NCBI GenBank assembly: GCA_001542995.1
Contig: LFLA01000014.1
Location: 124,001 to 188,000 of the forward strand
Direction of reading: 5' to 3'
Length of the DNA stretch: 64,000 bases
From: Nitrospina sp. LS_NOB
Lineage (GTDB): Bacteria; Nitrospinota; Nitrospinia; Nitrospinales; VA-1
Both the position numbers and the translations under genes were made by a program. This document shows positions 1 through 64,000 of this stretch, piece by piece. The stretch's first letter is position 1, and each line of letters starts with the position of its first letter. The notes below the pieces were generated by a model, which saw only the letters and a program-made list of their open reading frames with translations, did not search any database and was not told where the DNA came from.

Positions 1-151
1 ACCACCGGACAGTTTGTCATCCTTCGCGGCGGTTCGTTTGAGGATGAAGCTTATTTTCTAAGATCGGCCTCACTGGTATCCACCCACTCTGAAACACCAC
101 AACCTGGGGTTTAGATGCGCCCTCAATCCGCCACAGGAGAATCCACAATGA
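1..151 (+). pseudogene. C-terminus of an FGE/SUMF1-type (formylglycine-generating-enzyme) domain protein, partial, frameshifted
   Basis: The 5' part lies outside the window. Frame 1 reads VILRGGSFEDEAYFLRSAS, the usual RGGSF...RSA segment near the end of FGE-sulfatase domains. The expected ending, HNLGFRCALNPPQENPQ, is in frame 2 and stops at 149-151. The switch lies at about 70-90 and equals one extra base (or two missing). Frame 1 itself stops at 112-114. The stop overlaps the ATG at 148 (ATGA), so the gene was probably coupled to the cupredoxin. The family is a C-type-lectin-like fold, and some members oxidise a cysteine in sulfatases. Catalytic residues are out of view, so function is not assignable. 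Confidence 0.7.
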
Positions 152-157
152 GAAAGA

Positions 158-523
158 TTGTTCCTCACCAGCATTCTTTTATCCCTTCTTCTCAGCCCAC
201 AGGAAGGCTGGGCGGAAACGGTGGAGGTAGAAATCATCAAATCGGTGTTCATTCCCACAGTCATTAAAGTCAAGAAAGGCGATACGATTCGGTGGGTCAA
301 TACGGAAGAGCTTTTGCACACAGTAACGAGCGGAAAGGCACCCCAGTCTGACGGCAAATTCAACGCCGCCTACGTTAAAAAAGAGTTTGAGGTCACCCTC
401 GATAATGCAGGGTTCTTCGATTATTACTGCGAACTGCACCCGGCCATCATGCGTGGGGTGGTTATCGTCGACCAGGCATCGCCCGGTGGAAATGAGAAAC
501 CCACTAGCGGTGGCAGCAGATAA
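158..523 (+). CDS. Plastocyanin/amicyanin-like cupredoxin
   Basis: A small secreted type 1 copper protein, likely a periplasmic electron carrier. A hydrophobic leader (LTSILLSLLLSPQEGWA) is followed by a cupredoxin core. The copper ligands are visible: His in LLHTVTSG, and the C-terminal loop YYCELHPAIMRG supplies Cys, His and Met. The start is uncertain. An ATG at 148 has a good ribosome site (ggaga, 136-140) but is one base out of frame, while the in-frame start is a TTG at 158. I think a single-base insertion near 151-157 separates the real ATG from the body. About 120 residues, normal for the family. Confidence 0.8.
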   Translation: MFLTSILLSLLLSPQEGWAETVEVEIIKSVFIPTVIKVKKGDTIRWVNTEELLHTVTSGKAPQSDGKFNAAYVKKEFEVTLDNAGFFDYYCELHPAIMRGVVIVDQASPGGNEKPTSGGSR

Positions 524-536
524 CACCGTTGCACAT

Positions 537-2150
537 TCAGGTATTGCTCACACCTCCATAAGAAATTCCCGACAGGTTCGCCATATTCTGGTCCCAAGTT
601 GTCAAGTCATTGAGTTGGAATTCATTGACATGTCTGTGACCACAAGCTCTTGCCATTACGTTTATCAACTCAACGGATGCCTGAAAAAAGTTTTTGAGAC
701 GGTTGGCAGATTCTTCAACGATCAACCTTTGCCTCAGGTGATCTTTCTGAGTAGCAATGCCAACGGGACAATTGTTGGTGTGGCAGGCTCGCATTCCTAT
801 ACAACCGATGGCCTGTATGGCCGAGTTGGAAAGGGCAATCGCATCCGCCCCTAAAGCAAGAGCCTTGGCAAAGTCGGCGGGGATTCTTAATCCGCCCGTG
901 ATGATTAACGTCACATCTTTTTTCCACAGATTGTCTAGGTGGCGCCTTGCTCTGGCTAGAGCCGGAATGGTGGGAACAGAAATGTTGTCGCGAAAAAGAA
1001 GCGGTGCCGCTCCCGTTCCACCACCACGTCCATCAAGGATAATGTAATCGACGCCAACTTCTATAGCAGCATCAATATCCTTTTCAATATGCTGTGCCGA
1101 GAGCTTATATCCAATAGGAATACCTCCGGTTGCCTCTCGAACTTGGGCCGCAAACTCCTTGATCGGTTTGATATCTGTCCAATCAGGAAAACGCGGTGGA
1201 GAAATTGCGGCCTCCCCTTCTTTTAATCCTCGCACCTCAGCGATTTTCCCCGTAACTTTATGTCCAGGCAAGTGACCACCAGTGCCGGTCTTAGCGCCCT
1301 GCCCCCCTTTAAAATGAAACGCCTGACATTGTTTAACTTTATCCATCGAATACCCGAATCGGCCGGAGGCAAGTTCGTAGAAATATCTGCTGTTGGCACC
1401 CTGCTCTTCAGGAAGCATTCCGCCCTCCCCGCTACAGATACCGGTCCCTGCCATTTCCGCACCCATCGCCAATGCGATTTTGGCTTCTTCAGAGAGCGCT
1501 CCGAAACTCATATCAGAAACAAATAAAGGAATGTCCAACTTAAGGGGTTTACGCGCTCTGGGACCTATAACAACTTCTGTGCCGACCGGCTCATCATCCA
1601 ACAAAGGCATGGTCGCTAATTGCGCCGTGACAAATTGGATATCTTCCCATTTTGGAAGCTCCTGCCGAGGCACACCCATCGCCGCAACGCGACCATGGTG
1701 CCCCAGTTTGGATAAACCATCTTTGGCCAGTTTCTGAATAAAACCCGTATGCGGTTCTGCATCTGTCCCGTGAATGTCCGCATAGAGCCCCAGGTATTCG
1801 TCTCGATTGTAAGGCTGTGGATTTTCTTTCTCCCATTCGAATATTTCTGTTTCATCCACCAGAACATGGCCATCCTCGACCCAGGCAGAGAATTTTTGCA
1901 ATCTTTCGTCATTGTCATATTCGCTGATGCCGGTTTCATATTTAAAATCCCATTGATGAACGCCGCAAATGAGATTTTGGCCTTGGATATGTCCATCCGC
2001 CAGTAGCGCACCGCGGTGAAGACATCGTCCGTATAAAACAGAAACCTCGTTATCATAACGAACAACGACCAAGTCCACGTTCGCCACCAAAGCATAGGAA
2101 GGTTCACGATCTTTCAAGCCACTCCAGTCAGCAATCACTACCTTTTTCAT
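537..2150 (-). CDS. Rieske [2Fe-2S] domain fused to glutamate-synthase-like FMN-binding domain
   Basis: 537 residues. The first ~105 form a Rieske domain with CLHRG and CGVHQWDF (C-x-H ... C-x2-H). The rest is the FMN-binding TIM barrel of the large glutamate synthase subunit: a PLFVSDMSFGALS segment, the GEGGMLPEEQ loop, the KGGQGAKTGTGGHLPG phosphate/FMN loop, and CHTNNCPVGIAT near the C-terminus with the cysteines expected of a 3Fe-4S cluster. There is no glutaminase domain, so it is not a complete GltB. It may use ammonia or a different electron-transfer reaction, with the Rieske domain as redox partner. The family is annotated as FMN-binding glutamate synthase family protein; the true substrate is not known to me. 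Convergent with the cupredoxin gene, 13-base gap. Confidence 0.88.
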   Translation of the reverse strand: MKKVVIADWSGLKDREPSYALVANVDLVVVRYDNEVSVLYGRCLHRGALLADGHIQGQNLICGVHQWDFKYETGISEYDNDERLQKFSAWVEDGHVLVDETEIFEWEKENPQPYNRDEYLGLYADIHGTDAEPHTGFIQKLAKDGLSKLGHHGRVAAMGVPRQELPKWEDIQFVTAQLATMPLLDDEPVGTEVVIGPRARKPLKLDIPLFVSDMSFGALSEEAKIALAMGAEMAGTGICSGEGGMLPEEQGANSRYFYELASGRFGYSMDKVKQCQAFHFKGGQGAKTGTGGHLPGHKVTGKIAEVRGLKEGEAAISPPRFPDWTDIKPIKEFAAQVREATGGIPIGYKLSAQHIEKDIDAAIEVGVDYIILDGRGGGTGAAPLLFRDNISVPTIPALARARRHLDNLWKKDVTLIITGGLRIPADFAKALALGADAIALSNSAIQAIGCIGMRACHTNNCPVGIATQKDHLRQRLIVEESANRLKNFFQASVELINVMARACGHRHVNEFQLNDLTTWDQNMANLSGISYGGVSNT

Positions 2151-2349
2151 TTAGTTTTCCTCATATTTGAGTTACTCCGGAAAGTAAGCTGTCATCATTT
2201 CTGTCTATATTCCAAATTAGGTAAGTTTTGAACATATCAATTCTCAAAGTTTGTCGAAAAAGCGAAAAGATTCTTACATTGATTTCATCAATAAAAATTG
2301 CGATTATTGGCCTAATTTAAATCATCCGCGCTAAAACTGAGGAACGATT

Positions 2350-2914
2350 ATGAGTGAGGAACTGATAGCAAACCTTGGGCCCTTGGCCCCACTGGCAAGG
2401 CACCCGGGAAGGCAATAAGGGAGACGATATTGCCCCCGACGAAAACCCCAGGGAAATAGAGAACAATAAATATCGCGAGCGATTAGTGCTGGAGCCTTTC
2501 GATCCGGTCGATAACCACGCGCAGACTCTTTACGGATTGAGGTATTCGACCACAGCATGGCGGTTGGACAAAGACAAACCCTTTCATGAAGAATTGGGGT
2601 ACTGGCTTTGGGATCCCGCAGAAAAACAGGTGCTTCGATGTTTCATCGTACCCCGTGGCGTGACGGTGATCGCAGGCGGCACGGTGGAACCGGATGCACG
2701 GGAATTCAAATTAGCCGCCGATGCGGGATCGGAAACTTACGGCATCTGCTCCAACCAGTTCCTCGATCGGGAATTCAAAACAATTCGCTATGATCTGAAG
2801 GTTACCATCCACGATGAAAACAGCTTCAGTTATGAAGAAGACACTCAACTCCAGATCAAAGGCCAGAGCGAACCGTTTCACCACACCGACAAAAACACCC
2901 TGAAACGGGTCTGA
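2350..2914 (+). CDS. Nitrobindin-like heme-binding beta-barrel (FABP-like), frameshifted near N-terminus
   Basis: The body (QGTREGNKG ... PFHEELGYWLWDP ... VPRGVTVIAGGT ... GICSNQFLDREF ... FHHTDKNTL) matches the nitrobindin / heme-binding beta-barrel family (formerly DUF1794), usually ~190 residues. The natural start MSEELIANLGPLAPL begins at ATG 2350 in frame 1, but the body is in frame 2. Dropping one g from ctggcaagg near 2390-2396 restores PLQGTREG, so a single-base insertion is the simplest reading. Ferric-heme binding with NO or peroxynitrite chemistry is known for animal and plant members; in bacteria the role is unproven. Confidence 0.8.
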
Positions 2915-3038
2915 ATATCAACAGATATGGCCTTAGTTTATTGGAATATATCGGCAGAAGGGAATATATTAATTATAGGAATTGTTTCCTTAATATAGAG
3001 GAGCCTATTTCTTCTAAAACCCGATACCAAAAAGAGCC

Positions 3039-3518
3039 ATGCTGATTTCGCCAATAGACCGTAATAAAGAACCGGATCCGGAGAAACATATAGGCCGGAT
3101 CAATTCTCCTTACTGGACCCTGCCCAGCTATGGCAGATTGGGTGCTCCTCAAAACTTCAATCCATCCCATTCCGGTGAAGGCATCATATTAAGGGTGAGG
3201 GATACCCGCCTGAATGAGCGGCGCAAACATCTTTCCCCACATGAATCACCGGAACAGGAACGGCGCCAAAGAAATAACCGTACGCACAATGCCCACCCTT
3301 CCAACCATCACGTTCTGGTTATCGCTCTCGAACGCAAAGCCGGAGAGCCCGACCCCTGGAAAGCCGGAGACCGCGTGTCCGTCGTTTCCAAATCCCAAAC
3401 CACGGCTCCGAATCCTCAAAGTAATGCACAACCCGACACCCCAAAACCTCCTTTACTGACCAAAGATGAGGGAGACTATGTTTTACACCTCAGCAAAGAT
3501 CATCCCCCTGAAGTTTAG
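3039..3518 (+). CDS. Uncertain open frame, proline-rich C-terminus
   Basis: A 159-codon frame in the gap between the nitrobindin gene and the TVP38 fusion. The second half (VLVIALERKAGEPDPWKAGD, then a Pro/Gln-rich stretch ending LSKDHPPEV) looks protein-like. The first half is basic and low-complexity and may be non-coding. No family is recognised and there is no convincing ribosome site at 3039. It may be the end of a gene whose start is frameshifted, like several others here. The stretch 3519-3783 that follows holds nothing I recognise. Confidence 0.3.
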   Translation: MLISPIDRNKEPDPEKHIGRINSPYWTLPSYGRLGAPQNFNPSHSGEGIILRVRDTRLNERRKHLSPHESPEQERRQRNNRTHNAHPSNHHVLVIALERKAGEPDPWKAGDRVSVVSKSQTTAPNPQSNAQPDTPKPPLLTKDEGDYVLHLSKDHPPEV

Positions 3519-3783
3519 CGTTTCTGTTTTATTGAAAACCAAGAACAGCGGCCATTCCCCTCCTCTGCATCCTGCGCACAAGGCATGTTCCATAAAAAAT
3601 TGAAATTTCCCTGGCCAAGATTCGCGCCTGAAAAACAATTGGCTCGGTCAAAAATTTCTTTGATCCTTCACTTATTTGTAATGTTTTGGTACCTTCATAC
3701 GACTGTATGTGAACTGATATTCATCAAGTGGCTTTGTCTAACCATTAGCTGGCTTCAGAAAAAAATTAGCCGAGGAAAAGGAT

Positions 3784-5919
3784 ATGAAAAAAATAATTAT
3801 ACTAGGGCTCATTGGCGGTTTATTTTGGGCTTTTTCCTACTTTGATCTCGGTCATTACTTAACCCTTGAATATATAAAAGAGCAGCAAATCAATTTCTCA
3901 GCTTTTTATAAGGAAAACACTTTATTTGCGATTAGTGCCTATTGCGCAGTTTATATTGTGACGACGGCTCTTTCCCTTCCAGGAGCCGCCCTCATGACAT
4001 TGCTTGGCGGCGCTTTGTTCGGGTTGGTGACCGGAACGATTCTGGTTTCATTTTCCAGCACCATCGGCGCGACTCTCGCTTTTCTGGTCTCACGTTTACT
4101 ACTCCGAGACTGGGTTCAAGGTAAGTTTGGCAGTCACCTGAAATCATTCAATGACGGTATCCTAAAGGACGGAGCTTTTTATCTGTTCACACTCCGATTG
4201 ATTCCTGCCGTTCCCTTCTTCATCATTAATCTGGTCATGGGTCTGACCCCCATGAAGACGTTATCATTTTTTCTGGTGAGCCAGGTCGGAATGCTGGCAG
4301 GCACCCTTGTTTTTGTAAACGCTGGGACACAACTCGCTCAAATCGAATCTATCGGGGGCATTCTTTCCGCAGAAATTATCTTTTCATTTGTCTTGTTAGG
4401 GATTTTCCCGTTGCTGGCCAAAAAACTTATAAGTTTCTATAAAGGAAGAAAAGTTATGAGTAAGTTTAAAAAACCAAAATCCTTCGATTACAACATGGTG
4501 GTGATCGGGGCTGGGTCCGCTGGCTTGGTCACCAGCTATATCGGGGCAGCAACCAAGGGAAAAGTTGCATTAATAGAAAAACACAAAATGGGTGGGGACT
4601 GCCTGAATACGGGGTGCGTCCCCAGTAAAGCTCTCATCCGGTCAGCCAAATTCATGGCCGATGCCAGGAAATGCCAAAAACTCGGATTCAAAAGCGCCCA
4701 GATTGAATTTGATTTTGCCGATGTGATGGAGCGGGTCCAACGGGTCATCAGAACCATTGAGCCGCATGACTCCATCGAGCGATACACCTCTTTGGGAGTC
4801 GAATGCCACACCGGCGAAGCCAAAATTTTGTCTCCTTACGAAGTCTCGGTGAATGGGAAAACTCTCACCACAAGGAATATTGTCGTTGGAACCGGAGCTC
4901 GCCCTGCCATTCCCGCGATTGAGGGCATTGAAGATGTCGCCTACCTGACCTCAGATACCGTTTGGGATATTCGCGAAAAACCGGAAAAGCTGCTGGTGCT
5001 GGGTGGTGGACCTATTGGTTCTGAACTGACCCAGGCGTTTGCCCGGCTGGGATGTTCCGTGACCCAGGTTCAGCGTAACAAGCGGCTGATTCCAAAAGAA
5101 GACCCTGAAATATCACAAATGGTTTTAGAAAGTTTCCAAAGCGAAGGAATCAATGTATTGACAGCACACACTCCCAAAAAATTCTTCAAACGCGATGGAA
5201 AAGATTTTCTGCAATGTGAGAATAATGGCAACTCTGTGGAAGTCGAGTTTGACACCCTCCTGATCGCACTGGGAAGAAAAGCCAACACATCAGGATTTGG
5301 GTTGGAAGAACTAGACATTGAGTTGACCCCCCAGAAAACAATAAAAGTTGATGCATACATGAAAACCAACATCCCAAATATTTATGCCTGTGGGGATGTT
5401 GCCGGACCCTACCAGTTCACCCATATAGCGGCCCACCAGGCATGGTATTGCGCGGTCAATTCGATGATAAGCCCCTTCTATAGTTTTAAAGTCGACTACA
5501 GCACCGTTCCATGGTCAACTTTTACCGACCCGGAGGTGGCTCGGTCCGGACTGAATGAGCTGGAAGCCAAGGAACAGGGAATCCCCTATGAGGTCACCAC
5601 TTATGGAATTGATGATCTGGACCGTGCTATTGCAGATGAAGCGGCGCATGGAATTGTTAAAGTGTTGACGGTTCCCGGAAAAGACAAAATCATCGGTGTC
5701 ACCATTGCGGGACTACATGCCGGCGATATCATTTCAGAGTATGTCGCCGCAATGAAAAATGGATTTGGCATGAACAAAATCCTCGGTACGATTCACATCT
5801 ACCCCACCCTGGCAGAAGCCAATAAATTTGCCGCCGGTAATTGGAAAAAGAATCAGGTTTCAGAAAGCACTTTGGCCTGGGGGGAGAGAATCAACCGCTG
5901 GCGGAGAGATTATTTTTAG
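3784..5919 (+). CDS. TVP38/TMEM64 (DedA-like) membrane domain fused to mercuric-reductase-like FAD disulfide oxidoreductase
   Basis: 711 residues. Residues 1-~225 form a membrane protein with about six hydrophobic segments and the SNARE-associated/TVP38 signature region (PGAALMTLLGGALFG; FTLRLIPAVPFFIIN). From ~235 a complete class I pyridine-nucleotide disulfide oxidoreductase follows: FAD-binding VIGAGSAGLV, redox-active GGDCLNTGCVPSKAL (C-x4-C), NAD(P) site LVLGGGPIGSELTQAF, and second FAD motif NIYACGDVAGP. The dimerisation domain reaches the C-terminus (HIYPTLAEA). No HMA metal-binding domain or C-terminal Cys pair is seen, so mercury reduction is not indicated; a membrane-linked thiol or quinone-related redox role is inferred. 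An internal ATG at 4456 shows where the two proteins would separate, but the frame is continuous. Confidence 0.9.
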   Translation: MKKIIILGLIGGLFWAFSYFDLGHYLTLEYIKEQQINFSAFYKENTLFAISAYCAVYIVTTALSLPGAALMTLLGGALFGLVTGTILVSFSSTIGATLAFLVSRLLLRDWVQGKFGSHLKSFNDGILKDGAFYLFTLRLIPAVPFFIINLVMGLTPMKTLSFFLVSQVGMLAGTLVFVNAGTQLAQIESIGGILSAEIIFSFVLLGIFPLLAKKLISFYKGRKVMSKFKKPKSFDYNMVVIGAGSAGLVTSYIGAATKGKVALIEKHKMGGDCLNTGCVPSKALIRSAKFMADARKCQKLGFKSAQIEFDFADVMERVQRVIRTIEPHDSIERYTSLGVECHTGEAKILSPYEVSVNGKTLTTRNIVVGTGARPAIPAIEGIEDVAYLTSDTVWDIREKPEKLLVLGGGPIGSELTQAFARLGCSVTQVQRNKRLIPKEDPEISQMVLESFQSEGINVLTAHTPKKFFKRDGKDFLQCENNGNSVEVEFDTLLIALGRKANTSGFGLEELDIELTPQKTIKVDAYMKTNIPNIYACGDVAGPYQFTHIAAHQAWYCAVNSMISPFYSFKVDYSTVPWSTFTDPEVARSGLNELEAKEQGIPYEVTTYGIDDLDRAIADEAAHGIVKVLTVPGKDKIIGVTIAGLHAGDIISEYVAAMKNGFGMNKILGTIHIYPTLAEANKFAAGNWKKNQVSESTLAWGERINRWRRDYF

Positions 5920-5937
5920 GAGGGTGAAAGCCAAACT

Positions 5938-6660
5938 CTAAACGAAAAGGCCATGGGTAACACTGGTCTCATACATAATGCCCACCCCAAGAAACAGCGT
6001 TGCCAATCCGATGAAAACCTGTAATCCCTGATAAGTATTGTTTGCGGTAAATTCAGAGTACCGCAGAGGGACCACCATCATGATGGAAAGCAGAGCCATA
6101 CCAACTATTGATCCGACTCCAAACAACAATATGTAAACAAGCCCCGTTCCAATGGATGAAACGGAATTGAGGCTTAATAATATCAAGGCGGCGGAGCCTG
6201 CCATTCCATGCATCATCCCTACCATTAAAGCCCGCATGGAGAACTGTTGTGAGTGGGTGTGCTGATGAGGGCTGCCTTGATGATCGACTTTATCCTGCGC
6301 ATGGGAGTGAAAATGCAGATGAATGATTCCATCTGCATGGCGATGCGCATGAAGATGGATTCGCTTCTTGATGATTTCCTTTATGACTGCTCCGCCCATG
6401 AACACCAGCATGCACCCGACAAAAAACTCCAAGGTAAGGGCCAACTGCTCGGGAATCATCGTGTCAACCATCAAGACGACCGACCCGAAAACAAATAATG
6501 TGATCGTGTGCCCCAGGCCCCATGTAGCTCCCAGCGCAAGGCCCTCCCTGAGGGATGTCGCCTTCGAAGCCAAAGAAGCAACAGCGGCAACATGATCGGC
6601 TTCCAAAGCATGCTTCAGACCCATCAGGAATCCAAGCAATAATATATTTATAAGTGTCAT
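5938..6660 (-). CDS. NicO/UreH-family nickel(-cobalt) transporter
   Basis: 240 residues, about six transmembrane segments. The family signature HALEADHVAA (HX4DH) lies in the first helix. A cytoplasmic loop at residues ~100-140 is very His-rich (HLHAHRHADGIIHLHFHSH), a typical metal-buffering loop. Likely imports Ni2+ or Co2+ across the inner membrane. The gene is convergent with the TVP38 fusion and starts 3 bases after an upstream open fragment on the same strand (6664-6792). Confidence 0.88.
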   Translation of the reverse strand: MTLINILLLGFLMGLKHALEADHVAAVASLASKATSLREGLALGATWGLGHTITLFVFGSVVLMVDTMIPEQLALTLEFFVGCMLVFMGGAVIKEIIKKRIHLHAHRHADGIIHLHFHSHAQDKVDHQGSPHQHTHSQQFSMRALMVGMMHGMAGSAALILLSLNSVSSIGTGLVYILLFGVGSIVGMALLSIMMVVPLRYSEFTANNTYQGLQVFIGLATLFLGVGIMYETSVTHGLFV

Positions 6661-6663
6661 TAA

Positions 6664-6792
6664 CTATTCTGTTTCAGGGGCAAGCTTTTCAGGTTTAATT
6701 CCTGACTTTATCTGGTTATAGCAGGTATTACAAGCAGAGTAATAGGGGATGTTCCTTAAATATAAATGCCTCGGTGGATTGAACCTATCAAC
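6664..6792 (-). pseudogene. Short gene fragment with a CNTC motif upstream of the nickel transporter
   Basis: A 42-codon open frame with no ATG/GTG start reads RFNPPRHLYL then RNIPYYSACNTCYNQ and ends KPEKLAPETE. It looks like the real C-terminus of a small protein with a Cys pair, and its TAG lies 3 bases before the transporter ATG, as in an operon. A stop codon bounds it upstream. The rest may have been lost or lies in another frame. I cannot name the family. Confidence 0.35.
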
Positions 6793-6829
6793 TTAGAAAA
6801 GTAGTCTTCGTTGCCCCTCTGACAAGAAG

Positions 6830-6876
6830 TGGTGAGCCGTCTCGGGATCGAACCGAGGACCTACTGATTAAGAGTC
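6830..6876 (-). repeat. 47-bp copy of the tRNA-Lys 3' half (attachment-site remnant)
   Basis: Identical over 47 bases to 9599-9645, the CCA end through the anticodon loop of the intact tRNA-Lys, then diverges completely. This is the footprint left when an element integrates into a tRNA 3' end by site-specific recombination. The element would be about 6877-9598. Confidence 0.85.
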
Positions 6877-7260
6877 CGTAGCCGTTAACAATCAACAACT
6901 TACTACAACTAACAACAATAAAAGATTCAGTGTGTTAACACCCCTACCCTTGTTGTCACCAGTTGTGGAAAACTGCCATTATTTGCTGACAAGTGGCCCT
7001 TTTTTGGCCCATAGAATTGGCCTAACTTTTGAGACAGCGGGGTGGGAAAGAACCTTCTCCCACTTACTCTTTAACTGTTCCAAAAAAATGAAGAAAATTA
7101 TTAGAGAAATTTAAAACTGATTCAAGAACACCATCAAATTAGAGAAAACAGCTAGCGGTTTAAATTGATATATACTCGTTATTTGCTATGGTAAAAGTAG
7201 CATGATAGAATCGTCAATTAGATGCTTGTTTATAATAAACACTTGGGAGCTTTATCTATG

Positions 7261-7667
7261 CAGAATATGGTCAAATTTTTGGTTCTTTTAATTTTTCTTA
7301 TGCTTATTGGGTGCGCAGGTGGGCGGCCCACCAAAGAGCAGATCGCCAACGCAGATTTTGGGAGCCCCCCCTCCTGAAAACACTGGCCAACTGATAGAGA
7401 GTTATATGAGTCAGAGATTAAAGGATCCGGACTCTGCTAAATATGAATTACTTAACCAGACCATAAAATATTATCAACATTTTGGGGACAAGTTAATTTT
7501 TGGAATCGGTGTGTGCATATGTAAATTCTAAGAATAGTTATGGAGGTTACACTGGCGGGAAGTTATACCTTTTCATGTTTAAAAATGGAGAAATCATTTT
7601 TTCTAAAGGTGGCTACAAAAATGGCACTCAAGTTTTAGCTGTCCGATTTATAGGGGAAAGGTCATGA
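7261..7667 (+). pseudogene. Small lipoprotein, disrupted by two frameshifts
   Basis: ATG 7261 begins a lipoprotein signal (hydrophobic segment, then LMLIGCAGG, lipobox Cys about residue 19). The frame is lost at a run of seven C (7365-7371); the next frame continues APPPENTGQLIESYMSQRL and DPDSAKYELL, then is lost again near 7510-7515. A third frame carries YGGYTGGKLYLFMFKNGE and ends FIGERS at 7665-7667. Both shifts correspond to one extra base. If repaired, a ~134-residue outer-membrane or periplasmic lipoprotein results. The 3' end overlaps the convergent helicase gene by 40 bases. Function unknown. Confidence 0.7.
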
Positions 7668-9505
7668 TCTACCTGCTTCAATCGGAGAAGAAACTCAGTC
7701 TCTCTATGACTGGTAAGCAGCAGTTTTTCTGTGGAACGCGTCATCGCAACATACAGCAGTTTGGCCTCTAAGACTAGATCCTCTCCGTCAACAGGCATAC
7801 TCCCTATTCCTGATACCGCAACAATGGGGAATTCTAAACCCTTACTGCTGTGCATTGTCATTAACTTCACGCTGTCAGCAGAGGGCTTAAACCGCTTTTT
7901 CGCCTCTGAATCCCCGAGCCATTGACAGGAAACACCTATGGACATTAATTGGGTATGCAGTTTTTTCCCCATCCAGTTATTCCGATATGTTACGCACATA
8001 TCGGACCAGGGAATCCCCTGTTCGTCATGCATTCGCTTGAAGGTATGAGCGATATAGCCTACTTCCTCTTCATAAGAGTTAAAAGTCTTTACTACGGGTG
8101 CAGGTCCATGACGCCCCGCCGCCTCAGGCTCAACCAACGGCACATGATCCTCGTCCTTAGCATCTGGATTAAGGTATCTGCGGACAAATTGGTAAGCGAA
8201 ACCAAGAATTTCATTGGTATTCCGATAATTTAATTTTAGTACGGTTGTCCGGCCCCTTGCCTGGACTCCGACACTAGATAGGCTGAAGTCGAGCTGGTTC
8301 TTCCTGCTATAGATCGACTGTGCATCGTCATAAAGCAACAGTAGGGAATTGGTCTTGGGATCAACCATGCTTACCACAAGCTCCAGCCATTCAGGCTTAA
8401 AGTCATGGCCTTCGTCGATCATTACTGCACCATACTGACATTTTGGTATCGTACCCTTCTCCGCTTCAGCAATGACCGCCTCAACAAGCCGGTCAACATA
8501 CCCGTCGCCCGACTGTGGTCGATCAATATGGTAGGTGCGTAGCTGTTCACCGCACCAGTCGTGAAAGTGATAGACACTGACCTTATCACCAAGACCCCGC
8601 CCAGCAATCAGTTCGCGCAACCTAGCGGCCAGTGTTATGTTGAAGCAGAGGACAAGAATTGGTTTGTTTAACAGCTTGGCGAGGTAGAGACAGCGATAAA
8701 CCAGGATCAAGGTTTTGCCAGAACCGGCCACTCCATGGATGACCCGGTGCCCTTCCCCAAGACTGCGTGCCAGCATTTCTTGCTGCATATCCATGACCTT
8801 TATAATGTCAGGTAGCGGCTTTTCTATATCCTCCTCTTCTGGACCCCCTGGAAAAAGATTGCCCTGATCGTCTGTATTGATTCTAACTTCGGGAAACATG
8901 TGCCAACGGATATGATCGATCTGCGGTAGGGTAAGAGGATGCGAGAACTGGTGGACGTTGAACATGTTCCATAAGCGCTCTTGAAAAGTCTCTGGCTCCA
9001 CGCTTTCAACCATTTCATCCTTACAGATGACTTGGTGCTCAGGTAACACTTCTCCCAGGTCAACAGATTCAAACTGCTTACGGGTAATATTGCTCAATAC
9101 CACCCCATAACCGTATGGAAAAACTATGTTGCCCTTATAACGTCCTGTTTGGTGGACCAATTGGGGGTCCTTCTCCAGCCGTTGTATCAGTTGATAGGTG
9201 CATTGACGCGCCTGTACCAGAGGGTTGCTTACGATTTTGACGCCCCGCAGGGTGATGATAGTTGCAGTCGCCTTATCTATCTTCTGGATAGTCTCCAGCT
9301 TCCAGTCCTTCACCTCCAGCAACAACAGACCGCGTGCCGGATGCAGGATAATGAAGTCGGAATATCGCTGTCTTTTGCCGACAGGCAACTCGTACCAGCA
9401 GAGGTAGTCGTCCTCCAAATGGCTCCCTATGCGCCAAGCGAAACGCTTCTCGCCCGATTGCATTCGATTAACGCAACTGTTAAGAGAGGGAATTAGACTT
9501 GCCAT
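7628..9505 (-). CDS. NERD-domain SF1 (UvrD/Rep-like) helicase
   Basis: 625 residues. The N-terminal ~200 residues are a nuclease-related NERD domain (YSDFIILHPARGLLLLEVKD, with the D...E-x-K pattern of PD-(D/E)XK enzymes). The rest is a superfamily 1 helicase: Walker A GVAGSGKT, Walker B IDEGHD, an LNYRNT motif, MTMHSSKGLEF and motif VI LLYVAMTRS. This architecture is common on mobile islands and in defence contexts, and DNA processing is the safe inference. It is the only intact gene of the tRNA-Lys-bounded island, and no integrase is visible. Confidence 0.88.
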   Translation of the reverse strand: MASLIPSLNSCVNRMQSGEKRFAWRIGSHLEDDYLCWYELPVGKRQRYSDFIILHPARGLLLLEVKDWKLETIQKIDKATATIITLRGVKIVSNPLVQARQCTYQLIQRLEKDPQLVHQTGRYKGNIVFPYGYGVVLSNITRKQFESVDLGEVLPEHQVICKDEMVESVEPETFQERLWNMFNVHQFSHPLTLPQIDHIRWHMFPEVRINTDDQGNLFPGGPEEEDIEKPLPDIIKVMDMQQEMLARSLGEGHRVIHGVAGSGKTLILVYRCLYLAKLLNKPILVLCFNITLAARLRELIAGRGLGDKVSVYHFHDWCGEQLRTYHIDRPQSGDGYVDRLVEAVIAEAEKGTIPKCQYGAVMIDEGHDFKPEWLELVVSMVDPKTNSLLLLYDDAQSIYSRKNQLDFSLSSVGVQARGRTTVLKLNYRNTNEILGFAYQFVRRYLNPDAKDEDHVPLVEPEAAGRHGPAPVVKTFNSYEEEVGYIAHTFKRMHDEQGIPWSDMCVTYRNNWMGKKLHTQLMSIGVSCQWLGDSEAKKRFKPSADSVKLMTMHSSKGLEFPIVAVSGIGSMPVDGEDLVLEAKLLYVAMTRSTEKLLLTSHRETEFLLRLKQVDHDLSPINRTAKT

Positions 9506-9598
9506 GTCAGTTGAGTCGGTCCAAAAATCGTACAGTTAAGCTTTGAAAGAAGCGGTAGCCAGCTTAGCACCATCTCAGTAAACCCATTGTTTTAAATA

Positions 9599-9674
<76 letters not shown>

Positions 9675-9741
9675 TCACTATTCGTCTGGATGGAAATACC
9701 GGGCCATTCTACCTAATCTGTGCCAGGCTGGCAAGCTGTGG

Positions 9742-10077
9742 TTAACCCCCTCCAAATACCCGTGCCAACACATTATATTGCGCCGCGCTGATCGTTGCCG
9801 ACAGTCCACCCGCTATCAACGACAAAAATAAGAATTGATAGGCCTTGTCTTTATTTTCACGCATTTCCACGATATCGATCAGGAACGATATGAAGAGCAG
9901 CCCCAAAAATATCACCTTGGCCACATCCGGAAGAATGGATTCTGCCGCTTGCGCCGTCCCAGCCTGGAGGACCACCGCGCGCTCCTGAAAAATCCCGATG
10001 CCATAGAGCCCCATCAGCATAAATGCCCAGACCTGCCGCAGGAGTATTTTTGTCTCATCCAGGTTGATGCCAGCCAC
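9742..10077 (-). CDS. Small hypothetical membrane protein
   Basis: 111 residues with three hydrophobic segments: around residues 14-30 (VWAFMLMGLYGIGIF), 52-66 (VAKVIFLGLLFISFL) and 80-97 (QFLFLSLIAGGL). No catalytic motif or known family is recognised. It is a single gene between the tRNA-Lys and the divergently transcribed peroxiredoxin. Confidence 0.65.
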   Translation of the reverse strand: MAGINLDETKILLRQVWAFMLMGLYGIGIFQERAVVLQAGTAQAAESILPDVAKVIFLGLLFISFLIDIVEMRENKDKAYQFLFLSLIAGGLSATISAAQYNVLARVFGGG

Positions 10078-10214
10078 AAAACCTCTTAGAAATCAGTGTT
10101 AAAAATGTTTGCATCTTCTGTCAGCAGGGATCATCTAATAAGGTACCTTAATAGACATAGCCAATAAAGGGTGACTTCCAACGGGTTTGCGGTCGTTTTC
10201 CCCAGCTTCGGCTA

Positions 10215-10223
10215 TGCTATAAT
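10215..10223 (+). promoter_or_regulatory. Possible extended -10 promoter for the peroxiredoxin gene
   Basis: TGcTATAAT, a perfect -10 with the TG extension, 120 bases before the ATG. The -35 region is weak. A second TATAAT at 10314-10319 lies 24 bases before the start codon. Confidence 0.4.
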
Positions 10224-10342
10224 TGCACCCGTTTCCAACGTCTTTTAAAAAACATTTTCACGGCCCCCGCTTTTGGGGTTGTTCGGGTAGTATAGGAAAG
10301 CACTTTCATTAATTATAATCTTTTTTGAGAAGGAAGCAGATT

Positions 10343-10978
10343 ATGGCTATAAGATTAGGAGATACCGCACCGGATTTCACAGCAGAAACCACCGAGGGCA
10401 CCATTGAGCTGCATAAATACCTGGGCGACGGCTGGGGGGTTTTGTTTTCCCATCCCAAAGACTACACCCCGGTTTGTACTACGGAACTGGGCCGGGTGGC
10501 CAATCTGAAAAGTGAATTCGATAAACGTAACGTCAAGGTTCTTGCCTTGAGCGTAGACCCTGTGGATTCGCACAAGGGATGGATCAATGACATTAACGAG
10601 ACACAAAATTGCACAGTGAATTACCCCATCATTGCCGACCCGGATAAAAAAATCGCTGAACTGTATGACATGATTCATCCGAATGCGCTGAACAACCTGA
10701 CCGTTCGATCTGTATTCATCATCGGGCCCGACAAAAAAGTCAAATTGACGATCACCTATCCCGCTTCAACGGGTAGAAACTTTGCTGAGATCCTGCGTGT
10801 TATCGATTCACTGCAACTCACCGCCAATTATCAGGTCGCCACACCGGTTGACTGGAAACATGGCGATGACTGCGTGGTCGTCCCCGCAATCAAGACGGAA
10901 GATATTCCCGCAAAGTTCCCCAAGGGACACAAAGTGATCAAACCCTATTTGCGCACCACACCGCAACCTGACCTGTAG
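10343..10978 (+). CDS. 1-Cys (Prx6-type) peroxiredoxin
   Basis: 211 residues. The peroxidatic motif DYTPVCTTELG carries the catalytic Cys with Thr two and three residues away; a C-terminal Prx6 dimerisation domain follows (VATPVDWKHGDDCVVVP). It reduces H2O2 and organic or lipid peroxides in the cytoplasm. I chose ATG 10343 (MAIRLGDTAPDF), preceded by gagaagg, over an in-frame start 18 bases upstream. A strong intrinsic terminator follows. Confidence 0.93.
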   Translation: MAIRLGDTAPDFTAETTEGTIELHKYLGDGWGVLFSHPKDYTPVCTTELGRVANLKSEFDKRNVKVLALSVDPVDSHKGWINDINETQNCTVNYPIIADPDKKIAELYDMIHPNALNNLTVRSVFIIGPDKKVKLTITYPASTGRNFAEILRVIDSLQLTANYQVATPVDWKHGDDCVVVPAIKTEDIPAKFPKGHKVIKPYLRTTPQPDL

Positions 10979-10999
10979 ACGGTTTTGATTTCCAGCATG

Positions 11000-11029
11000 G
11001 CCGGGCAGAAATGCCCGGCTTTGTTTTTT
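11000..11029 (+). terminator. Rho-independent terminator after the peroxiredoxin gene
   Basis: Stem GCCGGGCA / TGCCCGGC with a GAAA loop, then TTTGTTTTTT. It ends the peroxiredoxin transcript and overlaps the region just before the next start. Confidence 0.9.
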
Positions 11030-11034
11030 ATGCC

Positions 11035-11928
11035 ATGAGCAATCAAAAGGCCTTGGGCCAAATTTCACACTTGATCCAATTGTTGACCGACCGGGACGAA
11101 TTCGTCCGGGAAAAGGTTCACCTACAGTTGATCGAACTGGGGGAAGACGCCTTGCCATTTCTGGAAATGGCGGTCCGCAGCGAAGATGCCCCTCTCCGAG
11201 TTCAGGCGCAGGAAGTGATCCGCGCGATTTTTCCAAAAAAGCTGGGGGGGGGAAAGTTCCGGCAATTGGCACAAAAAGGACTGGGCCGGGATGTCAACCT
11301 GGAAACAGGAATGCTGTTGATCATGGAATTTGGTTATCCTGACTTTGATCCTGAAACCTGCCGGGAGAACCTTGATTCCCTGGCCCACCGGCTGGAGCAG
11401 AACCTCGCTCCAGATACTAATCCTTCCCAAACCGTTTCCGCATTGACCCGCCTACTTTTCCAACAGGAAAATTTCAGGGGCAACCAGAAAAATTATCTGG
11501 ATCCGGACAACAGTTATCTCAACAAGGTTCTGGAACATAAAACTGGTTTACCCATTACCCTTTCAGCCCTCTGTGTACTGGTTGCGGGCCGACTGGGTTT
11601 GCCAATCGTTGGCGTGGGCCTGCCGGGCCATTACATTGCAAAATACAATCTTCCGCAAAACGCGATTTATTTCGACCCGTTCCATCAGGGCCGCCTGCTG
11701 ACCCGCGCGGACTGTATTCAAATTGTTGAACAGTTTGGCCAATCTTTTGAAGAACATTTCCTGTCCCAGTCCACGCACCGGGAAACGCTGATCCGAATGA
11801 TGAATAATCTGGTTCAGGTGTACCAGAGTTCCAATAAGCCGGAAAAAGCCGCGACCTTATCGGGGTATATCAAGATTCTGTTGAATCCTTCTAAAAATCC
11901 CTTTTCAGAAAACACCCAGGGAATATAA
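11035..11928 (+). CDS. SirB1-like transglutaminase-superfamily protein
   Basis: About 297 residues. A HEAT-like helical N-terminus precedes a SirB1/transglutaminase-like core with DNSYLNKVLEHKTGLPITLS, GLPIVGVGLPGHYIAKY and IYFDPFHQGRLL, features of the family; the classical catalytic Cys is not evident at the usual position. In many bacteria the family carries TPR repeats and has no assigned reaction. The ATG at 11011 lies inside the upstream terminator loop, so ATG 11035 (MSNQKALG) is the better start. The stop is immediately followed by the next ATG. Confidence 0.8.
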   Translation: MSNQKALGQISHLIQLLTDRDEFVREKVHLQLIELGEDALPFLEMAVRSEDAPLRVQAQEVIRAIFPKKLGGGKFRQLAQKGLGRDVNLETGMLLIMEFGYPDFDPETCRENLDSLAHRLEQNLAPDTNPSQTVSALTRLLFQQENFRGNQKNYLDPDNSYLNKVLEHKTGLPITLSALCVLVAGRLGLPIVGVGLPGHYIAKYNLPQNAIYFDPFHQGRLLTRADCIQIVEQFGQSFEEHFLSQSTHRETLIRMMNNLVQVYQSSNKPEKAATLSGYIKILLNPSKNPFSENTQGI

Positions 11929-12675
11929 ATGCATATTGTTATAACAGGAGCCGGTTCGGGGATCGGCAGAAGTATTGCTGAAACTCTGGCAGAGCGTGGA
12001 TACTCTCTTATTCTGTTAGGACGCAATCTGGAAAACCTGGAAACAACAAAAAGTTTATTGAAAAACTCCGGACAGCACCAATGCCACACCTGCGATATCA
12101 GAAACTCCGGAGAAATCAGAAAGGCACTGGCAAATGTTTCTTCTCTATATGCACTCGTCGCCAACGCCGGACTCGGAGGTGAAAACCAATATGGAGATCA
12201 GGATCGCTGGCGAGAAATTATTGACACCAACCTGACCGGAACTTATCAGACCATTCAGGAATGCCTTCCCTTTATTAAAAAGGATTCCGCACCGTTCAAA
12301 AAAATTATCATCATCTCATCCATTCTGGCAAGGTTAGGGGTTCCGGGCTATTCCGCCTATTGCGCATCTAAAGCGGGGTTGCTGGGGCTCACCCGATCTC
12401 TGGCAGCAGAGTACAGCGGCGATGGAATTCTGGTGAATGCCTTGTGTCCCGGTTGGGTCGATACCGAAATGGCGCAGGAAGGCTTAGAGGGATTTGCCGA
12501 CGCATTGAAGGTTTCTAAAGACGAGGCCTATAAAGAAGCGATGAAGCAGGTGCCATTGGGCAAGATGTCCAAACCCGAAGAAGTCGCCCAACTGGTTGCC
12601 TATCTGGTTTCTGCAGAACAAACTTCCTTCACCGGACAAACTCTAGACATAAACAACGGCGCACTCATGCCCTAA
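11929..12675 (+). CDS. Short-chain dehydrogenase/reductase (SDR)
   Basis: 248 residues. Cofactor motif TGAGSGIGRS (TGxxxGxG), NANAG-type ANAGLG, catalytic Ser in IIIISSILA and YxxxK in YSAYCASKAG, and the C-terminal family signature GQTLDINNG. It resembles 3-oxoacyl-ACP reductase-like enzymes (FabG family) that use NAD(P)H. The substrate cannot be told from sequence. It follows the SirB1-like gene with no gap, so they are probably co-transcribed. Confidence 0.88.
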   Translation: MHIVITGAGSGIGRSIAETLAERGYSLILLGRNLENLETTKSLLKNSGQHQCHTCDIRNSGEIRKALANVSSLYALVANAGLGGENQYGDQDRWREIIDTNLTGTYQTIQECLPFIKKDSAPFKKIIIISSILARLGVPGYSAYCASKAGLLGLTRSLAAEYSGDGILVNALCPGWVDTEMAQEGLEGFADALKVSKDEAYKEAMKQVPLGKMSKPEEVAQLVAYLVSAEQTSFTGQTLDINNGALMP

Positions 12676-12738
12676 ATACCTCAAAGCCAAATAACCCCTC
12701 CCCTAAGAAAACAATTTCTTACCAATCTTCCTTAAACG

Positions 12739-13266
12739 CTACAGGCTCCTCAAGCGGGGGTTATCTTTATCCTTTTCAGAGAGAACGGGATCTGATATCG
12801 GCCAGTCAATCCCGATATCTGGATCGTTCCAGATAATTCCTTTTTCTTTTTCTGCTGAATAGTATTCAGAAACTTTATACAAAAACTCCGCCGTATCACT
12901 GAGCACACAAAACCCATGGGCAAAGCCTGCCGGAATATAAAGCTGAAGATAGTTGGCATCCGACAAAATAAAACCCTGCCATTTTCCAAAAGTGGCAGAG
13001 CTTTTTCTGATATCCACGACCACATCAAACACTTCACCTTTGACCACTCTGATCAATTTTGCCTGTTCAGGGTCAACCCGATAGTGGAGCCCTCTTAAAA
13101 CATTTTTATTCGAGAGGGATTGATTATCTTGAATGAATTCTTCCTGGATTCCCAACGCACGGTATTTTTCCTTTTCATAACTCTCAAAAAACCGTCCCCG
13201 GGAATCAAGGTGAACAGTGGGCTCAATGAGCAAAACCCCTTCAAGTTCGGTTTGGCGGGCTTTCAA
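12739..13266 (-). CDS. rfbC: dTDP-4-dehydrorhamnose 3,5-epimerase
   Basis: Catalyses the C3/C5 epimerisation in dTDP-L-rhamnose synthesis for surface polysaccharides. Motifs: RGRFFESYEKEKY, FIQDNQSLS, NVLRGLHYR (active-site His), VVKGEVFDVVVDIRKSS, and YIPAGFAHGF with the conserved His. I chose a TTG start at 13264-13266 (MKARQTELEGV): caggag lies just upstream, the length (175 residues) fits the family, and the upstream in-frame extension is intergenic repeat sequence. It stands alone; rfbA/B/D are not in the window. Confidence 0.9.
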   Translation of the reverse strand: MKARQTELEGVLLIEPTVHLDSRGRFFESYEKEKYRALGIQEEFIQDNQSLSNKNVLRGLHYRVDPEQAKLIRVVKGEVFDVVVDIRKSSATFGKWQGFILSDANYLQLYIPAGFAHGFCVLSDTAEFLYKVSEYYSAEKEKGIIWNDPDIGIDWPISDPVLSEKDKDNPRLRSL

Positions 13267-13295
13267 AATTTCTCCTGTAAAAAAAGCAGGGAAGA

Positions 13296-13486
13296 CCGAT
13301 AGCAAGAGATCATCAAGCCGAGACAAGTCTTTGCCAGCCCAATAAAACCATTGCTCATTTCCACCGGGCATTGCCCGGCGCCGAGTGGCCCCTTAGCAGG
13401 GGAAGCAAAAAGAACTTGCCTCATCAGCCGTCAATAATTCCCGCCTGCCAGCAAACTTTATTGCACGCTGGCCCCACGCCTAGTGG
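13296..13486. repeat. Copy of dispersed intergenic repeat family A
   Basis: Contains gatagca...catcaagccgagacaagt, ttgctcat, inverted cgggcattgcccgg, and a second partial unit ending ggccccacgcctagtgg. Related copies lie near 35510, 38840, 52790, 55040, 57760, 58915 and 63650, all between genes. Confidence 0.65.
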
Positions 13487-13587
13487 ATTATATAATGCAA
13501 TTCAGAGCTTAGCAAACAACATTGAAGATGGGAAACTCCTCTGTTAATATCAGGTTTTACCTTGAAACCTTTTGAGCAAAGCTTCGA

Positions 13588-14316
13588 ATGAGAATAATAC
13601 CAGCAGTAGATATAAAAGAAGGAAGGTGTGTGCGCCTTGCCCAGGGAAAAGCGGACCAGGAAACCGTTTATTCTAATGATCCCGTCTCGATGGCCAATCA
13701 TTGGGATGAAGAAGGGGCGCAGACTATTCACGTTGTCGACCTTGATGGCGCCTTCCAGGGCTCACCCATCAACGCCGAAATTGTAAAAAACATTATCTAC
13801 AGCAGCTCTGTAGATATACAAGTCGGAGGGGGAATCCGAACTCTTGAAACCATCGAAGCGTATGTTAAAGCTGGCGCATACCGGATTATTTTGGGTACCG
13901 TTGCTCAGAAGGAACCGGAGTTTGTGGAAGAAGCTTGTCGACGTTTCCCCGATAAAATTATTGTCGGCATTGATGCCCGGGACGGTTTAGTGGCTGTGAA
14001 AGGGTGGGTGGAAGTTTCAGAACAAAAAGCTATCGACCTCGCCCGGAAAATGAAGGGATATGGAATTGCCGGGTTTATCTTCACTGATATCAGCCGCGAC
14101 GGCATGCTTCAGGGTCCTAATCTGGAAAGCATCAAGGAGTTTGCCGAGTCCGCGCAATTACCCGTGATCGCGTCAGGGGGGGTGAGCCGTCTGGAAGACA
14201 TCACAAACCTGGCCAAGCTGGAGTCCTATGGTGTTGAAGGCGTGATCATCGGCAAAGCTCTATACGACAAAACCCTTTCCTTCAAGGAGGCGCGAGACGT
14301 TCTTCATGCTGGCTAA
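13588..14316 (+). CDS. hisA: ProFAR isomerase (HisA)
   Basis: 242 residues. Isomerises ProFAR to PRFAR in histidine biosynthesis. A (beta/alpha)8 barrel with the expected phosphate and catalytic segments: [15 protein letters not shown] (Asp near residue 8), [33 protein letters not shown] (second Asp), [17 protein letters not shown]. Starts at ATG 13588 and overlaps hisF by 11 bases, so the two are translationally coupled. Confidence 0.95.
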
Positions 14317-15145
14317 ACGCATCATACCCTGTCTGGATGTCAAAGATGGCCGCGTGGTCAAGGGGGTTAACTTTGTCAATCTCCGCGATGCCGGCGACCC
14401 GGTTGAAATCGCTTCTGCCTACGAACTGGAAGGTGCCGACGAACTCACCTTTTTAGACATCACCGCTTCACACGAAAAACGCGATATTATTCTGGATGTG
14501 GTGGCCCGCACTGCCGAAAAAGTGTTCATGCCTTTGACGGTTGGCGGAGGTGTACGCACTCTGGATGATATTCGAAGTCTTTTGAAAGCCGGCGCTGATA
14601 AAGTCGCCATCAACACTGCCGCCGTCAAGGACCCGGATTTCGTACAACGCGCGGCAAAACGTTTTGGCAGTCAGTGCATTGTTGTCGCCATTGATGCCAA
14701 AGAGGTGCAATCTTCCCGGTCTCAACCCATACATCCCGAATGGGCTTCAGAGCATCCGGAACTGCTACTGGAGCAATCCGATTCACCTCCCGCCTGGGAA
14801 GTCTACACGCATGGAGGAAGAAACCCGACCGGAATTCATGTTCAAAGATGGGCCCGAAAAATGGACGCTTATGGAGCGGGAGAAATTTTGCTCACCAGCA
14901 TGGATCGCGATGGCACCAAAGTCGGATACGACATCGAACTCAACAAAACGGTTTCTGAATCGGTCACCATTCCCGTTATCGCCTCAGGAGGAGCGGGAAC
15001 CCTTGAGCACTTATATGAAGGTATTGTAAAAGGAAAAGCCTCCGCCGTGCTGGCCGCTTCCATTTTTCACTTTAAAGAATTCACCATTCAGGAAACCAAG
15101 GCTTACCTGCAATCCAAAGGTGTGACGGTTAGACCCGCTATTTGA
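14306..15145 (+). CDS. hisF: Imidazole glycerol phosphate synthase, cyclase subunit (HisF)
   Basis: 279 residues. Cyclises PRFAR with ammonia from HisH to give IGP and AICAR. Motifs: [18 protein letters not shown] (catalytic Asp), [37 protein letters not shown] (second Asp), PVIASGGAG. HisF is usually ~255 residues. The extra length is an insertion at about residues 135-162, between VVAIDAK and WEVYTHGGR, rich in Ser, Pro, Glu and His, in the barrel face that normally carries only a short loop. The 3' end overlaps the convergent ldcA-like gene by 8 bases. Confidence 0.94.
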
Positions 15146-16076
15146 CCCCACAGTGTTTCAGCTCCAGGGTTTTGGATTTGCTGTCCAGAGTCGCAGATGT
15201 CTCTAAAGGAAGGGTCCAGACCTCTTTGCCGTGACCTATCGGACAGTGAGTCAAAATCGGGAATCCCGGTTTTGGGAAAAGGTCCGCGAGAATATCTTCA
15301 ATTGTCCCGTCACCTTTGTGTTGCGGCCGGCAGTTGACCATTTCCCCGAAAATTAACCCGCGCACTCCTTTGAACATCCCCGCATTTTTTAACTGCCACA
15401 GCATTCCATCAATCCGGTACAAAGGCTCATTGACATCTTCTATCAATAAAATCCTGTTCCGGGTGTTAATTTCATAGGGGGTGTTTAACGAACGGCACAA
15501 CAATGTCAAACAGCCTCCCGCAATTTTACCTTGAGCCACTCCTTTGGAAAACACCTTTGCCTTGGGAGAATGAAATACCTGGCTCTTGGCATCGCCGGTC
15601 AACAATGCCTTAAATTGCCGACGTGACTTTTTCATTTCAGCCCGGCCAAAACTCCCGGCAACCATCGGGCCGTGAAATGCGACCAGCCCGCATTCTTGCA
15701 CCAGAAAATGGAGTAGCAGGGTTATATCGCTGGACCCCACCACGACTTTGGCATGAGCTCTTATCTCAGCAGGCTTAAGATAAGGAAGAACACGATTAGC
15801 GCCATAGCCCCCGCGAGCGCAAAAAATTGCCCGGACCTCGCGGTTCCTGAACATATCCATGATATCCTGAGCTCGATCCTTATCGGGACCTGCCATAAAA
15901 CGGGAACGGGCATGAACATGTCGGCCCAACAAGGGCTCAAACCCCATGCCACGGATCACTTCCAACCCGGTTTCCAACTGTCCCCTGTCAACCGGACCCG
16001 CTGGAGCCACCACACCGACAACATCTCCCTCTCTCAATGAGGGCGGACGGATCAGGGAACGAATCGAATTCGACAT
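15138..16076 (-). CDS. LD-carboxypeptidase (peptidase S66)
   Basis: 312 residues. Trims the terminal D-Ala from tetrapeptides during peptidoglycan recycling. The S66 Ser-Glu-His triad is visible: [11 protein letters not shown] (Ser), [14 protein letters not shown] (Glu) and CPIGHGKE (His). The N-terminal [19 protein letters not shown] and the oxyanion region [10 protein letters not shown] are typical. No signal peptide, so cytoplasmic as for LdcA. Preceded by aaagg 9 bases before ATG. Confidence 0.9.
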
Positions 16077-16137
16077 TACAAATTACCTTTGAAGGATTAC
16101 AATACCGACTTCAATGAACCTTATCCTTTATTGAAAA

Positions 16138-16581
16138 ATGATTTCTGTTGCCGCTATCATTCAAGCCGGAATGGGGCCTGCCCGGTTTCCCGGTAAAAGC
16201 CTGCGCCCGATTGCGGGCCTACCCCTGCCGGAGCATATCATTATTCGTTTAAAACAGGTGCCGGAAATTGCCGGATTCATTGCACAAGTCTTTGCCGCCA
16301 TCCCCTGGCATAGAAATGCAGCCGGACTCCAGTTTGTTTACTCTAGACATTTTCAGGGACAGGTAAAAAACACCGGGAATACCTGTTGTCCGCAATGTCG
16401 GAAACTTCTGCTCGAAAGAATCGGGTTTCAGGTCTTAAGCCTTCATTTAAAAGGGTACCGTTGCCCCTTCTGTAATGTTATGGTACCTTGTCGGCGGGTT
16501 ATAATTTTGTTCATAAAACACCACCCCGATCATGGCCGTTGGTATAAAAGCAGCCTTCGGTACTATTTCTCGCAAAATTAA
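16138..16581 (+). pseudogene. Chimeric gene debris: start of a SpsF-like cytidylyltransferase joined to the end of an AmmeMemoRadiSam radical SAM protein
   Basis: The first ~42 residues (VAAIIQAGMGPARFPGKSL, PIAGLPLPEHII) match the nucleotide-binding start of SpsF/CMP-KDO-synthetase-like cytidylyltransferases. From about residue 55 (IPWHRN, LQFVYSRHFQGQ, NTCCPQCRKLLLERIGFQVL, RCPFCN) the sequence is the zinc-binding tail of the AmmeMemoRadiSam-system radical SAM enzyme, with degenerate ends. Both families are normally 230-350 residues, so this is a deletion scar joining two genes, not a working protein. Confidence 0.7.
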
Positions 16582-16635
16582 CATTCCTGAATAGTATTTT
16601 AGCAAACCCCGATTTAAGCATTAAAAGAATCACTT

Positions 16636-18216
16636 ATGACTGAAGACCAAAAGAAAAAACTGGAACGACAGCTTTGGAATATCGCCAATGAATTACGCGG
16701 GAAAATGGCAGCCGATGAATTTCGCGACTATATTCTTGGATTCATTTTCTACAAATACCTGTCTGAAAAGCAACATCTTTATGCCAACGAGTTACTCGAA
16801 ACCGAAAACGTCAAAAATTATACTGATGTAGCCGACGAGGACGATATCGAAGCGATCAAAGAAGAGTCTTTGATCAAGCTCGGGTATTTTTTGCGCCCTG
16901 GCGAGTTGTTCGCCGCACTCACCCAAAAGGGCAATGCGGATGTTGAGGAGGAAAGCAATTTCATCCTCGAAGACCTGCAAGGCATTCTTAATTCGATTGA
17001 GCAAAGCACGATGGGCACGGAGAGCGAGGACGATTTTAACCAGCTTTTCGAAGATATGGATCTGAGCAGCACCAAGCTGGGCCGCAGTGTCGAGGCCAGA
17101 AATACGCTGATTGCCAAGGTTCTTTCCCACCTGAATAAAATCGACTTCGCGCTCGAAGATTCTGAATCCGATATTCTGGGCGATGCCTATGAATACCTGA
17201 TTGCACAATTTGCATCCGGTGCCGGTAAAAAAGCCGGTGAATTCTACACCCCGCAGCAGGTTTCCAAAATCCTCGCCAAAATTGTGACGCTCGATAAAAC
17301 ACGGATTAAATCGGCCTATGACCCCGCATGTGGCTCCGGCTCTCTATTGTTGCGCATTGCCCGCGAGGCCGATGTCGGGGAATTCTTCGGGCAGGAGCTG
17401 AACCGCACCACCTACAACCTCGCCCGCATGAACATGATTTTGCACGATGTGCATTTCAGCAAGTTTGATATCCGCCAGGAAGACACGCTGGAACACCCGC
17501 AACATCTGGACGAGCGGTTTGACGTGGTGGTGGCCAATCCGCCGTTTTCTGCCCGGTGGAAGGGCAAGGATAATCCTCTCAATGAAACCGACGACCGGTT
17601 CAGCCAGTATGGCGCCCTGGCACCGACCACCAAGGCGGATTTCGCCTTTGTGCAGCATATGATCCACCAGTTGAACGACAGCGGCACCATGGCCGTGGTT
17701 TTACCGCATGGCGTATTATTCCGTGGCGCGGCTGAGGGCAAAATCCGCCAATACATCATTCAAGAGCAAAATTATCTGGATGCGGTGATCGGCCTGCCTG
17801 CCAACCTGTTTTACGGCACCAGCATTCCGGCCTGTATTCTGGTGTTCAAGAAATGCCGTGTGCATGACGACGATATTCTATTCATTGACGCCAGCCAACA
17901 TTTCGAGAAGGTCGGCAACCAGAACGCGCTGACCGATGAGCACGTTGCCAGGATTGTCGAGACCTATCAGAACCGCGAGAATATAGACAAATACGCCTAT
18001 GCCGCGCCGCTGAGCGAGATTGCCGAGAACGACTATAACCTCAACATTCCACGCTATGTGGATACCTTTGAGGAGGAAGCACCGGTGGATGTCGAAGCGG
18101 TCGCGGCGGAGCTACAAGCACTGAAAAGCGATATGCAGGCCACCGATGCCACTATCGCCGGATTTTGTAAGGAGCTGGGAATATCCAGCCCGTTTCAGGT
18201 ATCGGTGAGCGAATGA
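16636..18216 (+). CDS. hsdM: Type I restriction-modification DNA methyltransferase (HsdM)
   Basis: 526 residues. N6-adenine methyltransferase of the HsdM2S complex. Helical HsdM N-domain (LERQLWNIANELRGKM, FRDYILGFIFYKYLSE), then SAM motif I DPACGSGSLLLRI and catalytic VVANPPFSARW (NPPF). The C-terminal helical tail would contact HsdS. Starts at ATG 16636; the stop overlaps the hsdS ATG (ATGA). First gene of a six-gene same-strand locus reaching 23.7 kb. Confidence 0.95.
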   Translation: MTEDQKKKLERQLWNIANELRGKMAADEFRDYILGFIFYKYLSEKQHLYANELLETENVKNYTDVADEDDIEAIKEESLIKLGYFLRPGELFAALTQKGNADVEEESNFILEDLQGILNSIEQSTMGTESEDDFNQLFEDMDLSSTKLGRSVEARNTLIAKVLSHLNKIDFALEDSESDILGDAYEYLIAQFASGAGKKAGEFYTPQQVSKILAKIVTLDKTRIKSAYDPACGSGSLLLRIAREADVGEFFGQELNRTTYNLARMNMILHDVHFSKFDIRQEDTLEHPQHLDERFDVVVANPPFSARWKGKDNPLNETDDRFSQYGALAPTTKADFAFVQHMIHQLNDSGTMAVVLPHGVLFRGAAEGKIRQYIIQEQNYLDAVIGLPANLFYGTSIPACILVFKKCRVHDDDILFIDASQHFEKVGNQNALTDEHVARIVETYQNRENIDKYAYAAPLSEIAENDYNLNIPRYVDTFEEEAPVDVEAVAAELQALKSDMQATDATIAGFCKELGISSPFQVSVSE

Positions 18217-19424
18217 CACAGACACAAGAACATAACGTGCCTGCCTTGCGGTTTCCTGAGTTTAGCGGGGAGTGGGAAAGCAATACTATTGCCGATGTGG
18301 CTGAAGTAAAAGGAGGCAAACGATTACCTCTGGGAAATTCACTATCTGATATAGATACAGGCTTCCCGTATATTACTGTTTCGGATTTTGAAAACGGTTC
18401 CGTAAGTCTCGAAAAAATTAAGTTTGTTCCGAAAAGCGTGCAACCATCAATTGCACGATACACGATTTCATCGGACGACATTTATATTTCGGTTGCTGGC
18501 ACTCTTGGATTGGTTGGAATAATCCCACAAAAACTGGGTGGAGCAAACCTAACAGAGAATGCGGATAAGCTTACTAAAATCACCTTAAATCGTGATTTTC
18601 TACTCCAATTTCTAAAATCAGAACGATTGAAAAAACTGATAAAATCTGTGCAAACCAACAATGCACAACCCAAACTTTCTATTGCTGCAATTAAAAAGAT
18701 GAAAGTTGGTTTCCCAGACGCCCCCGAGCAACAAAAAATCGCCGATTTCCTATCCTCGGTCGATAGCAAAATCGAACAACTCAGCAAGAAAAAAGCCCTT
18801 TTGGAGCAGTACAAAAAAGGCGTGATGCAAAAGCTCTTTTCGAGGGAGCTGCGCTTCAAAGACGCGAACGGCAATGATTTTCCTGAGTGGGTGGAGAAGC
18901 GGCTCTGTAAAATGGCAATAATTGTTATGGGAACTTCTCCTAAATCTGAATCCTACAATAATCATTCTGAAGGGTTGCCCCTTATTCAAGGAAACGCAGA
19001 TATCAGGGATAGAAAATCAGCACCTAGGGTTTTTACATCTGTTGTTACAAAAGAGTGTCTACCTGCGGACATTCTGTTGAGTGTGAGAGCACCGGTTGGT
19101 GAAGTTTCAATTTCAACTCGCCATGCTTGCATTGGGAGAGGTATATCTGCTGTTCGAGCTACCCAGAGCAATGTTCAAGAATTTTTGTATCAATTTCTTC
19201 TTTGGTATGAGCCGCGTTGGAGACGAATTTCTCAAGGTAGCACTTTTGAATCTGTAAATTCAGATGACATTAAGCAATTAAAATGCCCAAACCCAAGCCA
19301 ATTAGAACAACAAAAAATTGCTGATTTCCTCTCAAGTATTGACGATAAAATCGACCTTATTACCACCGAGCTCACCCAAGCGCAAGTTTTCAAAAAAGGC
19401 TTGCTGCAACAGATGTTTGTTTAA
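18213..19424 (+). CDS. hsdS: Type I restriction-modification specificity subunit (HsdS)
   Basis: 403 residues. Two target-recognition domains (about 10-165 and 220-365), each followed by a conserved helical spacer with the same phrase, EQQKIADFLSSVDSKIEQL and EQQKIADFLSSIDDKIDLI, the expected internal duplication. It determines the bipartite DNA target. The 3' end (TELTQAQVFKKGLLQQM) is repeated in degraded form at 20054-20117, after the next gene. Confidence 0.95.
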   Translation: MTQTQEHNVPALRFPEFSGEWESNTIADVAEVKGGKRLPLGNSLSDIDTGFPYITVSDFENGSVSLEKIKFVPKSVQPSIARYTISSDDIYISVAGTLGLVGIIPQKLGGANLTENADKLTKITLNRDFLLQFLKSERLKKLIKSVQTNNAQPKLSIAAIKKMKVGFPDAPEQQKIADFLSSVDSKIEQLSKKKALLEQYKKGVMQKLFSRELRFKDANGNDFPEWVEKRLCKMAIIVMGTSPKSESYNNHSEGLPLIQGNADIRDRKSAPRVFTSVVTKECLPADILLSVRAPVGEVSISTRHACIGRGISAVRATQSNVQEFLYQFLLWYEPRWRRISQGSTFESVNSDDIKQLKCPNPSQLEQQKIADFLSSIDDKIDLITTELTQAQVFKKGLLQQMFV

Positions 19425-19433
19425 TGGTGGACT

Positions 19434-20054
19434 ATGGAGAAATTAAAAAAAGAAATACATAGGGTAAAGCGGCATAATCTGGAATATTACCAAAGCCACC
19501 TCACATTGATTGAGGGTTACATCGTAGAAAAACCTGATATATCCATTGAAACATGCAAAGCATTGATTGAGGGAATATCAAAGCTTGCCCTTCATTTACT
19601 CGCACAAGAACCCATAGATTCACATAATAATGCAGATCTTTCTGACCTCTTTAAAAGATCGCTTTCTGAATTACAAAAAGGGCGCGGCTACTCAGATGTT
19701 TTTTTGGTGAAAAGATTAGGGTCAGTTGTACAGTATATTGGTGAAATCCGAAACTATCACAGCGACATTAGTCATGGGCGCGCTTCTCTTAAAGATCAAG
19801 TAAGTGACGCTGATTTTGCAGAATTAATCATAGGGGTGACTGATAATCTTTGCACCTATATGCTTCGCCGATTAGATATGCTGAGCGAGCAAGAACTCCT
19901 CTATGAAGACAATCCAGAATTTAACGATTCTCTCGACGAACAACACCCTTTAGAGGGCCGTGTTCTCTATAGCAAGGCTCTTTTTGACCAAGAATTTGAA
20001 ACATACGAATTAGAGTTAGGTGATTATATAATGGAAAGTGATACAGAAGAGTAA
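19434..20054 (+). CDS. Abi_C-like (abortive infection C-terminal) domain protein inside the RM locus
   Basis: 206 residues, starting 9 bases after hsdS. The central segment GEIRNYHSDISHGRASL followed by ADFAELIIGVTDNLCTYML resembles the Abi_C domain pattern (LRN...HG..., then an Ala/Glu-rich helix). The N-terminal ~60 residues are helical and the C-terminus acidic. A phage-defence accessory is the likely role, inferred from the domain and its position between hsdS and hsdR. Base composition is more AT-rich than hsdM/hsdR, suggesting a separate origin. Confidence 0.65.
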   Translation: MEKLKKEIHRVKRHNLEYYQSHLTLIEGYIVEKPDISIETCKALIEGISKLALHLLAQEPIDSHNNADLSDLFKRSLSELQKGRGYSDVFLVKRLGSVVQYIGEIRNYHSDISHGRASLKDQVSDADFAELIIGVTDNLCTYMLRRLDMLSEQELLYEDNPEFNDSLDEQHPLEGRVLYSKALFDQEFETYELELGDYIMESDTEE

Positions 20055-20117
20055 TTGCCACCGAACTGCGCCAAGCGCAAGCTTTCGATAAGGCTTGCTA
20101 CAACAAATCTTTATATA
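20054..20117 (+). pseudogene. Vestigial duplicate of the hsdS 3' end
   Basis: About 64 bases match hsdS 19360-19424 at roughly 80 percent: ccgagctcacccaagcgcaa in hsdS against ccgaactgcgccaagcgcaa here, then ttgctgcaacag against ttgctacaacaa, ending in ttt-ata-taa where hsdS has ttt-gtt-taa. Translated in two frames it reads TELRQAQAFDK then GLLQQIFI. It shows that the Abi_C-like gene lies between two copies of the hsdS terminus. Confidence 0.75.
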
Positions 20118-20142
20118 ATACTTGAGGGAAACGGAGTATAAA

Positions 20143-20547
20143 ATGACGGATCAGGACATTAGATGGCAACAACGTTTTTCAAATTATAAGCGGGCCTTGG
20201 GACAACTTTCCAAGTTCATGCAAACGGAGGAGCTTAACGACTTGGAGAAGCAGGGGCTTATTCAGGCTTTTGAATATACGCATGAACTGGCTTGGAAAAC
20301 TTTGAGCGACTTTTTAAAATATAAGGGTAATGCCGAAATTTACGGCTCTAAAGATACAACACGAGGGGCCTTCGCTCTTGACCTCATCGAAAATGGCAAT
20401 GTCTGGATGGATATGATTGATAGTCGCAATATGACGTCTCACACCTACAATGAATCCGTCACAGAAGAAATCATTGAAAGCATCACCTATGATTACTATC
20501 CCGCTTTTGGCGCGTTAGAAACAAAACTGGAAGATCTCATCACATGA
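20143..20547 (+). CDS. HEPN-domain toxin-like protein (HI0074/HepT family)
   Basis: About 134 residues; ATG 20143 is chosen because ggag lies 7 bases upstream and the family starts there. An all-helical HEPN protein of the nucleotidyltransferase-substrate-binding (HI0074) family. The active motif RNMTSHTY fits RX4HXY, as in HepT ribonuclease toxins neutralised by MntA through adenylylation of the Tyr. The stop overlaps the ATG of the MNT-HsdR gene by the ATGA arrangement, so toxin and fused antitoxin are coupled. Confidence 0.85.
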   Translation: MTDQDIRWQQRFSNYKRALGQLSKFMQTEELNDLEKQGLIQAFEYTHELAWKTLSDFLKYKGNAEIYGSKDTTRGAFALDLIENGNVWMDMIDSRNMTSHTYNESVTEEIIESITYDYYPAFGALETKLEDLIT

Positions 20548-23500
20548 ATTCGGGTTTAAGCGCCAGTAATACTCAAAAAATCTACGGAGTTTTTCAAAAC
20601 TTTGGTCAAATAGATTCATGTCTATTATATGGCTCACGCGCAATGGGAACTTATAAGGATGGCTCAGATATTGATCTAACCTTAAAGGGAGCAAACCTTG
20701 ATTTGAATATCTTGAAGCGGGTTACTAATGCGCTTGATGATTTACTGTTACCCTATCATTTTGATTTGTCTATTTATGCGAAATTGCAAAATCAGGATAT
20801 TATCGACCATATAAATCGCGTTGGCGTACCATTTTATCAAAAAGAAAAGCCAGTAAAAAGCAAGGCTACACAATCAGAATTAGAGCTAGAAAATAACCTA
20901 ATCGCTCAACTGCAAACATTGGGCTATGAAAAAGTACCTATTGAAGATGAAGATGCACTTTTAATCAATCTTAAAAAGCAACTCGAAAAACATAACAGGA
21001 CTCTTCTCTCAGATCTAGAATTCCGCCAAATCCTCAATAAACTGGCGAAGGGAAACATCTTTGAAAAAGCCAAAATCCTGCGTGATAGGGTCGATTATAT
21101 CAAAGACGATGGTGAGACCGGCTATATTGAGCTGATCGATCAAATCCACTGGTGCAAAAACCAATACCAGGTGACGCATCAGGTCACGATGAAAGGCAAA
21201 TACGCCAACCGCTATGACGTGACGATTCTGGTCAACGGCCTGCCCCTGGTGCAGATTGAGCTAAAGCGCCGTGGTCTGGAAATGAAAGAAGCGTTCAACC
21301 AGACCAACCGATACCACCGGCATTCGTTTTCGGCAGGCTATGGGCTGTTTGGCTATATCCAGCTTTTTGTGATCAGCAACGGGGTCAACACCAGGTATTA
21401 CGCCAACAATCCGGTCAACAAACGCGATTTCAAGCAGACGTTTTTCTGGTCAGACAAGGACAACAGGAAAATTACTCAGCTTAGCGAATTTGCCGAAGCG
21501 TTTTTGGAGAAATGCCAGCTTTCAAAAATGATCACTAAATATGTGGTGCTGAACGAAAGTTCCACCACCTTGATGGTGTTGCGCCCGTATCAATATTATA
21601 CGGTTGAAGCCATTGTTGAACAGGTGCGCAATACCGGGAAACACGGCTATATCTGGCACACGACCGGATCAGGCAAAACCCTCACCTCTTTCAAGGCCGC
21701 ACAGATTCTCACGCAATCGCCCCAGGTGCATAAGGTGGTGTTTGTGGTCGATAGAAAAGACCTCGATTACCAGACCATCAAAGAGTTCAACAGCTTTTCC
21801 GCAGGTTCAGTGGACGCCACCAACAACACCCGGAAACTGGTGGAACAGTTCGCCGATGATACAAAGCTTATTGTAACCACCCTGCAAAAGCTCAACACCG
21901 CAATCAGCAAGACCGTGTATCTTGCCGGCATGTCAAGGCTGCAAGACAAGCGCATGGTATTCATCTTTGACGAATGCCACCGCAGCCAGTTTGGAGACAC
22001 CCACAAACGCATCAAGGCGTTTTTTCATAACGTGCAGATGTTCGGCTTTACCGGCACGCCGATTTTTCCTGCCAATGCCGCCAGGAATGCGCTTGGAAAA
22101 CGCACGACCAAAGACCTGTTTGGCGAATGTCTGCATAAGTATGTGATTACGGATGCTATCCGCGATGAAAACGTGCTGAAGTTTTCAGTCGAGTATATCC
22201 GCACAGTGAAACAAAAGGACAGTGTGGCCGATATTGAAGTCGAGGCGATTGATACGGCGGAAGTGATGGAAGCCCCGGAGCGGCTCAACAACATCACCGA
22301 CTACATCATTGCCAACCATAGCCGGAAAACCCACTCACGAGAATTTAATGCTATTTTTTGTGTTTCAAACATCAAAACTCTGATGGCCTATTATGAGTTG
22401 CTGAAACAGAAAAAAGATGCTGAAAAGCACAACCTGCGGATCGGGGCGATTTTCTCCTACCAGGCAAACGAAGAAGACAGGGACGCGGACGGAACCGACA
22501 GCGATGATATGCCCGATGACAGCAAGCCGATCAACACGCACAGCCGCGAGAAGCTCGATGAGTATATCGACGACTACAACGCGATGTTTGGCACCAATTA
22601 TTCGACCGATAATTTCTATGGCTATTACAAGGATATCGGCAAGCGTGTGAAGACGCGTCAGGTTGATATTCTGCTGGTCGTGAATATGTTTTTAACTGGG
22701 TTTGATAGCAAAGCTCTCAATACCATTTATGTGGACAAGAACCTCAAATATCACGGGCTGATACAGGCTTATTCCCGCACCAACCGGATCATGGGACAAA
22801 GGAAGTCCCAAGGGAATGTCGTGTGTTTTCGTAACCTGAAACCGGCCACCGATGAGGCGATTGAATTATTTGCCAATAAGGATGCCATCGAAGAGATCAT
22901 TCTGGCACCCTACGAAACCTACCTGAAACGCTTTGCCGATGCCGTTGTGAACCTGCAAACGATCACACCCACCGTGGACAGTGTTGATGGCCTGCCCACC
23001 GAAGACGATGAAGCAAAATTCATTCAGGCTTTCCGCGAGATTATCCGCCTGAAAAACGTACTCGACTGCTTCACCGAGTTCAGCTTTGACGATCTCCCTA
23101 TGGATGAACAGCTTTTTGCTGACTACCGCAGCAAATACCTGGACCTCTACGACAAGGTTCGAAGCGAAAACGAGAAAGAAAAGGTTTCAATCCTCGATGA
23201 CATTGATTTTGAGCTTGAGCTGATCCGCAGAGATAAAATCAATGTGAGCTACATCATTGCGTTGCTGCAAAACCTGCAAGATACGACACCCGCCAATCTG
23301 GAAAAACAACATAAAATAATTTTGGCAATGCTTGATACTGAAACGCAACTTAGAAGTAAAAAGGAATTAATTGAGAAGTTCATAGCTCACCATTTTCCCA
23401 ACATACCCAAAGGAGGGGATATTGGCGAAGAATTCGAAAGCTACTGGAATGCGGAAAAACGACAAGCCATCGAAGAGCTGAGTACCGCCGAAGGCCTGGA

Positions 23501-23681
23501 CCTGGAAGGGTTGCAAAAGGTCATAGACGACTATTTGTTCACTGATAAATCCCCCATGCGGGATGATGTGATCGGAATCATGAGCAAGCGTCCTGCCCTC
23601 AAAGAACGCCGCACGGTTTCTGAACGCATTATCGACAAAATAAAATCCTTCGTGGAAACATTTATTGATGGTATTGATTAA
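20544..23681 (+). CDS. hsdR: MNT nucleotidyltransferase domain fused to type I restriction endonuclease HsdR
   Basis: 1045 residues. Residues 1-~105 are a minimal nucleotidyltransferase (MNT): LLYGSRAMGTYKDGSDIDLT keeps GSX10DXD intact, with a third Asp in HFDLSIYAK. A linker (EKPVKSKATQSE) leads into a complete HsdR: nuclease core LVQIELKRRG (E-x-K), Walker A TTGSGKT, Walker B FIFDECHRSQ, motif III FTGTP, helicase motifs SNIKTL, FLTGFDSK and YSRTNR, then a C-terminal helical region. Usual HsdR begins at about LELENNLIAQL, so ~110 residues are extra. No stop separates the parts. The fusion would put antitoxin (HepT-modifying) activity on the restriction subunit. Confidence 0.92.
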   Translation: MNSGLSASNTQKIYGVFQNFGQIDSCLLYGSRAMGTYKDGSDIDLTLKGANLDLNILKRVTNALDDLLLPYHFDLSIYAKLQNQDIIDHINRVGVPFYQKEKPVKSKATQSELELENNLIAQLQTLGYEKVPIEDEDALLINLKKQLEKHNRTLLSDLEFRQILNKLAKGNIFEKAKILRDRVDYIKDDGETGYIELIDQIHWCKNQYQVTHQVTMKGKYANRYDVTILVNGLPLVQIELKRRGLEMKEAFNQTNRYHRHSFSAGYGLFGYIQLFVISNGVNTRYYANNPVNKRDFKQTFFWSDKDNRKITQLSEFAEAFLEKCQLSKMITKYVVLNESSTTLMVLRPYQYYTVEAIVEQVRNTGKHGYIWHTTGSGKTLTSFKAAQILTQSPQVHKVVFVVDRKDLDYQTIKEFNSFSAGSVDATNNTRKLVEQFADDTKLIVTTLQKLNTAISKTVYLAGMSRLQDKRMVFIFDECHRSQFGDTHKRIKAFFHNVQMFGFTGTPIFPANAARNALGKRTTKDLFGECLHKYVITDAIRDENVLKFSVEYIRTVKQKDSVADIEVEAIDTAEVMEAPERLNNITDYIIANHSRKTHSREFNAIFCVSNIKTLMAYYELLKQKKDAEKHNLRIGAIFSYQANEEDRDADGTDSDDMPDDSKPINTHSREKLDEYIDDYNAMFGTNYSTDNFYGYYKDIGKRVKTRQVDILLVVNMFLTGFDSKALNTIYVDKNLKYHGLIQAYSRTNRIMGQRKSQGNVVCFRNLKPATDEAIELFANKDAIEEIILAPYETYLKRFADAVVNLQTITPTVDSVDGLPTEDDEAKFIQAFREIIRLKNVLDCFTEFSFDDLPMDEQLFADYRSKYLDLYDKVRSENEKEKVSILDDIDFELELIRRDKINVSYIIALLQNLQDTTPANLEKQHKIILAMLDTETQLRSKKELIEKFIAHHFPNIPKGGDIGEEFESYWNAEKRQAIEELSTAEGLDLEGLQKVIDDYLFTDKSPMRDDVIGIMSKRPALKERRTVSERIIDKIKSFVETFIDGID

Positions 23682-23699
23682 GGGGTTTATCCCAAGACA

Positions 23700-23825
23700 G
23701 AGACCTTTCATAACCCGAGATTCTTCGTCACCTTGTTCCTCAGAATGACAAAATGGCCCAGTATTGTCATTCTGAACGCAGTGAAGAATCTCGCTTTTCT
23801 GTTTTATCGACTTATGCAAAGGTCT
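23700..23825. mobile_element. MITE-like element, copy 1 (about 126 bp)
   Basis: Ends are inverted repeats: gagacctttcataa on the left and ttatgcaaaggtct on the right. The interior carries the attctgaacgcagtgaagaa type of repeat. A 7-bp direct repeat caagaca flanks it (23693-23699 and 23826-23832), probably the target duplication. Sits just after hsdR. Confidence 0.75.
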
Positions 23826-23940
23826 CAAGACAGGCACAAACCCGTTTATCTGTGTCTTTTTCTAAAAATTTTTCGGGGTTGCCCTTGGATAATGCCTGAA
23901 AAGTGCTGTCACGGGAGGCACACGAAAGAGTCGTCCAGGC

Positions 23941-24126
23941 AGTTATAAGCAGGCCCGTCTGGTCGAGCATTTTGTCGCAGGAACAACCGCACGAACAGCA
24001 ACCGGTTTTTGCGGGGTGAACCGCAAAACGCTGGCGCGTAAATTCAATGGTGTCCCAAAAGCCCGATTCGGGCTATATTTGAAGAAATGTGAGCGGCGTT
24101 TTAATAACAGTGACCTGCCAAGCTAA
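23941..24126 (+). pseudogene. IS1595-family transposase remnant
   Basis: An open fragment reads YKQARLVEHFVAGTTARTA then FCGVNRKTLARKF, typical of the N-terminal helix-turn-helix of IS1595 transposases. It jumps directly to a C-terminal-like LKKCERRFNNSD before the stop at 24124-24126, so the catalytic domain is deleted. It marks the right border of the RM locus. Nothing further is recognised in 24127-24323. Confidence 0.65.
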
Positions 24127-24323
24127 TTATCGTAATTAAAACAATTGGTAGATAGTATTTGATCTGTTTTGCCGGGTCAGTCCAAATTTTTAATTGCAAG
24201 CCATGAATACCCTGTGATAGTTTTTCCGTACGTAAATTTCCTGCATGATGGTTCACTTCAAGTTTTCTGCTTTACCAAAGTTAAAGACCCCTTGGAAAGA
24301 TTACAGTCATATGGAGAATCGGG

Positions 24324-25259
24324 ATGATTGAGGTTGAGAATCTTACCAAGTACTATGGGCCAAGAAGAGCCATCAACAATTTAACGTTTCAAATTGCACA
24401 GGGGGAAGTCGTTGGTTTTCTAGGCCCCAACGGGGCGGGTAAAAGCACGACCATGGACATCCTGTCATGCATTCTTCCTGCATCCAGCGGAACGGCCCGG
24501 ATTCAGGGGTACGACATCTTTGAGCAATCTCTTGAAATCCGAAAAATAATCGGTTACCTGCCAGAGACCCCGCCTCTCTATCCGGACATGAGCGTTCGCG
24601 ATTACCTGATGTTCGCGGCACAAGTCCGGGGACTTGCAGGCAAGCAAACCGGGACCGCCGTGGAAAGAGTGATAGAAAAATGTTCCTTAAAAGATGTTGG
24701 TCATCGTATCATCGGGCGACTCTCTAAAGGATATCAGCAGCGCGTTGGATTGGCACAGGCCATGGTACACGACCCTGACATTCTTATTCTCGACGAACCA
24801 ACCATTGGCCTGGATCCCATTCAAATTATAGAAATCCGCAAACTGATTCAAGAGTTGGCCTCTTCGCATACCATCATCCTCAGTTCACACATTCTTCCTG
24901 AAATCACACAAATATGCCAGAGAGTCATTATCATTAATGAAGGAGAAATCGCGGCGGTGGACTCCTTGGAAGGTTTGACCGCCTCACTGAGAAAAAGCGA
25001 ACGCCTTTCCCTGACCGTAAGGAATAGAGACGATGGAATAGAGGAAAAATTAAATTCTTTGAGTCAGGTGCTTTCCGTTTTACCTGGTGAGAAAAACCAG
25101 TTTCTGGTTGAATGCGAATTAAACTCCAACCTTCAGGATGAATTCGCGCGTCTGGCGTTGGAAAACCAATGGGGCCTTGTTGAAATCACACCTATCTCCA
25201 TGACTCTGGAAGATGTGTTCCTCAAACTGACCATTGAAGAAAAGGATGTGAAGGCATGA
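24324..25259 (+). CDS. ABC transporter ATP-binding protein (GldA-like)
   Basis: 311 residues. Walker A GPNGAGKST, Q-loop GYLPETPPLYP, signature LSKGYQQRVGLAQA, Walker B DILILDEPTIGLDP and switch His in ILSSHILPE, plus a ~90-residue C-terminal domain as in GldA and other ABC-2 exporters. First gene of a four-gene operon; its stop overlaps the permease ATG. The operon (ATPase, permease, GldG-like, DUF4340) is widespread in non-gliding bacteria, and its substrate there is unknown. Confidence 0.92.
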   Translation: MIEVENLTKYYGPRRAINNLTFQIAQGEVVGFLGPNGAGKSTTMDILSCILPASSGTARIQGYDIFEQSLEIRKIIGYLPETPPLYPDMSVRDYLMFAAQVRGLAGKQTGTAVERVIEKCSLKDVGHRIIGRLSKGYQQRVGLAQAMVHDPDILILDEPTIGLDPIQIIEIRKLIQELASSHTIILSSHILPEITQICQRVIIINEGEIAAVDSLEGLTASLRKSERLSLTVRNRDDGIEEKLNSLSQVLSVLPGEKNQFLVECELNSNLQDEFARLALENQWGLVEITPISMTLEDVFLKLTIEEKDVKA

Positions 25260-26023
25260 GAAACGCATGGATCATTGCAAAGAGGGATTTGGGGTCCTTT
25301 TTCAACTCACCCATTTTTTACGTGGTCACCACGGTATTTCTAATCCTATACAGTTTTATATTTTTTAATATCCTGAATTTTTTTAGCTTCCAGAGTTTGC
25401 AGGCAGGACAACTCCAATCCATGGGAATGAACATGAATCTGAACGAAATGGTTATTGAGCCCAGCCTCCAAAACATGTCGGTGGTTCTACTGATGATCAT
25501 CCCCGTTATCACCATGCGCAGCTTTGCTGATGAGAAAAAAATGAAAACTTTCCGCCTCCTGCTTTCTTCTCCGGTTCCTCTCAGGGAAATAGTTTTTGGG
25601 AAGTTCCTAGCCTGTATGATTGTGGTGACAGTGATGATTTTGATCTCCTCTTATTCTGTGGGCTCCCTGTTTCTGCTCGGAGAACCCGAGCCCGGCCCTA
25701 TTTTCACAGGCTATTTAGGGGTTTTATTGATGGCAGGTTGTTATGTGTCAGTGGGGGTCTTCGCTTCATCCTTAACAGACAATCAAATTGTCGCCGCTGT
25801 TTTGACTTTCGGATTCTCCCTGTTCATGTGGGTCATCGGCTGGGGAGCTCAGGCTGTAGGAGCCACTACCGGGCAGATACTGCAATTTCTTTCCATCGTT
25901 GACCATTTGGATCGTTTCTTAAAAGGCATGATCGATACCAGCGACCTGGTTTATTACCTGAGCTTTATCTTGCTCAGCCTTTTCCTCTGTCACCGCGTGC
26001 TGGATTCCAATCGATGGAGATGA
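25256..26023 (+). CDS. ABC-2 type permease (GldF-like)
   Basis: 255 residues with six hydrophobic segments, the first immediately after the N-terminal MRNAWIIAKRDLGSFFNSP amphipathic start typical of ABC-2 permeases. The RSFADEKKMKTFRLLLSSPV stretch after helix 2 is the usual cytoplasmic coupling loop. Forms the inner-membrane channel with the preceding ATPase. The next gene follows after 4 bases. Confidence 0.9.
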   Translation: MRNAWIIAKRDLGSFFNSPIFYVVTTVFLILYSFIFFNILNFFSFQSLQAGQLQSMGMNMNLNEMVIEPSLQNMSVVLLMIIPVITMRSFADEKKMKTFRLLLSSPVPLREIVFGKFLACMIVVTVMILISSYSVGSLFLLGEPEPGPIFTGYLGVLLMAGCYVSVGVFASSLTDNQIVAAVLTFGFSLFMWVIGWGAQAVGATTGQILQFLSIVDHLDRFLKGMIDTSDLVYYLSFILLSLFLCHRVLDSNRWR

Positions 26024-26027
26024 GGAC

Positions 26028-27596
26028 ATGAAAAAACTTGGACCCATGGCAGGATGGCTGGCTCTGACAACAGGTTTTATCGCCCTGTTTTTATATATCG
26101 TCCTTCCCGACCTCAAAACTTTGTCGGCTTCACTGGCAGTCGTCTGCCTGATCAACACAATATATTTCGGTGTTGCTGAAGGCCCTCAATTAAAGCGAAG
26201 CCTTTCCTCGCATTCTGCACTATACGGCGCGAACACCCTGGCCTTGACGGCTATATTCATGGGCATATTAATATTTGCGAACCTGCTTGCCTTCCGCCAT
26301 AAACATCGTTTTGATTTTACGGAAGGAGGCTACTTCACCCTGGCACCGCAAACCAAAAAGCTTATCTCCAGTCTTCCGCGCGAGGTGAAGCTGACCGCTT
26401 TTTTTCAAACCGAATCTCCTGAAAAAATCGCTTTCACCAATTTAATTGCTGGATATCTTGAGGAGACCGATAAAATCAAACTGCAATATGTTGACCCGGA
26501 TAAAAACCCGGCGGTGACCAAACAATATGGCGTTACCACTTATGGAACTGTTGCCCTGGAAAGCGGCACCAAGGAAACCAAAATTCAAAATGCCAGCGAG
26601 GAAAGCATTACCAATGCGCTATTAAAGGTAACTCGCGACGAACAAAAATTAATCTATTTTCTCGAAGGACATAACGAGAGCAATATAAACAGCGACGATA
26701 ACCTGGGCTACTCCACAGCTAAAAAAAATCTTGAGCAGGACGGGTTTATCGTGAAGCCCCTACTCCTGCTCCAGTCAGGGGAAGTCCCCAAAGACGCTTC
26801 GGTACTGGTTATTCCCGGCCCCAAAAAACCGCTTCAGGATGAAGAAAAGGAAATCCTTGAAAACTATTTGAACTCCGGGGGCACAATTTTCATGCTTATT
26901 GATCCCAAGTCTTCATCCGGCATGGAAACTTTTCTCAAAAAATGGGGCATAGAACTTGGAGATAATATCGTCATTGATCCTATGTCCAAACTTTTCGGGG
27001 GCGATTACGCGGCACCCGTGGTCAATCAATACACGGCCCATGAAATCACCAGCAACTTTGTTCTGGCAACTATATTTCCGATTATAAGGTCGGTCCAAGG
27101 AGTTCCTGTAGCAGGCATCACCACCACCGAACTCCTGAAAACCAGCGCTAACAGCTGGGCGGAATCCGACTTCAATTCCGGAACTGTAAACTATGACGAG
27201 GATAAGGATATCAAAGGGCCGGTTTCCGTCTCGGTCATTGCCACAAAAATCCTGGGTGAAGCAAGCCCCGAAATTTCTGATACCCTTAAAAGCGATGCCG
27301 AGCCAGAGAAAAACAAACCTTCTTTAAAAGCTACACTTCTGGTGGTTGGGGATTCTGATTTCTCAAATAATCGCTACACCAACTTTTCAGGAAATGGCGA
27401 TTTCTTTCTCAATGCCATTTCATGGCTGGCGGAGGAGGAACAACTGATTTCCATTCGCCCTAAAGAAAGGAAGAACACACCCATTCAAATAACCCAATCC
27501 ATGGGGAACGCAATATTCATAATGGGTATCATTGTGTTTCCCGGCCTGATTGCCGCAATGGGAATTCGCATTTGGTGGAGGAGACGCCGATTATGA
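26028..27596 (+). CDS. GldG-like membrane-anchored protein of the ABC system
   Basis: 522 residues. Two or three N-terminal membrane segments (LTTGFIALFLYIVLP; LTAIFMGILIFANLL) and one near the C-terminus (AIFIMGIIVFPGLIAAMGI) flank a large periplasmic domain. RFDFTEGGYFTLAPQTKKL and the LIYFLEGHNE and LVIPGPKKPL regions belong to the GldG / IFT52-like ABC-associated domain. It probably binds the exported substrate or the cell-wall side. The stop overlaps the next ATG (ATGA at 27593). Confidence 0.88.
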   Translation: MKKLGPMAGWLALTTGFIALFLYIVLPDLKTLSASLAVVCLINTIYFGVAEGPQLKRSLSSHSALYGANTLALTAIFMGILIFANLLAFRHKHRFDFTEGGYFTLAPQTKKLISSLPREVKLTAFFQTESPEKIAFTNLIAGYLEETDKIKLQYVDPDKNPAVTKQYGVTTYGTVALESGTKETKIQNASEESITNALLKVTRDEQKLIYFLEGHNESNINSDDNLGYSTAKKNLEQDGFIVKPLLLLQSGEVPKDASVLVIPGPKKPLQDEEKEILENYLNSGGTIFMLIDPKSSSGMETFLKKWGIELGDNIVIDPMSKLFGGDYAAPVVNQYTAHEITSNFVLATIFPIIRSVQGVPVAGITTTELLKTSANSWAESDFNSGTVNYDEDKDIKGPVSVSVIATKILGEASPEISDTLKSDAEPEKNKPSLKATLLVVGDSDFSNNRYTNFSGNGDFFLNAISWLAEEEQLISIRPKERKNTPIQITQSMGNAIFIMGIIVFPGLIAAMGIRIWWRRRRL

Positions 27597-29330
27597 AGTT
27601 TAAAGGAACGGCCCTGATGGCGGCTGTCTTCCTGAGTCTCGTTCTTTATTATTTTTTCGTTGACCTGCCCGCCGAACAAAAAGAAAAAATCGAAAAAGAG
27701 CACGCCGAAAAACTCCTTCCCATTGAAATGGAAAAAGTGGTTGAGTTTTCTCTGACCGGCAATGGCGAACCCATAGCCTTAAAGCGCGTGGCTCCGTATA
27801 AATGGGATCTCATCCGCCCTCTCTCGGCAACCGGCGACTCTACAGAAGCAGAAGCCTTTATATCAGAAATCGAAAACCTTAAAAAAACCCGGGTGGTGGA
27901 AGAAAACCCTAAGGACCTTTCTATTTATGGTCTGAGTTCCCCAACTCTTAAAATCTATTTCAAATTTGAAAATAAAAATGAGGAGACTTTACTAATAGGG
28001 AACGAAAGCCCTCTAGGGGGCCATCTCTACTTCAAGCGAGAAAACCATCCTGCCGTGATGATGGCCGCTACATCCCGGTCCCGTTTTGAAAAATCCGTTT
28101 ACAGTTTTCGCGACAAAACCCTGCTCAACTTCAATACGGGTTCCATCCAACGAATACAAATCCTCAGAGAGAAAAACCCCCTGGAATTCAAAAAAATGGG
28201 TGAAACCTGGGAAATATCAGGAGATATTCGTTTCCAGGGAGACAAGGATGCCATTATGGATTTTCTCCAGGCCATTCAATTTTCCAGAGTCCGTGAGTTT
28301 GTCGATGAAAACCCGGACTCTCTTGAATACTATGGTCTGAATCCGCCGGCACTGAAACTCACTTTAGAAAATGAAAAAGGTGAATCCCAAACACTTTCTA
28401 TGGGCAACCCCAAAGAAGGAAAAGGTTATTTCGGCAAAATCAATGGTTCTCAAAATATCGTATTGGCAGACACCCGGCTTTTTGAAACACTCTCTCAAAA
28501 AACCGTGGAGTTTCTCGATAAAACATTGCTGGAGTTTGATGAAAAAGAAATTCTTGAGCTGTCACTGCACTCTGAAAATGAAACTATTCGCGTGGTTCGT
28601 GGCGAAAACGATGGTTGGAACATTCAAAGTCCAATAAAAACCGCCGCCGATCTGTCTACCGTTAACAGCCTGCTCTTTGATCTCAAAGAAGCCCGGATCA
28701 GCACATTCATAAAAATCTCTCTAGAGACCCCAGAATCGTTCGGCCTGGACACTTCCCAAAAATCTTTTAGCCTGAAAATGAAAGACTCAAAAATATGGAC
28801 CCTGCAATTGGGCAATCAATCCACCAATGGTCGGCAGGTATTCGCCCAACGAACAGGGGAACCAACCGTATTTTCAATATCCAAAGAAGTGGTCGAAAAA
28901 TTGTTTCGCAGTCTTCACGATTTAAGAAATAAAAAAACTACTGAAATTCGAAAGTACTGAAGTGAATAAAATTTTGATCCAAACCCCTAAAAAACTCTTT
29001 GAGTTGAGGAAAAGTGGATCCCAATGGAGTCTCGAGAAACCCGAAAAAATCAAGGCCGAACATATCGGCAACGATCTGGTCTGGATCCTGAAAGGGTTGG
29101 AGTTTAGCTCTATTGTCACCCCACCCCTGCCCGCCAATCTCTCAGGGCTGGACTCTCCCTTATTCACCATCCGCCTTTTCAAGCAAAACGAGATTGCCGC
29201 CTTAAAGGTCGGCAATCTTTTTGAACCAGAGCAGGAATATCTCGTTGAAGTTGGAAACCAACAATATCGGGTTAAAAATAAATTTCTCGACACCATCCCC
29301 TTGAACTTGGACAAATTCAAGCTTAAATAG
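27593..29330 (+). CDS. DUF4340 protein, apparently split by a frameshift
   Basis: ATG 27593 starts MKFKGTALMAAVFLSLVLYY, an N-terminal membrane anchor, followed by repeated DUF4340 modules (LKKTRVVEENPKDLSIYGLS; VREFVDENPDSLEYYGLN). The frame ends at 28960 after HDLRNKKTTEIRKY. Removing one A from a run of seven (28931-28937) gives HDLRNKKLLKFESTEVNKI, which continues seamlessly to a stop at 29328-29330. The natural protein is thus about 578 residues and periplasmic. The family always accompanies GldG-like ABC operons; its biochemical role is unknown. Confidence 0.82.
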
Positions 29331-29523
29331 GCATTTTTTGAACATTGTGCATCAGAAAAGATCTGGTTTGTTGCCCCCACCCTATATTGTAATATTACTC
29401 TCTAAGCCACACATTATATGGTAGACAATGAACCAAACGCTCAAAAACTGGTTTTTTTAACCAAATAAACATATGTAAACAAATGACTTATGCGTTTTTT
29501 GGCAATTTTTTTCAAATTAATGC

Positions 29524-29552
29524 TTGACAGGTACTATATGTAGTGGTACTTT
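29524..29552 (+). promoter_or_regulatory. Possible sigma-70 promoter for a non-coding RNA
   Basis: A perfect -35 TTGACA (29524-29529), 17-base spacer and TACTTT as -10 (29547-29552). A TACAAT follows at 29563. It lies directly before the inverted-repeat region, with no gene immediately downstream. Confidence 0.5.
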
Positions 29553-29572
29553 TTCGGAAGCATACAATATAA

Positions 29573-30046
29573 AGGAACTGCTTATTAGGTTCTGGCACTG
29601 CAAAAGGTGCCTGATCGGGTTCCGAGTCCGGTTTTCCCGGAAGAAAGATGAATTAAGAGTTGTTACAGATCTTCCAACGGCGGGTTACTAGAAAAGCGAG
29701 TTCCATAGCAATGAATGAGACGCATCCCAAATTTGATTTTTTAAAAACAACCAGTGGGATGCGTGCCAGTCTCAAACCCCTTCCCAAACCCCCAAATGTA
29801 TTGAGCGCCAGCCGAATCCTCCGTTCAGTCTCGGTAGATGAATTCCATCCAATTGGCGTAGTATGGAACCTCTTTTTAACGCTGGGTTTAGCCCGGAAAA
29901 ATAGTAACCCGCCTCCTTTCTTTAAAAGGACGCGCCCCGCCTTTTCGTGAGTTTGCAGGTATTGATAGTATTTGCCTCCATGTCAAGGACGGTTGATTGA
30001 AGGATCTATTCTAAGGTTTAAGATTTCACTCGGGAAAGGCGGGGCG
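29573..30046 (+). ncRNA. Candidate structured RNA with nested long-range helices
   Basis: No credible protein frame. Nested pairings are perfect or nearly so: GGCGGGTTACTA (29679-29690) with TAGTAACCCGCC (29902-29913); inside it GAG-TTCCATA (29698-29707) with TATGGAACCTC (29862-29872); inside that ACGCATCCCA (29720-29729) with TGGGATGCGT (29755-29764). A separate CGCCCCGCCTTT (29933-29944) pairs with AAAGGCGGGGCG (30035-30046). Local hairpins include GGCAC/GTGCC (29594-29611) and TCCTTT/AAAGGA (29914-29930). I could not match it to RNase P, tmRNA, 6S, SRP or a known riboswitch. Strand is inferred from the promoter and terminator. Either a new RNA or a folded mobile-element remnant. Confidence 0.5.
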
Positions 30047-30069
30047 TTAACCCTCTTTCCCGTTTTTTT
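30031..30069 (+). terminator. Rho-independent terminator before dut
   Basis: Stem CGGGAAAG / CTTTCCCG followed by seven T. Its 5' arm overlaps the alternative 12-bp pairing AAAGGCGGGGCG with 29933-29944, so two mutually exclusive folds are possible. Confidence 0.75.
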
Positions 30070-30134
30070 GCCTTCGGTTAATTTTAATCGCTTTCCTCCC
30101 CCCGCTTGTTTATAATCCTTTCCGAAAACCAATT

Positions 30135-30599
30135 ATGGAAACCATTGTGAACAAAACCGACCAAGTTCCCGTCCCCTGCAAGGGTGAACATCTTCCCCAA
30201 TATGCGCACAAAGGCGATGCCGGTGCTGACTTGCAAGCTGTGGAAACCCGGATCATTGCTCCCCGAGGTCGGGAGCTGATTGCTACGGGACTCCGACTGG
30301 AACTCCCGGAAGGTTATGTAGGTTTAATCTGGCCGCGCAGCGGACCTGCGGTTAAGCTGGGGCTTGATTGCGGTGCCGGAGTGATTGACTCACATTATCG
30401 AGGCGAGATAAAAGTTCTTCTCTTCAACCATTCCGATGATGAAATCCGTATCCAGTCGGGAGACCGCATCGCCCAGTTGATCATCCAAAAAGTAGAAACG
30501 GTTAAGTTCATACTGAGCGACCATTTGAGTGAAACGGCCCGCAACACCGCAGGTTTTGGATCAACGGGAGATCTGCCTGTTGCGAATTCCGGTCAATAA
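30135..30599 (+). CDS. dut: dUTP diphosphatase
   Basis: 154 residues. Hydrolyses dUTP to dUMP and PPi, keeping uracil out of DNA. All five trimeric dUTPase motifs are present in order: HKGDAGADLQ, PRSGPAVKLGL, GVIDSHYRGEIKV, GDRIAQLII, and the C-terminal P-loop-like RNTAGFGSTG. Starts at ATG 30135. It overlaps slightly with the start of the disrupted macro-domain gene, so the two were probably an operon. Confidence 0.95.
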   Translation: METIVNKTDQVPVPCKGEHLPQYAHKGDAGADLQAVETRIIAPRGRELIATGLRLELPEGYVGLIWPRSGPAVKLGLDCGAGVIDSHYRGEIKVLLFNHSDDEIRIQSGDRIAQLIIQKVETVKFILSDHLSETARNTAGFGSTGDLPVANSGQ

Positions 30600-31203
30600 T
30601 TCCATCCTTCAGCTTGAACAGGGGGATATCACCGAAAGCTCTGCCGATGCCATTGTTAATGCCGCAATCAAAAGTCCACATACGGCACGCATGGAAGAAA
30701 AAGAACTAAAGTCTATAGCCTCTTTCCTGCTATCAGCGCCGGCATATTCGGGTTTCCGCTTGAACTTGCGGCAGAGACCCTCCTCAAAACAGAGACCTTT
30801 GCGTAAGTCGAAAAAAACAGAAAAGCGAGATTCTTCACTGCGTTCAGAATGACAATGCAATCTTGTTTAGAATGACAAGAAACGCCAGTTTGTCATCCTC
30901 GAGGAGCCGAAGGCGACGAAGGATCCCTCCCGGAATGACAGAAAAGCGAGATTCTTCACTGCGTTCAGAATGACAAGAAATGCCGGTTTGTCATTCTGAG
31001 GAACAACGTGACGAAGAATCTCGCCTTGCACTAACCTGGGGATTCTTCGATTTTTCGACTCATGCAAAGCTCTCCTCAAAACAGTCTGGCAATACCTTTC
31101 CCGGAAAACCGGAATTCAAACTGTGATATTTATCCTGTTCGACATAGAAACCTTCAACGTTTTCAAAGGCAGGCTGACTTTTCTTGAAAAAGGGGAAATC
31201 TGA
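30583..31203 (+). pseudogene. Macro-domain (ADP-ribose-binding) gene, interrupted by a MITE
   Basis: Begins with QGDITESSADAIVNAA, the macro-domain start. The glycine-rich substrate loop that should follow is missing. EKELKSIA continues after a two-base shift as FPAISAGIFGFPLELAAET, LLKT, and is then cut by an inserted element (30792-31074). The tail WQYLSRKTGIQTVIF to FLEKGEI follows it, stop 31201-31203. The intact protein would be an O-acetyl-ADP-ribose deacetylase-like hydrolase. Deletion, frameshift and insertion make it clearly dead. Confidence 0.8.
30792..31074. mobile_element. MITE-like element, copy 2 (about 283 bp)
   Basis: Starts gagacctttgcgtaagtcga and ends tcatgcaaagctctc (inverted ends), flanked by the direct repeat ctcctcaaaaca on both sides, which restores the macro-domain frame when removed. 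Longer than the other copies because the attctgaacgcagtgaagaa module is present more than once. Confidence 0.8.
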
Positions 31204-31273
31204 TTAACCCCATGACCATAAAATCAGATATAATAAGGAATGTACGTCCAAACATTATTTTTGTGAGCATCGC

Positions 31274-31954
31274 ATGGGATTACTAGCTTGGATACAAAAA
31301 CAATTTGGCATTCCAATGAATGAAGAAAACGAAAGCATCCGGGAATCTACGCCTGCAAAAGAAGGGCAGTTCAGGGTGCTTCGCATACAGCCAACTCCCA
31401 ACCCGGACGCCTTTCAGTTTATTATAAACGGCAAGGTCATTGAGGCTGGGACGAAAACTTTCGACTCTCCCGATGACGTCGGGGATGACCCGATGGCCAA
31501 AACCTTGTTTGATATTTTTGGAATACAAAGTATTTATATCAAAGAAAACTTTGTCACCGTTACTAAGTCCAATGCCGTGGGGTGGCACACGATCATGGAA
31601 AAAATCGGCACCGCAATAGAAGCTCATTTGCACTATTACGAAAAAGGCAATGACGCAAAAGGGGATCAGGACGTCCATCCGGTATTGGAAGATTTCAACA
31701 AGGAAGAATTTTTCAATTACAGCGACGATCAAAAGGCCGAGGTGATCAACGCCCTGCTGGATATTGCCATTCGCCCTGCTCTGGCAAATGATGGTGGGGG
31801 CATCAATCTACTATCGGTGGAAGATAAGACTATTAAAGTTCACTATCAAGGAGCCTGCGGCAGTTGCCCCAGCTCAACCACCGGAACCCTGCAATACATC
31901 GAACAATTCCTGAAAGAGGCCATTCACCCTGATGTTGAGGTTCAGGCAAACTGA
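31274..31954 (+). CDS. Nfu-type iron-sulfur cluster carrier
   Basis: 226 residues. Residues ~35-125 are an Nfu_N domain (RIQPTPNPDAFQFIINGKVI, then SPDDVGDDPMAKTLFDI). Residues ~150-226 form a NifU C-terminal domain with the cluster-binding CGSCPSS (C-x2-C). It receives or stores a 4Fe-4S cluster and passes it to apoproteins, which fits a cell that needs many Fe-S centres. Starts at ATG 31274. Confidence 0.92.
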   Translation: MGLLAWIQKQFGIPMNEENESIRESTPAKEGQFRVLRIQPTPNPDAFQFIINGKVIEAGTKTFDSPDDVGDDPMAKTLFDIFGIQSIYIKENFVTVTKSNAVGWHTIMEKIGTAIEAHLHYYEKGNDAKGDQDVHPVLEDFNKEEFFNYSDDQKAEVINALLDIAIRPALANDGGGINLLSVEDKTIKVHYQGACGSCPSSTTGTLQYIEQFLKEAIHPDVEVQAN

Positions 31955-32346
31955 CCGGCCTACCCGGCACTTCGGATTCCTTCGCGGCTCACTCTTCGCC
32001 AGAGAAGCAACCGCTGTATCTTTCAACCGCAGACAATATTCTTTGAGCGCAATCTGATTGGTTCGATTCCCTCACGGCTTGCCAGATATATCAAGGGGTC
32101 GTATCTTCAGGGCACGGTCTCTTTTTCTTTGCGCAGGCCCTATGCGGACAAATTATTTAAAGCAGGTGAGAACTTGAAAACATCAAGGAAGTTACTCGCT
32201 CATCTTCATATTCATCCATTTTATCAAAGTCTCAATGCTCTTGCACTTTCCTCATTAAACTAGTAAAACCCACAAGGGCGTGAGCTAAGAATTGTTAAAA
32301 TGGTGTTCAAGTTTTACTAATCTTGTCATAACCTCAGGAGGCAAAG
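31955..32346 (+). other. Gene-free gap with an unassigned open stretch
   Basis: 390 bases without a recognisable gene. An open frame without a start (about 32044-32263, including FERNLIGSIPSRLARYIKGS and LQGTVSFSLRRPYADKLF) could be the end of a decayed gene, but I cannot name it. An aggagg ribosome site for the next gene lies at 32337-32342. Confidence 0.3.
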
Positions 32347-33237
32347 ATGCGGAATAGAACAGGTCGGGGATGGGTATGTCTGATGGTTGGGATGGCCTTC
32401 CTGCTTATTGCCGGTCAAGCATCGGCCAAGGATGGGTGGTACATGGCGATGGATCTGGGCGTGGCTGTCGGGCCGGGTCTGGACACTCGCGGCTCTGATA
32501 ATGATTTTCCGACCACATGTGATCGATTTATCGATCCAGCTACGACTTGCAATGATCTTTCTAATGAGAAATGGACGAACAAGTTTGACGGGAGCACCGG
32601 GGTCCTGGCGGGGTTGGCTGTGGGATATCGCTGGCAGAACTTCAGAATCGAGGGGGAATATTTCTATCGCAACGCAACACACGATGACGCGAGCGAACCA
32701 AACTTCGGCGGGTTAAATCTAAAGACTTTAGAGGAAATTAGTGAATCCGAAGAGGTGATTGATGGCGTGTTATCGCACAACTTCTTCACCAACCTGTACT
32801 ACGATTTTACTTCGGACTCAAAGTGGACACCGTATCTGGGGGTTGGTGTGGGCTTTGCGCAGGTCTCGCTTGATTACTTTAGCCGCTTTACACGGTCAAG
32901 TGACCCTGATGATATTAGTACCTTCCCCTCCGGAGACTCACGGAATACGCTCTTGGCCGGCACGACCACCATCGGCAGAAGTAAGCTCTCGGATACGTTG
33001 CTCGGCTATCAGGCGATTGCCGGCGTGGATTATCGGATCAGTGAACCGGTTACCATCGGCCTCAAGTTCCGATGGGTGGATTTTGGAGAATTCAAGGATG
33101 ACGATGAGTGGAGGCAGCTTCGCAGTCACGACGCCACTAACTCTCCCGCTCCTGGCAGTGCTCGTGTGCGATACCAGGTCGCGACGGACGACATCGAATT
33201 CTGGGGTTTGAGCCTCAACATGAAGTATCATTTCTAA
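32347..33237 (+). CDS. Outer-membrane beta-barrel protein
   Basis: 296 residues. A classical signal peptide (MVGMAFLLIAGQASA, cleavage after ASA) and mature start KDGWYMAMDLGVAVGPG. Alternating amphipathic strands rich in Tyr/Gly/Asp (GYRWQNFRIEGEYFYR, WTPYLGVGVGFAQVS, GYQAIAGVDYRISEP) end in the aromatic C-terminal strand LNMKYHF expected for BamA-inserted barrels. Porin or OmpA/OprF-like fold; the exact role is unknown. Strong ribosome site aggagg 4 bases before ATG. Confidence 0.85.
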   Translation: MRNRTGRGWVCLMVGMAFLLIAGQASAKDGWYMAMDLGVAVGPGLDTRGSDNDFPTTCDRFIDPATTCNDLSNEKWTNKFDGSTGVLAGLAVGYRWQNFRIEGEYFYRNATHDDASEPNFGGLNLKTLEEISESEEVIDGVLSHNFFTNLYYDFTSDSKWTPYLGVGVGFAQVSLDYFSRFTRSSDPDDISTFPSGDSRNTLLAGTTTIGRSKLSDTLLGYQAIAGVDYRISEPVTIGLKFRWVDFGEFKDDDEWRQLRSHDATNSPAPGSARVRYQVATDDIEFWGLSLNMKYHF

Positions 33238-33290
33238 GTCGGGTGGACCTCTGCGGCCCCCCCCTGCTATTTAAAAAGTATTTGATGCCG

Positions 33291-34114
33291 TTATCTTTGC
33301 ATCTCTTTTAAATACCGTGAGTATTCATAGGGTGTATGGTTTGGGATCCACTGAACCCTCCGGGCACTCAAAAAACTTAGAGCATTGTTTCCCAGATGGT
33401 AGATTTTATAAAACCGGTCTTGAGGGTGGAGGGGTTCTTCAAAAGGGTAAAGGGGATAATAATGACCCAAATACCACACCTCGTCTTGCCCGGTTGATAG
33501 TTCCTTTAGCTTCGAAGCAATCCGGGAAGGAATTAAATTGCTGTAAAAACCACTCTTTAAAAATTGAATCTCCCCAACAGGTTCATAACAGGCCAGACAA
33601 GAAGTATGAAGTTTTTTCGGCAGGGATTTTTGCGGTAGCAGAAATAGGATCGCATTGCCAGCACCAGCATCAGGGAACAGGGCAGATCCACCATCGGTTC
33701 AAAAGAATAAACCAGAAAACCAGGCTGGATCATCAGCAGCAAAGCCCCAAGGGCCGCCAACTCCCGATGCAATAAAGATTTCAGAAGCAGATAACTTGAG
33801 CCAATAAATACAAAAGAAATTATCAGGGCAATAAAATGCGCCGTTTTGATAACCGCCTGAGGAGAGACTCCCAAATATTGCAAAGCAGCTACGGGAGTTA
33901 ACAAAAACGGGTATAAAGGAGGATGGGTATTTAATTCCGGCTCTTCATAATGGGAGAGGCCAGCATTATAATTGGCCATCCCCAGATAGGAATAACTATC
34001 GTAATTGCTGATTTCTAATTTCATGATGAAAGCCACCATGAACAGGAAAAGTCCCGCAAAAGCCAGCTTGAATAAAATCGAAACGGGTTTATCCTTCCAA
34101 CGACTCAATTCCAT
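33291..34114 (-). pseudogene. Remnant of a GT39/PMT-like membrane glycosyltransferase
   Basis: N-terminal part (33557-34114, 185 residues) has membrane segments and the luminal loop NYDSYSYLGMANYNAG with HPPLYPFLLTP, typical of dolichyl-phosphate-mannose-type (PMT/ArnT) glycosyltransferases. It stops after VMNLLGRFNF. From about 33560 another frame continues without a start (EIQFLKSGFYSNLIP ... EVWYLGHYYPLYPFEE ... YEYSRYLKEMQR) to a stop at 33291, resembling the C-terminus. The family is usually 450-550 residues, so the middle is deleted and the two ends are out of frame. Bases 34115-34346 hold nothing I recognise. Confidence 0.65.
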
Positions 34115-34346
34115 ATGGCAGCTACCCCATGCACTTATTTATAAATTCAACTTTCCCGCCAAAAAAATTTCCTTTATATTTTTATCATCAATTTCAACAA
34201 GGAGGGGAAGTAAAGAGGGGGTTCAAGCTTGTTTAAAACCTATAAGCTGGCAGGAAACCGTCAGGTTTCTATTTTAAAATCATGGACAGTCTGACTGAGG
34301 TGATCTTGGCTTGCAGGCCGCACGAGTGAATCAATTGACTTTTAGA

Positions 34347-35495
34347 TCAATCACCCCCATCTGCTGAATAAAGGTTTTTATGTTCGTTGATGGCATAGCG
34401 GTCCGTCATGCAGGAGACATAGTCGCAAATCCGGCGTTCCAGGGAACCCCATTGCGAATTTTTCTGGGCCGGTTCAGGGAGAAGCCCGGGCATTTTTGTA
34501 TAGGCCTCAAAGATCCTCTCCAGCGTCAACTCGGCTTTAAACTCCATGCGTAAAACTTTGCGATGGGAATACATATTTTTATGGAGGAATTGTTTTAACT
34601 CCTTATTTTTTTCAGCGACCTCTTCTCCAAACGCTGCAATACGAATGGGCGCATGACGCACATCATCCACCTTGCCGATCTGGTACTGCTCAAGGTTCTT
34701 CGACGTAGCCTGGCGAAAGTCGCTGACGAGATCGTTGATAATGCTTCGAACCACCTGATATTTTTTCAGCCTGAAGTCCAGCCCCGTATATTTCTCGTCG
34801 AACCTTTCTTCATTCTCTTGCCAGAGTGCCACTTTCCTTAGTTGATCAAGATCAAATAACTGGGAAGTGATCCCGTCATCCAGATCGTGAGCATTGTAGG
34901 CAATGCCATCGGCAAAGTCGGCAACCTGGGCTTCCAGGGAAGGAAAGCGCACCGCTTCATCAGAGGTGATCGGATTTTCTTCATCTCGAGCATGTTTGCT
35001 GATCCCCTCCATAACCTCCCAGGTCAGGTTGAGTCCATCGAACTCTGGATAACGTTTTTCAAGCAGTTTTACAATTCTCAAGCTCTGTTTGTTATGTTCA
35101 AAACCGCCATGCCCTTTCATCAACCGGTTCAATACATTTTGCCCTGTGTGTCCAAAAGGAGGATGGCCCAAGTCGTGAGACAGGGCAACCGCTTCCGCAA
35201 GGTCTTCATTAAGTTGCAAGGATTTACAAATGGAGCGCGCGATTTGCGCAACTTCAAGGGAATGGGTAAGCCGGGTCCGGTAATAGTCGCCTTCGTGGTA
35301 GACAAAAACCTGGGTTTTATATTCCAGCCTTCTGAATGCAGAGGTGTGGATGATGCGATCGCGGTCCCTTTGAAATCGGGTGCGGTAGAGGTGCTCCTCT
35401 TCCTGATGCTGACGTCCTTTACTTTCCCCGCTTTTCATTGCGTAGGGAGCCAGGGAACTGGTTTCAATTTTTTCCAGATCTTGCCGCTTGATCAA
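34347..35495 (-). CDS. dgt: Deoxyguanosinetriphosphate triphosphohydrolase-like (dGTPase) HD protein
   Basis: 382 residues. Hydrolyses dNTPs to nucleoside and triphosphate, controlling nucleotide pools. RTRFQRDRDRIIHTSAFRRL is the family start; RTRLTHSLEVAQIARSI and LSHDLGHPPFGHTGQ supply the HD-domain metal ligands (H...HD...); FADGIAYNAHDLDDG gives the last Asp. It matches the dGTPase type 2 subfamily. Starts at ATG 35495 and is preceded by a repeat-filled gap. Confidence 0.93.
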   Translation of the reverse strand: MIKRQDLEKIETSSLAPYAMKSGESKGRQHQEEEHLYRTRFQRDRDRIIHTSAFRRLEYKTQVFVYHEGDYYRTRLTHSLEVAQIARSICKSLQLNEDLAEAVALSHDLGHPPFGHTGQNVLNRLMKGHGGFEHNKQSLRIVKLLEKRYPEFDGLNLTWEVMEGISKHARDEENPITSDEAVRFPSLEAQVADFADGIAYNAHDLDDGITSQLFDLDQLRKVALWQENEERFDEKYTGLDFRLKKYQVVRSIINDLVSDFRQATSKNLEQYQIGKVDDVRHAPIRIAAFGEEVAEKNKELKQFLHKNMYSHRKVLRMEFKAELTLERIFEAYTKMPGLLPEPAQKNSQWGSLERRICDYVSCMTDRYAINEHKNLYSADGGD

Positions 35496-35506
35496 TATGT
35501 GACCTG

Positions 35507-35655
35507 AGTTCTAGCGGAGTACATCCGCAGGCCAGCGTGACGCTGGACAAAATGAAAATAGCTATCCGTGAGCAAAAGTGATCTCGGCGCAACGAGCCAT
35601 TGCTCATTACCTCCCTCGCATGAAATTCTTCTTTAGCTTTCATGCCCCGCAGGGG
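35507..35655. repeat. Degenerate copy of dispersed repeat family A
   Basis: Contains gccagcgtgacgctgg (inverted), gatctcggcgcaacgagcc, attgctcatta and the palindrome ccccgcagggg. It shares short blocks with the other copies rather than full identity. Confidence 0.45.
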
Positions 35656-35657
35656 TA

Positions 35658-36314
35658 TTACAGGGTCAAATCATCGGCAAGCTGATCCCAATCCGTTTCT
35701 TCGATTTCTTCTTGAGTGATGGGGCCCAAAACCTGGAACCTCTCCATTTCGTCGGGACTCAGGGCAAGTTCCTGGAAAGTAATTTCATCCCCCACCTTAA
35801 AACCGGCTTCAATCATGGCAAGCCTTTCCTGAACTTCTTGACCCATATCAACTTTTGCATCTCTGGAACCGCCATCTTGTTGGAGCTGCAATGCCTCAAA
35901 CACCGGATCAAAGTTTTGAATGATGGTATCTTCCACCTCTCCAAACTCGCTGTTGACCGACCTGAAATATTCCCGATAGAGGTCATAATGAATAAATCGG
36001 TACTGGCTGATCTTGTTCGCTTCCAGATAGTCTTCGGATGCCAGACGGTACTGGCCCTCCTTGATATAAATCCTGCCCCGGAAAACCCGGGCAAGGAAAT
36101 GCTTGGGGTTTAAACTCAATACCATATTCAGGTTCAGCAAAGCTATGGCCCGTTTTTTTTCATTCATGCTGGAAAGCGCCTGCTTGAAATGCTGACGCAC
36201 CTCCGGATCCTTATTTTCCAGCAAACGGAGCATGGGCTCAAACACGGGAAAGATGAATTCCCCGAGCTTGAATTGGGTAAGACTAATCAAATGGCTGATT
36301 TTTTTAAACTTCAC
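35658..36314 (-). CDS. TPR-like hypothetical protein
   Basis: 218 residues, no signal peptide. Helical N-terminal half with a TPR-like segment (KKRAIALLNLNMVLSLNPKH, LARVFRGRIYIKEGQYRLA), then an acidic C-terminus ending ETDWDQLADDLTL. A scaffolding role is inferred from the fold only. Single gene; the ~350 bases upstream (36315-36668) show no feature beyond AT-rich sequence. Confidence 0.65.
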   Translation of the reverse strand: MKFKKISHLISLTQFKLGEFIFPVFEPMLRLLENKDPEVRQHFKQALSSMNEKKRAIALLNLNMVLSLNPKHFLARVFRGRIYIKEGQYRLASEDYLEANKISQYRFIHYDLYREYFRSVNSEFGEVEDTIIQNFDPVFEALQLQQDGGSRDAKVDMGQEVQERLAMIEAGFKVGDEITFQELALSPDEMERFQVLGPITQEEIEETDWDQLADDLTL

Positions 36315-36668
36315 AAAAACCCCATACGTTGCAAAACCCTTGGGAACGTAAAAACCCCTTGGTTGTTCTAAGCCTATCTTCTAATGGATGGCTGATTTTA
36401 ACCAAAATCGCGGCAAGCGTCAACCTTCAAGAAAAACCACGCAAAGCCACCAACATAATCACATAATAAACAATGACTTCAAGATCCAACTGGAGGTTTT
36501 TGGCTTTCCTGATGTTTCCCGAAACTCTCCTAAAAAGTAAAAAATGCGCTTTTACCCCGCACCAGTCTATCCGGCGAAATCCCCCGGGAAAAATGAAAAA
36601 TCTTCGCCTGAAAACTTATAATCATTTATTTTTCTTGACGTAGAGGTTTTTTGATATATTTTTCTAGT

Positions 36669-37352
36669 ATGCAATGTCCTGATTGTGGTTACATCTCATT
36701 TAAGCAGGCAAAGGATTGCAGTAGTTGTGGCTTTGATTTCAAAAAAGCCGCCACTTCAACAGCGTCCCTTTTCCGCAATGATTCCTTTACAGTTTTTGCC
36801 GTTCCCGCAAAAGAACAGGAATCATCGGGTGCGCCCACTGCCCAAGCCGTGGAAGGTGTCGCCGTTGTGGAACCTCCCGAAGGTTCCCAAGAAACCCCGG
36901 AACCAGAGTCTGGAAAATTTCTTTTGAATTTACCGGATCCCGAAGAGGGTAGTTCTGATTCCCCAATAGAAGTTGCGCTGGATGAAGAACCTGTTTTAGA
37001 AATTACCCCGACCCCTGAAGAAGACACATGCACATTGAAAATCAATGGTTTAAATGATGCGCCCTCCAGCGAGGACAAAGTCGATGTGGAAGCGGAACCC
37101 GTGGCTCCGGTATTGGATCTTGGAGACGGCGAAATATCATTGGATCTGGACGAAGACCTTGAGCCGACAAGTCCCGCCGAGGAACCTGCTCCACCATCGG
37201 CCCAGAATGATGAGTTAGAGATAAAGCTGGAAATTGATGATTCAGAAGGACCGCTCACTACAAAAAGTGATGAAACCCCGGAGATTGAAATCGAAGACCT
37301 GGGGCTTGAACTGGAAGGTTCGGACTCCCCACCTGATCCAGAAAAACCCTGA
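36669..37352 (+). CDS. Zinc-ribbon protein with long acidic disordered tail
   Basis: About 227 residues. MQCPDCGYISFKQAKDCSSC is an N-terminal zinc ribbon (two C-x2-C knuckles) of the kind often found at the start of bacterial cytoplasmic regulators or membrane-linked scaffolds. The remaining ~200 residues are almost all Glu, Asp, Pro, Ser and Thr and likely disordered, ending DSPPDPEKP. I chose ATG 36669 because it begins the ribbon. No enzymatic domain, function unknown. Confidence 0.7.
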   Translation: MQCPDCGYISFKQAKDCSSCGFDFKKAATSTASLFRNDSFTVFAVPAKEQESSGAPTAQAVEGVAVVEPPEGSQETPEPESGKFLLNLPDPEEGSSDSPIEVALDEEPVLEITPTPEEDTCTLKINGLNDAPSSEDKVDVEAEPVAPVLDLGDGEISLDLDEDLEPTSPAEEPAPPSAQNDELEIKLEIDDSEGPLTTKSDETPEIEIEDLGLELEGSDSPPDPEKP

Positions 37353-37692
37353 CCCACAACCCCCTCCTGAACAGAAAAATTGGATTTTAGGACGAAATTC
37401 CTTTATAAAAGAACATTCATGGCTAAGTATCAACCCCTGATGGGTAAGGTCTCCAGTTTAGTTTTTTTCTTCTAAATTCCAGGAACCGCGCACCCCACAG
37501 CCTACTTTTTCTCCCGGACTCTGATATTCAAGAGAACCGCAATCAATCATAAATTTGGCTGATGGGGGGTTTGAATGGGAAAAATTAAAAAGATGGGCAA
37601 CGATTTTTTTAGTCACAAGAAAATATGTTTTGGGGCCAGAAAAAATGACTCCTGTAAATTTTATTGACAACCCAAATCAGGAAAAAAACAGA

Positions 37693-38838
37693 ATGAAAAA
37701 AAAATATTTACTCGCACCCGGTCCCACCCCTGTTCCAGAACATGTTTCTCTGGAAATGGCTCTTCCCATGCAACACCACCGGACTCCCCAGTTCAGCAAA
37801 ATATTCGGTGAAGCCGCAGAAGGAGCCAAATACCTATTTCAAACCAGGCAGGATGTGCTGATTCTCGCTGCTACCGGAACGGGAGGTATGGAAGGTTGCG
37901 TGACCAACCTGTTTTCATCAGGGGATAAAGTATTGGTCATTAACGGAGGAAAATTTGGCGAGCGGTGGGGGGAAATTTCTGAGACCTATGGCCTCAATGT
38001 TGTCTGGCATAATGTGGAATGGGGCAAAGGCGCTGATGCTAAAGAAATTGAATCCATTCTGGCTCAGGATAAAGAAATAAAGGGCATCATGGTTCAGGCC
38101 AGCGAAACCTCCACAACTGCCGCCCATCCAATCGAAGCCTTGTCGAAGCTGACTCGAGACCGTGACGATATTCTACTGATCGTGGACGGAATCACCGGCG
38201 TTGGGGTTTTCAACCTGCCGATGGATGAATGGGGGATCGATGCCATGGTAACCGGGTCACAAAAATCCCTGGAACTTCCTCCTGGCCTGGCACTGGTGGG
38301 CCTTAGCGAAAAGGCCTGGAAGTTTGCCGACCAATCGACCTGCCCACGGTTTTATTTCGACTTTAAAAAGGAACGCAAAAACCTGGCCAACCAAACTTCC
38401 GCTTACACACCTGCCGTTTCACTGGTTGCCGGACTACGGGTCGTTCTGCAAGATATTAAGGAAGAAGGGCTGGACAATGTTTTTAAACGCCATAACCGAC
38501 TGGCCCGGGCTACCCGTGCCGCTGTGCAGGCCATGGGTTTGGCCATGGTTGCTCCAGATAGTCCCGCCGATAGCGCAACTGGAGTGTTTGTGCCAGAGGG
38601 TGTGGATGGAGGAAAACTGGTTAAAAGCCTGCGTGACGATTTCGGAGTCACTCTGGCAGGCGGACAAGACCAATGGAAAGGAAAGGTCGTGCGCGTTGCT
38701 CATCTGGGTTATGTGGACACCTTTGACATCATCATAGCGATTTCGGCTTTGGAGATGGCCTTAAAAAAATTCGGCGCCAAAATCCAGCTTGGCAAAGGGG
38801 TGGCCGCCGCCCAGGAAATACTATTAGAAGCTTATTGA
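37693..38838 (+). CDS. Class V PLP aminotransferase (serine-glyoxylate / phosphoserine-type)
   Basis: 381 residues. MKKKYLLAPGPTPVPEHV is the usual start of alanine-glyoxylate/serine-glyoxylate aminotransferases, and VTGSQKSLELPPGLA carries the PLP lysine. ATG 37693 is chosen (caggaaaaaaacag upstream); a longer in-frame start at 37555 adds unrelated sequence. It lies just upstream of serA with a repeat between, so in vivo it could be the transaminase for serine biosynthesis, as proposed for SGAT-like enzymes next to serA elsewhere. Exact amino donor unknown. Confidence 0.88.
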   Translation: MKKKYLLAPGPTPVPEHVSLEMALPMQHHRTPQFSKIFGEAAEGAKYLFQTRQDVLILAATGTGGMEGCVTNLFSSGDKVLVINGGKFGERWGEISETYGLNVVWHNVEWGKGADAKEIESILAQDKEIKGIMVQASETSTTAAHPIEALSKLTRDRDDILLIVDGITGVGVFNLPMDEWGIDAMVTGSQKSLELPPGLALVGLSEKAWKFADQSTCPRFYFDFKKERKNLANQTSAYTPAVSLVAGLRVVLQDIKEEGLDNVFKRHNRLARATRAAVQAMGLAMVAPDSPADSATGVFVPEGVDGGKLVKSLRDDFGVTLAGGQDQWKGKVVRVAHLGYVDTFDIIIAISALEMALKKFGAKIQLGKGVAAAQEILLEAY

Positions 38839-38962
38839 GCCGGCGGACCGCCGGAGGCAGATAGCAATGACTCATCAAGCCGAGATAACTCTTTGCTAGC
38901 AGTGAAAAGCTATTGCCAGTCGGCCCCACGCCAAGTGGAAACCGCCGGTCGTATCCGGCCAT
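38838..38962. repeat. Well-preserved copy of dispersed repeat family A
   Basis: Begins gagccggcggaccgccgg, then gatagcaatgactcatcaag, ccgagataactctttgctag, attgccagtcggcccc and acgccaagtgg, ending with ccgccggt. The outer ccgccgg blocks are inverted. Lies between the aminotransferase and serA. Confidence 0.75.
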
Positions 38963-38985
38963 TATCATTTATTTGGAGCTAGCGA

Positions 38986-40563
38986 ATGAAAGTTCTTGTT
39001 TCTGACAACCTCTCCGCAACAGGAGTTGAAATTCTTAAAAAAGAGTCCGGACTTGAGGTCGATGTTAAAACAGGTCTGCCCAAGGAAGAATTGATAAAAA
39101 TCATTCCCGCCTACGACGGTTTAATCGTCCGAAGCGCCACCAAAGTGGTCGCTGAAATTATTGAGGCGGCCGACAATCTGAAAGTCATTGGAAGAGCAGG
39201 CATCGGCGTTGACAATATAGACTTGGATGCGGCAGGTAAAAAAGGCATCATTGTTATGAATGCCCCGGAAGGGAATATCATAACTACCGCCGAGCATACC
39301 ATGGCCTTGCTGATGTCCATGTCCCGGAACATACCGCAAGCCCGTTCCACCCTGCAAAATAAAAAATGGGCTCCCAAAGAATTTATGGGAGTAGAACTTT
39401 TTGAAAAAACACTGGGCATTGTTGGGTTAGGCCGGATTGGCTCCATCGTCTCCGAGCGGGCTCACGCTTTCCATATGAAGATCGTGGTATACGATCCCTA
39501 TATTTCCCAGGAAAGAGCCGAAAAGCTTGGGGTCGAACTGGTAGAACTTAAAGATCTGCTGAAACGCTCTGATTTTTTGACCCTGCATACACCAGGCTTG
39601 GCCGGCAAACCCTTATTGGGGAAAGAAGAATTTGCACAAATGAAACCGGGTATTCGCATCGTCAACTGCGCCCGAGGTTCATTGATTGACGACGACGCAC
39701 TGATTGATGCCATACAATCCAAACAAGTCGCAGGAGCCGCACTGGATGTTTACCACAAAGAGCCTCTGGCTTTCGACAGCCCGCTTCTGCAAGTGGACGA
39801 AATCATCTGCACTCCGCATCTGGGAGCCTCCACGGGAGAGGCACAGGAAAAAGTGGCTATCGCGATTTGCGACCAGCTCATTGACTATCTCAAATACGGC
39901 AACGTCCGCAATGCAGTCAACGTTCCGTCCATTGATGCTGAGACACTGGCCCAAATCAAACCTTATCTCGTTTTGGGCGAAGACCTCGGGAACTTCATTT
40001 CCCAGCTTGCCGAGGGCCCCATTACACGTGTTGAAATTCAATATAACGGCGAAGTTTCTACCATGAAGGTAGAATCCATAACCATCGCCATTTTAAAAGG
40101 GCTCTTCAACCGTTCCATTGAAGGGATCAATATGGTAAACGCACCCTTTATCGCAAAAGAAAGAGGGATTGAGGTGCAAGAGTCCAAGAGCAACGAAGTG
40201 CACGAATACACCAGCACAGTTCAGGTGCAGGTCATCAGCGAAAACGGAACCCGAAAAGTGACCGGTAGTATTTTTGGCAAAGGCGATTCCAGGATAGTGC
40301 AATTTGACGAATACCACATGGAAGCCGTCCTCTCTAAAAACATGCTCGTGCTCAATAATATGGATGTTCCAGGAGTGATCGGGAACCTGGGAAACATTCT
40401 CGGAAAAAACAACCTGAATATCGCAGGTTTTCATCTGGGCAGGCAGAAAGAGGAAGGCAAGGCCATCTCCATTGTCAATATCGATTCCCCGCCCACCACT
40501 GAAACTCTGAGGGAACTGCGCAACACATCCCACATTCTCAGTGTCCACAGCGTTACGCTTTAG
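38986..40563 (+). CDS. serA: D-3-phosphoglycerate dehydrogenase
   Basis: 525 residues, the long SerA type. Oxidises 3-phosphoglycerate with NAD+, first step of serine synthesis. Order: substrate domain, NAD Rossmann motif GIVGLGRIGSIV, catalytic Arg in NCARGSLID, Glu in AALDVYHKEP and His in TPHLGAST, then the ASB domain (~320-445) and a C-terminal ACT domain (LNNMDVPGVIGNLGNILGKN) for serine feedback. ggagct lies 6 bases before ATG 38986. Confidence 0.96.
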   Translation: MKVLVSDNLSATGVEILKKESGLEVDVKTGLPKEELIKIIPAYDGLIVRSATKVVAEIIEAADNLKVIGRAGIGVDNIDLDAAGKKGIIVMNAPEGNIITTAEHTMALLMSMSRNIPQARSTLQNKKWAPKEFMGVELFEKTLGIVGLGRIGSIVSERAHAFHMKIVVYDPYISQERAEKLGVELVELKDLLKRSDFLTLHTPGLAGKPLLGKEEFAQMKPGIRIVNCARGSLIDDDALIDAIQSKQVAGAALDVYHKEPLAFDSPLLQVDEIICTPHLGASTGEAQEKVAIAICDQLIDYLKYGNVRNAVNVPSIDAETLAQIKPYLVLGEDLGNFISQLAEGPITRVEIQYNGEVSTMKVESITIAILKGLFNRSIEGINMVNAPFIAKERGIEVQESKSNEVHEYTSTVQVQVISENGTRKVTGSIFGKGDSRIVQFDEYHMEAVLSKNMLVLNNMDVPGVIGNLGNILGKNNLNIAGFHLGRQKEEGKAISIVNIDSPPTTETLRELRNTSHILSVHSVTL

Positions 40564-40582
40564 CAGACTGATTTCAAACAAA

Positions 40583-40624
40583 AAAAGCGAGGCTCCTTAT
40601 CGGGAGGCCTCGCTTTAATTTTTT
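40583..40624. terminator. Bidirectional terminator between serA and the parvulin gene
   Basis: Stem AAAGCGAGGC / GCCTCGCTTT with A-run on the left and T-run on the right, so it can end both convergent transcripts. Confidence 0.88.
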
Positions 40625-40636
40625 AAAACCTTAAAA

Positions 40637-41215
40637 TCAATCTTCTTTTTTCTGGCTATCCTCATCCTTCGCCGCCGGCGCCGACTCAACTTTCTGACCA
40701 AAAACACTGGCGATCACATCATTGATGGCCTCGGGACCCAGAATTTTATAAACCGTATTCGCCGATTTAAAATGCGGACTGGTAAAAAGGCTCAACACTT
40801 TTTTACTGGTGTAACCCAGCATCATAAACTCATGCGCGTAGTTTTCCGCTACCAGCCTCAAGGTATCTTCATCGGCATCTTCATCACCAGTAGGAGGGCC
40901 CGCATCCGGGTCAACATCTTCCTGGATTTCGTAGACATAGATCAAGTGCCAGCCAAATTCGGTCTTGATCGGACCAACAACATCCCCTTCCTGAGCGGTA
41001 AACGCAGCGACCTCAAAGGGCCGAACCATAGCTCCTTTTCCAAACCATCCCAGATCTCCCCCACGTTTTTTGGATGGGCATTCGCTATATTCCTCCGCCA
41101 GCTTGGTGAATTCCTCCCCCTCGTCAATCTTGACCCTCAATTCTTCAGCAAGTTCTTTAGCGCCCACGAGAATATGCCGGCACTGAACTTTTTTAACTTT
41201 TCTCTCTTTAGCCAT
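40637..41215 (-). CDS. Parvulin-type peptidyl-prolyl isomerase with C-terminal extension
   Basis: 192 residues, no signal peptide, so cytoplasmic. Residues ~8-95 form a PpiC rotamase domain (CRHILVGAKELAEEL, GGDLGWFGKGAMVRPFE, IKTEFGWHLIYV). The remaining ~95 residues are an acidic linker and a helical module (YAHEFMMLGYTSKKVLSLF, KILGPEAINDVIASVF) that I do not recognise, with a Lys/Glu tail. It is the last gene of the long reverse-strand run that contains the DUF1566 cluster and could be a folding factor for those proteins; this is inference from position. Confidence 0.85.
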   Translation of the reverse strand: MAKERKVKKVQCRHILVGAKELAEELRVKIDEGEEFTKLAEEYSECPSKKRGGDLGWFGKGAMVRPFEVAAFTAQEGDVVGPIKTEFGWHLIYVYEIQEDVDPDAGPPTGDEDADEDTLRLVAENYAHEFMMLGYTSKKVLSLFTSPHFKSANTVYKILGPEAINDVIASVFGQKVESAPAAKDEDSQKKED

Positions 41216-41302
41216 GATTCAATACCATAATTATATAGAAGGGTTTCCCCGTTTCCGGAAAACCCGTTTCATCAAATGATCTACCGCTCTCTAACGTGTG
41301 TG

Positions 41303-42091
41303 TCAGTTTAACATCAACGCACAACATTTTTTATATTTCTTGCCGGAACCGCAAGGACAAGGCTCATTGGGTTTAATTTTCCCTTCCTGCGCCTTCACTC
41401 CCGGTGTACTTTTCAACAATTCCTTACCAATTTTTTTTGCTTCCTTGTAACGCTTCTTCAACCTCTCATTAAAGTCCGGAATCCGCTGATTGATCGCAAT
41501 GAGCATATCGCTGTTGGAGGATTCCAGCCTGGCGTCTTCCTTTTCCCTCAGACGTTCATCCAAAAAATAGGTCGCAGAAAAGATCGGTGCCTGATCGGCA
41601 TTATCCAGCTCCAGCTTAAAAAAAGAAAGTTTCAAGCTGCGATTATCATTGCGCGGATCAATGTCGTAGGAGTCTTCTGCAAAATACTGGTCATTGTTGA
41701 AATTAAAATCGAGCATTCCCTTGTCTCCCGGAAATAATTCGAAAAAATTATAATAATTTCCCGGCTCGAATTCCAGGTAAGAGGTCGGATTTTTCTCGCC
41801 ATAGGCTTTCGCTTCCACAAGCCTCTGCTTGAAGAGGAGTATCAACTCATCTGGAGCGTTTTTAGCAAATCCCTTGGCGATTTGGGTTTGCACATCCGTC
41901 AAGCGTGGATGATCGGGAAGGGGATTAAAAGTTTTATTAAAATTAACCTGGAAAGCAAAAGCATTGTCCCGGTTGTCCTGGTCACGAAGACGAACCACAA
42001 CATAGTTGTATTCGTAAAAGGGATGGGTGTGATAAAAGTCTTCAAGGACATACGTGTTCTGGTAATTCTCTTCCTCGAACCGGTACGTCAT
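41303..42091 (-). CDS. SEC-C motif protein
   Basis: 262 residues. The C-terminus carries the zinc-binding SEC-C motif PCPCGSGKKYKKCC as in the tail of SecA. The first ~190 residues (WVLEDFYHTH-like start TYVLEDFYHTHPFYEYNYV) are a mixed alpha/beta region I do not recognise, followed by a helical segment before SEC-C. SEC-C can bind SecB or ribosomes; the role here is unknown. It sits 145 bases downstream of the DUF1566 genes. Confidence 0.7.
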   Translation of the reverse strand: MTYRFEEENYQNTYVLEDFYHTHPFYEYNYVVVRLRDQDNRDNAFAFQVNFNKTFNPLPDHPRLTDVQTQIAKGFAKNAPDELILLFKQRLVEAKAYGEKNPTSYLEFEPGNYYNFFELFPGDKGMLDFNFNNDQYFAEDSYDIDPRNDNRSLKLSFFKLELDNADQAPIFSATYFLDERLREKEDARLESSNSDMLIAINQRIPDFNERLKKRYKEAKKIGKELLKSTPGVKAQEGKIKPNEPCPCGSGKKYKKCCALMLN

Positions 42092-42235
42092 TTTCGAGTT
42101 TTCACTCTCCTGCTGATTAATTTCCCAATAACCTTCGATGACAATCCCCTTCCACTAAATATTTCAGATCACCGGATCTCTATCTGTTCACAAACCGTAT
42201 AAGTTTAAAAACCCAAACTTTTTCAATCCCACCCA

Positions 42236-42727
42236 TCAACGAGGAAGAGGAGAATTAGAAAAACCCGGAAATTTTGTAAATACGCCCTTTTCAGTTTCCT
42301 TTTTTTCGATATCTCGAACCGCACGCACAGAATCCTTAGTGATATCTTCCTTATGATTGGCATTCGCATGTCCATAACGGTAATAATAGATAGCAGCGGT
42401 AGCATGGGGAAGTTCATTAGCGGTCCAACTGGTGAAGCCCCCGCCGGGCGAGAAAGTCGGGCTTATGAAAACATCCATGCGATCCATATCCAGAATGACA
42501 TGATCTTCATCATAAAGGCTTTCAGCTTCCTCCAGGGTCGGCATTCTCCAGTCCCGGTGCCCGGCAAACTTATTAATGCCCAAGTCCTTGATATATTCCA
42601 TAGCCCTATACCAATTCACCCATTTGCTGGTATCCTGAAAAGAATCGGCCTGCTTCCACATCAGCCTGGTTTCCATATCGGTAACCGTACCGTCTCCATT
42701 ATCTACAAATCGTTTTTTCAATTCCAC
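42236..42727 (-). CDS. DUF1566 (Lcl_C) domain protein
   Basis: 163 residues, one domain, no signal peptide. The domain opens VDNGDGTVTDMETRLMWKQ, has FAGHRDWRMPTLEEAESLYD in the centre, the GGGFTSWTA core Trp, and DSVRAVRDIE at the end, the full set of DUF1566 landmarks. DUF1566 is a C-type-lectin-like fold seen in the C-terminus of the Legionella collagen-like adhesin; known members are usually secreted, unlike this one. Last of the reverse-strand DUF1566 array. Confidence 0.85.
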   Translation of the reverse strand: MELKKRFVDNGDGTVTDMETRLMWKQADSFQDTSKWVNWYRAMEYIKDLGINKFAGHRDWRMPTLEEAESLYDEDHVILDMDRMDVFISPTFSPGGGFTSWTANELPHATAAIYYYRYGHANANHKEDITKDSVRAVRDIEKKETEKGVFTKFPGFSNSPLPR

Positions 42728-42762
42728 GTTTTACTCTCCAACATTGATCTTAATTTTCAGTC

Positions 42763-43218
42763 CTAGTCATCCTTCTTTTCAATATCGCGGACCAGCCTGG
42801 AAGCCCCTCTCGACACGCGAAAAATGTCATCATAAATGGTAACTCCTTTGCGAAAATTCAGGCGCACACCTTGTATATTATGTCGCACATCGCTGGTCCA
42901 GCACAGAAACCCGCATCCTGGCTCAAACAAGCCGGACAGATAAATCTCCTGCCCCATATTATCGGAATTTTTCTGTGTCTTATCGAAGAGGCTTTTGGCT
43001 TCGCTTGCCGTTGGAAGTCTCCAATTGGAAAAACCTGCAAACCGCTTTCGGTTCAAACTTTCCGCAAACTCTTTGATCTGGCGCTGGGCCATCCATTTTC
43101 CTGCCATTTGCCAGGTATCTTTTTTAAGCCATAGGAGGCGCTTAGCGCCGTCAATCACCGTGTCGCTGTCTCCTGCCGCAAATCGCCCACCCACTTGCCC
43201 CGAGCCCTGTTCACCCAT
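42763..43218 (-). CDS. DUF1566 domain protein with divergent opening
   Basis: 151 residues, one domain. The opening is changed (DTVIDGAKRLLWLKKDTWQ, without DNGDGT), but FAGFSNWRLPTASEAKSLFD, FEPGCGFLCWTSD and SRLVRDIE are intact. No signal peptide. The start lies 5 bases after the stop of the two-domain gene upstream, so they are one transcript. The divergent start suggests a changed metal or ligand loop in this copy. Confidence 0.82.
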   Translation of the reverse strand: MGEQGSGQVGGRFAAGDSDTVIDGAKRLLWLKKDTWQMAGKWMAQRQIKEFAESLNRKRFAGFSNWRLPTASEAKSLFDKTQKNSDNMGQEIYLSGLFEPGCGFLCWTSDVRHNIQGVRLNFRKGVTIYDDIFRVSRGASRLVRDIEKKDD

Positions 43219-43223
43219 GACCT

Positions 43224-44108
43224 TTATGAGTCACCTTCCTGATTCCGGACTGCACGGACACCGTGACTACGCAAACCCATCTGGTGCCATTTATAGTCTC
43301 CATTATAATAATGGAAACGAATGGCCAATCCTTTATCCGACTTATTCAATGTTTTGGTCCAGCAGGTCAAACCACAGCCCGCAGGAAAACCTTTAGTTAT
43401 AAATACCGTGTCACCATAATTGTCCGTAACAGGATTAGAAGCGTCATAAATCGCCTGCGCTTCCTTTCGAGTTGGCATGCGCCAATCCTTATAACCCGCA
43501 AACTCTGTCCGGTTCAGTTGGATTAGGTAGGTCTTGGCTTCGTCCCAACTCACCCACTTATCCAAGTCCATATAGGAGTCCACCGACTTCCACATCAGAC
43601 CTGTCTTGTGGTCGGTAATAGTGCCGTCTTTATGCAGTTCAATGCGGACAAAATCAGGATCCTCTTCTTCCTGAATATTCTCTCGAACCAAGCGCACAGC
43701 ACTGGGGAAACCATCGTTTTCTTTAGCCAGCCAGAATTCATAATCGGATCGGTAGTCATAGGCCATGGCGGCCTTGGCGCCACGGGTTTGGCTGGTCCAG
43801 GTCGAGAATCCGCACCCAGAAGTGAAAACAGGATCGATATGGATTTCGCAGCCTTCTACATCTGTATTGCTGGCTGATCGATGAAAAAGGTATTTGGCTT
43901 CTGAAGCGGAGGGAATGCGCCAGTTGTTATACCCGGCGAATTTTTCCTCATTCATTGTTCGAGCTAACTCCTGGCTTTCATGCCAAGTGATCAAACGCCC
44001 CAACCTGACCCAGGTATCCTCTTTCATCCACATGAGGTTGTGCTTCGGATCCGTAACAGTATCATCTCCATTATCCAAATACTGCATTTCCACTTTGGTT
44101 TCCGTCAT
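43224..44108 (-). CDS. Two-domain DUF1566 protein
   Basis: 294 residues, two tandem DUF1566 domains. Domain 1 (~8-145): DNGDDTVTDPKHNLMWMKED, NNWRIPSASEAKYLF, GCGFSTWTSQ, SAVRLVRENI. Domain 2 (~152-292): HKDGTITDHKTGLMWKSVDS, FAGYKDWRMPTRKEAQAIYD, PAGCGLTCWTKT, HGVRAVRNQE. No signal peptide. Stop is 5 bases from the next gene, start 4 bases from the previous. The two halves are only moderately alike, so the duplication is old. Confidence 0.87.
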   Translation of the reverse strand: MTETKVEMQYLDNGDDTVTDPKHNLMWMKEDTWVRLGRLITWHESQELARTMNEEKFAGYNNWRIPSASEAKYLFHRSASNTDVEGCEIHIDPVFTSGCGFSTWTSQTRGAKAAMAYDYRSDYEFWLAKENDGFPSAVRLVRENIQEEEDPDFVRIELHKDGTITDHKTGLMWKSVDSYMDLDKWVSWDEAKTYLIQLNRTEFAGYKDWRMPTRKEAQAIYDASNPVTDNYGDTVFITKGFPAGCGLTCWTKTLNKSDKGLAIRFHYYNGDYKWHQMGLRSHGVRAVRNQEGDS

Positions 44109-44112
44109 AACT

Positions 44113-44634
44113 TTATTTTCTGCGTTTGGGGGACGTGTATCTCATGACCTTATCTTTTCTACAGATACGAACCGAGCCAAAGCTATACTCTTCGACACTG
44201 ACAACCTTGCCTTCGCTGTAGTCAAACCTCGGTCTGCGGGTGGATGTATCCCCGGCAATCCAGGCGGTTTTAAACGCACCTTCTGGAAACACTGGATCAA
44301 GATGAAGGATCACCCCGCTCTTGCCTGGGTTTTCGCAGGACTCATCAAAAAGTGACGAGACTTCATCAATACTGGGCAGTCGCCAGTCATCAAACCCACC
44401 AATCTTTCTAAGATTCTTCCTATCGGCAAACTCCACCGCTTCATGCCAGTTGAAAAACTTACCCTTGTCCTGCCAGGAATCTTTTTTCAACCAGTACAGA
44501 CCGGTTTTGTTATCAAAAATAACATCACGGCCTTTCTCCACAAATCTTTTAGGTTTGTCATCCCGCTTGACCGGAGCCTGTTCTGTTTGCTTGACCAGAG
44601 ACTGATCTGAGTTTTCGGGAAGTTCTTCTGTCAT
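44113..44634 (-). CDS. DUF1566 domain protein with polar N-terminal tail
   Basis: 173 residues. A ~30-residue polar tail (TEELPENSDQSLVKQTEQ) precedes one domain: GRDVIFDNKTGLYWLKKDSW, IGGFDDWRLPSIDEVSSLFD, PEGAFKTAWIAGD, and a shortened, basic end. The usual DNGDGT opening is replaced and the GCG core reads GAF, so this copy is partly degenerate, although the frame is intact. Confidence 0.8.
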   Translation of the reverse strand: MTEELPENSDQSLVKQTEQAPVKRDDKPKRFVEKGRDVIFDNKTGLYWLKKDSWQDKGKFFNWHEAVEFADRKNLRKIGGFDDWRLPSIDEVSSLFDESCENPGKSGVILHLDPVFPEGAFKTAWIAGDTSTRRPRFDYSEGKVVSVEEYSFGSVRICRKDKVMRYTSPKRRK

Positions 44635-44726
44635 TTTTTCCTATTTTTCAAATGGCCGGTCACATCGGCAGGTTGTAATTCGCCGATCACATCGGCGAAT
44701 TGAAAACTTTAGAATAATTTTTTTAA

Positions 44727-44954
44727 TTATATATTTGTGTCGCCAGTATATCCTATTTCTACGCTGTCTTCATCGACATTGACAATGACTGGAACGATAT
44801 ACTGGTCATTGGAATAATCCAATAATTGCTTCAAACCCTGTGGATCTTTATCAACATTAACGTAAACAAAAGACCTGTGTTGCTTTTTAAAATCAGCCAG
44901 GGCCTTTTGTGTGTGGGGGCAGTCGTCCTTGCCAAAAATCATATAATGGTTCAT
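44727..44954 (-). CDS. Glutaredoxin-like small thioredoxin-fold protein
   Basis: 75 residues. IFGKDDCPHTQKALADFKK gives a CPHT active site at the start of helix 1, and YIVPVIVNVD gives the cis-Pro before strand 3. The second active-site Cys is absent (C-P-H-T), so a monothiol mechanism is expected. It lies between DUF1566 genes and is presumably co-transcribed; the DUF1566 proteins contain several Cys, so thiol exchange on them is possible but unproven. Confidence 0.75.
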   Translation of the reverse strand: MNHYMIFGKDDCPHTQKALADFKKQHRSFVYVNVDKDPQGLKQLLDYSNDQYIVPVIVNVDEDSVEIGYTGDTNI

Positions 44955-44992
44955 AACACTCCAGTCAGCACGCCCTTACACCGGGGCCGGAA

Positions 44993-45604
44993 TTAACGTT
45001 CGAATGTCTTGGTGTCCTTGCGCCACTCAGGTTCCCACTCCTCCTGAACCACATCACGGGTCACCCGACAATGAGAATATTCGTTGTCCTTATGCTCCCA
45101 CATATCGTTACCCGTCACAAAACTGAATTTTTGCGCATATTGTTGGTAGTCCGGTTTTTCTTCATAAGTCCAGGTATTGTGCCCGCCTCCCGGCTCAAAC
45201 AAATCTGAAATATGGATTTCGGCTTCAGCCTTATCAAAATTCGACTGGGTAAACGAAAAAAGGCTTTTGGCCTCTTCCCCGCTGGGCAGCCTCCAATCAT
45301 CAAAGCCGGCGAATTTTTTGTCATTCAACATTTCACAATAATCATGGGCCTCGAACCAGGTGATTCCATAACTGTACTCTTTGTATGAATCATCCTTTTT
45401 CCACATCAGATTGGACAGGGTATCACTGATGGTGCCATCGCCGTTATCGACGAAATCAGGAACTTCCTCTTCCACCACAGCAACATCTTCTTCGTCCTCA
45501 TCGCCCCATTCATCCTCGCCAACCCATTCAGTCTCCGGCTCATTTTCTGAAGTCTCCGGATCTACAGCATCATCAAATTCGGTTGGGTCATCATTTTCAG
45601 ACAT
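44993..45604 (-). CDS. DUF1566 protein with long acidic N-terminal tail
   Basis: 203 residues from ATG 45604 (MSENDDPTEF). Residues 1-~60 are extremely acidic and end DVAVVEEEVPDF, almost the same phrase as in the NHL protein at 61988-63589 (EVAVVEEVPE). A single domain follows: VDNGDGTISDTLSNLMWKKD, FAGFDDWRLPSGEEAKSLF, EPGGGHNTWTYE. The C-terminus (CRVTRDVVQEEWEPEWR) is extended. No signal peptide. Confidence 0.84.
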   Translation of the reverse strand: MSENDDPTEFDDAVDPETSENEPETEWVGEDEWGDEDEEDVAVVEEEVPDFVDNGDGTISDTLSNLMWKKDDSYKEYSYGITWFEAHDYCEMLNDKKFAGFDDWRLPSGEEAKSLFSFTQSNFDKAEAEIHISDLFEPGGGHNTWTYEEKPDYQQYAQKFSFVTGNDMWEHKDNEYSHCRVTRDVVQEEWEPEWRKDTKTFER

Positions 45605-45635
45605 TTTAAACCTCAACTTTTCAAGCAAACATTTA

Positions 45636-46079
45636 TCAATCCAGGTCCCTGACCATACGCACCGCAGTGCCAGTGGTCGACACCGACTGGTCCACACAAA
45701 CCTCTCTCATATTCGGGAAATAGCTTTTCCACGCATAAGAATCGTACCGGGTTTCAGAAGTCCACACACAGGTTTCACCGCCAGCCTGATAATTGGAAAC
45801 CCGCCGTGCCGGCTTTTTGGGTAAGTTCAGGAACACATCCCGGTAATCATTTTGGTTACGAAATAACGAGCGCACCTCACTTTTGGTCGGTAGCCTCCAG
45901 TCGTTATAACCCAAATAATTTTGTTCATTGCAGGCCTGCACATATGCATGGCCTTCATCCCAGTTGAGCCATTTTCCCAATTCCTGCCGGGAATCTCTCA
46001 ACACCCACATCAAATCATTATCTGGATCTTCGACCGTACCATTATCCTTCTTGACCCAACCACATTTTGATTCCGCCAC
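45636..46079 (-). CDS. DUF1566 domain protein
   Basis: 147 residues, one domain beginning almost at the N-terminus: KKDNGTVEDPDNDLMWVLRD, YNDWRLPTKSEVRSLF, ETCVWTSETR and AVRMVRDLD as the very last residues. No tail, no signal peptide, the minimal form of the family in this cluster. 31-base gap to the next gene on the same strand. Confidence 0.84.
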   Translation of the reverse strand: MAESKCGWVKKDNGTVEDPDNDLMWVLRDSRQELGKWLNWDEGHAYVQACNEQNYLGYNDWRLPTKSEVRSLFRNQNDYRDVFLNLPKKPARRVSNYQAGGETCVWTSETRYDSYAWKSYFPNMREVCVDQSVSTTGTAVRMVRDLD

Positions 46080-46425
46080 ACTTAAGCCTCGAACCTGTCA
46101 GCAAAATAAAAAACACCCTTATATTTCCCGCTCATTCATTCTGTCCCGGTGGAATATCCCCATCCCACCAGTAGAAAAAGCAGGACAAATATTGACCTAA
46201 ACAAATGAGACCAGGAGAAGAGTGTTCCTCTCTTTCACCTATATGAATAAACCAAAAATTTTCGTTTCTTTTAAAGTACCACCCGGACACCGGGTTTTCA
46301 AGCCAAATTCAAGAAGCTTTCTGCTCGGAAACCCCTGAATATGCACATGAAAACCGCAAACCTCACAGACACTCCTCGGCCCTCCAAAATACAACTTAAT
46401 CCCGTCACGCAGGGCCAGTTTGGGT

Positions 46426-46920
46426 CTATCGCCAACCACCCCCCTGAGTGATTTTATCTCGGACTTCCGGCACATGGGCGATTTTGGCTTTTGAGTTGTC
46501 AAATTCACCGCGCACGAGACGGGCACTGGAATTGAGGATATCATCGACCTCCTTATGCCCACCAGCCCCACTACTGAAAGAATAAACATAGGCCGTGACC
46601 TTGCCCCGGGTATTGCTGGTCCAGGTATCGTGACCACAACCTTCGGTGAATACTGAATCGATGTGTACGACCATGTCGTACTTGTCTTTCAAGGTTTTCT
46701 CTATGTCATAAAGGGAGTGCGCCTCTCTCTTATTGGGAAACCGCCAGTCCTGATAACCGGCAAAAGACCCTTCATTTTGTTTTCCCAAATATTTTAAAGC
46801 CGCTGTGTAACTGACAAACTTCTGGAGGTCCAGATAGGAGTCGTTTTTCTTCCACATCAACTGGGTCAGACTGTCGGTTACCGTATCATCCCCATTATCC
46901 ACAAACCTGTTCTCGCTCAT
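46426..46920 (-). CDS. DUF1566 domain protein
   Basis: 164 residues, one domain: FVDNGDDTVTDSLTQLMWKK, FAGYQDWRFPNKREAHSLYD, EGCGHDTWTSNTRG, SSARLVRGEF, then a ~25-residue polar tail. No signal peptide. First DUF1566 gene after the terminator of the secreted-protein gene, so it may carry its own promoter and begin the downstream transcript. The gap 46080-46425 between it and the next gene holds no recognised gene. Confidence 0.85.
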   Translation of the reverse strand: MSENRFVDNGDDTVTDSLTQLMWKKNDSYLDLQKFVSYTAALKYLGKQNEGSFAGYQDWRFPNKREAHSLYDIEKTLKDKYDMVVHIDSVFTEGCGHDTWTSNTRGKVTAYVYSFSSGAGGHKEVDDILNSSARLVRGEFDNSKAKIAHVPEVRDKITQGGGWR

Positions 46921-46980
46921 AATTGTCCTATTGCAAATTCAACGGATCTCTATTTTATGCTTCCCGCCAGATAAAATACA

Positions 46981-47012
46981 AAAAAAAGCCGGGGGGCACA
47001 AAGCCCCCCGGC
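46981..47012 (-). terminator. Strong rho-independent terminator of the secreted-protein gene
   Basis: Ten-base perfect stem GCCGGGGGGC / GCCCCCCGGC with loop ACAAA; on the reverse strand it is followed by seven T. Confidence 0.93.
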
Positions 47013-47031
47013 ACAAAAATCAATTCTAAGC

Positions 47032-47547
47032 TTAACGGTTTGCTTCAGATGTTGCACCACCACCACCATCGGCATCCATACTACCCCTTACGCTGAAGAG
47101 ACCGCGCTCGGTACCCTCAGGCTGACCCATACCCGGCTCCATATACGTAGACGGCATTACATGGTCCAAATGGTAATCGACCTGATAGGTCTTTTGAGAA
47201 CCAGCATCTATTTTCCAGTCATGGTGCGCTTGGGATTCTCGCTTTTGACAGTTCAACTGGATTGCTCCGGGACCTTTGTTGGCAAAAGTGGATTTCGGCT
47301 GCAGAGCATGAGTTAAATACCCTCCTGGAGGCAGCGTCCGGTCAAAATTCTTGTTCCAGGAATATCCAATCGGCCCAACATTGATGTGTACTGTTGTTGC
47401 CTTGTCTTCACTCAGGTTAACAATATTCCAACCCGCATTTAGACAAACGCTAGATTTTCCAGAAGCGATGGTGGAAACGCCTGCGCTTGCAACAGCAACA
47501 GAAAATACAAAAAATACTGCGAATAAAACTAAAACGGTCTTTCTCAT
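47032..47547 (-). CDS. Small secreted protein within the DUF1566 cluster
   Basis: 171 residues from ATG 47547, with gggggag 5 bases upstream. Signal peptide VLVLFAVFFVFSVAVASA with cleavage after ASA. The mature part (STIASGKSSVCLNAGWNIVN ... IQLNCQKRESQAHHDWKID) is a beta-rich domain with two Cys that could form a disulfide, and the tail is Gly/Asp-rich. No family recognised. Its strong ribosome site and very strong terminator suggest abundant, monocistronic expression, for instance a surface or periplasmic structural protein. Confidence 0.75.
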   Translation of the reverse strand: MRKTVLVLFAVFFVFSVAVASAGVSTIASGKSSVCLNAGWNIVNLSEDKATTVHINVGPIGYSWNKNFDRTLPPGGYLTHALQPKSTFANKGPGAIQLNCQKRESQAHHDWKIDAGSQKTYQVDYHLDHVMPSTYMEPGMGQPEGTERGLFSVRGSMDADGGGGATSEANR

Positions 47548-47816
47548 TTGCTCCCCCTTTCGAAGCGTAAATAAAAGGTAAAACTTGAAACAACCTAATA
47601 AAACTTTATTTAGTTCATCAACCTCTTCGGTGATTCGCGCACAATATCTTAAATCCAGCAGTTCTGCGACTGTAGCAAAACGGCGGATTTCCCCCCACAA
47701 AACCTCCGGGTATGGCTAGGGTGGCCTAAAAATATCAAAAGCCCTCTAGGAAGTCAAGCCTTTAATATCCGTCCCAAGATTGGACTAAAAACCCCTTAAT
47801 TATCAATGTGCTATAA

Positions 47817-47862
47817 AACAGAAAAAGCCTGCCTCCCCACTTGATTGGGGTTCTGTTTTTGT
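47817..47862 (-). terminator. Possible terminator after the LRR gene
   Basis: CCCC / GGGG hairpin with loop acttgatt inside a wider aaaacagaa / ttctgtttt inverted repeat, T-rich on both sides. Weaker than the others. Confidence 0.4.
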
Positions 47863-47887
47863 AGCGGATGTCAATATTTTACGACTT

Positions 47888-48283
47888 TTAAACTCTGAAC
47901 TTCAAGGACGTCAGCTTTATCAGGTCCGTAGAGTTTCTGAGGGCTTTTTCACCATCCTCGGAAATGTCATTGACCACCAACTGCAAACTGCGCAGGCTGG
48001 GTAAATTTTTCGACGTCGCAAGATAGGTGGCCCCCACATCACTGATACTGTTTGAAGCCAAATTGAGAGTTCTCAGATTGGCAAACATTGTTGATTCGGC
48101 AATGGCCTTGACCCCTTCATCGCCAATACTATTCTGCGAAAGATCCAAAGCCCGGATGCCCTTCATAGTTTCATGCTGAGCCAACTCTTTCGCACCCACC
48201 TCTCTCAAGAATTGCGCCTTCAAGCTCAGCACTTGCCCGTCCTTGCTCAGCCGGTCCCGGATCAACTCATCCAAATTTGCCAT
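47888..48283 (-). CDS. Leucine-rich-repeat protein (ribonuclease-inhibitor type)
   Basis: 131 residues with three to four LRRs of the RI type: IRALDLSQNSIGDEGVKAI, LRTLNLASNSISDVGATYL, LRSLQLVVNDISEDGEKAL, then LTSLKFRV. No signal peptide. The N-terminal ~35 residues are helical (MANLDELIRDRLSKDGQ). Such small LRR proteins act as protein-binding scaffolds. It starts 12 bases downstream of the TPR gene stop, within the radical SAM-TPR-LRR run. Confidence 0.82.
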   Translation of the reverse strand: MANLDELIRDRLSKDGQVLSLKAQFLREVGAKELAQHETMKGIRALDLSQNSIGDEGVKAIAESTMFANLRTLNLASNSISDVGATYLATSKNLPSLRSLQLVVNDISEDGEKALRNSTDLIKLTSLKFRV

Positions 48284-48295
48284 AACATTCTCCCC

Positions 48296-49120
48296 CTACC
48301 CGGTACCCGGGATTTCCTTAGCTACAAATCCGTATTCATCGTAGATGCTGTAACCTTCCTGAAGCATCTTTTTCCCATATTTGACCATCAGGTTGGCCTG
48401 GCTGTGACTAGGATCAATATCGACAGTTTTCTTCAAATACTTCAATCCCTTTTTGATATCTTTGACTTCGTCGCCATAATTATCAATTTGCCGGGCTTTA
48501 TCAAACAAATCGGAGGCCCACTTGTAATAAACCGTGGCAATTTGTTGAGGGGCATTCTGGCTGATATAGTCGATAATTTCTTCATCCGCCTTCAACTTCG
48601 GAATATCCTGGACAGCCGCCTCAAACTCGCGCAGGGGAATGGCATAATCGTCATCCGTCACCGAAGAAATCTGTGCGCCGGCCCTGTGCTGGGAATGCAG
48701 ACCCACAGAACTTTTAACCACTGTGGACTGAATCCCCGACATCAACTGGTGGTAATAAAGGTTGCCGATGCCGAAATGGATGATGGCGCTGAATTCCTGT
48801 TTTACATCCAGCAACAAGGCCTGCTCAAAAGATTCCTGGGCATCGTCCATCTGCCCCAGTTCCGAGAGGGCTTCACCCATATTGTAATGATGGACACAGT
48901 TATCCGGCTCTTCCTCAATCTGGCGCTTGAATTCCTGGATCTGGGCTTCAAGGTCAAACTCAACCTCTTCCTCCTCCTCGTCAAACTCCGAAACTTCAGC
49001 CTCTTCAGAGTCTTCAGCCGCAAGAGACTGGTCAGCCTCAAGCTGGGAAGGGTCTTCAGCATTTTCCAGCGGTTGCCCGGCTTCGTCCTCCGATTCAGTT
49101 TTTTTTTCGTCTTCACTCAT
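48296..49120 (-). CDS. TPR protein with acidic N-terminal tail
   Basis: 274 residues from ATG 49120 (MSEDEKKTES). Residues 1-~65 are mostly Glu/Asp/Ser, then TPR-type helices (CVHHYNMGEALSELGQMDDA, FEQALLLD) and a C-terminal TPR pair (GLKYLKKTVDIDPSHSQANL). The middle segment (SSVGLHSQHRAGAQISSVTD) is not TPR-like. No signal peptide. Placed 2 bases after the radical SAM stop, so tightly linked to it; possibly it presents the substrate to that enzyme. Confidence 0.82.
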   Translation of the reverse strand: MSEDEKKTESEDEAGQPLENAEDPSQLEADQSLAAEDSEEAEVSEFDEEEEEVEFDLEAQIQEFKRQIEEEPDNCVHHYNMGEALSELGQMDDAQESFEQALLLDVKQEFSAIIHFGIGNLYYHQLMSGIQSTVVKSSVGLHSQHRAGAQISSVTDDDYAIPLREFEAAVQDIPKLKADEEIIDYISQNAPQQIATVYYKWASDLFDKARQIDNYGDEVKDIKKGLKYLKKTVDIDPSHSQANLMVKYGKKMLQEGYSIYDEYGFVAKEIPGTG

Positions 49121-49122
49121 AA

Positions 49123-50142
49123 TCAGACACAATAAGGGGGAATCCCTTCTTCCACCCATTCTCCCGCTTTGCCATTGTTTATGTTCTGACGATTTTTTAT
49201 CGCGCCTGAAACCATCTTTTTCCGAGACACTTCTACCTGCTTCATAATTTCATCCGGCGAATCGTTTAAGAGATTGCCAAACTTGGGCTGACACTTTAGA
49301 TTGCCCACATCACAACAAGGAGTTATCTCCCCGGTTTGCTGGACGGTGACAATCTCGATGGTACCACGAGGAATGGTGCATTCCAGATGGTTAATATCCC
49401 GGGGGAAAGGCTGGGCATTCATGGCCCGCTCGCCATTTTTATCGACATAAAACCCCGGGATCATATTCAGCCCAAAAGTAAAGTTGTCCGTACAAATATA
49501 ATTTTCAACGCCTTCCATATGCTTTAAAAATGCGCCTTCATCACATTCCGGATTTTCTCGCAAAAGACTTTCAAGCTTCGCGCGATAAATCCCAAGTAGA
49601 GACAGGACGGAATCAAATTTCTTTTCCTGTTCCCCAAAAAACGTGAGCAAAATTTTGATCTGGCTCAACAAGTCCGACACTTTTTCAAAGATCATGTTGA
49701 CGATCAATTCGTCCTGCAGTCCCAGAATCTCTTTAAGAAGTGGTTTTTGTCGCGACTCCCAAACGGTTGGGTACAACGTGAAGTCCACCCGTCCGGATAA
49801 TTTCATGATTTCAACCAACCTTAGCCACCGCTGAGATTTTGCTGAGCTAATGTCCAAGTTGGTGTGGATGCGTACATTTGGCGTCAGCGTCCTGAATATC
49901 TTAAAAATTTCAACGATATGAGGATTTTGTGAAGGCTCCCCACCGGTCAGATTAATTTCCCTCTTGGCCAACTCGTGAAACACCTCCAACTGGAGGATTT
50001 TATCCACCATGACCTGAGCCTGCTCCGGCATTAAATGCCAATCGCTCTTGGGTATCTTGCTAAGTGGTTCGTAGACATGACAATACTGGCACTCATCTCG
50101 CACATAGCGATTACAATTGGCTTCGGCAAAAATATTTATCAT
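49123..50142 (-). CDS. Radical SAM enzyme with CX7CX2C motif (paralogue 1)
   Basis: 339 residues. The N-terminus NIFAEANCNRYVRDECQYCH has cysteines spaced C-X7-C-X2-C instead of CX3CX2C. EINLTGGEPSQNP supplies the SAM-binding GGE, and IHTNLDI the next strand. Near the C-terminus PCCDVGNLKC gives three more Cys, as in auxiliary-cluster (SPASM-like) enzymes, and the protein ends GIPPYC. Closely related to the gene at 57904-58911. Function unknown; modification of a protein or peptide from this locus is inferred from the auxiliary Cys and the neighbours. Confidence 0.82.
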   Translation of the reverse strand: MINIFAEANCNRYVRDECQYCHVYEPLSKIPKSDWHLMPEQAQVMVDKILQLEVFHELAKREINLTGGEPSQNPHIVEIFKIFRTLTPNVRIHTNLDISSAKSQRWLRLVEIMKLSGRVDFTLYPTVWESRQKPLLKEILGLQDELIVNMIFEKVSDLLSQIKILLTFFGEQEKKFDSVLSLLGIYRAKLESLLRENPECDEGAFLKHMEGVENYICTDNFTFGLNMIPGFYVDKNGERAMNAQPFPRDINHLECTIPRGTIEIVTVQQTGEITPCCDVGNLKCQPKFGNLLNDSPDEIMKQVEVSRKKMVSGAIKNRQNINNGKAGEWVEEGIPPYCV

Positions 50143-50215
50143 AGCCTTACCTCTAAACCTGTGACCGGTGTATTGTCCTCCTGGAAAACAACCTGCTGAT
50201 CGCGCAAACTTATTG

Positions 50216-50860
50216 CTATTGAGTAGTATTCTCTGAATCTGTATCCAGAACAGCCCGAACCGGCCTGATGGTTGACAAAGAAAGGCTCGGCCCCCCTCTC
50301 ATGCTGGGGTAAGTTTTGCCCCGGATATAATTAAATCCCCATGCATACTTGTCCTTATAAACCTCACTGGACCAGAAACAACAGCTGGAATAACCGAAGA
50401 TGGGGTCAATATGAATCACATTTTCGGTCCAATAATATTTCCAGGGGACATCCTTACCTTCCTCGTAGAGGAATTCCAGTTCTTCACGGGTCGGCAAGCG
50501 CCAGTCCGAATAACTGGCGAAGGCTTCCTTATTGAAGTTTTCGAGGTAAGTTTGCGCGTCATCCCAGTTGATCCAAATCTTTTTTTCCTGGTAGATATCA
50601 ATCTGCTTCCACATCAACTTTTTTTTCAAGTCGGTCACAGTTCCATCTTTATTATCCCGGAATCTCGGATCATTAGAAGGCTTCAGTTCCGGCTTTTCTG
50701 CAGTGAGGGAAAGAATCTGGCCGCCAAAAATCTCATCGGTACTGCTGTTGCCAGAATCAGCCTGTACCGCACTCCCCGCACACACTGCCAACAGCAAAAA
50801 AGCAACCCGCAGGGGTTGGATCAAAAGGCGAAAAAAACGAATCATGTCTTTTGGAATCAT
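50216..50860 (-). CDS. Exported DUF1566 domain protein
   Basis: 214 residues. The only DUF1566 protein here with a clear signal peptide (LIQPLRVAFLLLAVCAGSAVQA). After ~35 linker residues the domain follows: DNKDGTVTDLKKKLMWKQID, FASYSDWRLPTREELEFLYE, GYSSCCFWSSEVYKD, TIRPVRAVLD. A unique CC pair is present in the core. Probably periplasmic. It lies between the radical SAM and NHL genes. Confidence 0.85.
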   Translation of the reverse strand: MIPKDMIRFFRLLIQPLRVAFLLLAVCAGSAVQADSGNSSTDEIFGGQILSLTAEKPELKPSNDPRFRDNKDGTVTDLKKKLMWKQIDIYQEKKIWINWDDAQTYLENFNKEAFASYSDWRLPTREELEFLYEEGKDVPWKYYWTENVIHIDPIFGYSSCCFWSSEVYKDKYAWGFNYIRGKTYPSMRGGPSLSLSTIRPVRAVLDTDSENTTQ

Positions 50861-50896
50861 TTAAAGGCTTCCTAAAATCAGACCTGCTAATAATAG

Positions 50897-51892
50897 CTAC
50901 TCTTCCTGCGGGGCCCAGTCTGGCTCCCAGGACAGGCAAATTCCGGAGGGATTTAAAAATTGCCCCGGATCCTTACCGACAATGCCCCATTTGGAAACAA
51001 AGTTCAGGTCCGGGTCAAACTTCTGGATTCTCTGGTTCAAAGTATCGACGACAAACACGTATCCATAAGGATCTTCCACCACCGAAACGGGACAGTTGAA
51101 CTGACCGTCGCGCTTGCCAGCCTCGCCAAGAATGTCGAGGGAGTGCCCCTCCCGATCAAAAAGCTGTAACCGGTTCTGACTTTTTTCGGCCACAATGATG
51201 GTGCCATCTCTTCGCACGGCTATCCCGGTGGGAAAATTCAACCGGCCCGGCTCGAATCCATACTCACCAAACTTGGACAGGTATTGTCCGTCCTCATTAA
51301 AAATCTGAATGCGCTGGTTGTCCCGGTCGGCCACATAAATATTGCCTTCCCGATCCAATGTCAGACCAACGGGAAATTTCATGAATCCGTCGAAGTTCCC
51401 GGCAAATCCAAAGCTGATGATAAAATTACCATCGCTGTCATACCTTTTGACACAATGGTTGGAAGTGTCCGCCACCAGGATGGTCCCGGTGGGTTCCGCG
51501 ACAATTTCCTCCGGCATATAAAACTTTTCCTGTCCCCAGCCTTCACTGCCAAGCTCAAGAAAGAAATCTCCATCCGGGTCAAACTTTTGTAGCCGATGAC
51601 AACCGGTATCGACAACCCAAATATAACCCTCGTTATCCACGGCCACTCCACTTGGAGTCTTAAATTCTCCGGGGAGATAAGGGGGCCGGGTACCGCCGGA
51701 TTTACCAAAACACATCAGAAATTTCCCATTGCCGTCGAATTTCTGGATTCGGTCATTGCCCGAATCTGCCACCCAGACATAAAGCTGACTATGATCAACC
51801 TGAGGACTCTCTTCAGGTAGAGTCTCTTCGACACCGGCTACTTCCAGCGCCTGAGACGGAGCGTCCTCGCTGTTTTCCGTATTATCTTCCAC
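50897..51892 (-). CDS. NHL-repeat beta-propeller protein with acidic N-terminus
   Basis: About 332 residues from GTG 51892 (a TTG lies just before); gagagg sits upstream. After an acidic ~40-residue tail, six NHL repeats follow, each with V.D..N.RIQ.F: YVWVADSGNDRIQKFDGNG, WVVDTGCHRLQKFD, LVADTSNHCVKRYD, YVADRDNQRIQIFNEDG, IVAEKSQNRLQLFDREG, FVVDTLNQRIQKFD. Predicted six-bladed propeller for protein binding. No signal peptide. A terminator separates it from the upstream gene. Confidence 0.88.
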   Translation of the reverse strand: MEDNTENSEDAPSQALEVAGVEETLPEESPQVDHSQLYVWVADSGNDRIQKFDGNGKFLMCFGKSGGTRPPYLPGEFKTPSGVAVDNEGYIWVVDTGCHRLQKFDPDGDFFLELGSEGWGQEKFYMPEEIVAEPTGTILVADTSNHCVKRYDSDGNFIISFGFAGNFDGFMKFPVGLTLDREGNIYVADRDNQRIQIFNEDGQYLSKFGEYGFEPGRLNFPTGIAVRRDGTIIVAEKSQNRLQLFDREGHSLDILGEAGKRDGQFNCPVSVVEDPYGYVFVVDTLNQRIQKFDPDLNFVSKWGIVGKDPGQFLNPSGICLSWEPDWAPQEE

Positions 51893-51941
51893 CAAAACAA
51901 ACCTCTCTTCCCAAAACCGGGAAAAAATCAAGCTCCAATAA

Positions 51942-51962
51942 GAAAAAGCCCCGAAAGGGGCT
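51942..51962 (-). terminator. Rho-independent terminator upstream of the NHL gene
   Basis: AGCCCC gaaa GGGGCT hairpin; on the reverse strand TTTTTCTT follows. It would end the 52061-52684 transcript. Confidence 0.7.
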
Positions 51963-52060
51963 CTTCCGCACCACACATTACACTTATCGTTCCAGGCAAT
52001 TCCAAGATTATCTAAATAAACTGCAAAGCGTTTTTCAAAATAGCGCCAAGCCCCATTTAT

Positions 52061-52684
52061 TTATCTTATCAGGAACCCTTTCACATCCAGAATCTGGTAT
52101 TCGAAATTACAGGTTTTTTGAAGTTCGTCGAGCCTTTCATTCCAGTTCTGTTTGAAATTATCCAGGCTTTCAGACTTGGGTTTCTTTTTCATCAGGCCGA
52201 CTTCACGATATAGCGGCTTCACCATATTCTTGAAGACCAGTTGAATGATGTTTCGAAGGTTAAGAATACATTGTTTGGTCACCTCTTCCCGAGTCACGCC
52301 ATCGACCTTTTCAAGAAGGCGCAGGAACGACTGGATCGTGGTGATCTGAACTGTGTAGCTTTCAGCCAACCTGTGGTCGTATTTCAAACCGCAATCAATG
52401 TAAGCTGGCATGAGATACATACCAACATGGTGATCGAATTTGACAGAAAGAGTGATCAGCTTTTGCAGATAATCGACTTCGCGCAAATCCTCTTCTTCTT
52501 CTTCACCTTCAGCCAGTTCTTTGGTGGCTTTTTCTTTTTCCTTTTGAAGCTCGAGTTTGATCTTTTCCAGCTCGCTCAAATCAGAAAGATGATCGACCTC
52601 TTTCTCTTCTTTTTCTTCAGCAGTATCTTCCGACGAGCCTTCCGGCCCGGCGTTTTCCTTAGTTTCAGTATCCTGTTCGCTCAA
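52061..52684 (-). CDS. Acidic-tailed helical hypothetical protein
   Basis: 207 residues from TTG 52684 (MSEQDTETKENAG), with ggag 7 bases upstream; the next in-frame ATG, 21 bases further, lacks a ribosome site. Residues 1-~70 are acidic and coiled (KIKLELQKEKEKATKELAEG), followed by a compact helical domain (FDHHVGMYLMPAYIDCGLKY ... IIQLVFKNMVKPLYREVG). No known family. Its acidic MSE- start resembles the TPR, NHL and DUF1566 tails of this locus. First gene of the reverse-strand run. Confidence 0.68.
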   Translation of the reverse strand: MSEQDTETKENAGPEGSSEDTAEEKEEKEVDHLSDLSELEKIKLELQKEKEKATKELAEGEEEEEDLREVDYLQKLITLSVKFDHHVGMYLMPAYIDCGLKYDHRLAESYTVQITTIQSFLRLLEKVDGVTREEVTKQCILNLRNIIQLVFKNMVKPLYREVGLMKKKPKSESLDNFKQNWNERLDELQKTCNFEYQILDVKGFLIR

Positions 52685-52785
52685 CGCAAGTCTCCTTCCT
52701 GACAAGGGTAAAACAATAAACCAATACTTTTAAAAGAGTTCTTTGGGAATTTACCCGTAAGTATAATCCTTTTTCCGGGAAAGTG

Positions 52786-53120
52786 TCAACCACCACTCCG
52801 CGTGGGGCGAGAGGGCAATAACTTTCGCTGGCTAGCAAGAATTTATCCCGGCATAATGAACCCTTGCCCAATTGCCACCCCTGCCAAGGGGAGCCACAGG
52901 GGCAGATAGCACAGCTTTATTGGGCTAACAACAGGTCAGTTCGGCAAAACGAGCCCTTGGTCAATTCCCTCCCACGGGAGTGGGCCATTAACCGCAGGAC
53001 AAGAGGGGGGTAAGAAAAACCTGCGGAGTATGAATGGGTACAATGAGCATGAGCATTTTGAGCTGAGAAAAACGGTTTCTCTCCAGACAAAGCTGTTACC
53101 AGTTGCCTCTACGGCTAGCA
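52786..53120. repeat. Gap filled with degraded repeat family A copies
   Basis: Contains actccgcgtggggcgagag, gcaataactttcgctggcta, attgccacccc, several short inverted blocks (cccctgccaaggggag; tcccacgggagtggg) and ctacggctagcagttgaca. Separates the divergent reverse and forward runs, so promoters for both must lie here; none is clear. Confidence 0.55.
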
Positions 53121-53240
53121 GTTGACAGTTCTGTCCAGTGGGTATACTCTTTTTCTATACAAAACCTGATTTATATAAGGTTAACCGTTTCCACCGGGGG
53201 AGAAAGACCCCCATGTTGGAACATGAAAGAGTTTGAAATC

Positions 53241-55037
53241 ATGAAAACCGCTCTCCTGTTTCCACCACAATGGTACCCCAGCCAGCCCTATCTCGCCCTG
53301 CCTACCTTGAAGGCCCATCTGGAATCCAAAGGCCATGAGGTAGACCAGTTCGATTTCAATATAGAAAGTTATGAAATTTTCCTGTCCAAGGACTATCTGG
53401 CTCAATGTGTGGAACTCGTGCGGCAACGGCTGTCCACCCCCGCCTACACGACCGAGGAACAGGAAGCCAAAACTGTGTACCGGGATATTCTAGCGGACAC
53501 CGGTTTTCTCGACTCCGTTCTCAACGAAGTGGAAGACGCCAAAAATGTTCTGCGGGATGAAGAACGGTTTTTTCAGTTTGAAACTTATAAGAAAGCCTAC
53601 ACCACACTAAAAATTGCCATGAAGCTCATTTCCTACGCCCACCATCCCAGTCGGCTGGATCTGGACTCCTTTTTCATGCTGGGAAATCCGGAAGAGAACC
53701 TTTCTGGTATTCTCTCGGCCACGGCGGACACGGTTCGGAATCCTTTCATTCGCATGTATGAAGATTACCTGCTTGAGAAAGTCCCTTGGAACGATTATGG
53801 GCTAGTGGGATTATCCATCATCCACATCGGGCAGGTCATACCCGGCCTGACGCTGGCGCGTCTGTTGCGCAAACGCTTTGAACATCTGCATATCGTCATC
53901 GGCGGGAGCGTGTTCAACCGTCACGCCGACCTGCTCGACAACAAACAGGCTTTGTTTGAGGAATTTTTTCACAGCGTGATCATCTCCGAAGGCGAGAAAC
54001 CTTTAGAAGAGTTGGTCAGCCATCTCAAAGCCAGTAAACCCCTGACAACCATTCCCAACCTGATTTATATGGAAGGGCAAAAAGTTATTCATAATACTAA
54101 AACCGAAGCCCTGCCTTATGAGCAATTGGTGTGCCCGACCTTCGACCAGTTGCCGCTGGAAAAATATTTAATGCCCTACCCGGTACTGCCCTATATGTCG
54201 AGCCGTGGTTGCTATTGGGGGAAATGCACGTTCTGCACCCATAGTTTTATCTATGACTCGTATTACCGCAAAGCAAATGAAACCCGGGTGGCTGAAGAAC
54301 TCGCCCATCTCGCAAAAAAATACAACACCAAATATTTCACGTTTTCGGACGAAGCCATATCCCCCAACGCTTTCAACCGCATGTCGAAGGCTATTCTGAA
54401 ACAGGGCGTGGAGATGCGCTCATTGGGAATGCTCAAGTTTGAGTCCGGGGACAAGGAAACTCCTGAACTGTTTGAAGATATCTATAAGGCCGGATTCCTC
54501 ATGCTGTTTTTCGGGCTGGAAAGTGCTAACGACCGCATTCTTTCCATCATCGAAAAAGGTTGCGATCAGGATACAGAACGGAGCGTGCTGAAAAACAGTT
54601 CCGACGCCGGCATCTGGAATCATCTCTACCTGTTTTTCGGGTTCCCCACAGAAGAGCGCGAAGAAGCGGAGGACACCATCCAGTTTGCCGTGGAAAACTC
54701 GGAAATCGGTACCGGCACTATCCATTCTGTCGGCCAGTCCATCTTCGCGCTGGAGAAGGATTCCGCCATCTTCCACAATCCGGGCAAATTTAAAATCGAC
54801 CGCATCATTCATGATCCCGATCGGGACATGGCCATCGTGTTCGATTTTGATATCAACGCAGGAATGCCTCGGGACGAAGTGATGGAGGTCTACGAACACT
54901 TCGACTCCGTAATAGATGAGACCTTCCCCTCCCGCAATGTCTGGAATTACCTGTCGCGCGAGCACTTCCTGCTCTATCTCGACCACTTCGGCAAAGAAGA
55001 AATCCTCAACATGGCTAAAACGACAGTCACTCCTTAA
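53241..55037 (+). CDS. B12-binding-type radical SAM protein
   Basis: 598 residues from ATG 53241 (MKTALLFPPQWYPSQPYLAL). N-terminal Rossmann-like cobalamin-binding region (LPTLKAHLESKGHEVDQFDF; VGLSIIHIGQVIPGLTLARL; HIVIGGSVFNRH), then the radical SAM core with MSSRGCYWGKCTFCTH, i.e. CX4CX2C, and FGLESANDRIL. The usual B12-binding DXHXXG is not evident. Members of this family methylate or rearrange unactivated carbons; the substrate is unknown. First gene of the forward run that ends with the second CX7CX2C radical SAM gene. Confidence 0.87.
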   Translation: MKTALLFPPQWYPSQPYLALPTLKAHLESKGHEVDQFDFNIESYEIFLSKDYLAQCVELVRQRLSTPAYTTEEQEAKTVYRDILADTGFLDSVLNEVEDAKNVLRDEERFFQFETYKKAYTTLKIAMKLISYAHHPSRLDLDSFFMLGNPEENLSGILSATADTVRNPFIRMYEDYLLEKVPWNDYGLVGLSIIHIGQVIPGLTLARLLRKRFEHLHIVIGGSVFNRHADLLDNKQALFEEFFHSVIISEGEKPLEELVSHLKASKPLTTIPNLIYMEGQKVIHNTKTEALPYEQLVCPTFDQLPLEKYLMPYPVLPYMSSRGCYWGKCTFCTHSFIYDSYYRKANETRVAEELAHLAKKYNTKYFTFSDEAISPNAFNRMSKAILKQGVEMRSLGMLKFESGDKETPELFEDIYKAGFLMLFFGLESANDRILSIIEKGCDQDTERSVLKNSSDAGIWNHLYLFFGFPTEEREEAEDTIQFAVENSEIGTGTIHSVGQSIFALEKDSAIFHNPGKFKIDRIIHDPDRDMAIVFDFDINAGMPRDEVMEVYEHFDSVIDETFPSRNVWNYLSREHFLLYLDHFGKEEILNMAKTTVTP

Positions 55038-55125
55038 CCGGCCCACTCGGCGTGGGGCCAATGTGATAACACTATACTGACGGACAAACGTTTCTGGGCT
55101 CCACGCCGAGTGGTGGTTGACAGGG
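55036..55125. repeat. Inverted pair from repeat family A
   Basis: cactcggcgtgg (55043-55054) faces ccacgccgagtgg (55101-55113), a 12-13-bp perfect inverted repeat that may also act as a terminator-like hairpin, followed by a ggttgacaggg. Confidence 0.6.
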
Positions 55126-55206
55126 TGTGGGGGATGACCTAGAATTTAGAACATCACCAATCAGATCAAACCGAATTTAGAACCTTTTACAGAGAGCGAT
55201 CCTATT

Positions 55207-56349
55207 ATGGGCGAGGCAGGCAAACCGACAGACTGGATCACGATGAAAATCGATCCTGAGATTTTTGAAGAGTTGGGGGTCCGCGACCCTGAAGAGACCA
55301 AGCGGGAAATGGCAATCACCAAAAAAACCCGTCAGGTCAATAAGGAGTTGAAAACCGACCCCGACAATGTGGATCTTCAGTTAGAACTGGCCACCTTGAT
55401 GATAGATGGTGCCAATTATGAAGAAGCCATCAAAAAACTCATAGCCATCCGCAACAAAGCCCCGAAAAACTCCCGGGTCTACAAACTGCTCGGCACTGCA
55501 TACGTGCTGTTCAATCATGAAGAGGAAGCCCTGATTGAATTGAATCGGGCCTGCGAACTGGACCCCACCGATGTAGAAAACTACTTCAATCTCGGAGGTC
55601 TCTATTTGCTCAGGGACATGTTCCCAAATGCTGCGGATGCGTTTGAAAAAGTCATTGAACTGGACCCTACCGACACAACAGCCTATGCCAACCTTGCGGC
55701 GGCTTATGACATGCTCAAATTTTATGACAAGGAAATCATCGCCCTCAGAAAAGTGTTGATGTTCAAACCGGAAGACAAGGAACTGCGCTCGGCACTGTCC
55801 AACGCTTATTTTCATGCTGGACGTCATGAAGACGCCATTGATGCCGCCCTGTGCGTGGTTGATATTGACGACAAAGACCCGCAAGGCTATTGCAACCTGG
55901 GCAGTTGCTATTCCGTGCGTAATATGATCGATGATGCCATCGCAGCTTTCAAAAAAGCCAGCGAGCTGGCACCGGACTATTCCCTGCCGCACACCAATCT
56001 GGGGACCCTTTATGCCAATATGGGTCGGCCGGAAACCGCTATCAAATCGTTCAAAACAGCGGTGACCCTGAACTCGGCGGACGCAGGAGCCTGGATGAAC
56101 CTGTATACCTGCTATAAAGATGTCGGGTTGATGGAAGACTCGCAGGCGGCTTACCGGAAGTATGAAGCGTTGATGGAAGGACCCGCGCTTGCTTCGACCG
56201 GGGCAACGGAAGGAGAGAACCCCTCAAATATCCCCGGCGGTGTTTCCCAAACCAGCAAATACGCCGGAGGTGGAGACATGGATGGAAACCAGCCTGGTAT
56301 GGAATCGTTGGCGGATGCGGATGCAGATGCAGATGCAGATTCCCGATAG
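55207..56349 (+). CDS. TPR protein with Asp-Ala repeat tail
   Basis: 380 residues, no signal peptide. About eight TPR repeats (e.g. YKLLGTAYVLFNHEEEALIE, YFNLGGLYLLRDMFPNAADA, YANLAAAYDMLKFYDKEIIA, HTNLGTLYANMGRPETAIKS) between residues 45 and 325. The C-terminus is disordered and ends in ADADADADADSR, encoded by a tandem gcggat/gcagat hexamer that could vary in copy number. Likely a scaffold or substrate-presenting partner for the neighbouring methyltransferase and radical SAM enzymes; in anammox NXR loci a TPR protein (NXR-T) promotes enzyme assembly. Confidence 0.87.
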   Translation: MGEAGKPTDWITMKIDPEIFEELGVRDPEETKREMAITKKTRQVNKELKTDPDNVDLQLELATLMIDGANYEEAIKKLIAIRNKAPKNSRVYKLLGTAYVLFNHEEEALIELNRACELDPTDVENYFNLGGLYLLRDMFPNAADAFEKVIELDPTDTTAYANLAAAYDMLKFYDKEIIALRKVLMFKPEDKELRSALSNAYFHAGRHEDAIDAALCVVDIDDKDPQGYCNLGSCYSVRNMIDDAIAAFKKASELAPDYSLPHTNLGTLYANMGRPETAIKSFKTAVTLNSADAGAWMNLYTCYKDVGLMEDSQAAYRKYEALMEGPALASTGATEGENPSNIPGGVSQTSKYAGGGDMDGNQPGMESLADADADADADSR

Positions 56350-56368
56350 GTTCCCTTGAAATCCTATC

Positions 56369-57760
56369 ATGACCCATCCTCCCCAAAACCTGGTTGCGCT
56401 TGGGGATTTCAAGCCTTCCGATACTTGGCAGACCCATGTCAATGCCATTTTCTATGGCATCAAGGGTCCCGAAATCCACAACCATTTTCAAACTTATGTG
56501 AGCCTGGACTACCGTCTGGCTCACGCGCTCGCCAATGATTTTTATGCCAAAGCCCGAGGCGGTGAGCGTCCTGAAAATGATGTCTGGATGGTGCAGGAAT
56601 GGGGAGTGGGCAATGGCAACCTGGCTTCGTGTTTTCTCAGCCACCTGCGTGAAATAGACAGCGAGAATGAAGTCTATCCTTTTATCTATTACATTCTTTG
56701 CGATGAGTCCGAAGAAATTTTAAAAGGCGTGCGGGCCAACCTCCGCTTACAAGAACACGCCGGGAAATTTTCCACGGTTCGCGTTCATGCCGAACACCTG
56801 GACTGTTTCCGGCCTCACTCCGTAGCAAAAATCATATCCAACGAAATCTGGGACGACCTGGCAACCAAAGTTCTGCTGAAGCATCAGGGTCTTTTTTATG
56901 AGGAATATCTGTGCCCCTTCCTGAATCCGGAAGCACTCCCTGCCGAAGCAGACGCTTTCGTTGAACAATTTGAAAACAGGGATCTGGAAAAACTCGCCCA
57001 GCTTCCCAACTTTCTCAACACCATTCACTGGGAACGGGATTTTCAAAGGGTGGACCTGGATGACTGGCCCTTTGCGGAAATCTTGAAGGCTCACACCAAA
57101 GATTTTAAAGATGAAATTCCCATGCCCATTAATACCGGAGCTTTTTCCGCTATCGAAAAAGCAAAAGAACTTTTAGGCCCTAACAATTTCGGTTACACCA
57201 GTTTTGACTACGGCATGAAAGAAATTCAGGATCTCAATCAGGAAGGACGACCCTATTTTAATTTATACGGCGGTCAATACACGTTCATGGTGAACTTTCC
57301 CCTGCTTGAAAATATTGGCCGGTCTTTAGGATTTACCGAAATCACCCGGGAATACCAGAATCAGTTTGTCAAAAAAGACCTCGGATCAGCAGTCGTCAGT
57401 CTGGTGGATCTGGTGCAAAACCATCCGCAAGTGGTCAACATGGCTCCGTGGGACAGAGACATTCTGATGCTCGGAACACTCAATGCTCTCAATACCGTTT
57501 ATCGAAGTCCCTACTCTGGAAAACTCAACTACCCGGCACTTGAAGGAACTCCCAAAAAACAAAGAAAGCAAATCGCCCAACTGGCTAAGAACCTTAGTAG
57601 CCGGGGTGTTCCCGATACTGTAGCCTATGTCACCCGCGAGGAAGTTCTGGCTGCCTTGAAACCTCTTAGAAAACTGGGCTACAGGGAAAAAGATATTCAA
57701 TCCGCTTTTCAATCCCCTCCACTCCCTGTTTCATTCGTTCACATTCAATTCAACCCATAG
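56369..57760 (+). CDS. MidA/NDUFAF7-like SAM-dependent methyltransferase
   Basis: 463 residues. VQEWGVGNGNLASCFLSHL is the SAM-binding motif I of the MidA (DUF185) family and KIISNEIWDDLATKV the matching NE-(F/W)-D post-motif; LCDESEEILKG is the acidic ribose-binding strand. The family includes NDUFAF7, which dimethylates an arginine of a complex I subunit during assembly. This protein is diverged and has a long C-terminal half. It starts 19 bases after the TPR stop, so a protein-methylating role within this locus is likely but inferred. Confidence 0.75.
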   Translation: MTHPPQNLVALGDFKPSDTWQTHVNAIFYGIKGPEIHNHFQTYVSLDYRLAHALANDFYAKARGGERPENDVWMVQEWGVGNGNLASCFLSHLREIDSENEVYPFIYYILCDESEEILKGVRANLRLQEHAGKFSTVRVHAEHLDCFRPHSVAKIISNEIWDDLATKVLLKHQGLFYEEYLCPFLNPEALPAEADAFVEQFENRDLEKLAQLPNFLNTIHWERDFQRVDLDDWPFAEILKAHTKDFKDEIPMPINTGAFSAIEKAKELLGPNNFGYTSFDYGMKEIQDLNQEGRPYFNLYGGQYTFMVNFPLLENIGRSLGFTEITREYQNQFVKKDLGSAVVSLVDLVQNHPQVVNMAPWDRDILMLGTLNALNTVYRSPYSGKLNYPALEGTPKKQRKQIAQLAKNLSSRGVPDTVAYVTREEVLAALKPLRKLGYREKDIQSAFQSPPLPVSFVHIQFNP

Positions 57761-57870
57761 CGGGGCACCCTCGCAAGTAATGAGCGCTGGCTTATCAAGC
57801 CGAGATAACCTTTTCTACCCAAGTAGGTTATTGCACATTGCCCCCACGGCTAGCGGCTGGTAGCATGGGG
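57759..57870. repeat. Copy of dispersed repeat family A
   Basis: gcgctggcttatcaagccga followed by gataaccttttc, attgcacattgcccccacgg and ctagcggctgg. The core tatcaagccgagataac is shared with the copy at 38838. Confidence 0.7.
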
Positions 57871-57903
57871 TTTCTTAGTTAAAATTCCGGAGTTTTTTGA
57901 TCG

Positions 57904-58911
57904 ATGCTCAGCGTTTTTGTCGAAACCAGTTGCAACCGCTACAACAGGGACGAATGCGAGTTCTGCCACGTGTATGAACCGCTGATGGCGGACCCGGTCT
58001 CTGAATGGCACCTGACTGTGGAGCAAGCCCGGGTGATGGTAGAAAAAATCCAGCGTGTCGAGGTGCTTAACACCCTGGCCCAGCAGGAGATCAACCTGAC
58101 CGGCGGTGAGGCCTCACAAAACCCGGACATTGTCGAAATTTGCAAGGTGTTCCAAACCGTCACACCGCATGTTTGCCTGCACACCAATCTCGACATACTT
58201 TCAGAAACATCCAAACGCTGGCAAAGATTGCTGGGGATCATGGAGCTCGGCGGCCGGGTGGATATCACGCTTTATCCCACTGCATGGGAGAAGTCGCAGA
58301 AACATTTTCTTGGGGCTCTATTAGAAAAACAGAACAACCTGATCATCAATGTCGTTTATGAAAGTCTGGAGCATTTAAAACTTCAGATCGACCTTCTGCT
58401 CGATTTTTTTAAGGAACAGGAACATGTCACGCAACTGCTCGAAACCTACTCAACAAAAGTGGAGACGCTTTTGAGCGAGTACCCCAACTGCGATGAGAAA
58501 TTGTTCACCACGCATTTTGGAGATACCGAAGCCTTTGCCCGCAAACCGGAACTCACTGTAGGATTGAGTTTGCTACCGGCGTTCAATATTGATGACAACG
58601 GCCAGCGGTCTATGGCGTCGATGGCTTTTCCCAGAGACCAATACCTCATTGGCTGTCCCGCCGCACGAGGCTCGATAGACATCATGACCATTCAACAAAA
58701 TGGTGAAATGACGCCCTGCTGTGATGTTGGCAATTTGAAATGCAAACCCGCGTTCGGCAACCTGTTAATGGATTCGCCGGAAGAAATCGTGGAAAAAATG
58801 CAAGGGTCCATGAAAGTACTGGCATCAGGAATCCGCAAAAATCATGAAAACCAGACAACAGGGAAAGCCGGGCATCTGGTGGAAGAAGGTATCCCTCCCT
58901 ATTGCAATTAA
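57904..58911 (+). CDS. Radical SAM enzyme with CX7CX2C motif (paralogue 2)
   Basis: 335 residues. Same architecture as 49123-50142: FVETSCNRYNRDECEFCHVY (C-X7-C-X2-C), EINLTGGEASQNPD, LHTNLDI, C-terminal TPCCDVGNLKCKPAFGN and ending GIPPYCN. The two copies align over their whole length, with the central region (150-220) most different, so they probably act on different but related substrates. Preceded by a repeat, followed by another. No recognised ribosome site except weak ggag 16 bases upstream. Confidence 0.82.
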   Translation: MLSVFVETSCNRYNRDECEFCHVYEPLMADPVSEWHLTVEQARVMVEKIQRVEVLNTLAQQEINLTGGEASQNPDIVEICKVFQTVTPHVCLHTNLDILSETSKRWQRLLGIMELGGRVDITLYPTAWEKSQKHFLGALLEKQNNLIINVVYESLEHLKLQIDLLLDFFKEQEHVTQLLETYSTKVETLLSEYPNCDEKLFTTHFGDTEAFARKPELTVGLSLLPAFNIDDNGQRSMASMAFPRDQYLIGCPAARGSIDIMTIQQNGEMTPCCDVGNLKCKPAFGNLLMDSPEEIVEKMQGSMKVLASGIRKNHENQTTGKAGHLVEEGIPPYCN

Positions 58912-58975
58912 CCCCGGCGAACCGCCGGTGGAAACAGGCAAGAGATACAGCTCGTCAAGCTAAAAAAACTGGAGT
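58912..58975. repeat. Short copy of dispersed repeat family A
   Basis: ccggcgaaccgccgg (inverted) and aagagatacagctcgtcaag. The remainder to 59170 shows no gene. Confidence 0.45.
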
Positions 58976-59170
58976 TGGGATCGTGCGTGGAAACACCCAT
59001 AGCAATACACGCAAGCATTCCCCGGCCACACATTTCATCATTTTTCATTTGTCCTTTGCACTTTAATCCGTTGGCAAATGTAATGATTTCTATTTCATTC
59101 TTTATGGCCGTCCAAGGCTCCATCTATTGCAAATTTCTTATTTTCACGCTGTCTCTTTCAATCAATCCAG

Positions 59171-60425
59171 CTATTCAACTTCCCACCATTTGCCATCTTC
59201 CTTTAGTTCGACATTATCAAAGAGATCGGGAAATTGATCGGTCTCAAAGGAGTGAATGGGAACTAACTTCTTTGCTTGAATAGCATTTGCAAATATTTTC
59301 AGATCGGATACAGAGGCATGACCTGAGGTATGTATTTTTTTCATTGATATTTGATTACATTCCAGCCAATCAAGGAATGGTTTTTGCTGATCCATTTTTA
59401 AATAACCTTCCCACAGCGAATAAACGAGACTTGCTCCATTCAGACATCCTGATGCTTCCAGGTCTTTTGACATGGAAGGACGAAACAACATCACCGAATG
59501 AGGGGCCTCCCGGCTCAAATTCTCCGGATAGATGCGGTTGTTTCTATACTGATTGGATATATCAAACAGTTTTTGTTCAATGACCCGGTATTTTTGTGAT
59601 TTCGGAAGGAATACCCGGATGTCCTTCCAATGTCCCTGGGGAAGACTGGGGTTTCCGGTAGCACGCAAAATCTCGGCAGTATATAGATCAATGATGAACT
59701 GACGGTTCGCTGTTTTGCAGGCTTTATATATTGTGACAAGTCGATCAATATTTTGCCCTGAACACCAGGCCAAACAAAGACCCTGGGTGGAGTTAAAATA
59801 GTCTGCAAATTCTGGGATAAGTTCATCTTCAGTTTGGAATTTGTCCTCAGGATTTCCTCTTCCTATCGTGGTTCCCTCCATCAACAACACATCAATATCT
59901 TTTGGGGGGGGTTTTGATCATTTTCTGAAAAAGCTTTGCTTTCCGTCCATGAGCCCGGAAGTCACCGCTATAGAAAAGCCTTTTCCCATTTGTGGATATC
60001 AGGATTGAATAAGCATCGTAGGCTGAATGGTCCACGAGATAAGGCATGATCTCAAAAGGTCCTGTTTTTATGGTTTCCCGGTCTTTCAGATAAATGGTTC
60101 TTTTGAAATCCGCGCCAGAGGGGGTAAAAAAGGTAGCTGATCGCAGAATATTGTGGGCCGCCTCCCCTATGATTACGGGGATTTGCGGAGGAAGAAACCG
60201 GGCCAGACCAAAATGGTCCTGATGAGGGTGAGAAATCAATGCGGCAAGCAGGCTGTCATCCGGACTAGCGAATCCTTTAACGTCAGGCAGAAGGGATTTG
60301 GCATCCACATCCCTGTCCGTATCCAAAGGCAATCCCACATCTAAAACTATGCGCTGACCGGCGGACTCAATTTCAATACAAGTGCCGCCAATCTCCTGTG
60401 TCCCACGATGGATGCAAACTTTCAT
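59171..60425 (-). CDS. RNase J-like metallo-beta-lactamase / beta-CASP hydrolase, frameshifted
   Basis: ATG 60425 (MKVCIHRGTQEIGGTCIEIE) starts an MBL domain with ISHPHQDHFGL (HxHxDH) and FYSGDFRAHG (Asp). The frame ends at 59892 after KTPPKRY. Shortening the run of eight C (59904-59911, G on the forward strand) to seven gives KTPPKDIDVLLMEGTT and the frame runs on to 59171. The second half holds beta-CASP features: HTSGHAS and PIHSFE. About 417 residues when repaired. It resembles RNA-processing nucleases, but its branch is unclear. Shares strand and a 29-base gap with the nuclease-like gene upstream. Confidence 0.8.
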
Positions 60426-60454
60426 ATGGTTAGGAATATAGTCGATTAGTGGTC

Positions 60455-61240
60455 CTAATAAACAGTAGCCCGGCTATTGAGTGCTCCTAGTAATTCCTTG
60501 TCCTTGCAGGGCCAAGTAAATGAATTTGGGAAACTGGTGAAAGAAAAATCCATTGCAATTCTGCGGCCAAACTTAGTGGCGAGTAATTTTTTAAGCCCTT
60601 CATTTAGTTCCTTTTCAAGCCAGGCCAATGAACATCTAGAATAATAATTTTGAGGAGCAAGGGTTTGCAGATGTATTGCTTTTGCACTCAAAATCTCTTT
60701 GTCAATATTTGACTTTGGATAAAACTCGGTTGACAACAAATAAATCAATCCATTGATAACAATTTCAAATGCAGCAAACATTGGAGTATCGCTTTCTACT
60801 TTTAATTCAATAAACTCAAATTCTCGTAGCCCGAGTCGGTAAACAAGGTCGATATTTCTTAATTTATCGCTCGTGGCACTCACCAAACCAGATGATGTTG
60901 GGACTTGATTCACCCAATCGCAAGATGGGAGTTTTACAATAGCTTTTTCAAGAGTTTTTTCTTTGCTTTTATTATATTTTGCAATGTCGGGAATTTTCTT
61001 GAATCTCCAATTTTCCGTAGAAGGCCCCCGGGAATGAAAACGATTACTTGGGTCTTTAAAATTGTTTACTAGCTGCTCATAGATTTGGAGAATTACTAAA
61101 TCTGCATCAAAACCAGCAGGAGTGCTTTTTAAACTCAAACAGCTTTTCTTGTGCTTAAAGTGAGGAGCTTTCCCAATATGAGATAAATCAAGTGCCTTAT
61201 CGATAATCTTTGTAACACCGTCCGTTATGCTTCCCGCCAT
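60455..61240 (-). CDS. Hypothetical protein with PD-(D/E)XK-like motif
   Basis: 261 residues, no signal peptide. The segment LRNIDLVYRLGLREFEFIEL followed by K (D ... E-x-K after a hydrophobic strand) is a plausible restriction-endonuclease-like core, with a following helix rich in hydrophobics (FAAFEIVINGLIYLLS). No family name can be given. Paired with the beta-CASP hydrolase; a two-gene nuclease module or defence function is possible. Base composition is more AT-rich than the neighbouring NHL gene. Confidence 0.6.
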   Translation of the reverse strand: MAGSITDGVTKIIDKALDLSHIGKAPHFKHKKSCLSLKSTPAGFDADLVILQIYEQLVNNFKDPSNRFHSRGPSTENWRFKKIPDIAKYNKSKEKTLEKAIVKLPSCDWVNQVPTSSGLVSATSDKLRNIDLVYRLGLREFEFIELKVESDTPMFAAFEIVINGLIYLLSTEFYPKSNIDKEILSAKAIHLQTLAPQNYYSRCSLAWLEKELNEGLKKLLATKFGRRIAMDFSFTSFPNSFTWPCKDKELLGALNSRATVY

Positions 61241-61303
61241 TGCCCCCCTCCAAAAAAGTCAGCAAAACCCTTTCTAAAAATCCCTTGGTATAAATTAGCG
61301 GAT

Positions 61304-61855
61304 TCAAGTTTCAAGCGCAACAGTTAGTAAAGTTTTCTTATTGAAGAATAGCTCATAGGGTGTTTTAAATCCAGGCAATTTTCCGGGTCTATGATTGAGC
61401 TGATGCATGATGTGTTTTAGTTCCTTTTGTGTGACGTTGTCCAGTCGTCTGGACTTTGTCAGATACTGTTGAACGGGTCCGTTGATATTTTCATTCAGCC
61501 CGCGTTCCCAAGGGGACCTTTGCATAACCCCTGATCCTTCGTCGCCTTCGGCTCCTCAAGGATGACAAACCGGCGTTTCTTGTCATTCTGAACGCAGTGA
61601 AGAATCTCGCTTTTCTGTTTTTTTTCGACTTACGCAAAGCTCTCGTTTCGAGGAAGCGTAAGGGTGGGCAAAATAGATATTGGCAGAGAGGGTTTGAGCT
61701 ATTTTTTGGTGCTCGGCAAACTACAGGCCGTTGTCATAAGTGATGGTGTGAACCCGGTTCGATGAGTGGCAAGCGCCTGTTTGATGCGGTCAGAACCGCA
61801 TATTGAGTTTTGCGCTCCACAAGAGTGGCCACAACGCCTTGATGGCCTTTACCTT
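61304..61855 (-). pseudogene. IS30-family transposase fragment, interrupted by a MITE
   Basis: Reading on the reverse strand: GHQGVVATLVERKTQYAV, then in another frame VHTITYDNGL-stop-FAEHQKI and ANIYFAHPYAS (an E codon changed to TAG), then an inserted element (61515-61644), then WERGLNENINGPVQQYL, MHQLNHRPGKLPGFKTPYEL to the end. The DDE residues would include the D of YDNG and the E of WERG. The N-terminus is missing. Dead by stop, frameshifts and insertion. Confidence 0.85.
61515..61644. mobile_element. MITE-like element, copy 3 (about 130 bp)
   Basis: Ends gacctttgcataac and cttacgcaaagctctc are inverted repeats matching the other two copies. It splits the IS30 remnant between HPYAS and WERG; the flanks (cctcgaaacg / ccttgggaacg on the reverse strand) look like a decayed target duplication. 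Confidence 0.78.
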
Positions 61856-61987
61856 GACAAATTAATAACCGGTTTGAAGACCAGACAAGCTAAAGACCCC
61901 CCCCCGGCACACGCACACCACCAGAGGGATTTAAAACTGACTATACTGAGCAATAGGAATCCTTCATTGCCGCCGGTCGCAGGCCGG

Positions 61988-63589
61988 TTAGGCTGAGGGA
62001 AGTTCTCCGGGAGGCACTTCTTCCTCTTCTTCCTCCAGGAAATCGTCGTCATCCTCCTCCTCACCGATCAATAGATTTTCATCATCGACCTTGAGTTCTT
62101 CAAACTCTTCTTCCTCTTCTGCTTCTTTCGGATAGGGAAGTTCGTTCCAGACCACGATGCGGGAATTGCTCCGGTCACAGATAAAAAGCCTGAATTTGGG
62201 TTGCGGCTCCTCTTCGACAGATTCGCCTTCGGCTGCTACGAGAGCGGTTTCCTCATTATCGTCATCATCATCCGCCATGGGAATGCCACGAAATTCTTCC
62301 TCCTCCTCTTCCTCATCGATCAACAACAAACCATAAGGATCGTTCAAAGTGCAGTTAGAGGCCTCATCCAAATCGCGGTTCACCTGATTTTCAGTGAACG
62401 TAGCCTGGCCAAACACCAAGTCAGCAGGTTGTCCATTTTCGGTGGGAAGTTCTTTCCAATACAGGACACGGTTATTACCGGTATCGGAGACAAACAACCC
62501 AGCCTTGCCGAACGCCACATCAGTAGGAAAATACATGCCATCTGCGGATGGACGATGGTGCCCATTGTTCCGGTTCGGCTCGCGGTTGACAAAATCCTTT
62601 TGTCCAAGCACCACATCGGCAGCAACCCCTGTCTCTCTGGGAATTTTATTCCAGATCAACACCCGGTTGTTACCCTGATCCACCACGATCACCCGCTCAC
62701 CCTCGGCATCAAAATGTACGCCTGTTGGAAAGCTGAGTGTGTCCTGACCTACATTATCGAAATCACCCTGGTTGGGCCAGCGTTCATCCATTCCTTTTTG
62801 CCCCAGAGAAACGTCGGCGTTCCAACCATCACTAAAAGGAATTTTGTTCCAGATTAAAACCCGGTGATTGTCCTTATCCGCGACAAACACATGCTGGTCA
62901 TCGCCAGAGTGGAGGCCCATGGAGAAAAACAACGAACCCGAACCGACAAACCCCCGGCGGTTGGCTTCGTTATCATCCAGGTTATCCTGTCCAAGCACCA
63001 GGCTCGGAACCTCGCCATCGTCTGAGGGAATTCCATTCCACCTCAATACCCGATGATTGCCACTATCCACCACATAAAGTTTTCCATCGATCACATCAAT
63101 ACCGGCGGGTTGGGAGAGGGTATCTTCTTCCGACTTACTGATGGTGAATCCATCCAGACTTTCGTCACCCAATCCAGAAGTCATTTCATCCAGAGTTGTA
63201 GTCATACCCCTGTTTTCAAGGCAGTCGGCAAAATCCTCCTGCCCGAGCACCAGTGATGACGGCTCACCATTTTCTTCGGGGAACTGTTCCCAAATCAATA
63301 CCCGGTGATTTCCTCTGTCAGATACAAACAGCATATCGCCATAGACCGCGCAAAATTGAGGTTCACAAAGCGTGTTGTCGCCAGGATCATCCGCACCCCG
63401 GTTAGACTGGGACATGGAAAAATCTCCCTGGCCGATAACCAGATAAGCTCCTGTCTCCGGCACTTCCTCTACAACTGCAACCTCTTCTTCAAACTCATCA
63501 TCTCCGTCGACTTCATCCAAATCCATTTCTTCGTCTTCGGATACACCCAACGAATCCTCGGTATCTTCCATTTCTTTATCATCTGACAT
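61988..63589 (-). CDS. NHL-repeat beta-propeller protein with acidic tails at both ends
   Basis: 533 residues from ATG 63589 (MSDDKEMEDTEDS), ggag upstream. Residues 1-~55 are acidic and end EEEVAVVEEVPETG. Then six NHL-type repeats, each LVLGQxxF/xx followed by VxDxGNxRVLxW: LFVSDRGNHRVLIWEQFP, LYVVDSGNHRVLRWNGIP, VFVADKDNHRVLIWNKIP, VIVVDQGNNRVLIWNKIP, LFVSDTGNNRVLYWKELP, and FICDRSNSRIVVWNELP. A ~100-residue acidic insert precedes the last repeat and the C-terminus is a second acidic tail. No signal peptide. Next upstream gene is the NxrC-like gene. Confidence 0.88.
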   Translation of the reverse strand: MSDDKEMEDTEDSLGVSEDEEMDLDEVDGDDEFEEEVAVVEEVPETGAYLVIGQGDFSMSQSNRGADDPGDNTLCEPQFCAVYGDMLFVSDRGNHRVLIWEQFPEENGEPSSLVLGQEDFADCLENRGMTTTLDEMTSGLGDESLDGFTISKSEEDTLSQPAGIDVIDGKLYVVDSGNHRVLRWNGIPSDDGEVPSLVLGQDNLDDNEANRRGFVGSGSLFFSMGLHSGDDQHVFVADKDNHRVLIWNKIPFSDGWNADVSLGQKGMDERWPNQGDFDNVGQDTLSFPTGVHFDAEGERVIVVDQGNNRVLIWNKIPRETGVAADVVLGQKDFVNREPNRNNGHHRPSADGMYFPTDVAFGKAGLFVSDTGNNRVLYWKELPTENGQPADLVFGQATFTENQVNRDLDEASNCTLNDPYGLLLIDEEEEEEEFRGIPMADDDDDNEETALVAAEGESVEEEPQPKFRLFICDRSNSRIVVWNELPYPKEAEEEEEFEELKVDDENLLIGEEEDDDDFLEEEEEEVPPGELPSA

Positions 63590-63645
63590 GAAACAATTCT
63601 CCAAATATATAGATTACCAATTCAAACTTTTAATTTCTGTATTGC

Positions 63646-63782
63646 ACCCCCTAGCGGGGGACGCTTTGAAAACCCCTTATTACCTTTATGCCCCGAAGGG
63701 GTAAATTGGCAAGGGCAAATTATCCAAGATAACTCTTTGCTCGCCAAACGAGTCATTGCAGTCTACCACTGGCAGTTACGCC
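63646..63782. repeat. Copy of dispersed repeat family A between the NHL and NxrC-like genes
   Basis: caccccctagcgggggacg, ccccgaaggggtaaattggc, ccaagataactctttgctcg and cattgcagt. The block gataactctttgct matches the copy at 38838. Confidence 0.65.
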
Positions 63783-63784
63783 AA

Positions 63785-64000
63785 TCAGGGTAATTCCAGC
63801 GCCTTAAGTCTTTGCCACATGGAAATAACTTTTCGGCCATTGCGATCCTGATGTTTTCCGTCCCAAACGGCGAACGCCACCAGTACGGGATTTTTTCTTT
63901 TGAACTTTATATCCCATTTATTCAAAGAATCCAAGGCCCGAAAGAACACCACGCTCCATTTCCCCTCTTTCCAAACCCCTTTACCCAGCACATTCTGCTT
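63785..64000 (-). CDS. C-terminus of an NxrC-like (ethylbenzene-dehydrogenase heme-binding domain) gamma subunit, partial
   Basis: 72 residues visible, continuing past the window edge; stop at 63785-63787. GVWKEGKWSVVFFRALDSL and VLVAFAVWDGKHQDRNGRKV, ending in a Ser-x-Trp helix, are the closing strands of the EB_dh heme-b domain. This fold is the gamma subunit of type II DMSO-reductase-family enzymes: ethylbenzene dehydrogenase, selenate reductase, and nitrite oxidoreductase NxrC. Identification as NXR rests on the neighbourhood and cannot be settled from 72 residues. Confidence 0.72.
   Translation of the reverse strand, partial: KQNVLGKGVWKEGKWSVVFFRALDSLNKWDIKFKRKNPVLVAFAVWDGKHQDRNGRKVISMWQRLKALELP

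Follow-up and report, generated by a model that had tools for sequence, protein, structure and literature searches.

A gene in the genome of Nitrospina sp. LS_NOB (G000) raises the question of what an antitoxin domain is doing at the start of a restriction subunit, and whether the two halves work together or merely share a reading frame. We address this question from the 64,000-nucleotide stretch of DNA that carries the gene, referred to here as the window. The gene is an ORF at 20544–23681 on the forward strand, which encodes 1045 amino acids in one uninterrupted frame with no internal stops. It consists of a minimal nucleotidyltransferase (MNT), a linker of 8 residues, and a full-length HsdR of the EcoR124 type. 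The features of the locus are listed in Table 1.

Table 1. Features of the restriction operon and of the fusion gene, with positions in the window.
Feature	Position	Strand	Size and remarks	Evidence
hsdM, methyltransferase subunit	16636..18216	+	526 aa	PF02384 1.3e-111; TIGR00497 4.6e-137
hsdS, specificity subunit	18213..19424	+	403 aa; two TRDs	PF01420, two stretches
Abi_C-domain ORF (HEPN-like, AbiJ-related), accessory	19434..20054	+	206 aa	PF14355 3.8e-9; PADLOC AbiJ 1.6e-5
hsdS 3'-end remnant, decayed and frameshifted	20055..20142	+	88 bp; immediately 5' of HEPN	65-nt alignment
HEPN toxin candidate, HI0074/NTase_sub_bind	20143..20547	+	134 aa from ATG	PF08780 5.2e-43; TIGR01987 6.7e-27; 8xdj 3e-43
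MNT domain of fusion (predicted antitoxin adenylyltransferase)	20544..20849	+	about residues 1–102	PF18765; GSX10DXD plus D74
Linker of fusion, in place of native HsdR start codon	20850..20873	+	~8 aa; divergent, 2 aa shorter in second locus	alignments
HsdR moiety, type IC/EcoR124-like: PD-ExK nuclease, SF2 motor, C-terminal domain	20874..23681	+		PF04313, PF18766, PF22679, PF12008

Pfam identifies five domains along the fusion protein: Polbeta PF18765 at residues 11–101 (1.2e-10), HSDR_N at 110–289 (3e-41), SWI2/SNF2 at 349–569, T1R_D3 at 600–764, and EcoR124_C at 785–1040 (1.5e-72). The MNT motif GSRAMGTYKDGSDID (residues 30–44) has the form GSX10DXD, and its residues G30, S31, D42 and D44 are all intact, as is the third aspartate, D74. 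Residues 6–101 match the sequences of the solved structures of the Legionella MNT (8xeh/8xeo, E values 4e-22 to 4e-24). The alignment stops at residue 101, which is where the Legionella protein itself ends; HsdR therefore appears to have been added to an otherwise complete antitoxin, with no known interface element removed. The HsdR moiety matches the type IC HsdR of EcoR124I (2w00) with an E value of 4.6e-184 (617 bits), the nuclease, motor and C-terminal domains all being homologous, except that EcoR124I HsdR has no N-terminal MNT domain. The motifs D225...E239-L-K241, GSGKT and DECH are present, and the moiety may be active in restriction. The first-pass annotation had read the first ~105 residues as an MNT with intact GSX10DXD and the remainder as a complete HsdR, and the domain and structure matches agree with it on both counts. 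AlphaFold2 models of this fusion and of the second one described below had a pLDDT of 33 and were discarded.

An internal start that would yield a free HsdR was considered and rejected: the MNT–HsdR junction has no ATG or GTG nearby in frame, the sole candidates being TTG codons at residues 75, 81 and 126. HsdR is thus probably produced solely as the fusion.

The gene directly upstream encodes a HEPN protein, whose 3' end overlaps the start codon of the fusion at 20544 by 4 bp, as ATGA. Its motif RNMTSHTY has the form RX4HXY (R95, H100, Y102), and both this motif and the overlap are as the first-pass annotation had described them. That annotation had also pointed to MntA, which silences HepT by adenylylation. 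The pairing of a HEPN protein with an antitoxin holds; the family is a different one, since the toxin candidate belongs to the HI0074/NTase_sub_bind type (PF08780, TIGR01987), the HepT/DUF86 assignment is rejected, and the MntA model gives only a weak match (20.8 bits against a cutoff of 60). The HEPN lies next to an MNT with GSX10DXD, as in type VII HEPN-MNT systems, but the MNT is not a stand-alone antitoxin, because it shares a single 1045-residue frame with HsdR.

For both proteins the best sequence match is the type VII toxin–antitoxin pair of Legionella pneumophila (lpg2920-lpg2921; 8xdj, 8xeh), and the HEPN match extends along the whole length. Legionella HEPN is a Mg-dependent RNase, and its MNT, which is short, lacks the alpha-4 helix and binds a HEPN tetramer, AMPylates it on Tyr105; toxin is freed at low ATP, when the labile MNT disappears, or, as the authors propose, by de-AMPylation (PMC11586414). 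Tyr105 aligns with Y102 here, which strengthens the assignment of our MNT as an antitoxin. The difference is that the Legionella MNT is a free protein of 108 residues, whereas ours runs on into a full HsdR within a restriction-modification (RM) operon. The MntA/HepT pair of Shewanella is alike in that MNT adenylylates HEPN and blocks its RNase activity, and the motifs are the same (PMC7641770). However, Shewanella HepT is a DUF86 protein, and binding there requires a long C-terminal helix of MntA; in the window, the pair is of the HI0073/HI0074 kind and has no such helix. On these homologies, we infer that the HEPN at this locus is a toxic RNase that is controlled by AMPylation.

A second fusion was found at locus L010 (JAJDBA010000315.1), in a Nitrospinaceae MAG (OFTM251, G036) that belongs to the same family as G000 but to a different genus. 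Both genomes are those of marine nitrite oxidizers. The gene order is the same, hsdM-hsdS-HEPN-(MNT:HsdR), and the fusion, again a single frame, is 1042 residues long. Identity between the two loci is 82% for the fusion, 81% for HEPN and 83% for HsdM, and HsdM, HsdR, HEPN and MNT all fall within 78–83%. Up to the junction, the alignment of the two domains of the fusion has no gaps; the linker, in contrast, has a different sequence and a length that differs by 2 residues, as would be expected of a real linker joining two conserved domains. The first-pass annotation had raised the concern that the fusion might be an assembly error, and had let its proposal depend on some relative carrying the same fusion. 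One does, and because it comes from an independent MAG we reject an assembly error or frameshift as the origin of the joined frame. In both loci the HEPN residues Q41, E44, R95, H100 and Y102 are intact. The dN/dS values between the loci are 0.11 for MNT, 0.07 for HEPN, 0.03 for the nuclease region of HsdR and 0.07 for HsdM, although dS is saturated (1.3–2.1) and the absolute ratios are therefore rough. In the fused state, purifying selection acts on MNT as well as on HEPN. HsdS is only 34% identical (18213–19424 vs 1361–2587 of L010), a divergence which resembles rapid switching of specificity around a stable core.

The fusion is rare in the genomes sampled. It occurs in 2 of 77 Nitrospinota genomes and in 2 of the approximately 535 genomes sampled, a limited sample whose coverage of large phyla such as Pseudomonadota is not demonstrable; every other MNT of this kind is free and generally 100–160 residues long. 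On plasmids, 1176 records matched a query of MNT plus HSDR_N, and none covered at least 80% of it. MNT alone, searched against plasmids and phages, gave free MNTs only, among the matches listed, and pattern scans for MNT in genome and viral contigs gave few matches, the patterns being poor. The first-pass annotation knew of no described MNT-HsdR fusion, and we likewise found none in the open-access literature searched, which falls short of proving novelty. The architecture is apparently undescribed; its parts and general logic are already known.

The surrounding operon, occupying 16271–24183 of the window, is a type IC RM operon of the EcoR124 kind: hsdM, hsdS and hsdR lie together, and HsdR carries the PD-ExK nuclease, the SF2 motor and EcoR124_C. 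The first-pass annotation had mentioned neither hsdM and hsdS nor the additional Abi_C ORF upstream of HEPN. This ORF is missing from L010, where HEPN directly follows hsdS. It lies between hsdS and HEPN and is a second possible HEPN effector within the same operon. The remnant that follows it aligns over 65 nt with the 3' end of the window hsdS (score 35, against a maximum of 15 for shuffled sequence), and also matches the end of the L010 hsdS plus the spacer, with homology to L010 DNA beginning at 20063. Since an hsdS tail is left behind and homology resumes inside it, the present hsdS and Abi_C ORF appear to have been exchanged in by recombination, upstream of an older, L010-like hsdS-HEPN junction.

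The two halves of the fusion can each be found in separate form. Free HEPN-MNT pairs occur at 20 loci (L047-L066), with the gene order of the window and in 15 of them the identical 4-bp overlap, and in both proteins the catalytic residues are those of the window. Plain hsdMSR operons exist as well; one on a Sulfitobacter plasmid has HsdM and full-length HsdR 77% and 75% identical to those of the window; this HsdR begins MSTQTEQQLEDALIAQLETLGW, where the fusion has KATQSELELENNLIAQLQTLGY. Since both precursors exist, we conclude that a complete toxin–antitoxin pair entered between hsdS and hsdR. On this history a type VII HEPN-MNT pair would have been inserted into a type IC operon, the MNT stop would have been lost, and an in-frame join would have replaced the native ATG of HsdR, such that MNT became its N-terminus. 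The G+C content is 0.35 in MNT and 0.51 in hsdM. HEPN-MNT as a regular companion of RM systems is rejected, as only one of the 20 free relatives (L050) has even a weak HsdM-like neighbor.

Two congeners (G002 and G003) share the flanks of the operon, with 88.8% and 89.6% identity in G003, but have a flagellin cluster between them exactly where the window has the RM operon. That cluster includes an SpsF-like cytidylyltransferase and an oxidoreductase. In the window the SpsF-like gene is truncated (16138–16270), and G000 has a single flagellin-like match at 39%, with no close flagellin; together these suggest that the filament was lost when the operon replaced the flagellin cluster. In the MAG, the operon is at a different chromosomal site, and fragments of flagellin genes and of the adjacent ABC gene share another contig. 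Across these fragments, the ABC transporter ATPase from the G000 flank shows 76–83% identity, similar to the 82% of the RM operon, which fits ancient vertical inheritance and an old transfer alike.

The explanation that we favor, tentatively and at somewhat less than an even chance, is that a toxin–antitoxin pair was inserted, its MNT was fused to HsdR, and silencing of the toxin came to depend on MNT:HsdR, guarding restriction in the manner of PrrC. HEPN would be an RNase toxin that the MNT domain silences by AMPylation of Tyr102 plus binding, and the ATGA overlap would couple translation of HEPN and MNT:HsdR. Because no separate antitoxin or HsdR start is evident, the toxin would stay silent only while the cell makes MNT:HsdR. 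With silencing coming solely from MNT:HsdR and HEPN translated directly upstream, control of the toxin would thus be tied to the supply of HsdR, and possibly to its state also. Were HsdR titrated, sequestered or disabled by a phage anti-restriction protein, by shut-off or by loss of the locus, newly made HEPN would remain unmodified, RNA would be cleaved and the cell would be halted. A state-dependent reading, which we consider possible but doubtful, has MNT:HsdR as an enzymatic antitoxin that continually AMPylates new HEPN, its ability to do so being set by HsdR assembly, DNA translocation or binding of an anti-restriction protein; a phage that disabled restriction would then trigger an RNA-degrading shutdown, and the RM system would be guarded by covalent modification instead of sequestration.

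The functional precedent is PrrC in type IC EcoprrI (PMC3874165, PMC12707154), where a HEPN ribonuclease gene likewise lies within a type IC hsd operon, the class to which our HsdR belongs. PrrC is held silent by RM components and fires once restriction is disabled, and release of the window HEPN upon inhibition of RM would be analogous (PMC3874165, and the relevant passages of PMC3710099). There are two differences. PrrC is an ABC-ATPase-HEPN protein, whereas the window HEPN is a 134-residue PF08780 protein with no ABC domain; and PrrC is sequestered non-covalently by the RM complex, whereas silencing here would be enzymatic, via the antitoxin domain of HsdR. Where the 2013 survey (PMC3710099) treats fusions of HEPN with restriction nucleases and helicases, it describes HEPN genes as recurrently linked or fused to such subunits and proposes that R-M subunits restrain linked HEPN RNases, with PrrC-like release; an MNT-HsdR fusion is not mentioned in those passages.

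An abortive-infection back-up to restriction, as proposed in the first-pass annotation, is by analogy a reasonable inference, and has the PrrC precedent behind it. Its stated trigger, loss of the restriction subunit by degradation or by binding of a phage inhibitor, is weakened on two points. The HsdR of EcoR124I is reported to be ClpXP-insensitive (PMC3874165), which makes ClpXP degradation a weak candidate; and because AMPylation is covalent, toxin that is already modified would stay silent after loss of MNT:HsdR, so that release would need new toxin or a de-AMPylase. Also against the favored explanation, the MNT is N-terminal, so a truncated HsdR would keep its antitoxin intact, and with two loci only the coupling could be incidental.

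It is possible, if rather unlikely, that a free HEPN-MNT pair simply arrived in the operon and its MNT stop disappeared, leaving an ordinary antitoxin and an ordinary restriction subunit joined by a covalent link with no sensing role, which persists because both halves are needed. The free pairs and plain hsdMSR operons described above fit this well, as do the complete MNT domain and the short, hydrophilic and variable linker, and a single event common to two related genera would suffice; there are no other fusions in the approximately 535 genomes. Yet the halves have stayed joined across a divergence saturated at synonymous sites, though a stop or a new start would easily separate them, and silencing of the toxin would be coupled to HsdR dosage whether selected or not. 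A pair of loci from a single bacterial family is no proof that the coupling was selected.

It is less likely that the module acts mainly by addiction, penalizing loss of the locus or non-expression of hsdR (post-segregational killing) and so stabilizing a mobile RM operon instead of sensing phage inhibitors. The operon does occupy a different site in each of the two genomes, most relatives lack it, and HEPN-MNT is a classical toxin–antitoxin module (PMC7641770, PMC11586414); but a toxin silenced covalently will not easily kill once the locus is gone, an N-terminal MNT leaves many hsdR mutations unpenalized, and a separate MNT would serve equally. Least probable of all is that HEPN is a substrate-binding or regulatory subunit and no toxin, with MNT:HsdR adenylylating another target such as an RM subunit and thereby controlling restriction: many HEPN domains have become substrate-binding partners of nucleotidyltransferases, according to passages of the 2013 survey (PMC3710099), and HI0074 was originally described as such a subunit (TIGR01987), but the RNase residues and the acceptor Y102 are intact at both loci and HEPN matches HsdM in its low dN/dS.

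In the fusion, first-line DNA restriction and the predicted off-switch of an RNA-cutting toxin are joined in one polypeptide. If the coupling of the favored explanation is functional, the antitoxin would be disarmed once restriction is disabled, making this a guard system, and the proposal made in those passages of the 2013 survey would gain a simple two-gene form, testable in E. coli.

Two further observations concern the neighborhood of the operon. Downstream of it, at 23703–23800, there is a palindrome-like stretch (AGATTCTTC...CAGAATGACA / TGTCATTCTG...GAAGAATCTC), which was not reported by a repeat search at 14 nt and resembles a small intergenic repeat. At 14306–15145 is a HisF-like ORF of 279 residues with an apparent internal insertion.

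Follow-up and report, generated by a model that had tools for sequence, protein, structure and literature searches.

What one locus could be doing with nine Lcl_C domains, repeat scaffolds, radical SAM enzymes and a methyltransferase next to a heme protein gene is the question raised by positions 41303–63604 of a Nitrospina-type genome, numbered within the window (the whole stretch of DNA analyzed, 64,000 nucleotides). Nine Lcl_C domains are spread over eight of its genes, alongside pairs of NHL propellers and TPR proteins and single LRR, glutaredoxin and secreted proteins. To these are added a MidA-like methyltransferase and three radical SAM enzymes, one of B12 type and two C-X7-C-X2-C paralogues (rSAM1 and rSAM2). 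The initial annotation had proposed this inventory, which is confirmed as real by Pfam profile matches and a structure model of rSAM2. Our reading, possible but tentative, is that a Nitrospinales-specific system makes a mainly cytoplasmic multi-subunit assembly that would help the nitrite-oxidation machinery to form, with the methyl-transfer enzymes acting on this assembly or on its client.

Composition of the locus

All eight Lcl_C genes (PF07603, formerly DUF1566) lie on the minus strand and score above the curated cut-off of 34.9 bits. Lcl1 (42236–42727, 8.5e-19; no export signal seen), Lcl2 (42763–43218, 1.7e-14), Lcl4 (44113–44634, 6.4e-16) and Lcl6 (45636–46079, 1.6e-19) each form a clade of their own, and Lcl3 (43224–44108) carries two Lcl_C domains, found as two PF07603 stretches, which fall into two clades. 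Lcl5 (44993–45604, 7.6e-19; start set from orthologues) has an acidic N-terminal tail and a C-terminal WEPEW tail, Lcl7 (46426–46920, 6.4e-19) is a further Lcl_C protein that was not found in the G038 block, and Lcl8 (50216–50860, 9.6e-20) is predicted to be exported.

The scaffold proteins of the minus strand comprise a 131-residue LRR protein (47888–48283; LRR_6, 4.8e-14), TPR1 (48296–49120; TPR_1, 1.2e-08), which has a long acidic N-terminal tail, and two propellers with approximate starts, NHL1 (50897–51904; PF01436, 4.3e-37), ending in a conserved LSWEPDWAP tail, and NHL2 (61988–63589; PF01436, 3.5e-21), whose tails at both termini are strongly acidic. The acidic N-terminal stretches have a net charge of about −13 to −34 in the orthologues printed of TPR1 (10), Lcl5 (10) and NHL2 (7). 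The same strand encodes a 75-residue glutaredoxin-like protein (44727–44954; PF00462, 9.7e-08) with a single invariant Cys (C12), a small secreted protein (47032–47547; start set from orthologues) with a conserved Cys pair and two His and no match in Pfam or NCBIfam, and U214 (52061–52690; start approximate), which is helical in its structure model, keeps H92, H93, C105, H111 and C199 invariant, and has no Pfam match and no known family. At the left edge of unit I, a PpiC-type peptidyl-prolyl isomerase (40637–41215, minus strand; PF00639, 3.2e-23) adjoins serA and flanks unit I in relatives too. It is followed by SECC (41303–42091, minus strand), whose main part belongs to no recognized family and whose C-terminal SEC-C zinc motif (PF02810) is not conserved: of 10 orthologues printed, 5 lack it. 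When ten window proteins, nine of them from the locus, were compared with PADLOC models of anti-phage defense, nine had no match at 1e-5, and SECC matched two models solely within its C-terminal motif region; for these proteins, membership of a defense system is not supported.

Export was judged by N-terminal hydrophobic stretches, a crude hydropathy test rather than SignalP. By this test such a stretch is present in 25 of 26 orthologues of the secreted protein and 23 of 27 of Lcl8, and in none of the orthologues of Lcl1–7 or of the NHL, TPR and LRR families, which bears out the earlier suggestion that the locus proteins are largely non-exported.

Conservation across Nitrospinales

The gene order of the main block is kept across four Nitrospinales families, and all eight Lcl genes stand in order in 19 of the 20 genomes with a stretch spanning the block, the remaining one being slightly different. 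Conservation of the gene set in relatives, which the initial annotation had itself proposed as a test, is thus borne out by the neighborhood comparison. The arrangement appears to be far from chance, a judgement that draws on order and one-to-one orthology across the four families. The stretch 59171–61240, with a gene of no recognized family and a metallo-beta-lactamase-fold gene broken across two frames, looks like a local insertion, since its genes have no match in the 21 other neighborhoods compared. In the genomes searched, two proteins turn up only within the order: U214 occurs in 56 of 64 order genomes and in none of 56 outside, and the MidA-like protein in 56 of 64 and in none of 323 outside.

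It is also important to consider whether the genes function separately and have simply been kept together by slow genome rearrangement. Synteny extends to the serA/serC neighbors and to parts of the right flank, as this explanation would have it, but G038 and G025 keep unit I whole even though units II and III have moved, and the Lcl paralogues retain their individual positions; we regard it as quite unlikely. The intactness of unit I in these altered surroundings counts for the biogenesis platform, and the splitting of unit II in G025 counts against it.

The nine locus Lcl domains form nine supported clades (11 genomes, four families), with orthologous proteins clustering by position across families and paralogues holding their individual places. 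Genome-wide there are 24 Lcl_C matches, 15 of them outside the locus, and blastp against the locus proteins detected none of the locus radical SAM enzymes in the neighborhoods of these outside genes. Scattering of DUF1566 genes away from the radical SAM genes, which had been named as grounds for abandoning the proposal, is thus partly what we see, but the nine domains of the locus stand as clades of their own.

A published relative is Lcl of Legionella, which belongs to the same Pfam domain family and has a C-terminal domain that is trimeric, C-type-lectin-like and binds sulfated glycosaminoglycans (PMC11162425). Since that domain is trimeric, Lcl_C domains can oligomerize. Legionella Lcl differs in being an extracellular adhesin with a collagen region, whereas seven of the eight locus genes lack an export signal and are fixed, distinct paralogues. 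The glycosaminoglycan binding, together with a weak match of the locus Lcl profile to the Legionella structure 8q4e (E 0.0058), could suggest that each Lcl binds its own sugar or metabolite and that the NHL, TPR and LRR proteins relay or organize a response, for instance in glycogen or polysaccharide handling. This seems unlikely, as Pfam shows neither a glycan enzyme nor a kinase or regulator in the conserved block, and the expected Ca2+ and carbohydrate motifs are described as absent even from Legionella Lcl (PMC11162425).

A cytoplasmic structural assembly unrelated to NXR, such as a lattice, filament, granule coat or condensate, is possible, if somewhat doubtful; methylation would tune its packing, and acidic tails would keep it soluble or phase-separated. 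The fixed set of nine lectin-fold domains with repeat scaffolds, the strongly acidic N-terminal stretches of TPR1, Lcl5 and NHL2, and the near absence of enzymes from unit I, where only glutaredoxin, PpiC and the accessory rSAM1 are recognized as such, are all consistent with it. Two exported members (the secreted protein and Lcl8) and the linkage to the heme protein alt_NxrC sit poorly with a purely internal structure.

Radical SAM enzymes and the MidA-like methyltransferase

Unit II, on the plus strand, encodes the B12-type radical SAM enzyme, TPR2 and the MidA-like protein. The first (53241–55037, start placed by alignment within an ORF from 53103) matches PF04055 at 7.5e-13 and the B12-binding profile PF02310 at 22.4 bits, under the cut-off of 32.1, and OxsB (E 7.3e-08) is the only PDB entry that its sequence matches at 0.001. 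TPR2 (55207–56349) matches TPR families; its best NCBIfam match is the magnetosome protein MamA, an assignment that was rejected since its 153.3 bits fall short of the cut-off of 200. The locus proteins scanned with Pfam and NCBIfam include no recognized magnetosome gene.

MidA/NDUFAF7 methylates an arginine of a complex I subunit. The locus protein (56369–57760; PF02636, 2.5e-05) passes the family cut-off marginally (24.3 against 23.3 bits) and has no relative with a solved structure at E ≤ 0.01. It carries the stretches EWGVGNGNLA and SNEIWDDL; we take its glycine-rich SAM motif and the SNEIWDDL stretch to resemble MidA motifs.

The paralogues rSAM1 (49123–50142, minus strand), a SPASM-like protein, and rSAM2 (57904–58911, plus strand) score 26.7 and 21.1 bits on PF04055, both under the cut-off of 29.5, and share invariant C10, C18 and C21 in CX7CX2C spacing. 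With this Cys triad and a predicted fold read from the rSAM2 model alone, both qualify as radical SAM proteins. The closest structural alignments of the rSAM2 model are with SkfB (Z 13.2 over 222 residues, rmsd 3.3), anSME, SuiB, BlsE and PqqE, which are tied within 1 Z. Six further rSAM2 cysteines (C196, C251, C272, C273, C280 and C334), candidate ligands of an auxiliary cluster, recur in at least 95% of 18 orthologues, with low model confidence around most of them. The initial annotation had treated the three radical SAM enzymes as part of the set, which does not hold for these two: they are accessory, with both missing from 7 of the 20 spanned blocks, and in two f2 genomes one copy of the C-X7-C-X2-C enzyme adjoins queF instead of the block.

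These enzymes also bring to mind a RiPP-like or other peptide modification pathway, in which radical SAM enzymes would mature a small locus protein and the remainder would be scaffolds. The best NCBIfam match of the B12 enzyme is indeed the RiPP C-methyltransferase family TIGR03975 (120 bits against a cut-off of 282), and the structural neighbors of rSAM2 would be in keeping with such a pathway. The absence of both paralogues from those seven loci speaks against it, as does the failure to recognize a precursor peptide or peptide transporter (short of a systematic precursor search), and we consider it improbable.

The alt_NxrC neighbor and nitrite oxidation

The initial annotation had placed an NxrC-like gene next to the locus. 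A related diheme gene does adjoin NHL2 (3' end at 63785–64000, minus strand; two CXXCH motifs and EB_dh), but it is of the alt_NxrC type and lies almost wholly beyond the right window edge, with its EB_dh match at C3:187830–188483. Its two heme c motifs and heme b (EB_dh) domain are the layout of alt_NxrC in Nitrospina gracilis (PMC3578206); it is a neighbor only, outside the cytoplasmic set. The NXR operon is elsewhere, with nxrA, nxrB and nxrC on contig C10 and the locus on C3. Of 21 relatives, 20 have the alt_NxrC gene beside NHL2; in G025 the pair is found at the opposite end of unit I. Neither gene was seen close to unit II in G043 or G039, or in the two G038 stretches. G000 and G038 each have a second alt_NxrC-like gene, which adjoins an exported Lcl gene.

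Matches to nxrA at 92% identity or more (E ≤ 1e-100) occur in 26 genomes, all within the order, and G021 matched at 55%. In total nxrA was detected in 27 of 64 order genomes, and absence could be traced to an assembly gap in just two, G028 and G038, where nxrAB seemed to be missing and a contig breaks off within nxrB, upstream of nxrC. Outside the order, nxrA-like genes at 42–59% identity occur in G055, G059, G099 and G104. Since U214 and the MidA-like protein had no match in any genome searched outside the order (G099 and G104 not being among the rows listed), NXR elsewhere appears to need no such locus; Lcl_C matches are lacking altogether from G099 and G104. Because both the locus and NXR are features of a single order, their shared distribution does not tell function from ancestry. 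The link between them is circumstantial, and a role of the locus in NXR maturation is possible.

A comparison with anammox bacteria had been drawn from a supposed TPR protein, NXR-T, and isomerase-like folding factors in their NXR loci. NXR-T is instead a heme-containing four-helix bundle with a predicted signal sequence, and the word "isomerase" is absent from that paper (PMC8387239). TPR1 and TPR2, by contrast, match TPR families and lack an N-terminal hydrophobic stretch. A precedent from the literature, which we counted for the biogenesis platform, is the extended hyp operon of Nostoc (asr0689–alr0693), where NHL, TPR and NifU/thioredoxin-type proteins lie beside maturation genes of a metalloenzyme, hydrogenase (PMC2408588). 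The enzyme there is a different one, its genes are inside the maturation operon whereas no NXR gene adjoins the Nitrospinales locus, and Lcl_C, LRR, radical SAM and MidA-like proteins are not named in the part of that report drawn on here.

Also counted for the biogenesis platform were the order-wide gene order, the nine Lcl clades, the confinement of the two markers to the order in which nxrA of at least 92% identity is also found, the contig ends inside nxrB in G028 and G038, the alt_NxrC linkage, the second alt_NxrC-like gene beside an exported Lcl gene, and the trimeric Legionella domain. The unlinked NXR operon, the nxrA-like genes outside the order, the detection of nxrA in only 27 of 64 order genomes, the genomes in which NHL2 and alt_NxrC were not seen near unit II, and the non-conserved SEC-C motif were counted against it. 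From the fixed gene set we infer that the locus proteins form one assembly. Its core would be a hetero-oligomer of nine different C-type-lectin-fold Lcl_C domains with NHL1, TPR1, the LRR protein and U214, several members having acidic, probably disordered tails. Unit II, with TPR2 as its adaptor, would methylate side chains of the assembly or a client, and in some genera an added SPASM-type radical SAM enzyme would modify the same proteins. The assembly may then serve as a platform for periplasmic nitrite oxidation, preparing NXR and/or the alt_NxrC heme protein beside NHL2, with glutaredoxin and the PpiC isomerase aiding cofactor loading or folding ahead of export. With less assurance than for the assembly itself, we propose that it is the target of methylation and that its client is NXR or alt_NxrC. 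The fuller picture of a new protein machine from the Nitrospinales ancestor, a methylated nine-lectin-domain heteromer with propeller, TPR and LRR arms acting as an intracellular platform or scaffold for nitrite oxidation, is doubtful.

Nitrospinae have been called the most abundant nitrite oxidizers known from the oceans (PMC8026999), and a block of about 20 genes that stays largely intact across the order, with markers that were found in no other genome searched, points to an undescribed function of central importance to the lineage. If the locus serves NXR or alt_NxrC, it would reveal how a dominant marine nitrite oxidizer builds its key enzyme; if it does not, it would represent a new multi-subunit bacterial assembly. 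Lcl_C, a widespread domain, gains an intracellular context.

Conservation of the locus layout

With Pfam and NCBIfam used to assign the locus genes, each of the gene classes named by the initial annotation is recovered in the window, and the genes fall into three units. Unit I lies on the minus strand and runs from SECC (a protein with a C-terminal SEC-C motif) at 41303 to U214 (an order-restricted helical protein, 52061..52690) at about 52690, with the isomerase gene PpiC (40637) adjoining on the left. Unit II occupies 53241-58911 on the plus strand, and unit III comprises the propeller gene NHL2 and the alt_NxrC gene (encoding a dihaem protein with an EB_dh domain), the latter just beyond the window's right edge. 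The window corresponds to positions 124001-188000 of contig C3 in G000, a genome assembly of 2.65 Mb that is 98.8% complete.

We annotated neighbourhoods by comparing them, with blastp, to the proteins encoded in the window (22 from 20 genomes and 15 more from 13 genomes, with G016 in both sets). Unit I is spanned from U214 to SECC in 20 genomes of families f1-f4, namely G000, G002, G003, G005, G008, G010, G015, G017, G020 and G021 as well as G022, G025, G028, G032, G037, G038, G039, G043, G045 and G048. The initial proposal that the gene set is kept together in relatives holds for this unit across four families, since 19 of the 20 genomes share one order: U214, the propeller gene NHL1, Lcl8, the repeat-protein gene TPR1, LRR, the secreted protein and Lcl7, followed by Lcl6, Lcl5, the glutaredoxin-like gene (Grx), Lcl4, Lcl3, Lcl2, Lcl1 and SECC (Lcl1 to Lcl8 being the Lcl_C/DUF1566 genes), with the radical SAM gene rSAM1 present or not. 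The sole deviant is G038 of family f3, where the block is without Lcl7 and Lcl2 and Lcl3 are swapped. Genomes that are partly covered show the same order as far as they are covered, G016 excepted.

The surroundings of unit I are more variable. In 17 of the 20 spanned genomes, no more than about 6.5 kb separates U214 from the B12 radical SAM gene of unit II (53241..55037), and the contig of G045 stops at this point. In G038 and G025 unit I is intact and the B12 radical SAM gene is on a different contig; unit II of G025 is split, with the gene for the MidA-like methyltransferase on the unit I contig about 20 kb from NHL2, and NHL2 and alt_NxrC are both at the opposite end of unit I. In G016, NHL1 is cut after residue 132 and the B12 radical SAM gene after residue 176, and the locus pieces lie apart even with 100 kb more around two places. 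The locus genes of this genome, scattered and truncated in mid-gene on a single 2.5 Mb contig, give the impression that short contigs were joined into one, and the scatter may also be a true rearrangement; because these genes are broken in mid-gene, we left G016 out of the gene-order counts.

Between units II and III, the stretch 59171-61240 holds a metallo-beta-lactamase-fold gene across two adjoining frames (59171-59890, in which an RMMBL match is below cut-off, and 59892-60425) and an unknown 261-aa gene. By blastp these genes have no counterpart among the 21 other neighbourhoods, and the stretch has the look of an insertion that is recent and may be decaying. The right flank (L064, about 191.6-192.8 kb of contig C3) carries a 387-aa radical SAM gene, presumably lysine 2,3-aminomutase-like; relatives sharing 75-94% identity occur in 10 of the other neighbourhoods. 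Elsewhere in the window, 20544-23681 encodes a Type I restriction enzyme R subunit with a nucleotidyltransferase domain at its N-terminus.

Lcl_C domains and order-restricted proteins

A maximum-likelihood tree was built from 113 Lcl domains, 98 of them belonging to the locus in 11 genomes and 15 lying elsewhere in G000. Its locus domains form nine clades, one per position, with every clade starred for support. The 15 non-locus genes fall outside these clades, on long branches that make their placement unsure. Given the nine position-specific clades, it is most likely, as judged from these sequences, that the nine Lcl domains were already distinct in the ancestor of the order. The Lcl_C family is generally expanded in G000, with 24 matches of which the 15 outside the locus are spread on nine contigs, and in G038, with 27 matches.

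Two proteins follow the order closely. Of the 64 order genomes 56 have U214, against 0 of 56 others, the eight order genomes without it being assemblies only 57-83% complete. The MidA-like protein is likewise found in 56/64 order genomes and in 0/323 others; the eight without a match include G024 (97% complete) and G016, and since both belong to genus g2 the protein may have been lost in these two genomes. Matches to the B12 radical SAM enzyme (65 of 77 phylum genomes at 1e-60) are no marker of the locus because paralogues exist elsewhere in the genome.

The AlphaFold model of U214 is of middling quality (pLDDT 69.4) and has no convincing Foldseek relative (best E 1.1), and a sequence search of the PDB gave a best E of only 0.15. 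In a second structural comparison most matches were helical bundles (highest Z 10.1), including a hemerythrin HHE chain (Z 7.4) and YtfE (Z 6.0). We set aside a function drawn from this likeness, as similarity between helical bundles may reflect a mere common arrangement.

The secreted protein and Lcl8 are flagged by a hydropathy test as having a hydrophobic stretch at the N-terminus; the remaining flags concern only one orthologue of rSAM1, two of rSAM2 (its paralogue in unit II) and one of U214, which are perhaps misplaced starts. Acidic N-terminal stretches with a net charge of about -13 to -34 occur in the orthologues compared of TPR1 (10 genomes), Lcl5 (10) and NHL2 (7), and the C-terminal stretch of NHL2 is also acidic. 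The C-terminal tail of NHL1 is a conserved LSWEPDWAP-like sequence, and a WEPxW motif is found in the tails of 25/27 NHL1 and 22/23 Lcl5 proteins; at the DNA level the genome has 11 copies of the pattern, two of them in the locus, against two of a reversed control pattern. In a blind scan, 17 pairs of sequence segments from unrelated families, some of them overlapping and NHL1/Lcl5 among them, have four conserved residues in common. We do not read the motif as evidence that NHL1 and Lcl5 share a binding partner since, as one of 17 such pairs, it is not statistically special.

Accessory radical SAM paralogues

Three radical SAM enzymes had been counted as part of the locus set, and this does not survive the comparison for the two C-X7-C-X2-C paralogues rSAM1 (49123..50142) and rSAM2 (57904..58911), which are not core: both are missing in 7 of the 20 spanned loci (G017, G022, G025, G037, G038, G039 and G045). 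They matched 32 of 60 relatives, all inside the order. The position of rSAM1 varies: in genus g1 its neighbours are Lcl8 and TPR1, and in G021 and G023 it is flanked by LRR and the secreted gene. That the paralogues turn up in the locus repeatedly suggests a role linked to it but optional. In G044 an rSAM1 orthologue lies immediately downstream of a QueF gene (L066:18274-19772, by Pfam on the G044 copy), and G048 has the same arrangement, away from the locus; we set aside a queuosine role for rSAM1, the adjacency being confined to these two genomes of one genus.

The C-X7-C-X2-C triad and additional cysteines are kept in the rSAM1 and rSAM2 orthologues, and a sequence-based profile search of the PDB gave no relative at 0.1. 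The predicted rSAM2 structure (pLDDT 76.6, pTM 0.79) aligns with the SPASM/twitch type of radical SAM fold, matching SkfB (Z 13.2, 222 residues, rmsd 3.3), anSMEcpe (Z 13.2, 244 residues, rmsd 3.9), SuiB (Z 13.1, 240 residues, rmsd 4.2), BlsE (Z 13.0, 224 residues, rmsd 3.7), PqqE (Z 13.0, 221 residues, rmsd 3.5), MoaA (Z 12.3) and viperins (Z 11.5). Several of these enzymes use peptides or proteins; because BlsE, MoaA and viperins, which act on neither, are among the matches, the substrate may be a peptide, a protein or something else. The SEC-C motif is absent from the end of SECC in 5 of the 10 orthologues compared.

The pairing of NHL and B12 radical SAM genes recurs in G000, where two B12 radical SAM paralogues in tandem (L154:9444-15609, contig C24) share 30% and 49% identity with the locus enzyme. 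Beside them is an NHL protein of 724 aa whose N-terminus is hydrophobic, and a multihaem cytochrome gene lies 1.3 kb further.

Relation to nitrite oxidoreductase and proposed role

Of 120 genomes searched at E<=1e-100, 31 have nxrA of nitrite oxidoreductase (NXR). Among these, 27 belong to the order, 26 with at least 92% identity and G021 with 55%; the others are G055, G059, G099 and G104, whose best copies reach 42-59% identity. The NXR-like genomes outside the order gave no match to the marker proteins, which shows that NXR does not depend on the locus in other lineages. We sought nxrB in 20 chosen genomes, 13 of which are order members without an nxrA match, and in 11 of these 13 it was also not found. 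Five of the 11 were looked at further. In G028 and G038 the contig stops inside nxrB, leaving 26 and 31 residues about 1 kb and 0.13 kb upstream of nxrC, respectively, so that these two absences of nxrA are assembly gaps, the only ones so explained. The apparent lack of NXR in order members, considered as counter-evidence to an NXR link, was set aside. In G024 nxrC is close to the contig end and nxrB is not present, G032 has only a more distant NxrC-like gene, and G016 has nxrC with no nxrAB within 8.7 kb upstream.

In G000 the NXR operon is on contig C10 and the locus on C3. The product of the gene adjoining NHL2 is 532 aa long and combines two CXXCH motifs with an EB_dh domain, the architecture given for alt_NxrC in PMC3578206. 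The genome contains seven EB_dh matches, this gene included, and six of them are above cut-off. The gene adjoins NHL2 in 20 of 21 NHL2-bearing relatives, the contig of G030 ending at that point; the two genes were not found in G043 (40 kb), G039 (35 kb) or G038 (two 20 kb stretches). Separately, an exported Lcl gene, a second alt_NxrC-like gene and a 440-aa exported protein with no Pfam family are consecutive in genomes of two families of the order, G000 (L155:2546-8988, C24), where an LRR paralogue is 3.5 kb away, and G038 (L176:4919-8425, C49).

According to PMC10203281, nxrAB was gained at an early stage of the later-branching Nitrospinia. An origin of the locus in the same ancestry is compatible with this, but shared ancestry alone would yield an identical pattern.

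Among nine locus proteins scanned, PADLOC defence models gave no relevant match, and the NCBIfam score for the magnetosome protein MamA is below cut-off. The open PMC literature, by title or abstract start, holds no description of the locus among the matches listed; no open paper was found for Nitrospina with DUF1566 or for Nitrospina gracilis with NITGR, and those found for Nitrospina with radical SAM are unrelated by title. The domain families are already known, and to our knowledge their combination matches no named system.

We infer that the unit I proteins would form one multi-protein assembly, since their positions and the nine paralogous domain identities are fixed, the unit stays intact amid changed surroundings, and protein-binding folds are abundant. 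Unit II, with two SAM-dependent enzymes and a TPR protein, is most simply read as a module that would modify this assembly or its client. The weakest step of the proposal, which we put forward as a tentative and rather doubtful one, is that the assembly might serve the nitrite-oxidation machinery as its client; what favours this client is the order-wide coincidence, the linkage to alt_NxrC and the precedent of NHL and TPR genes in a hydrogenase-maturation operon (PMC2408588).
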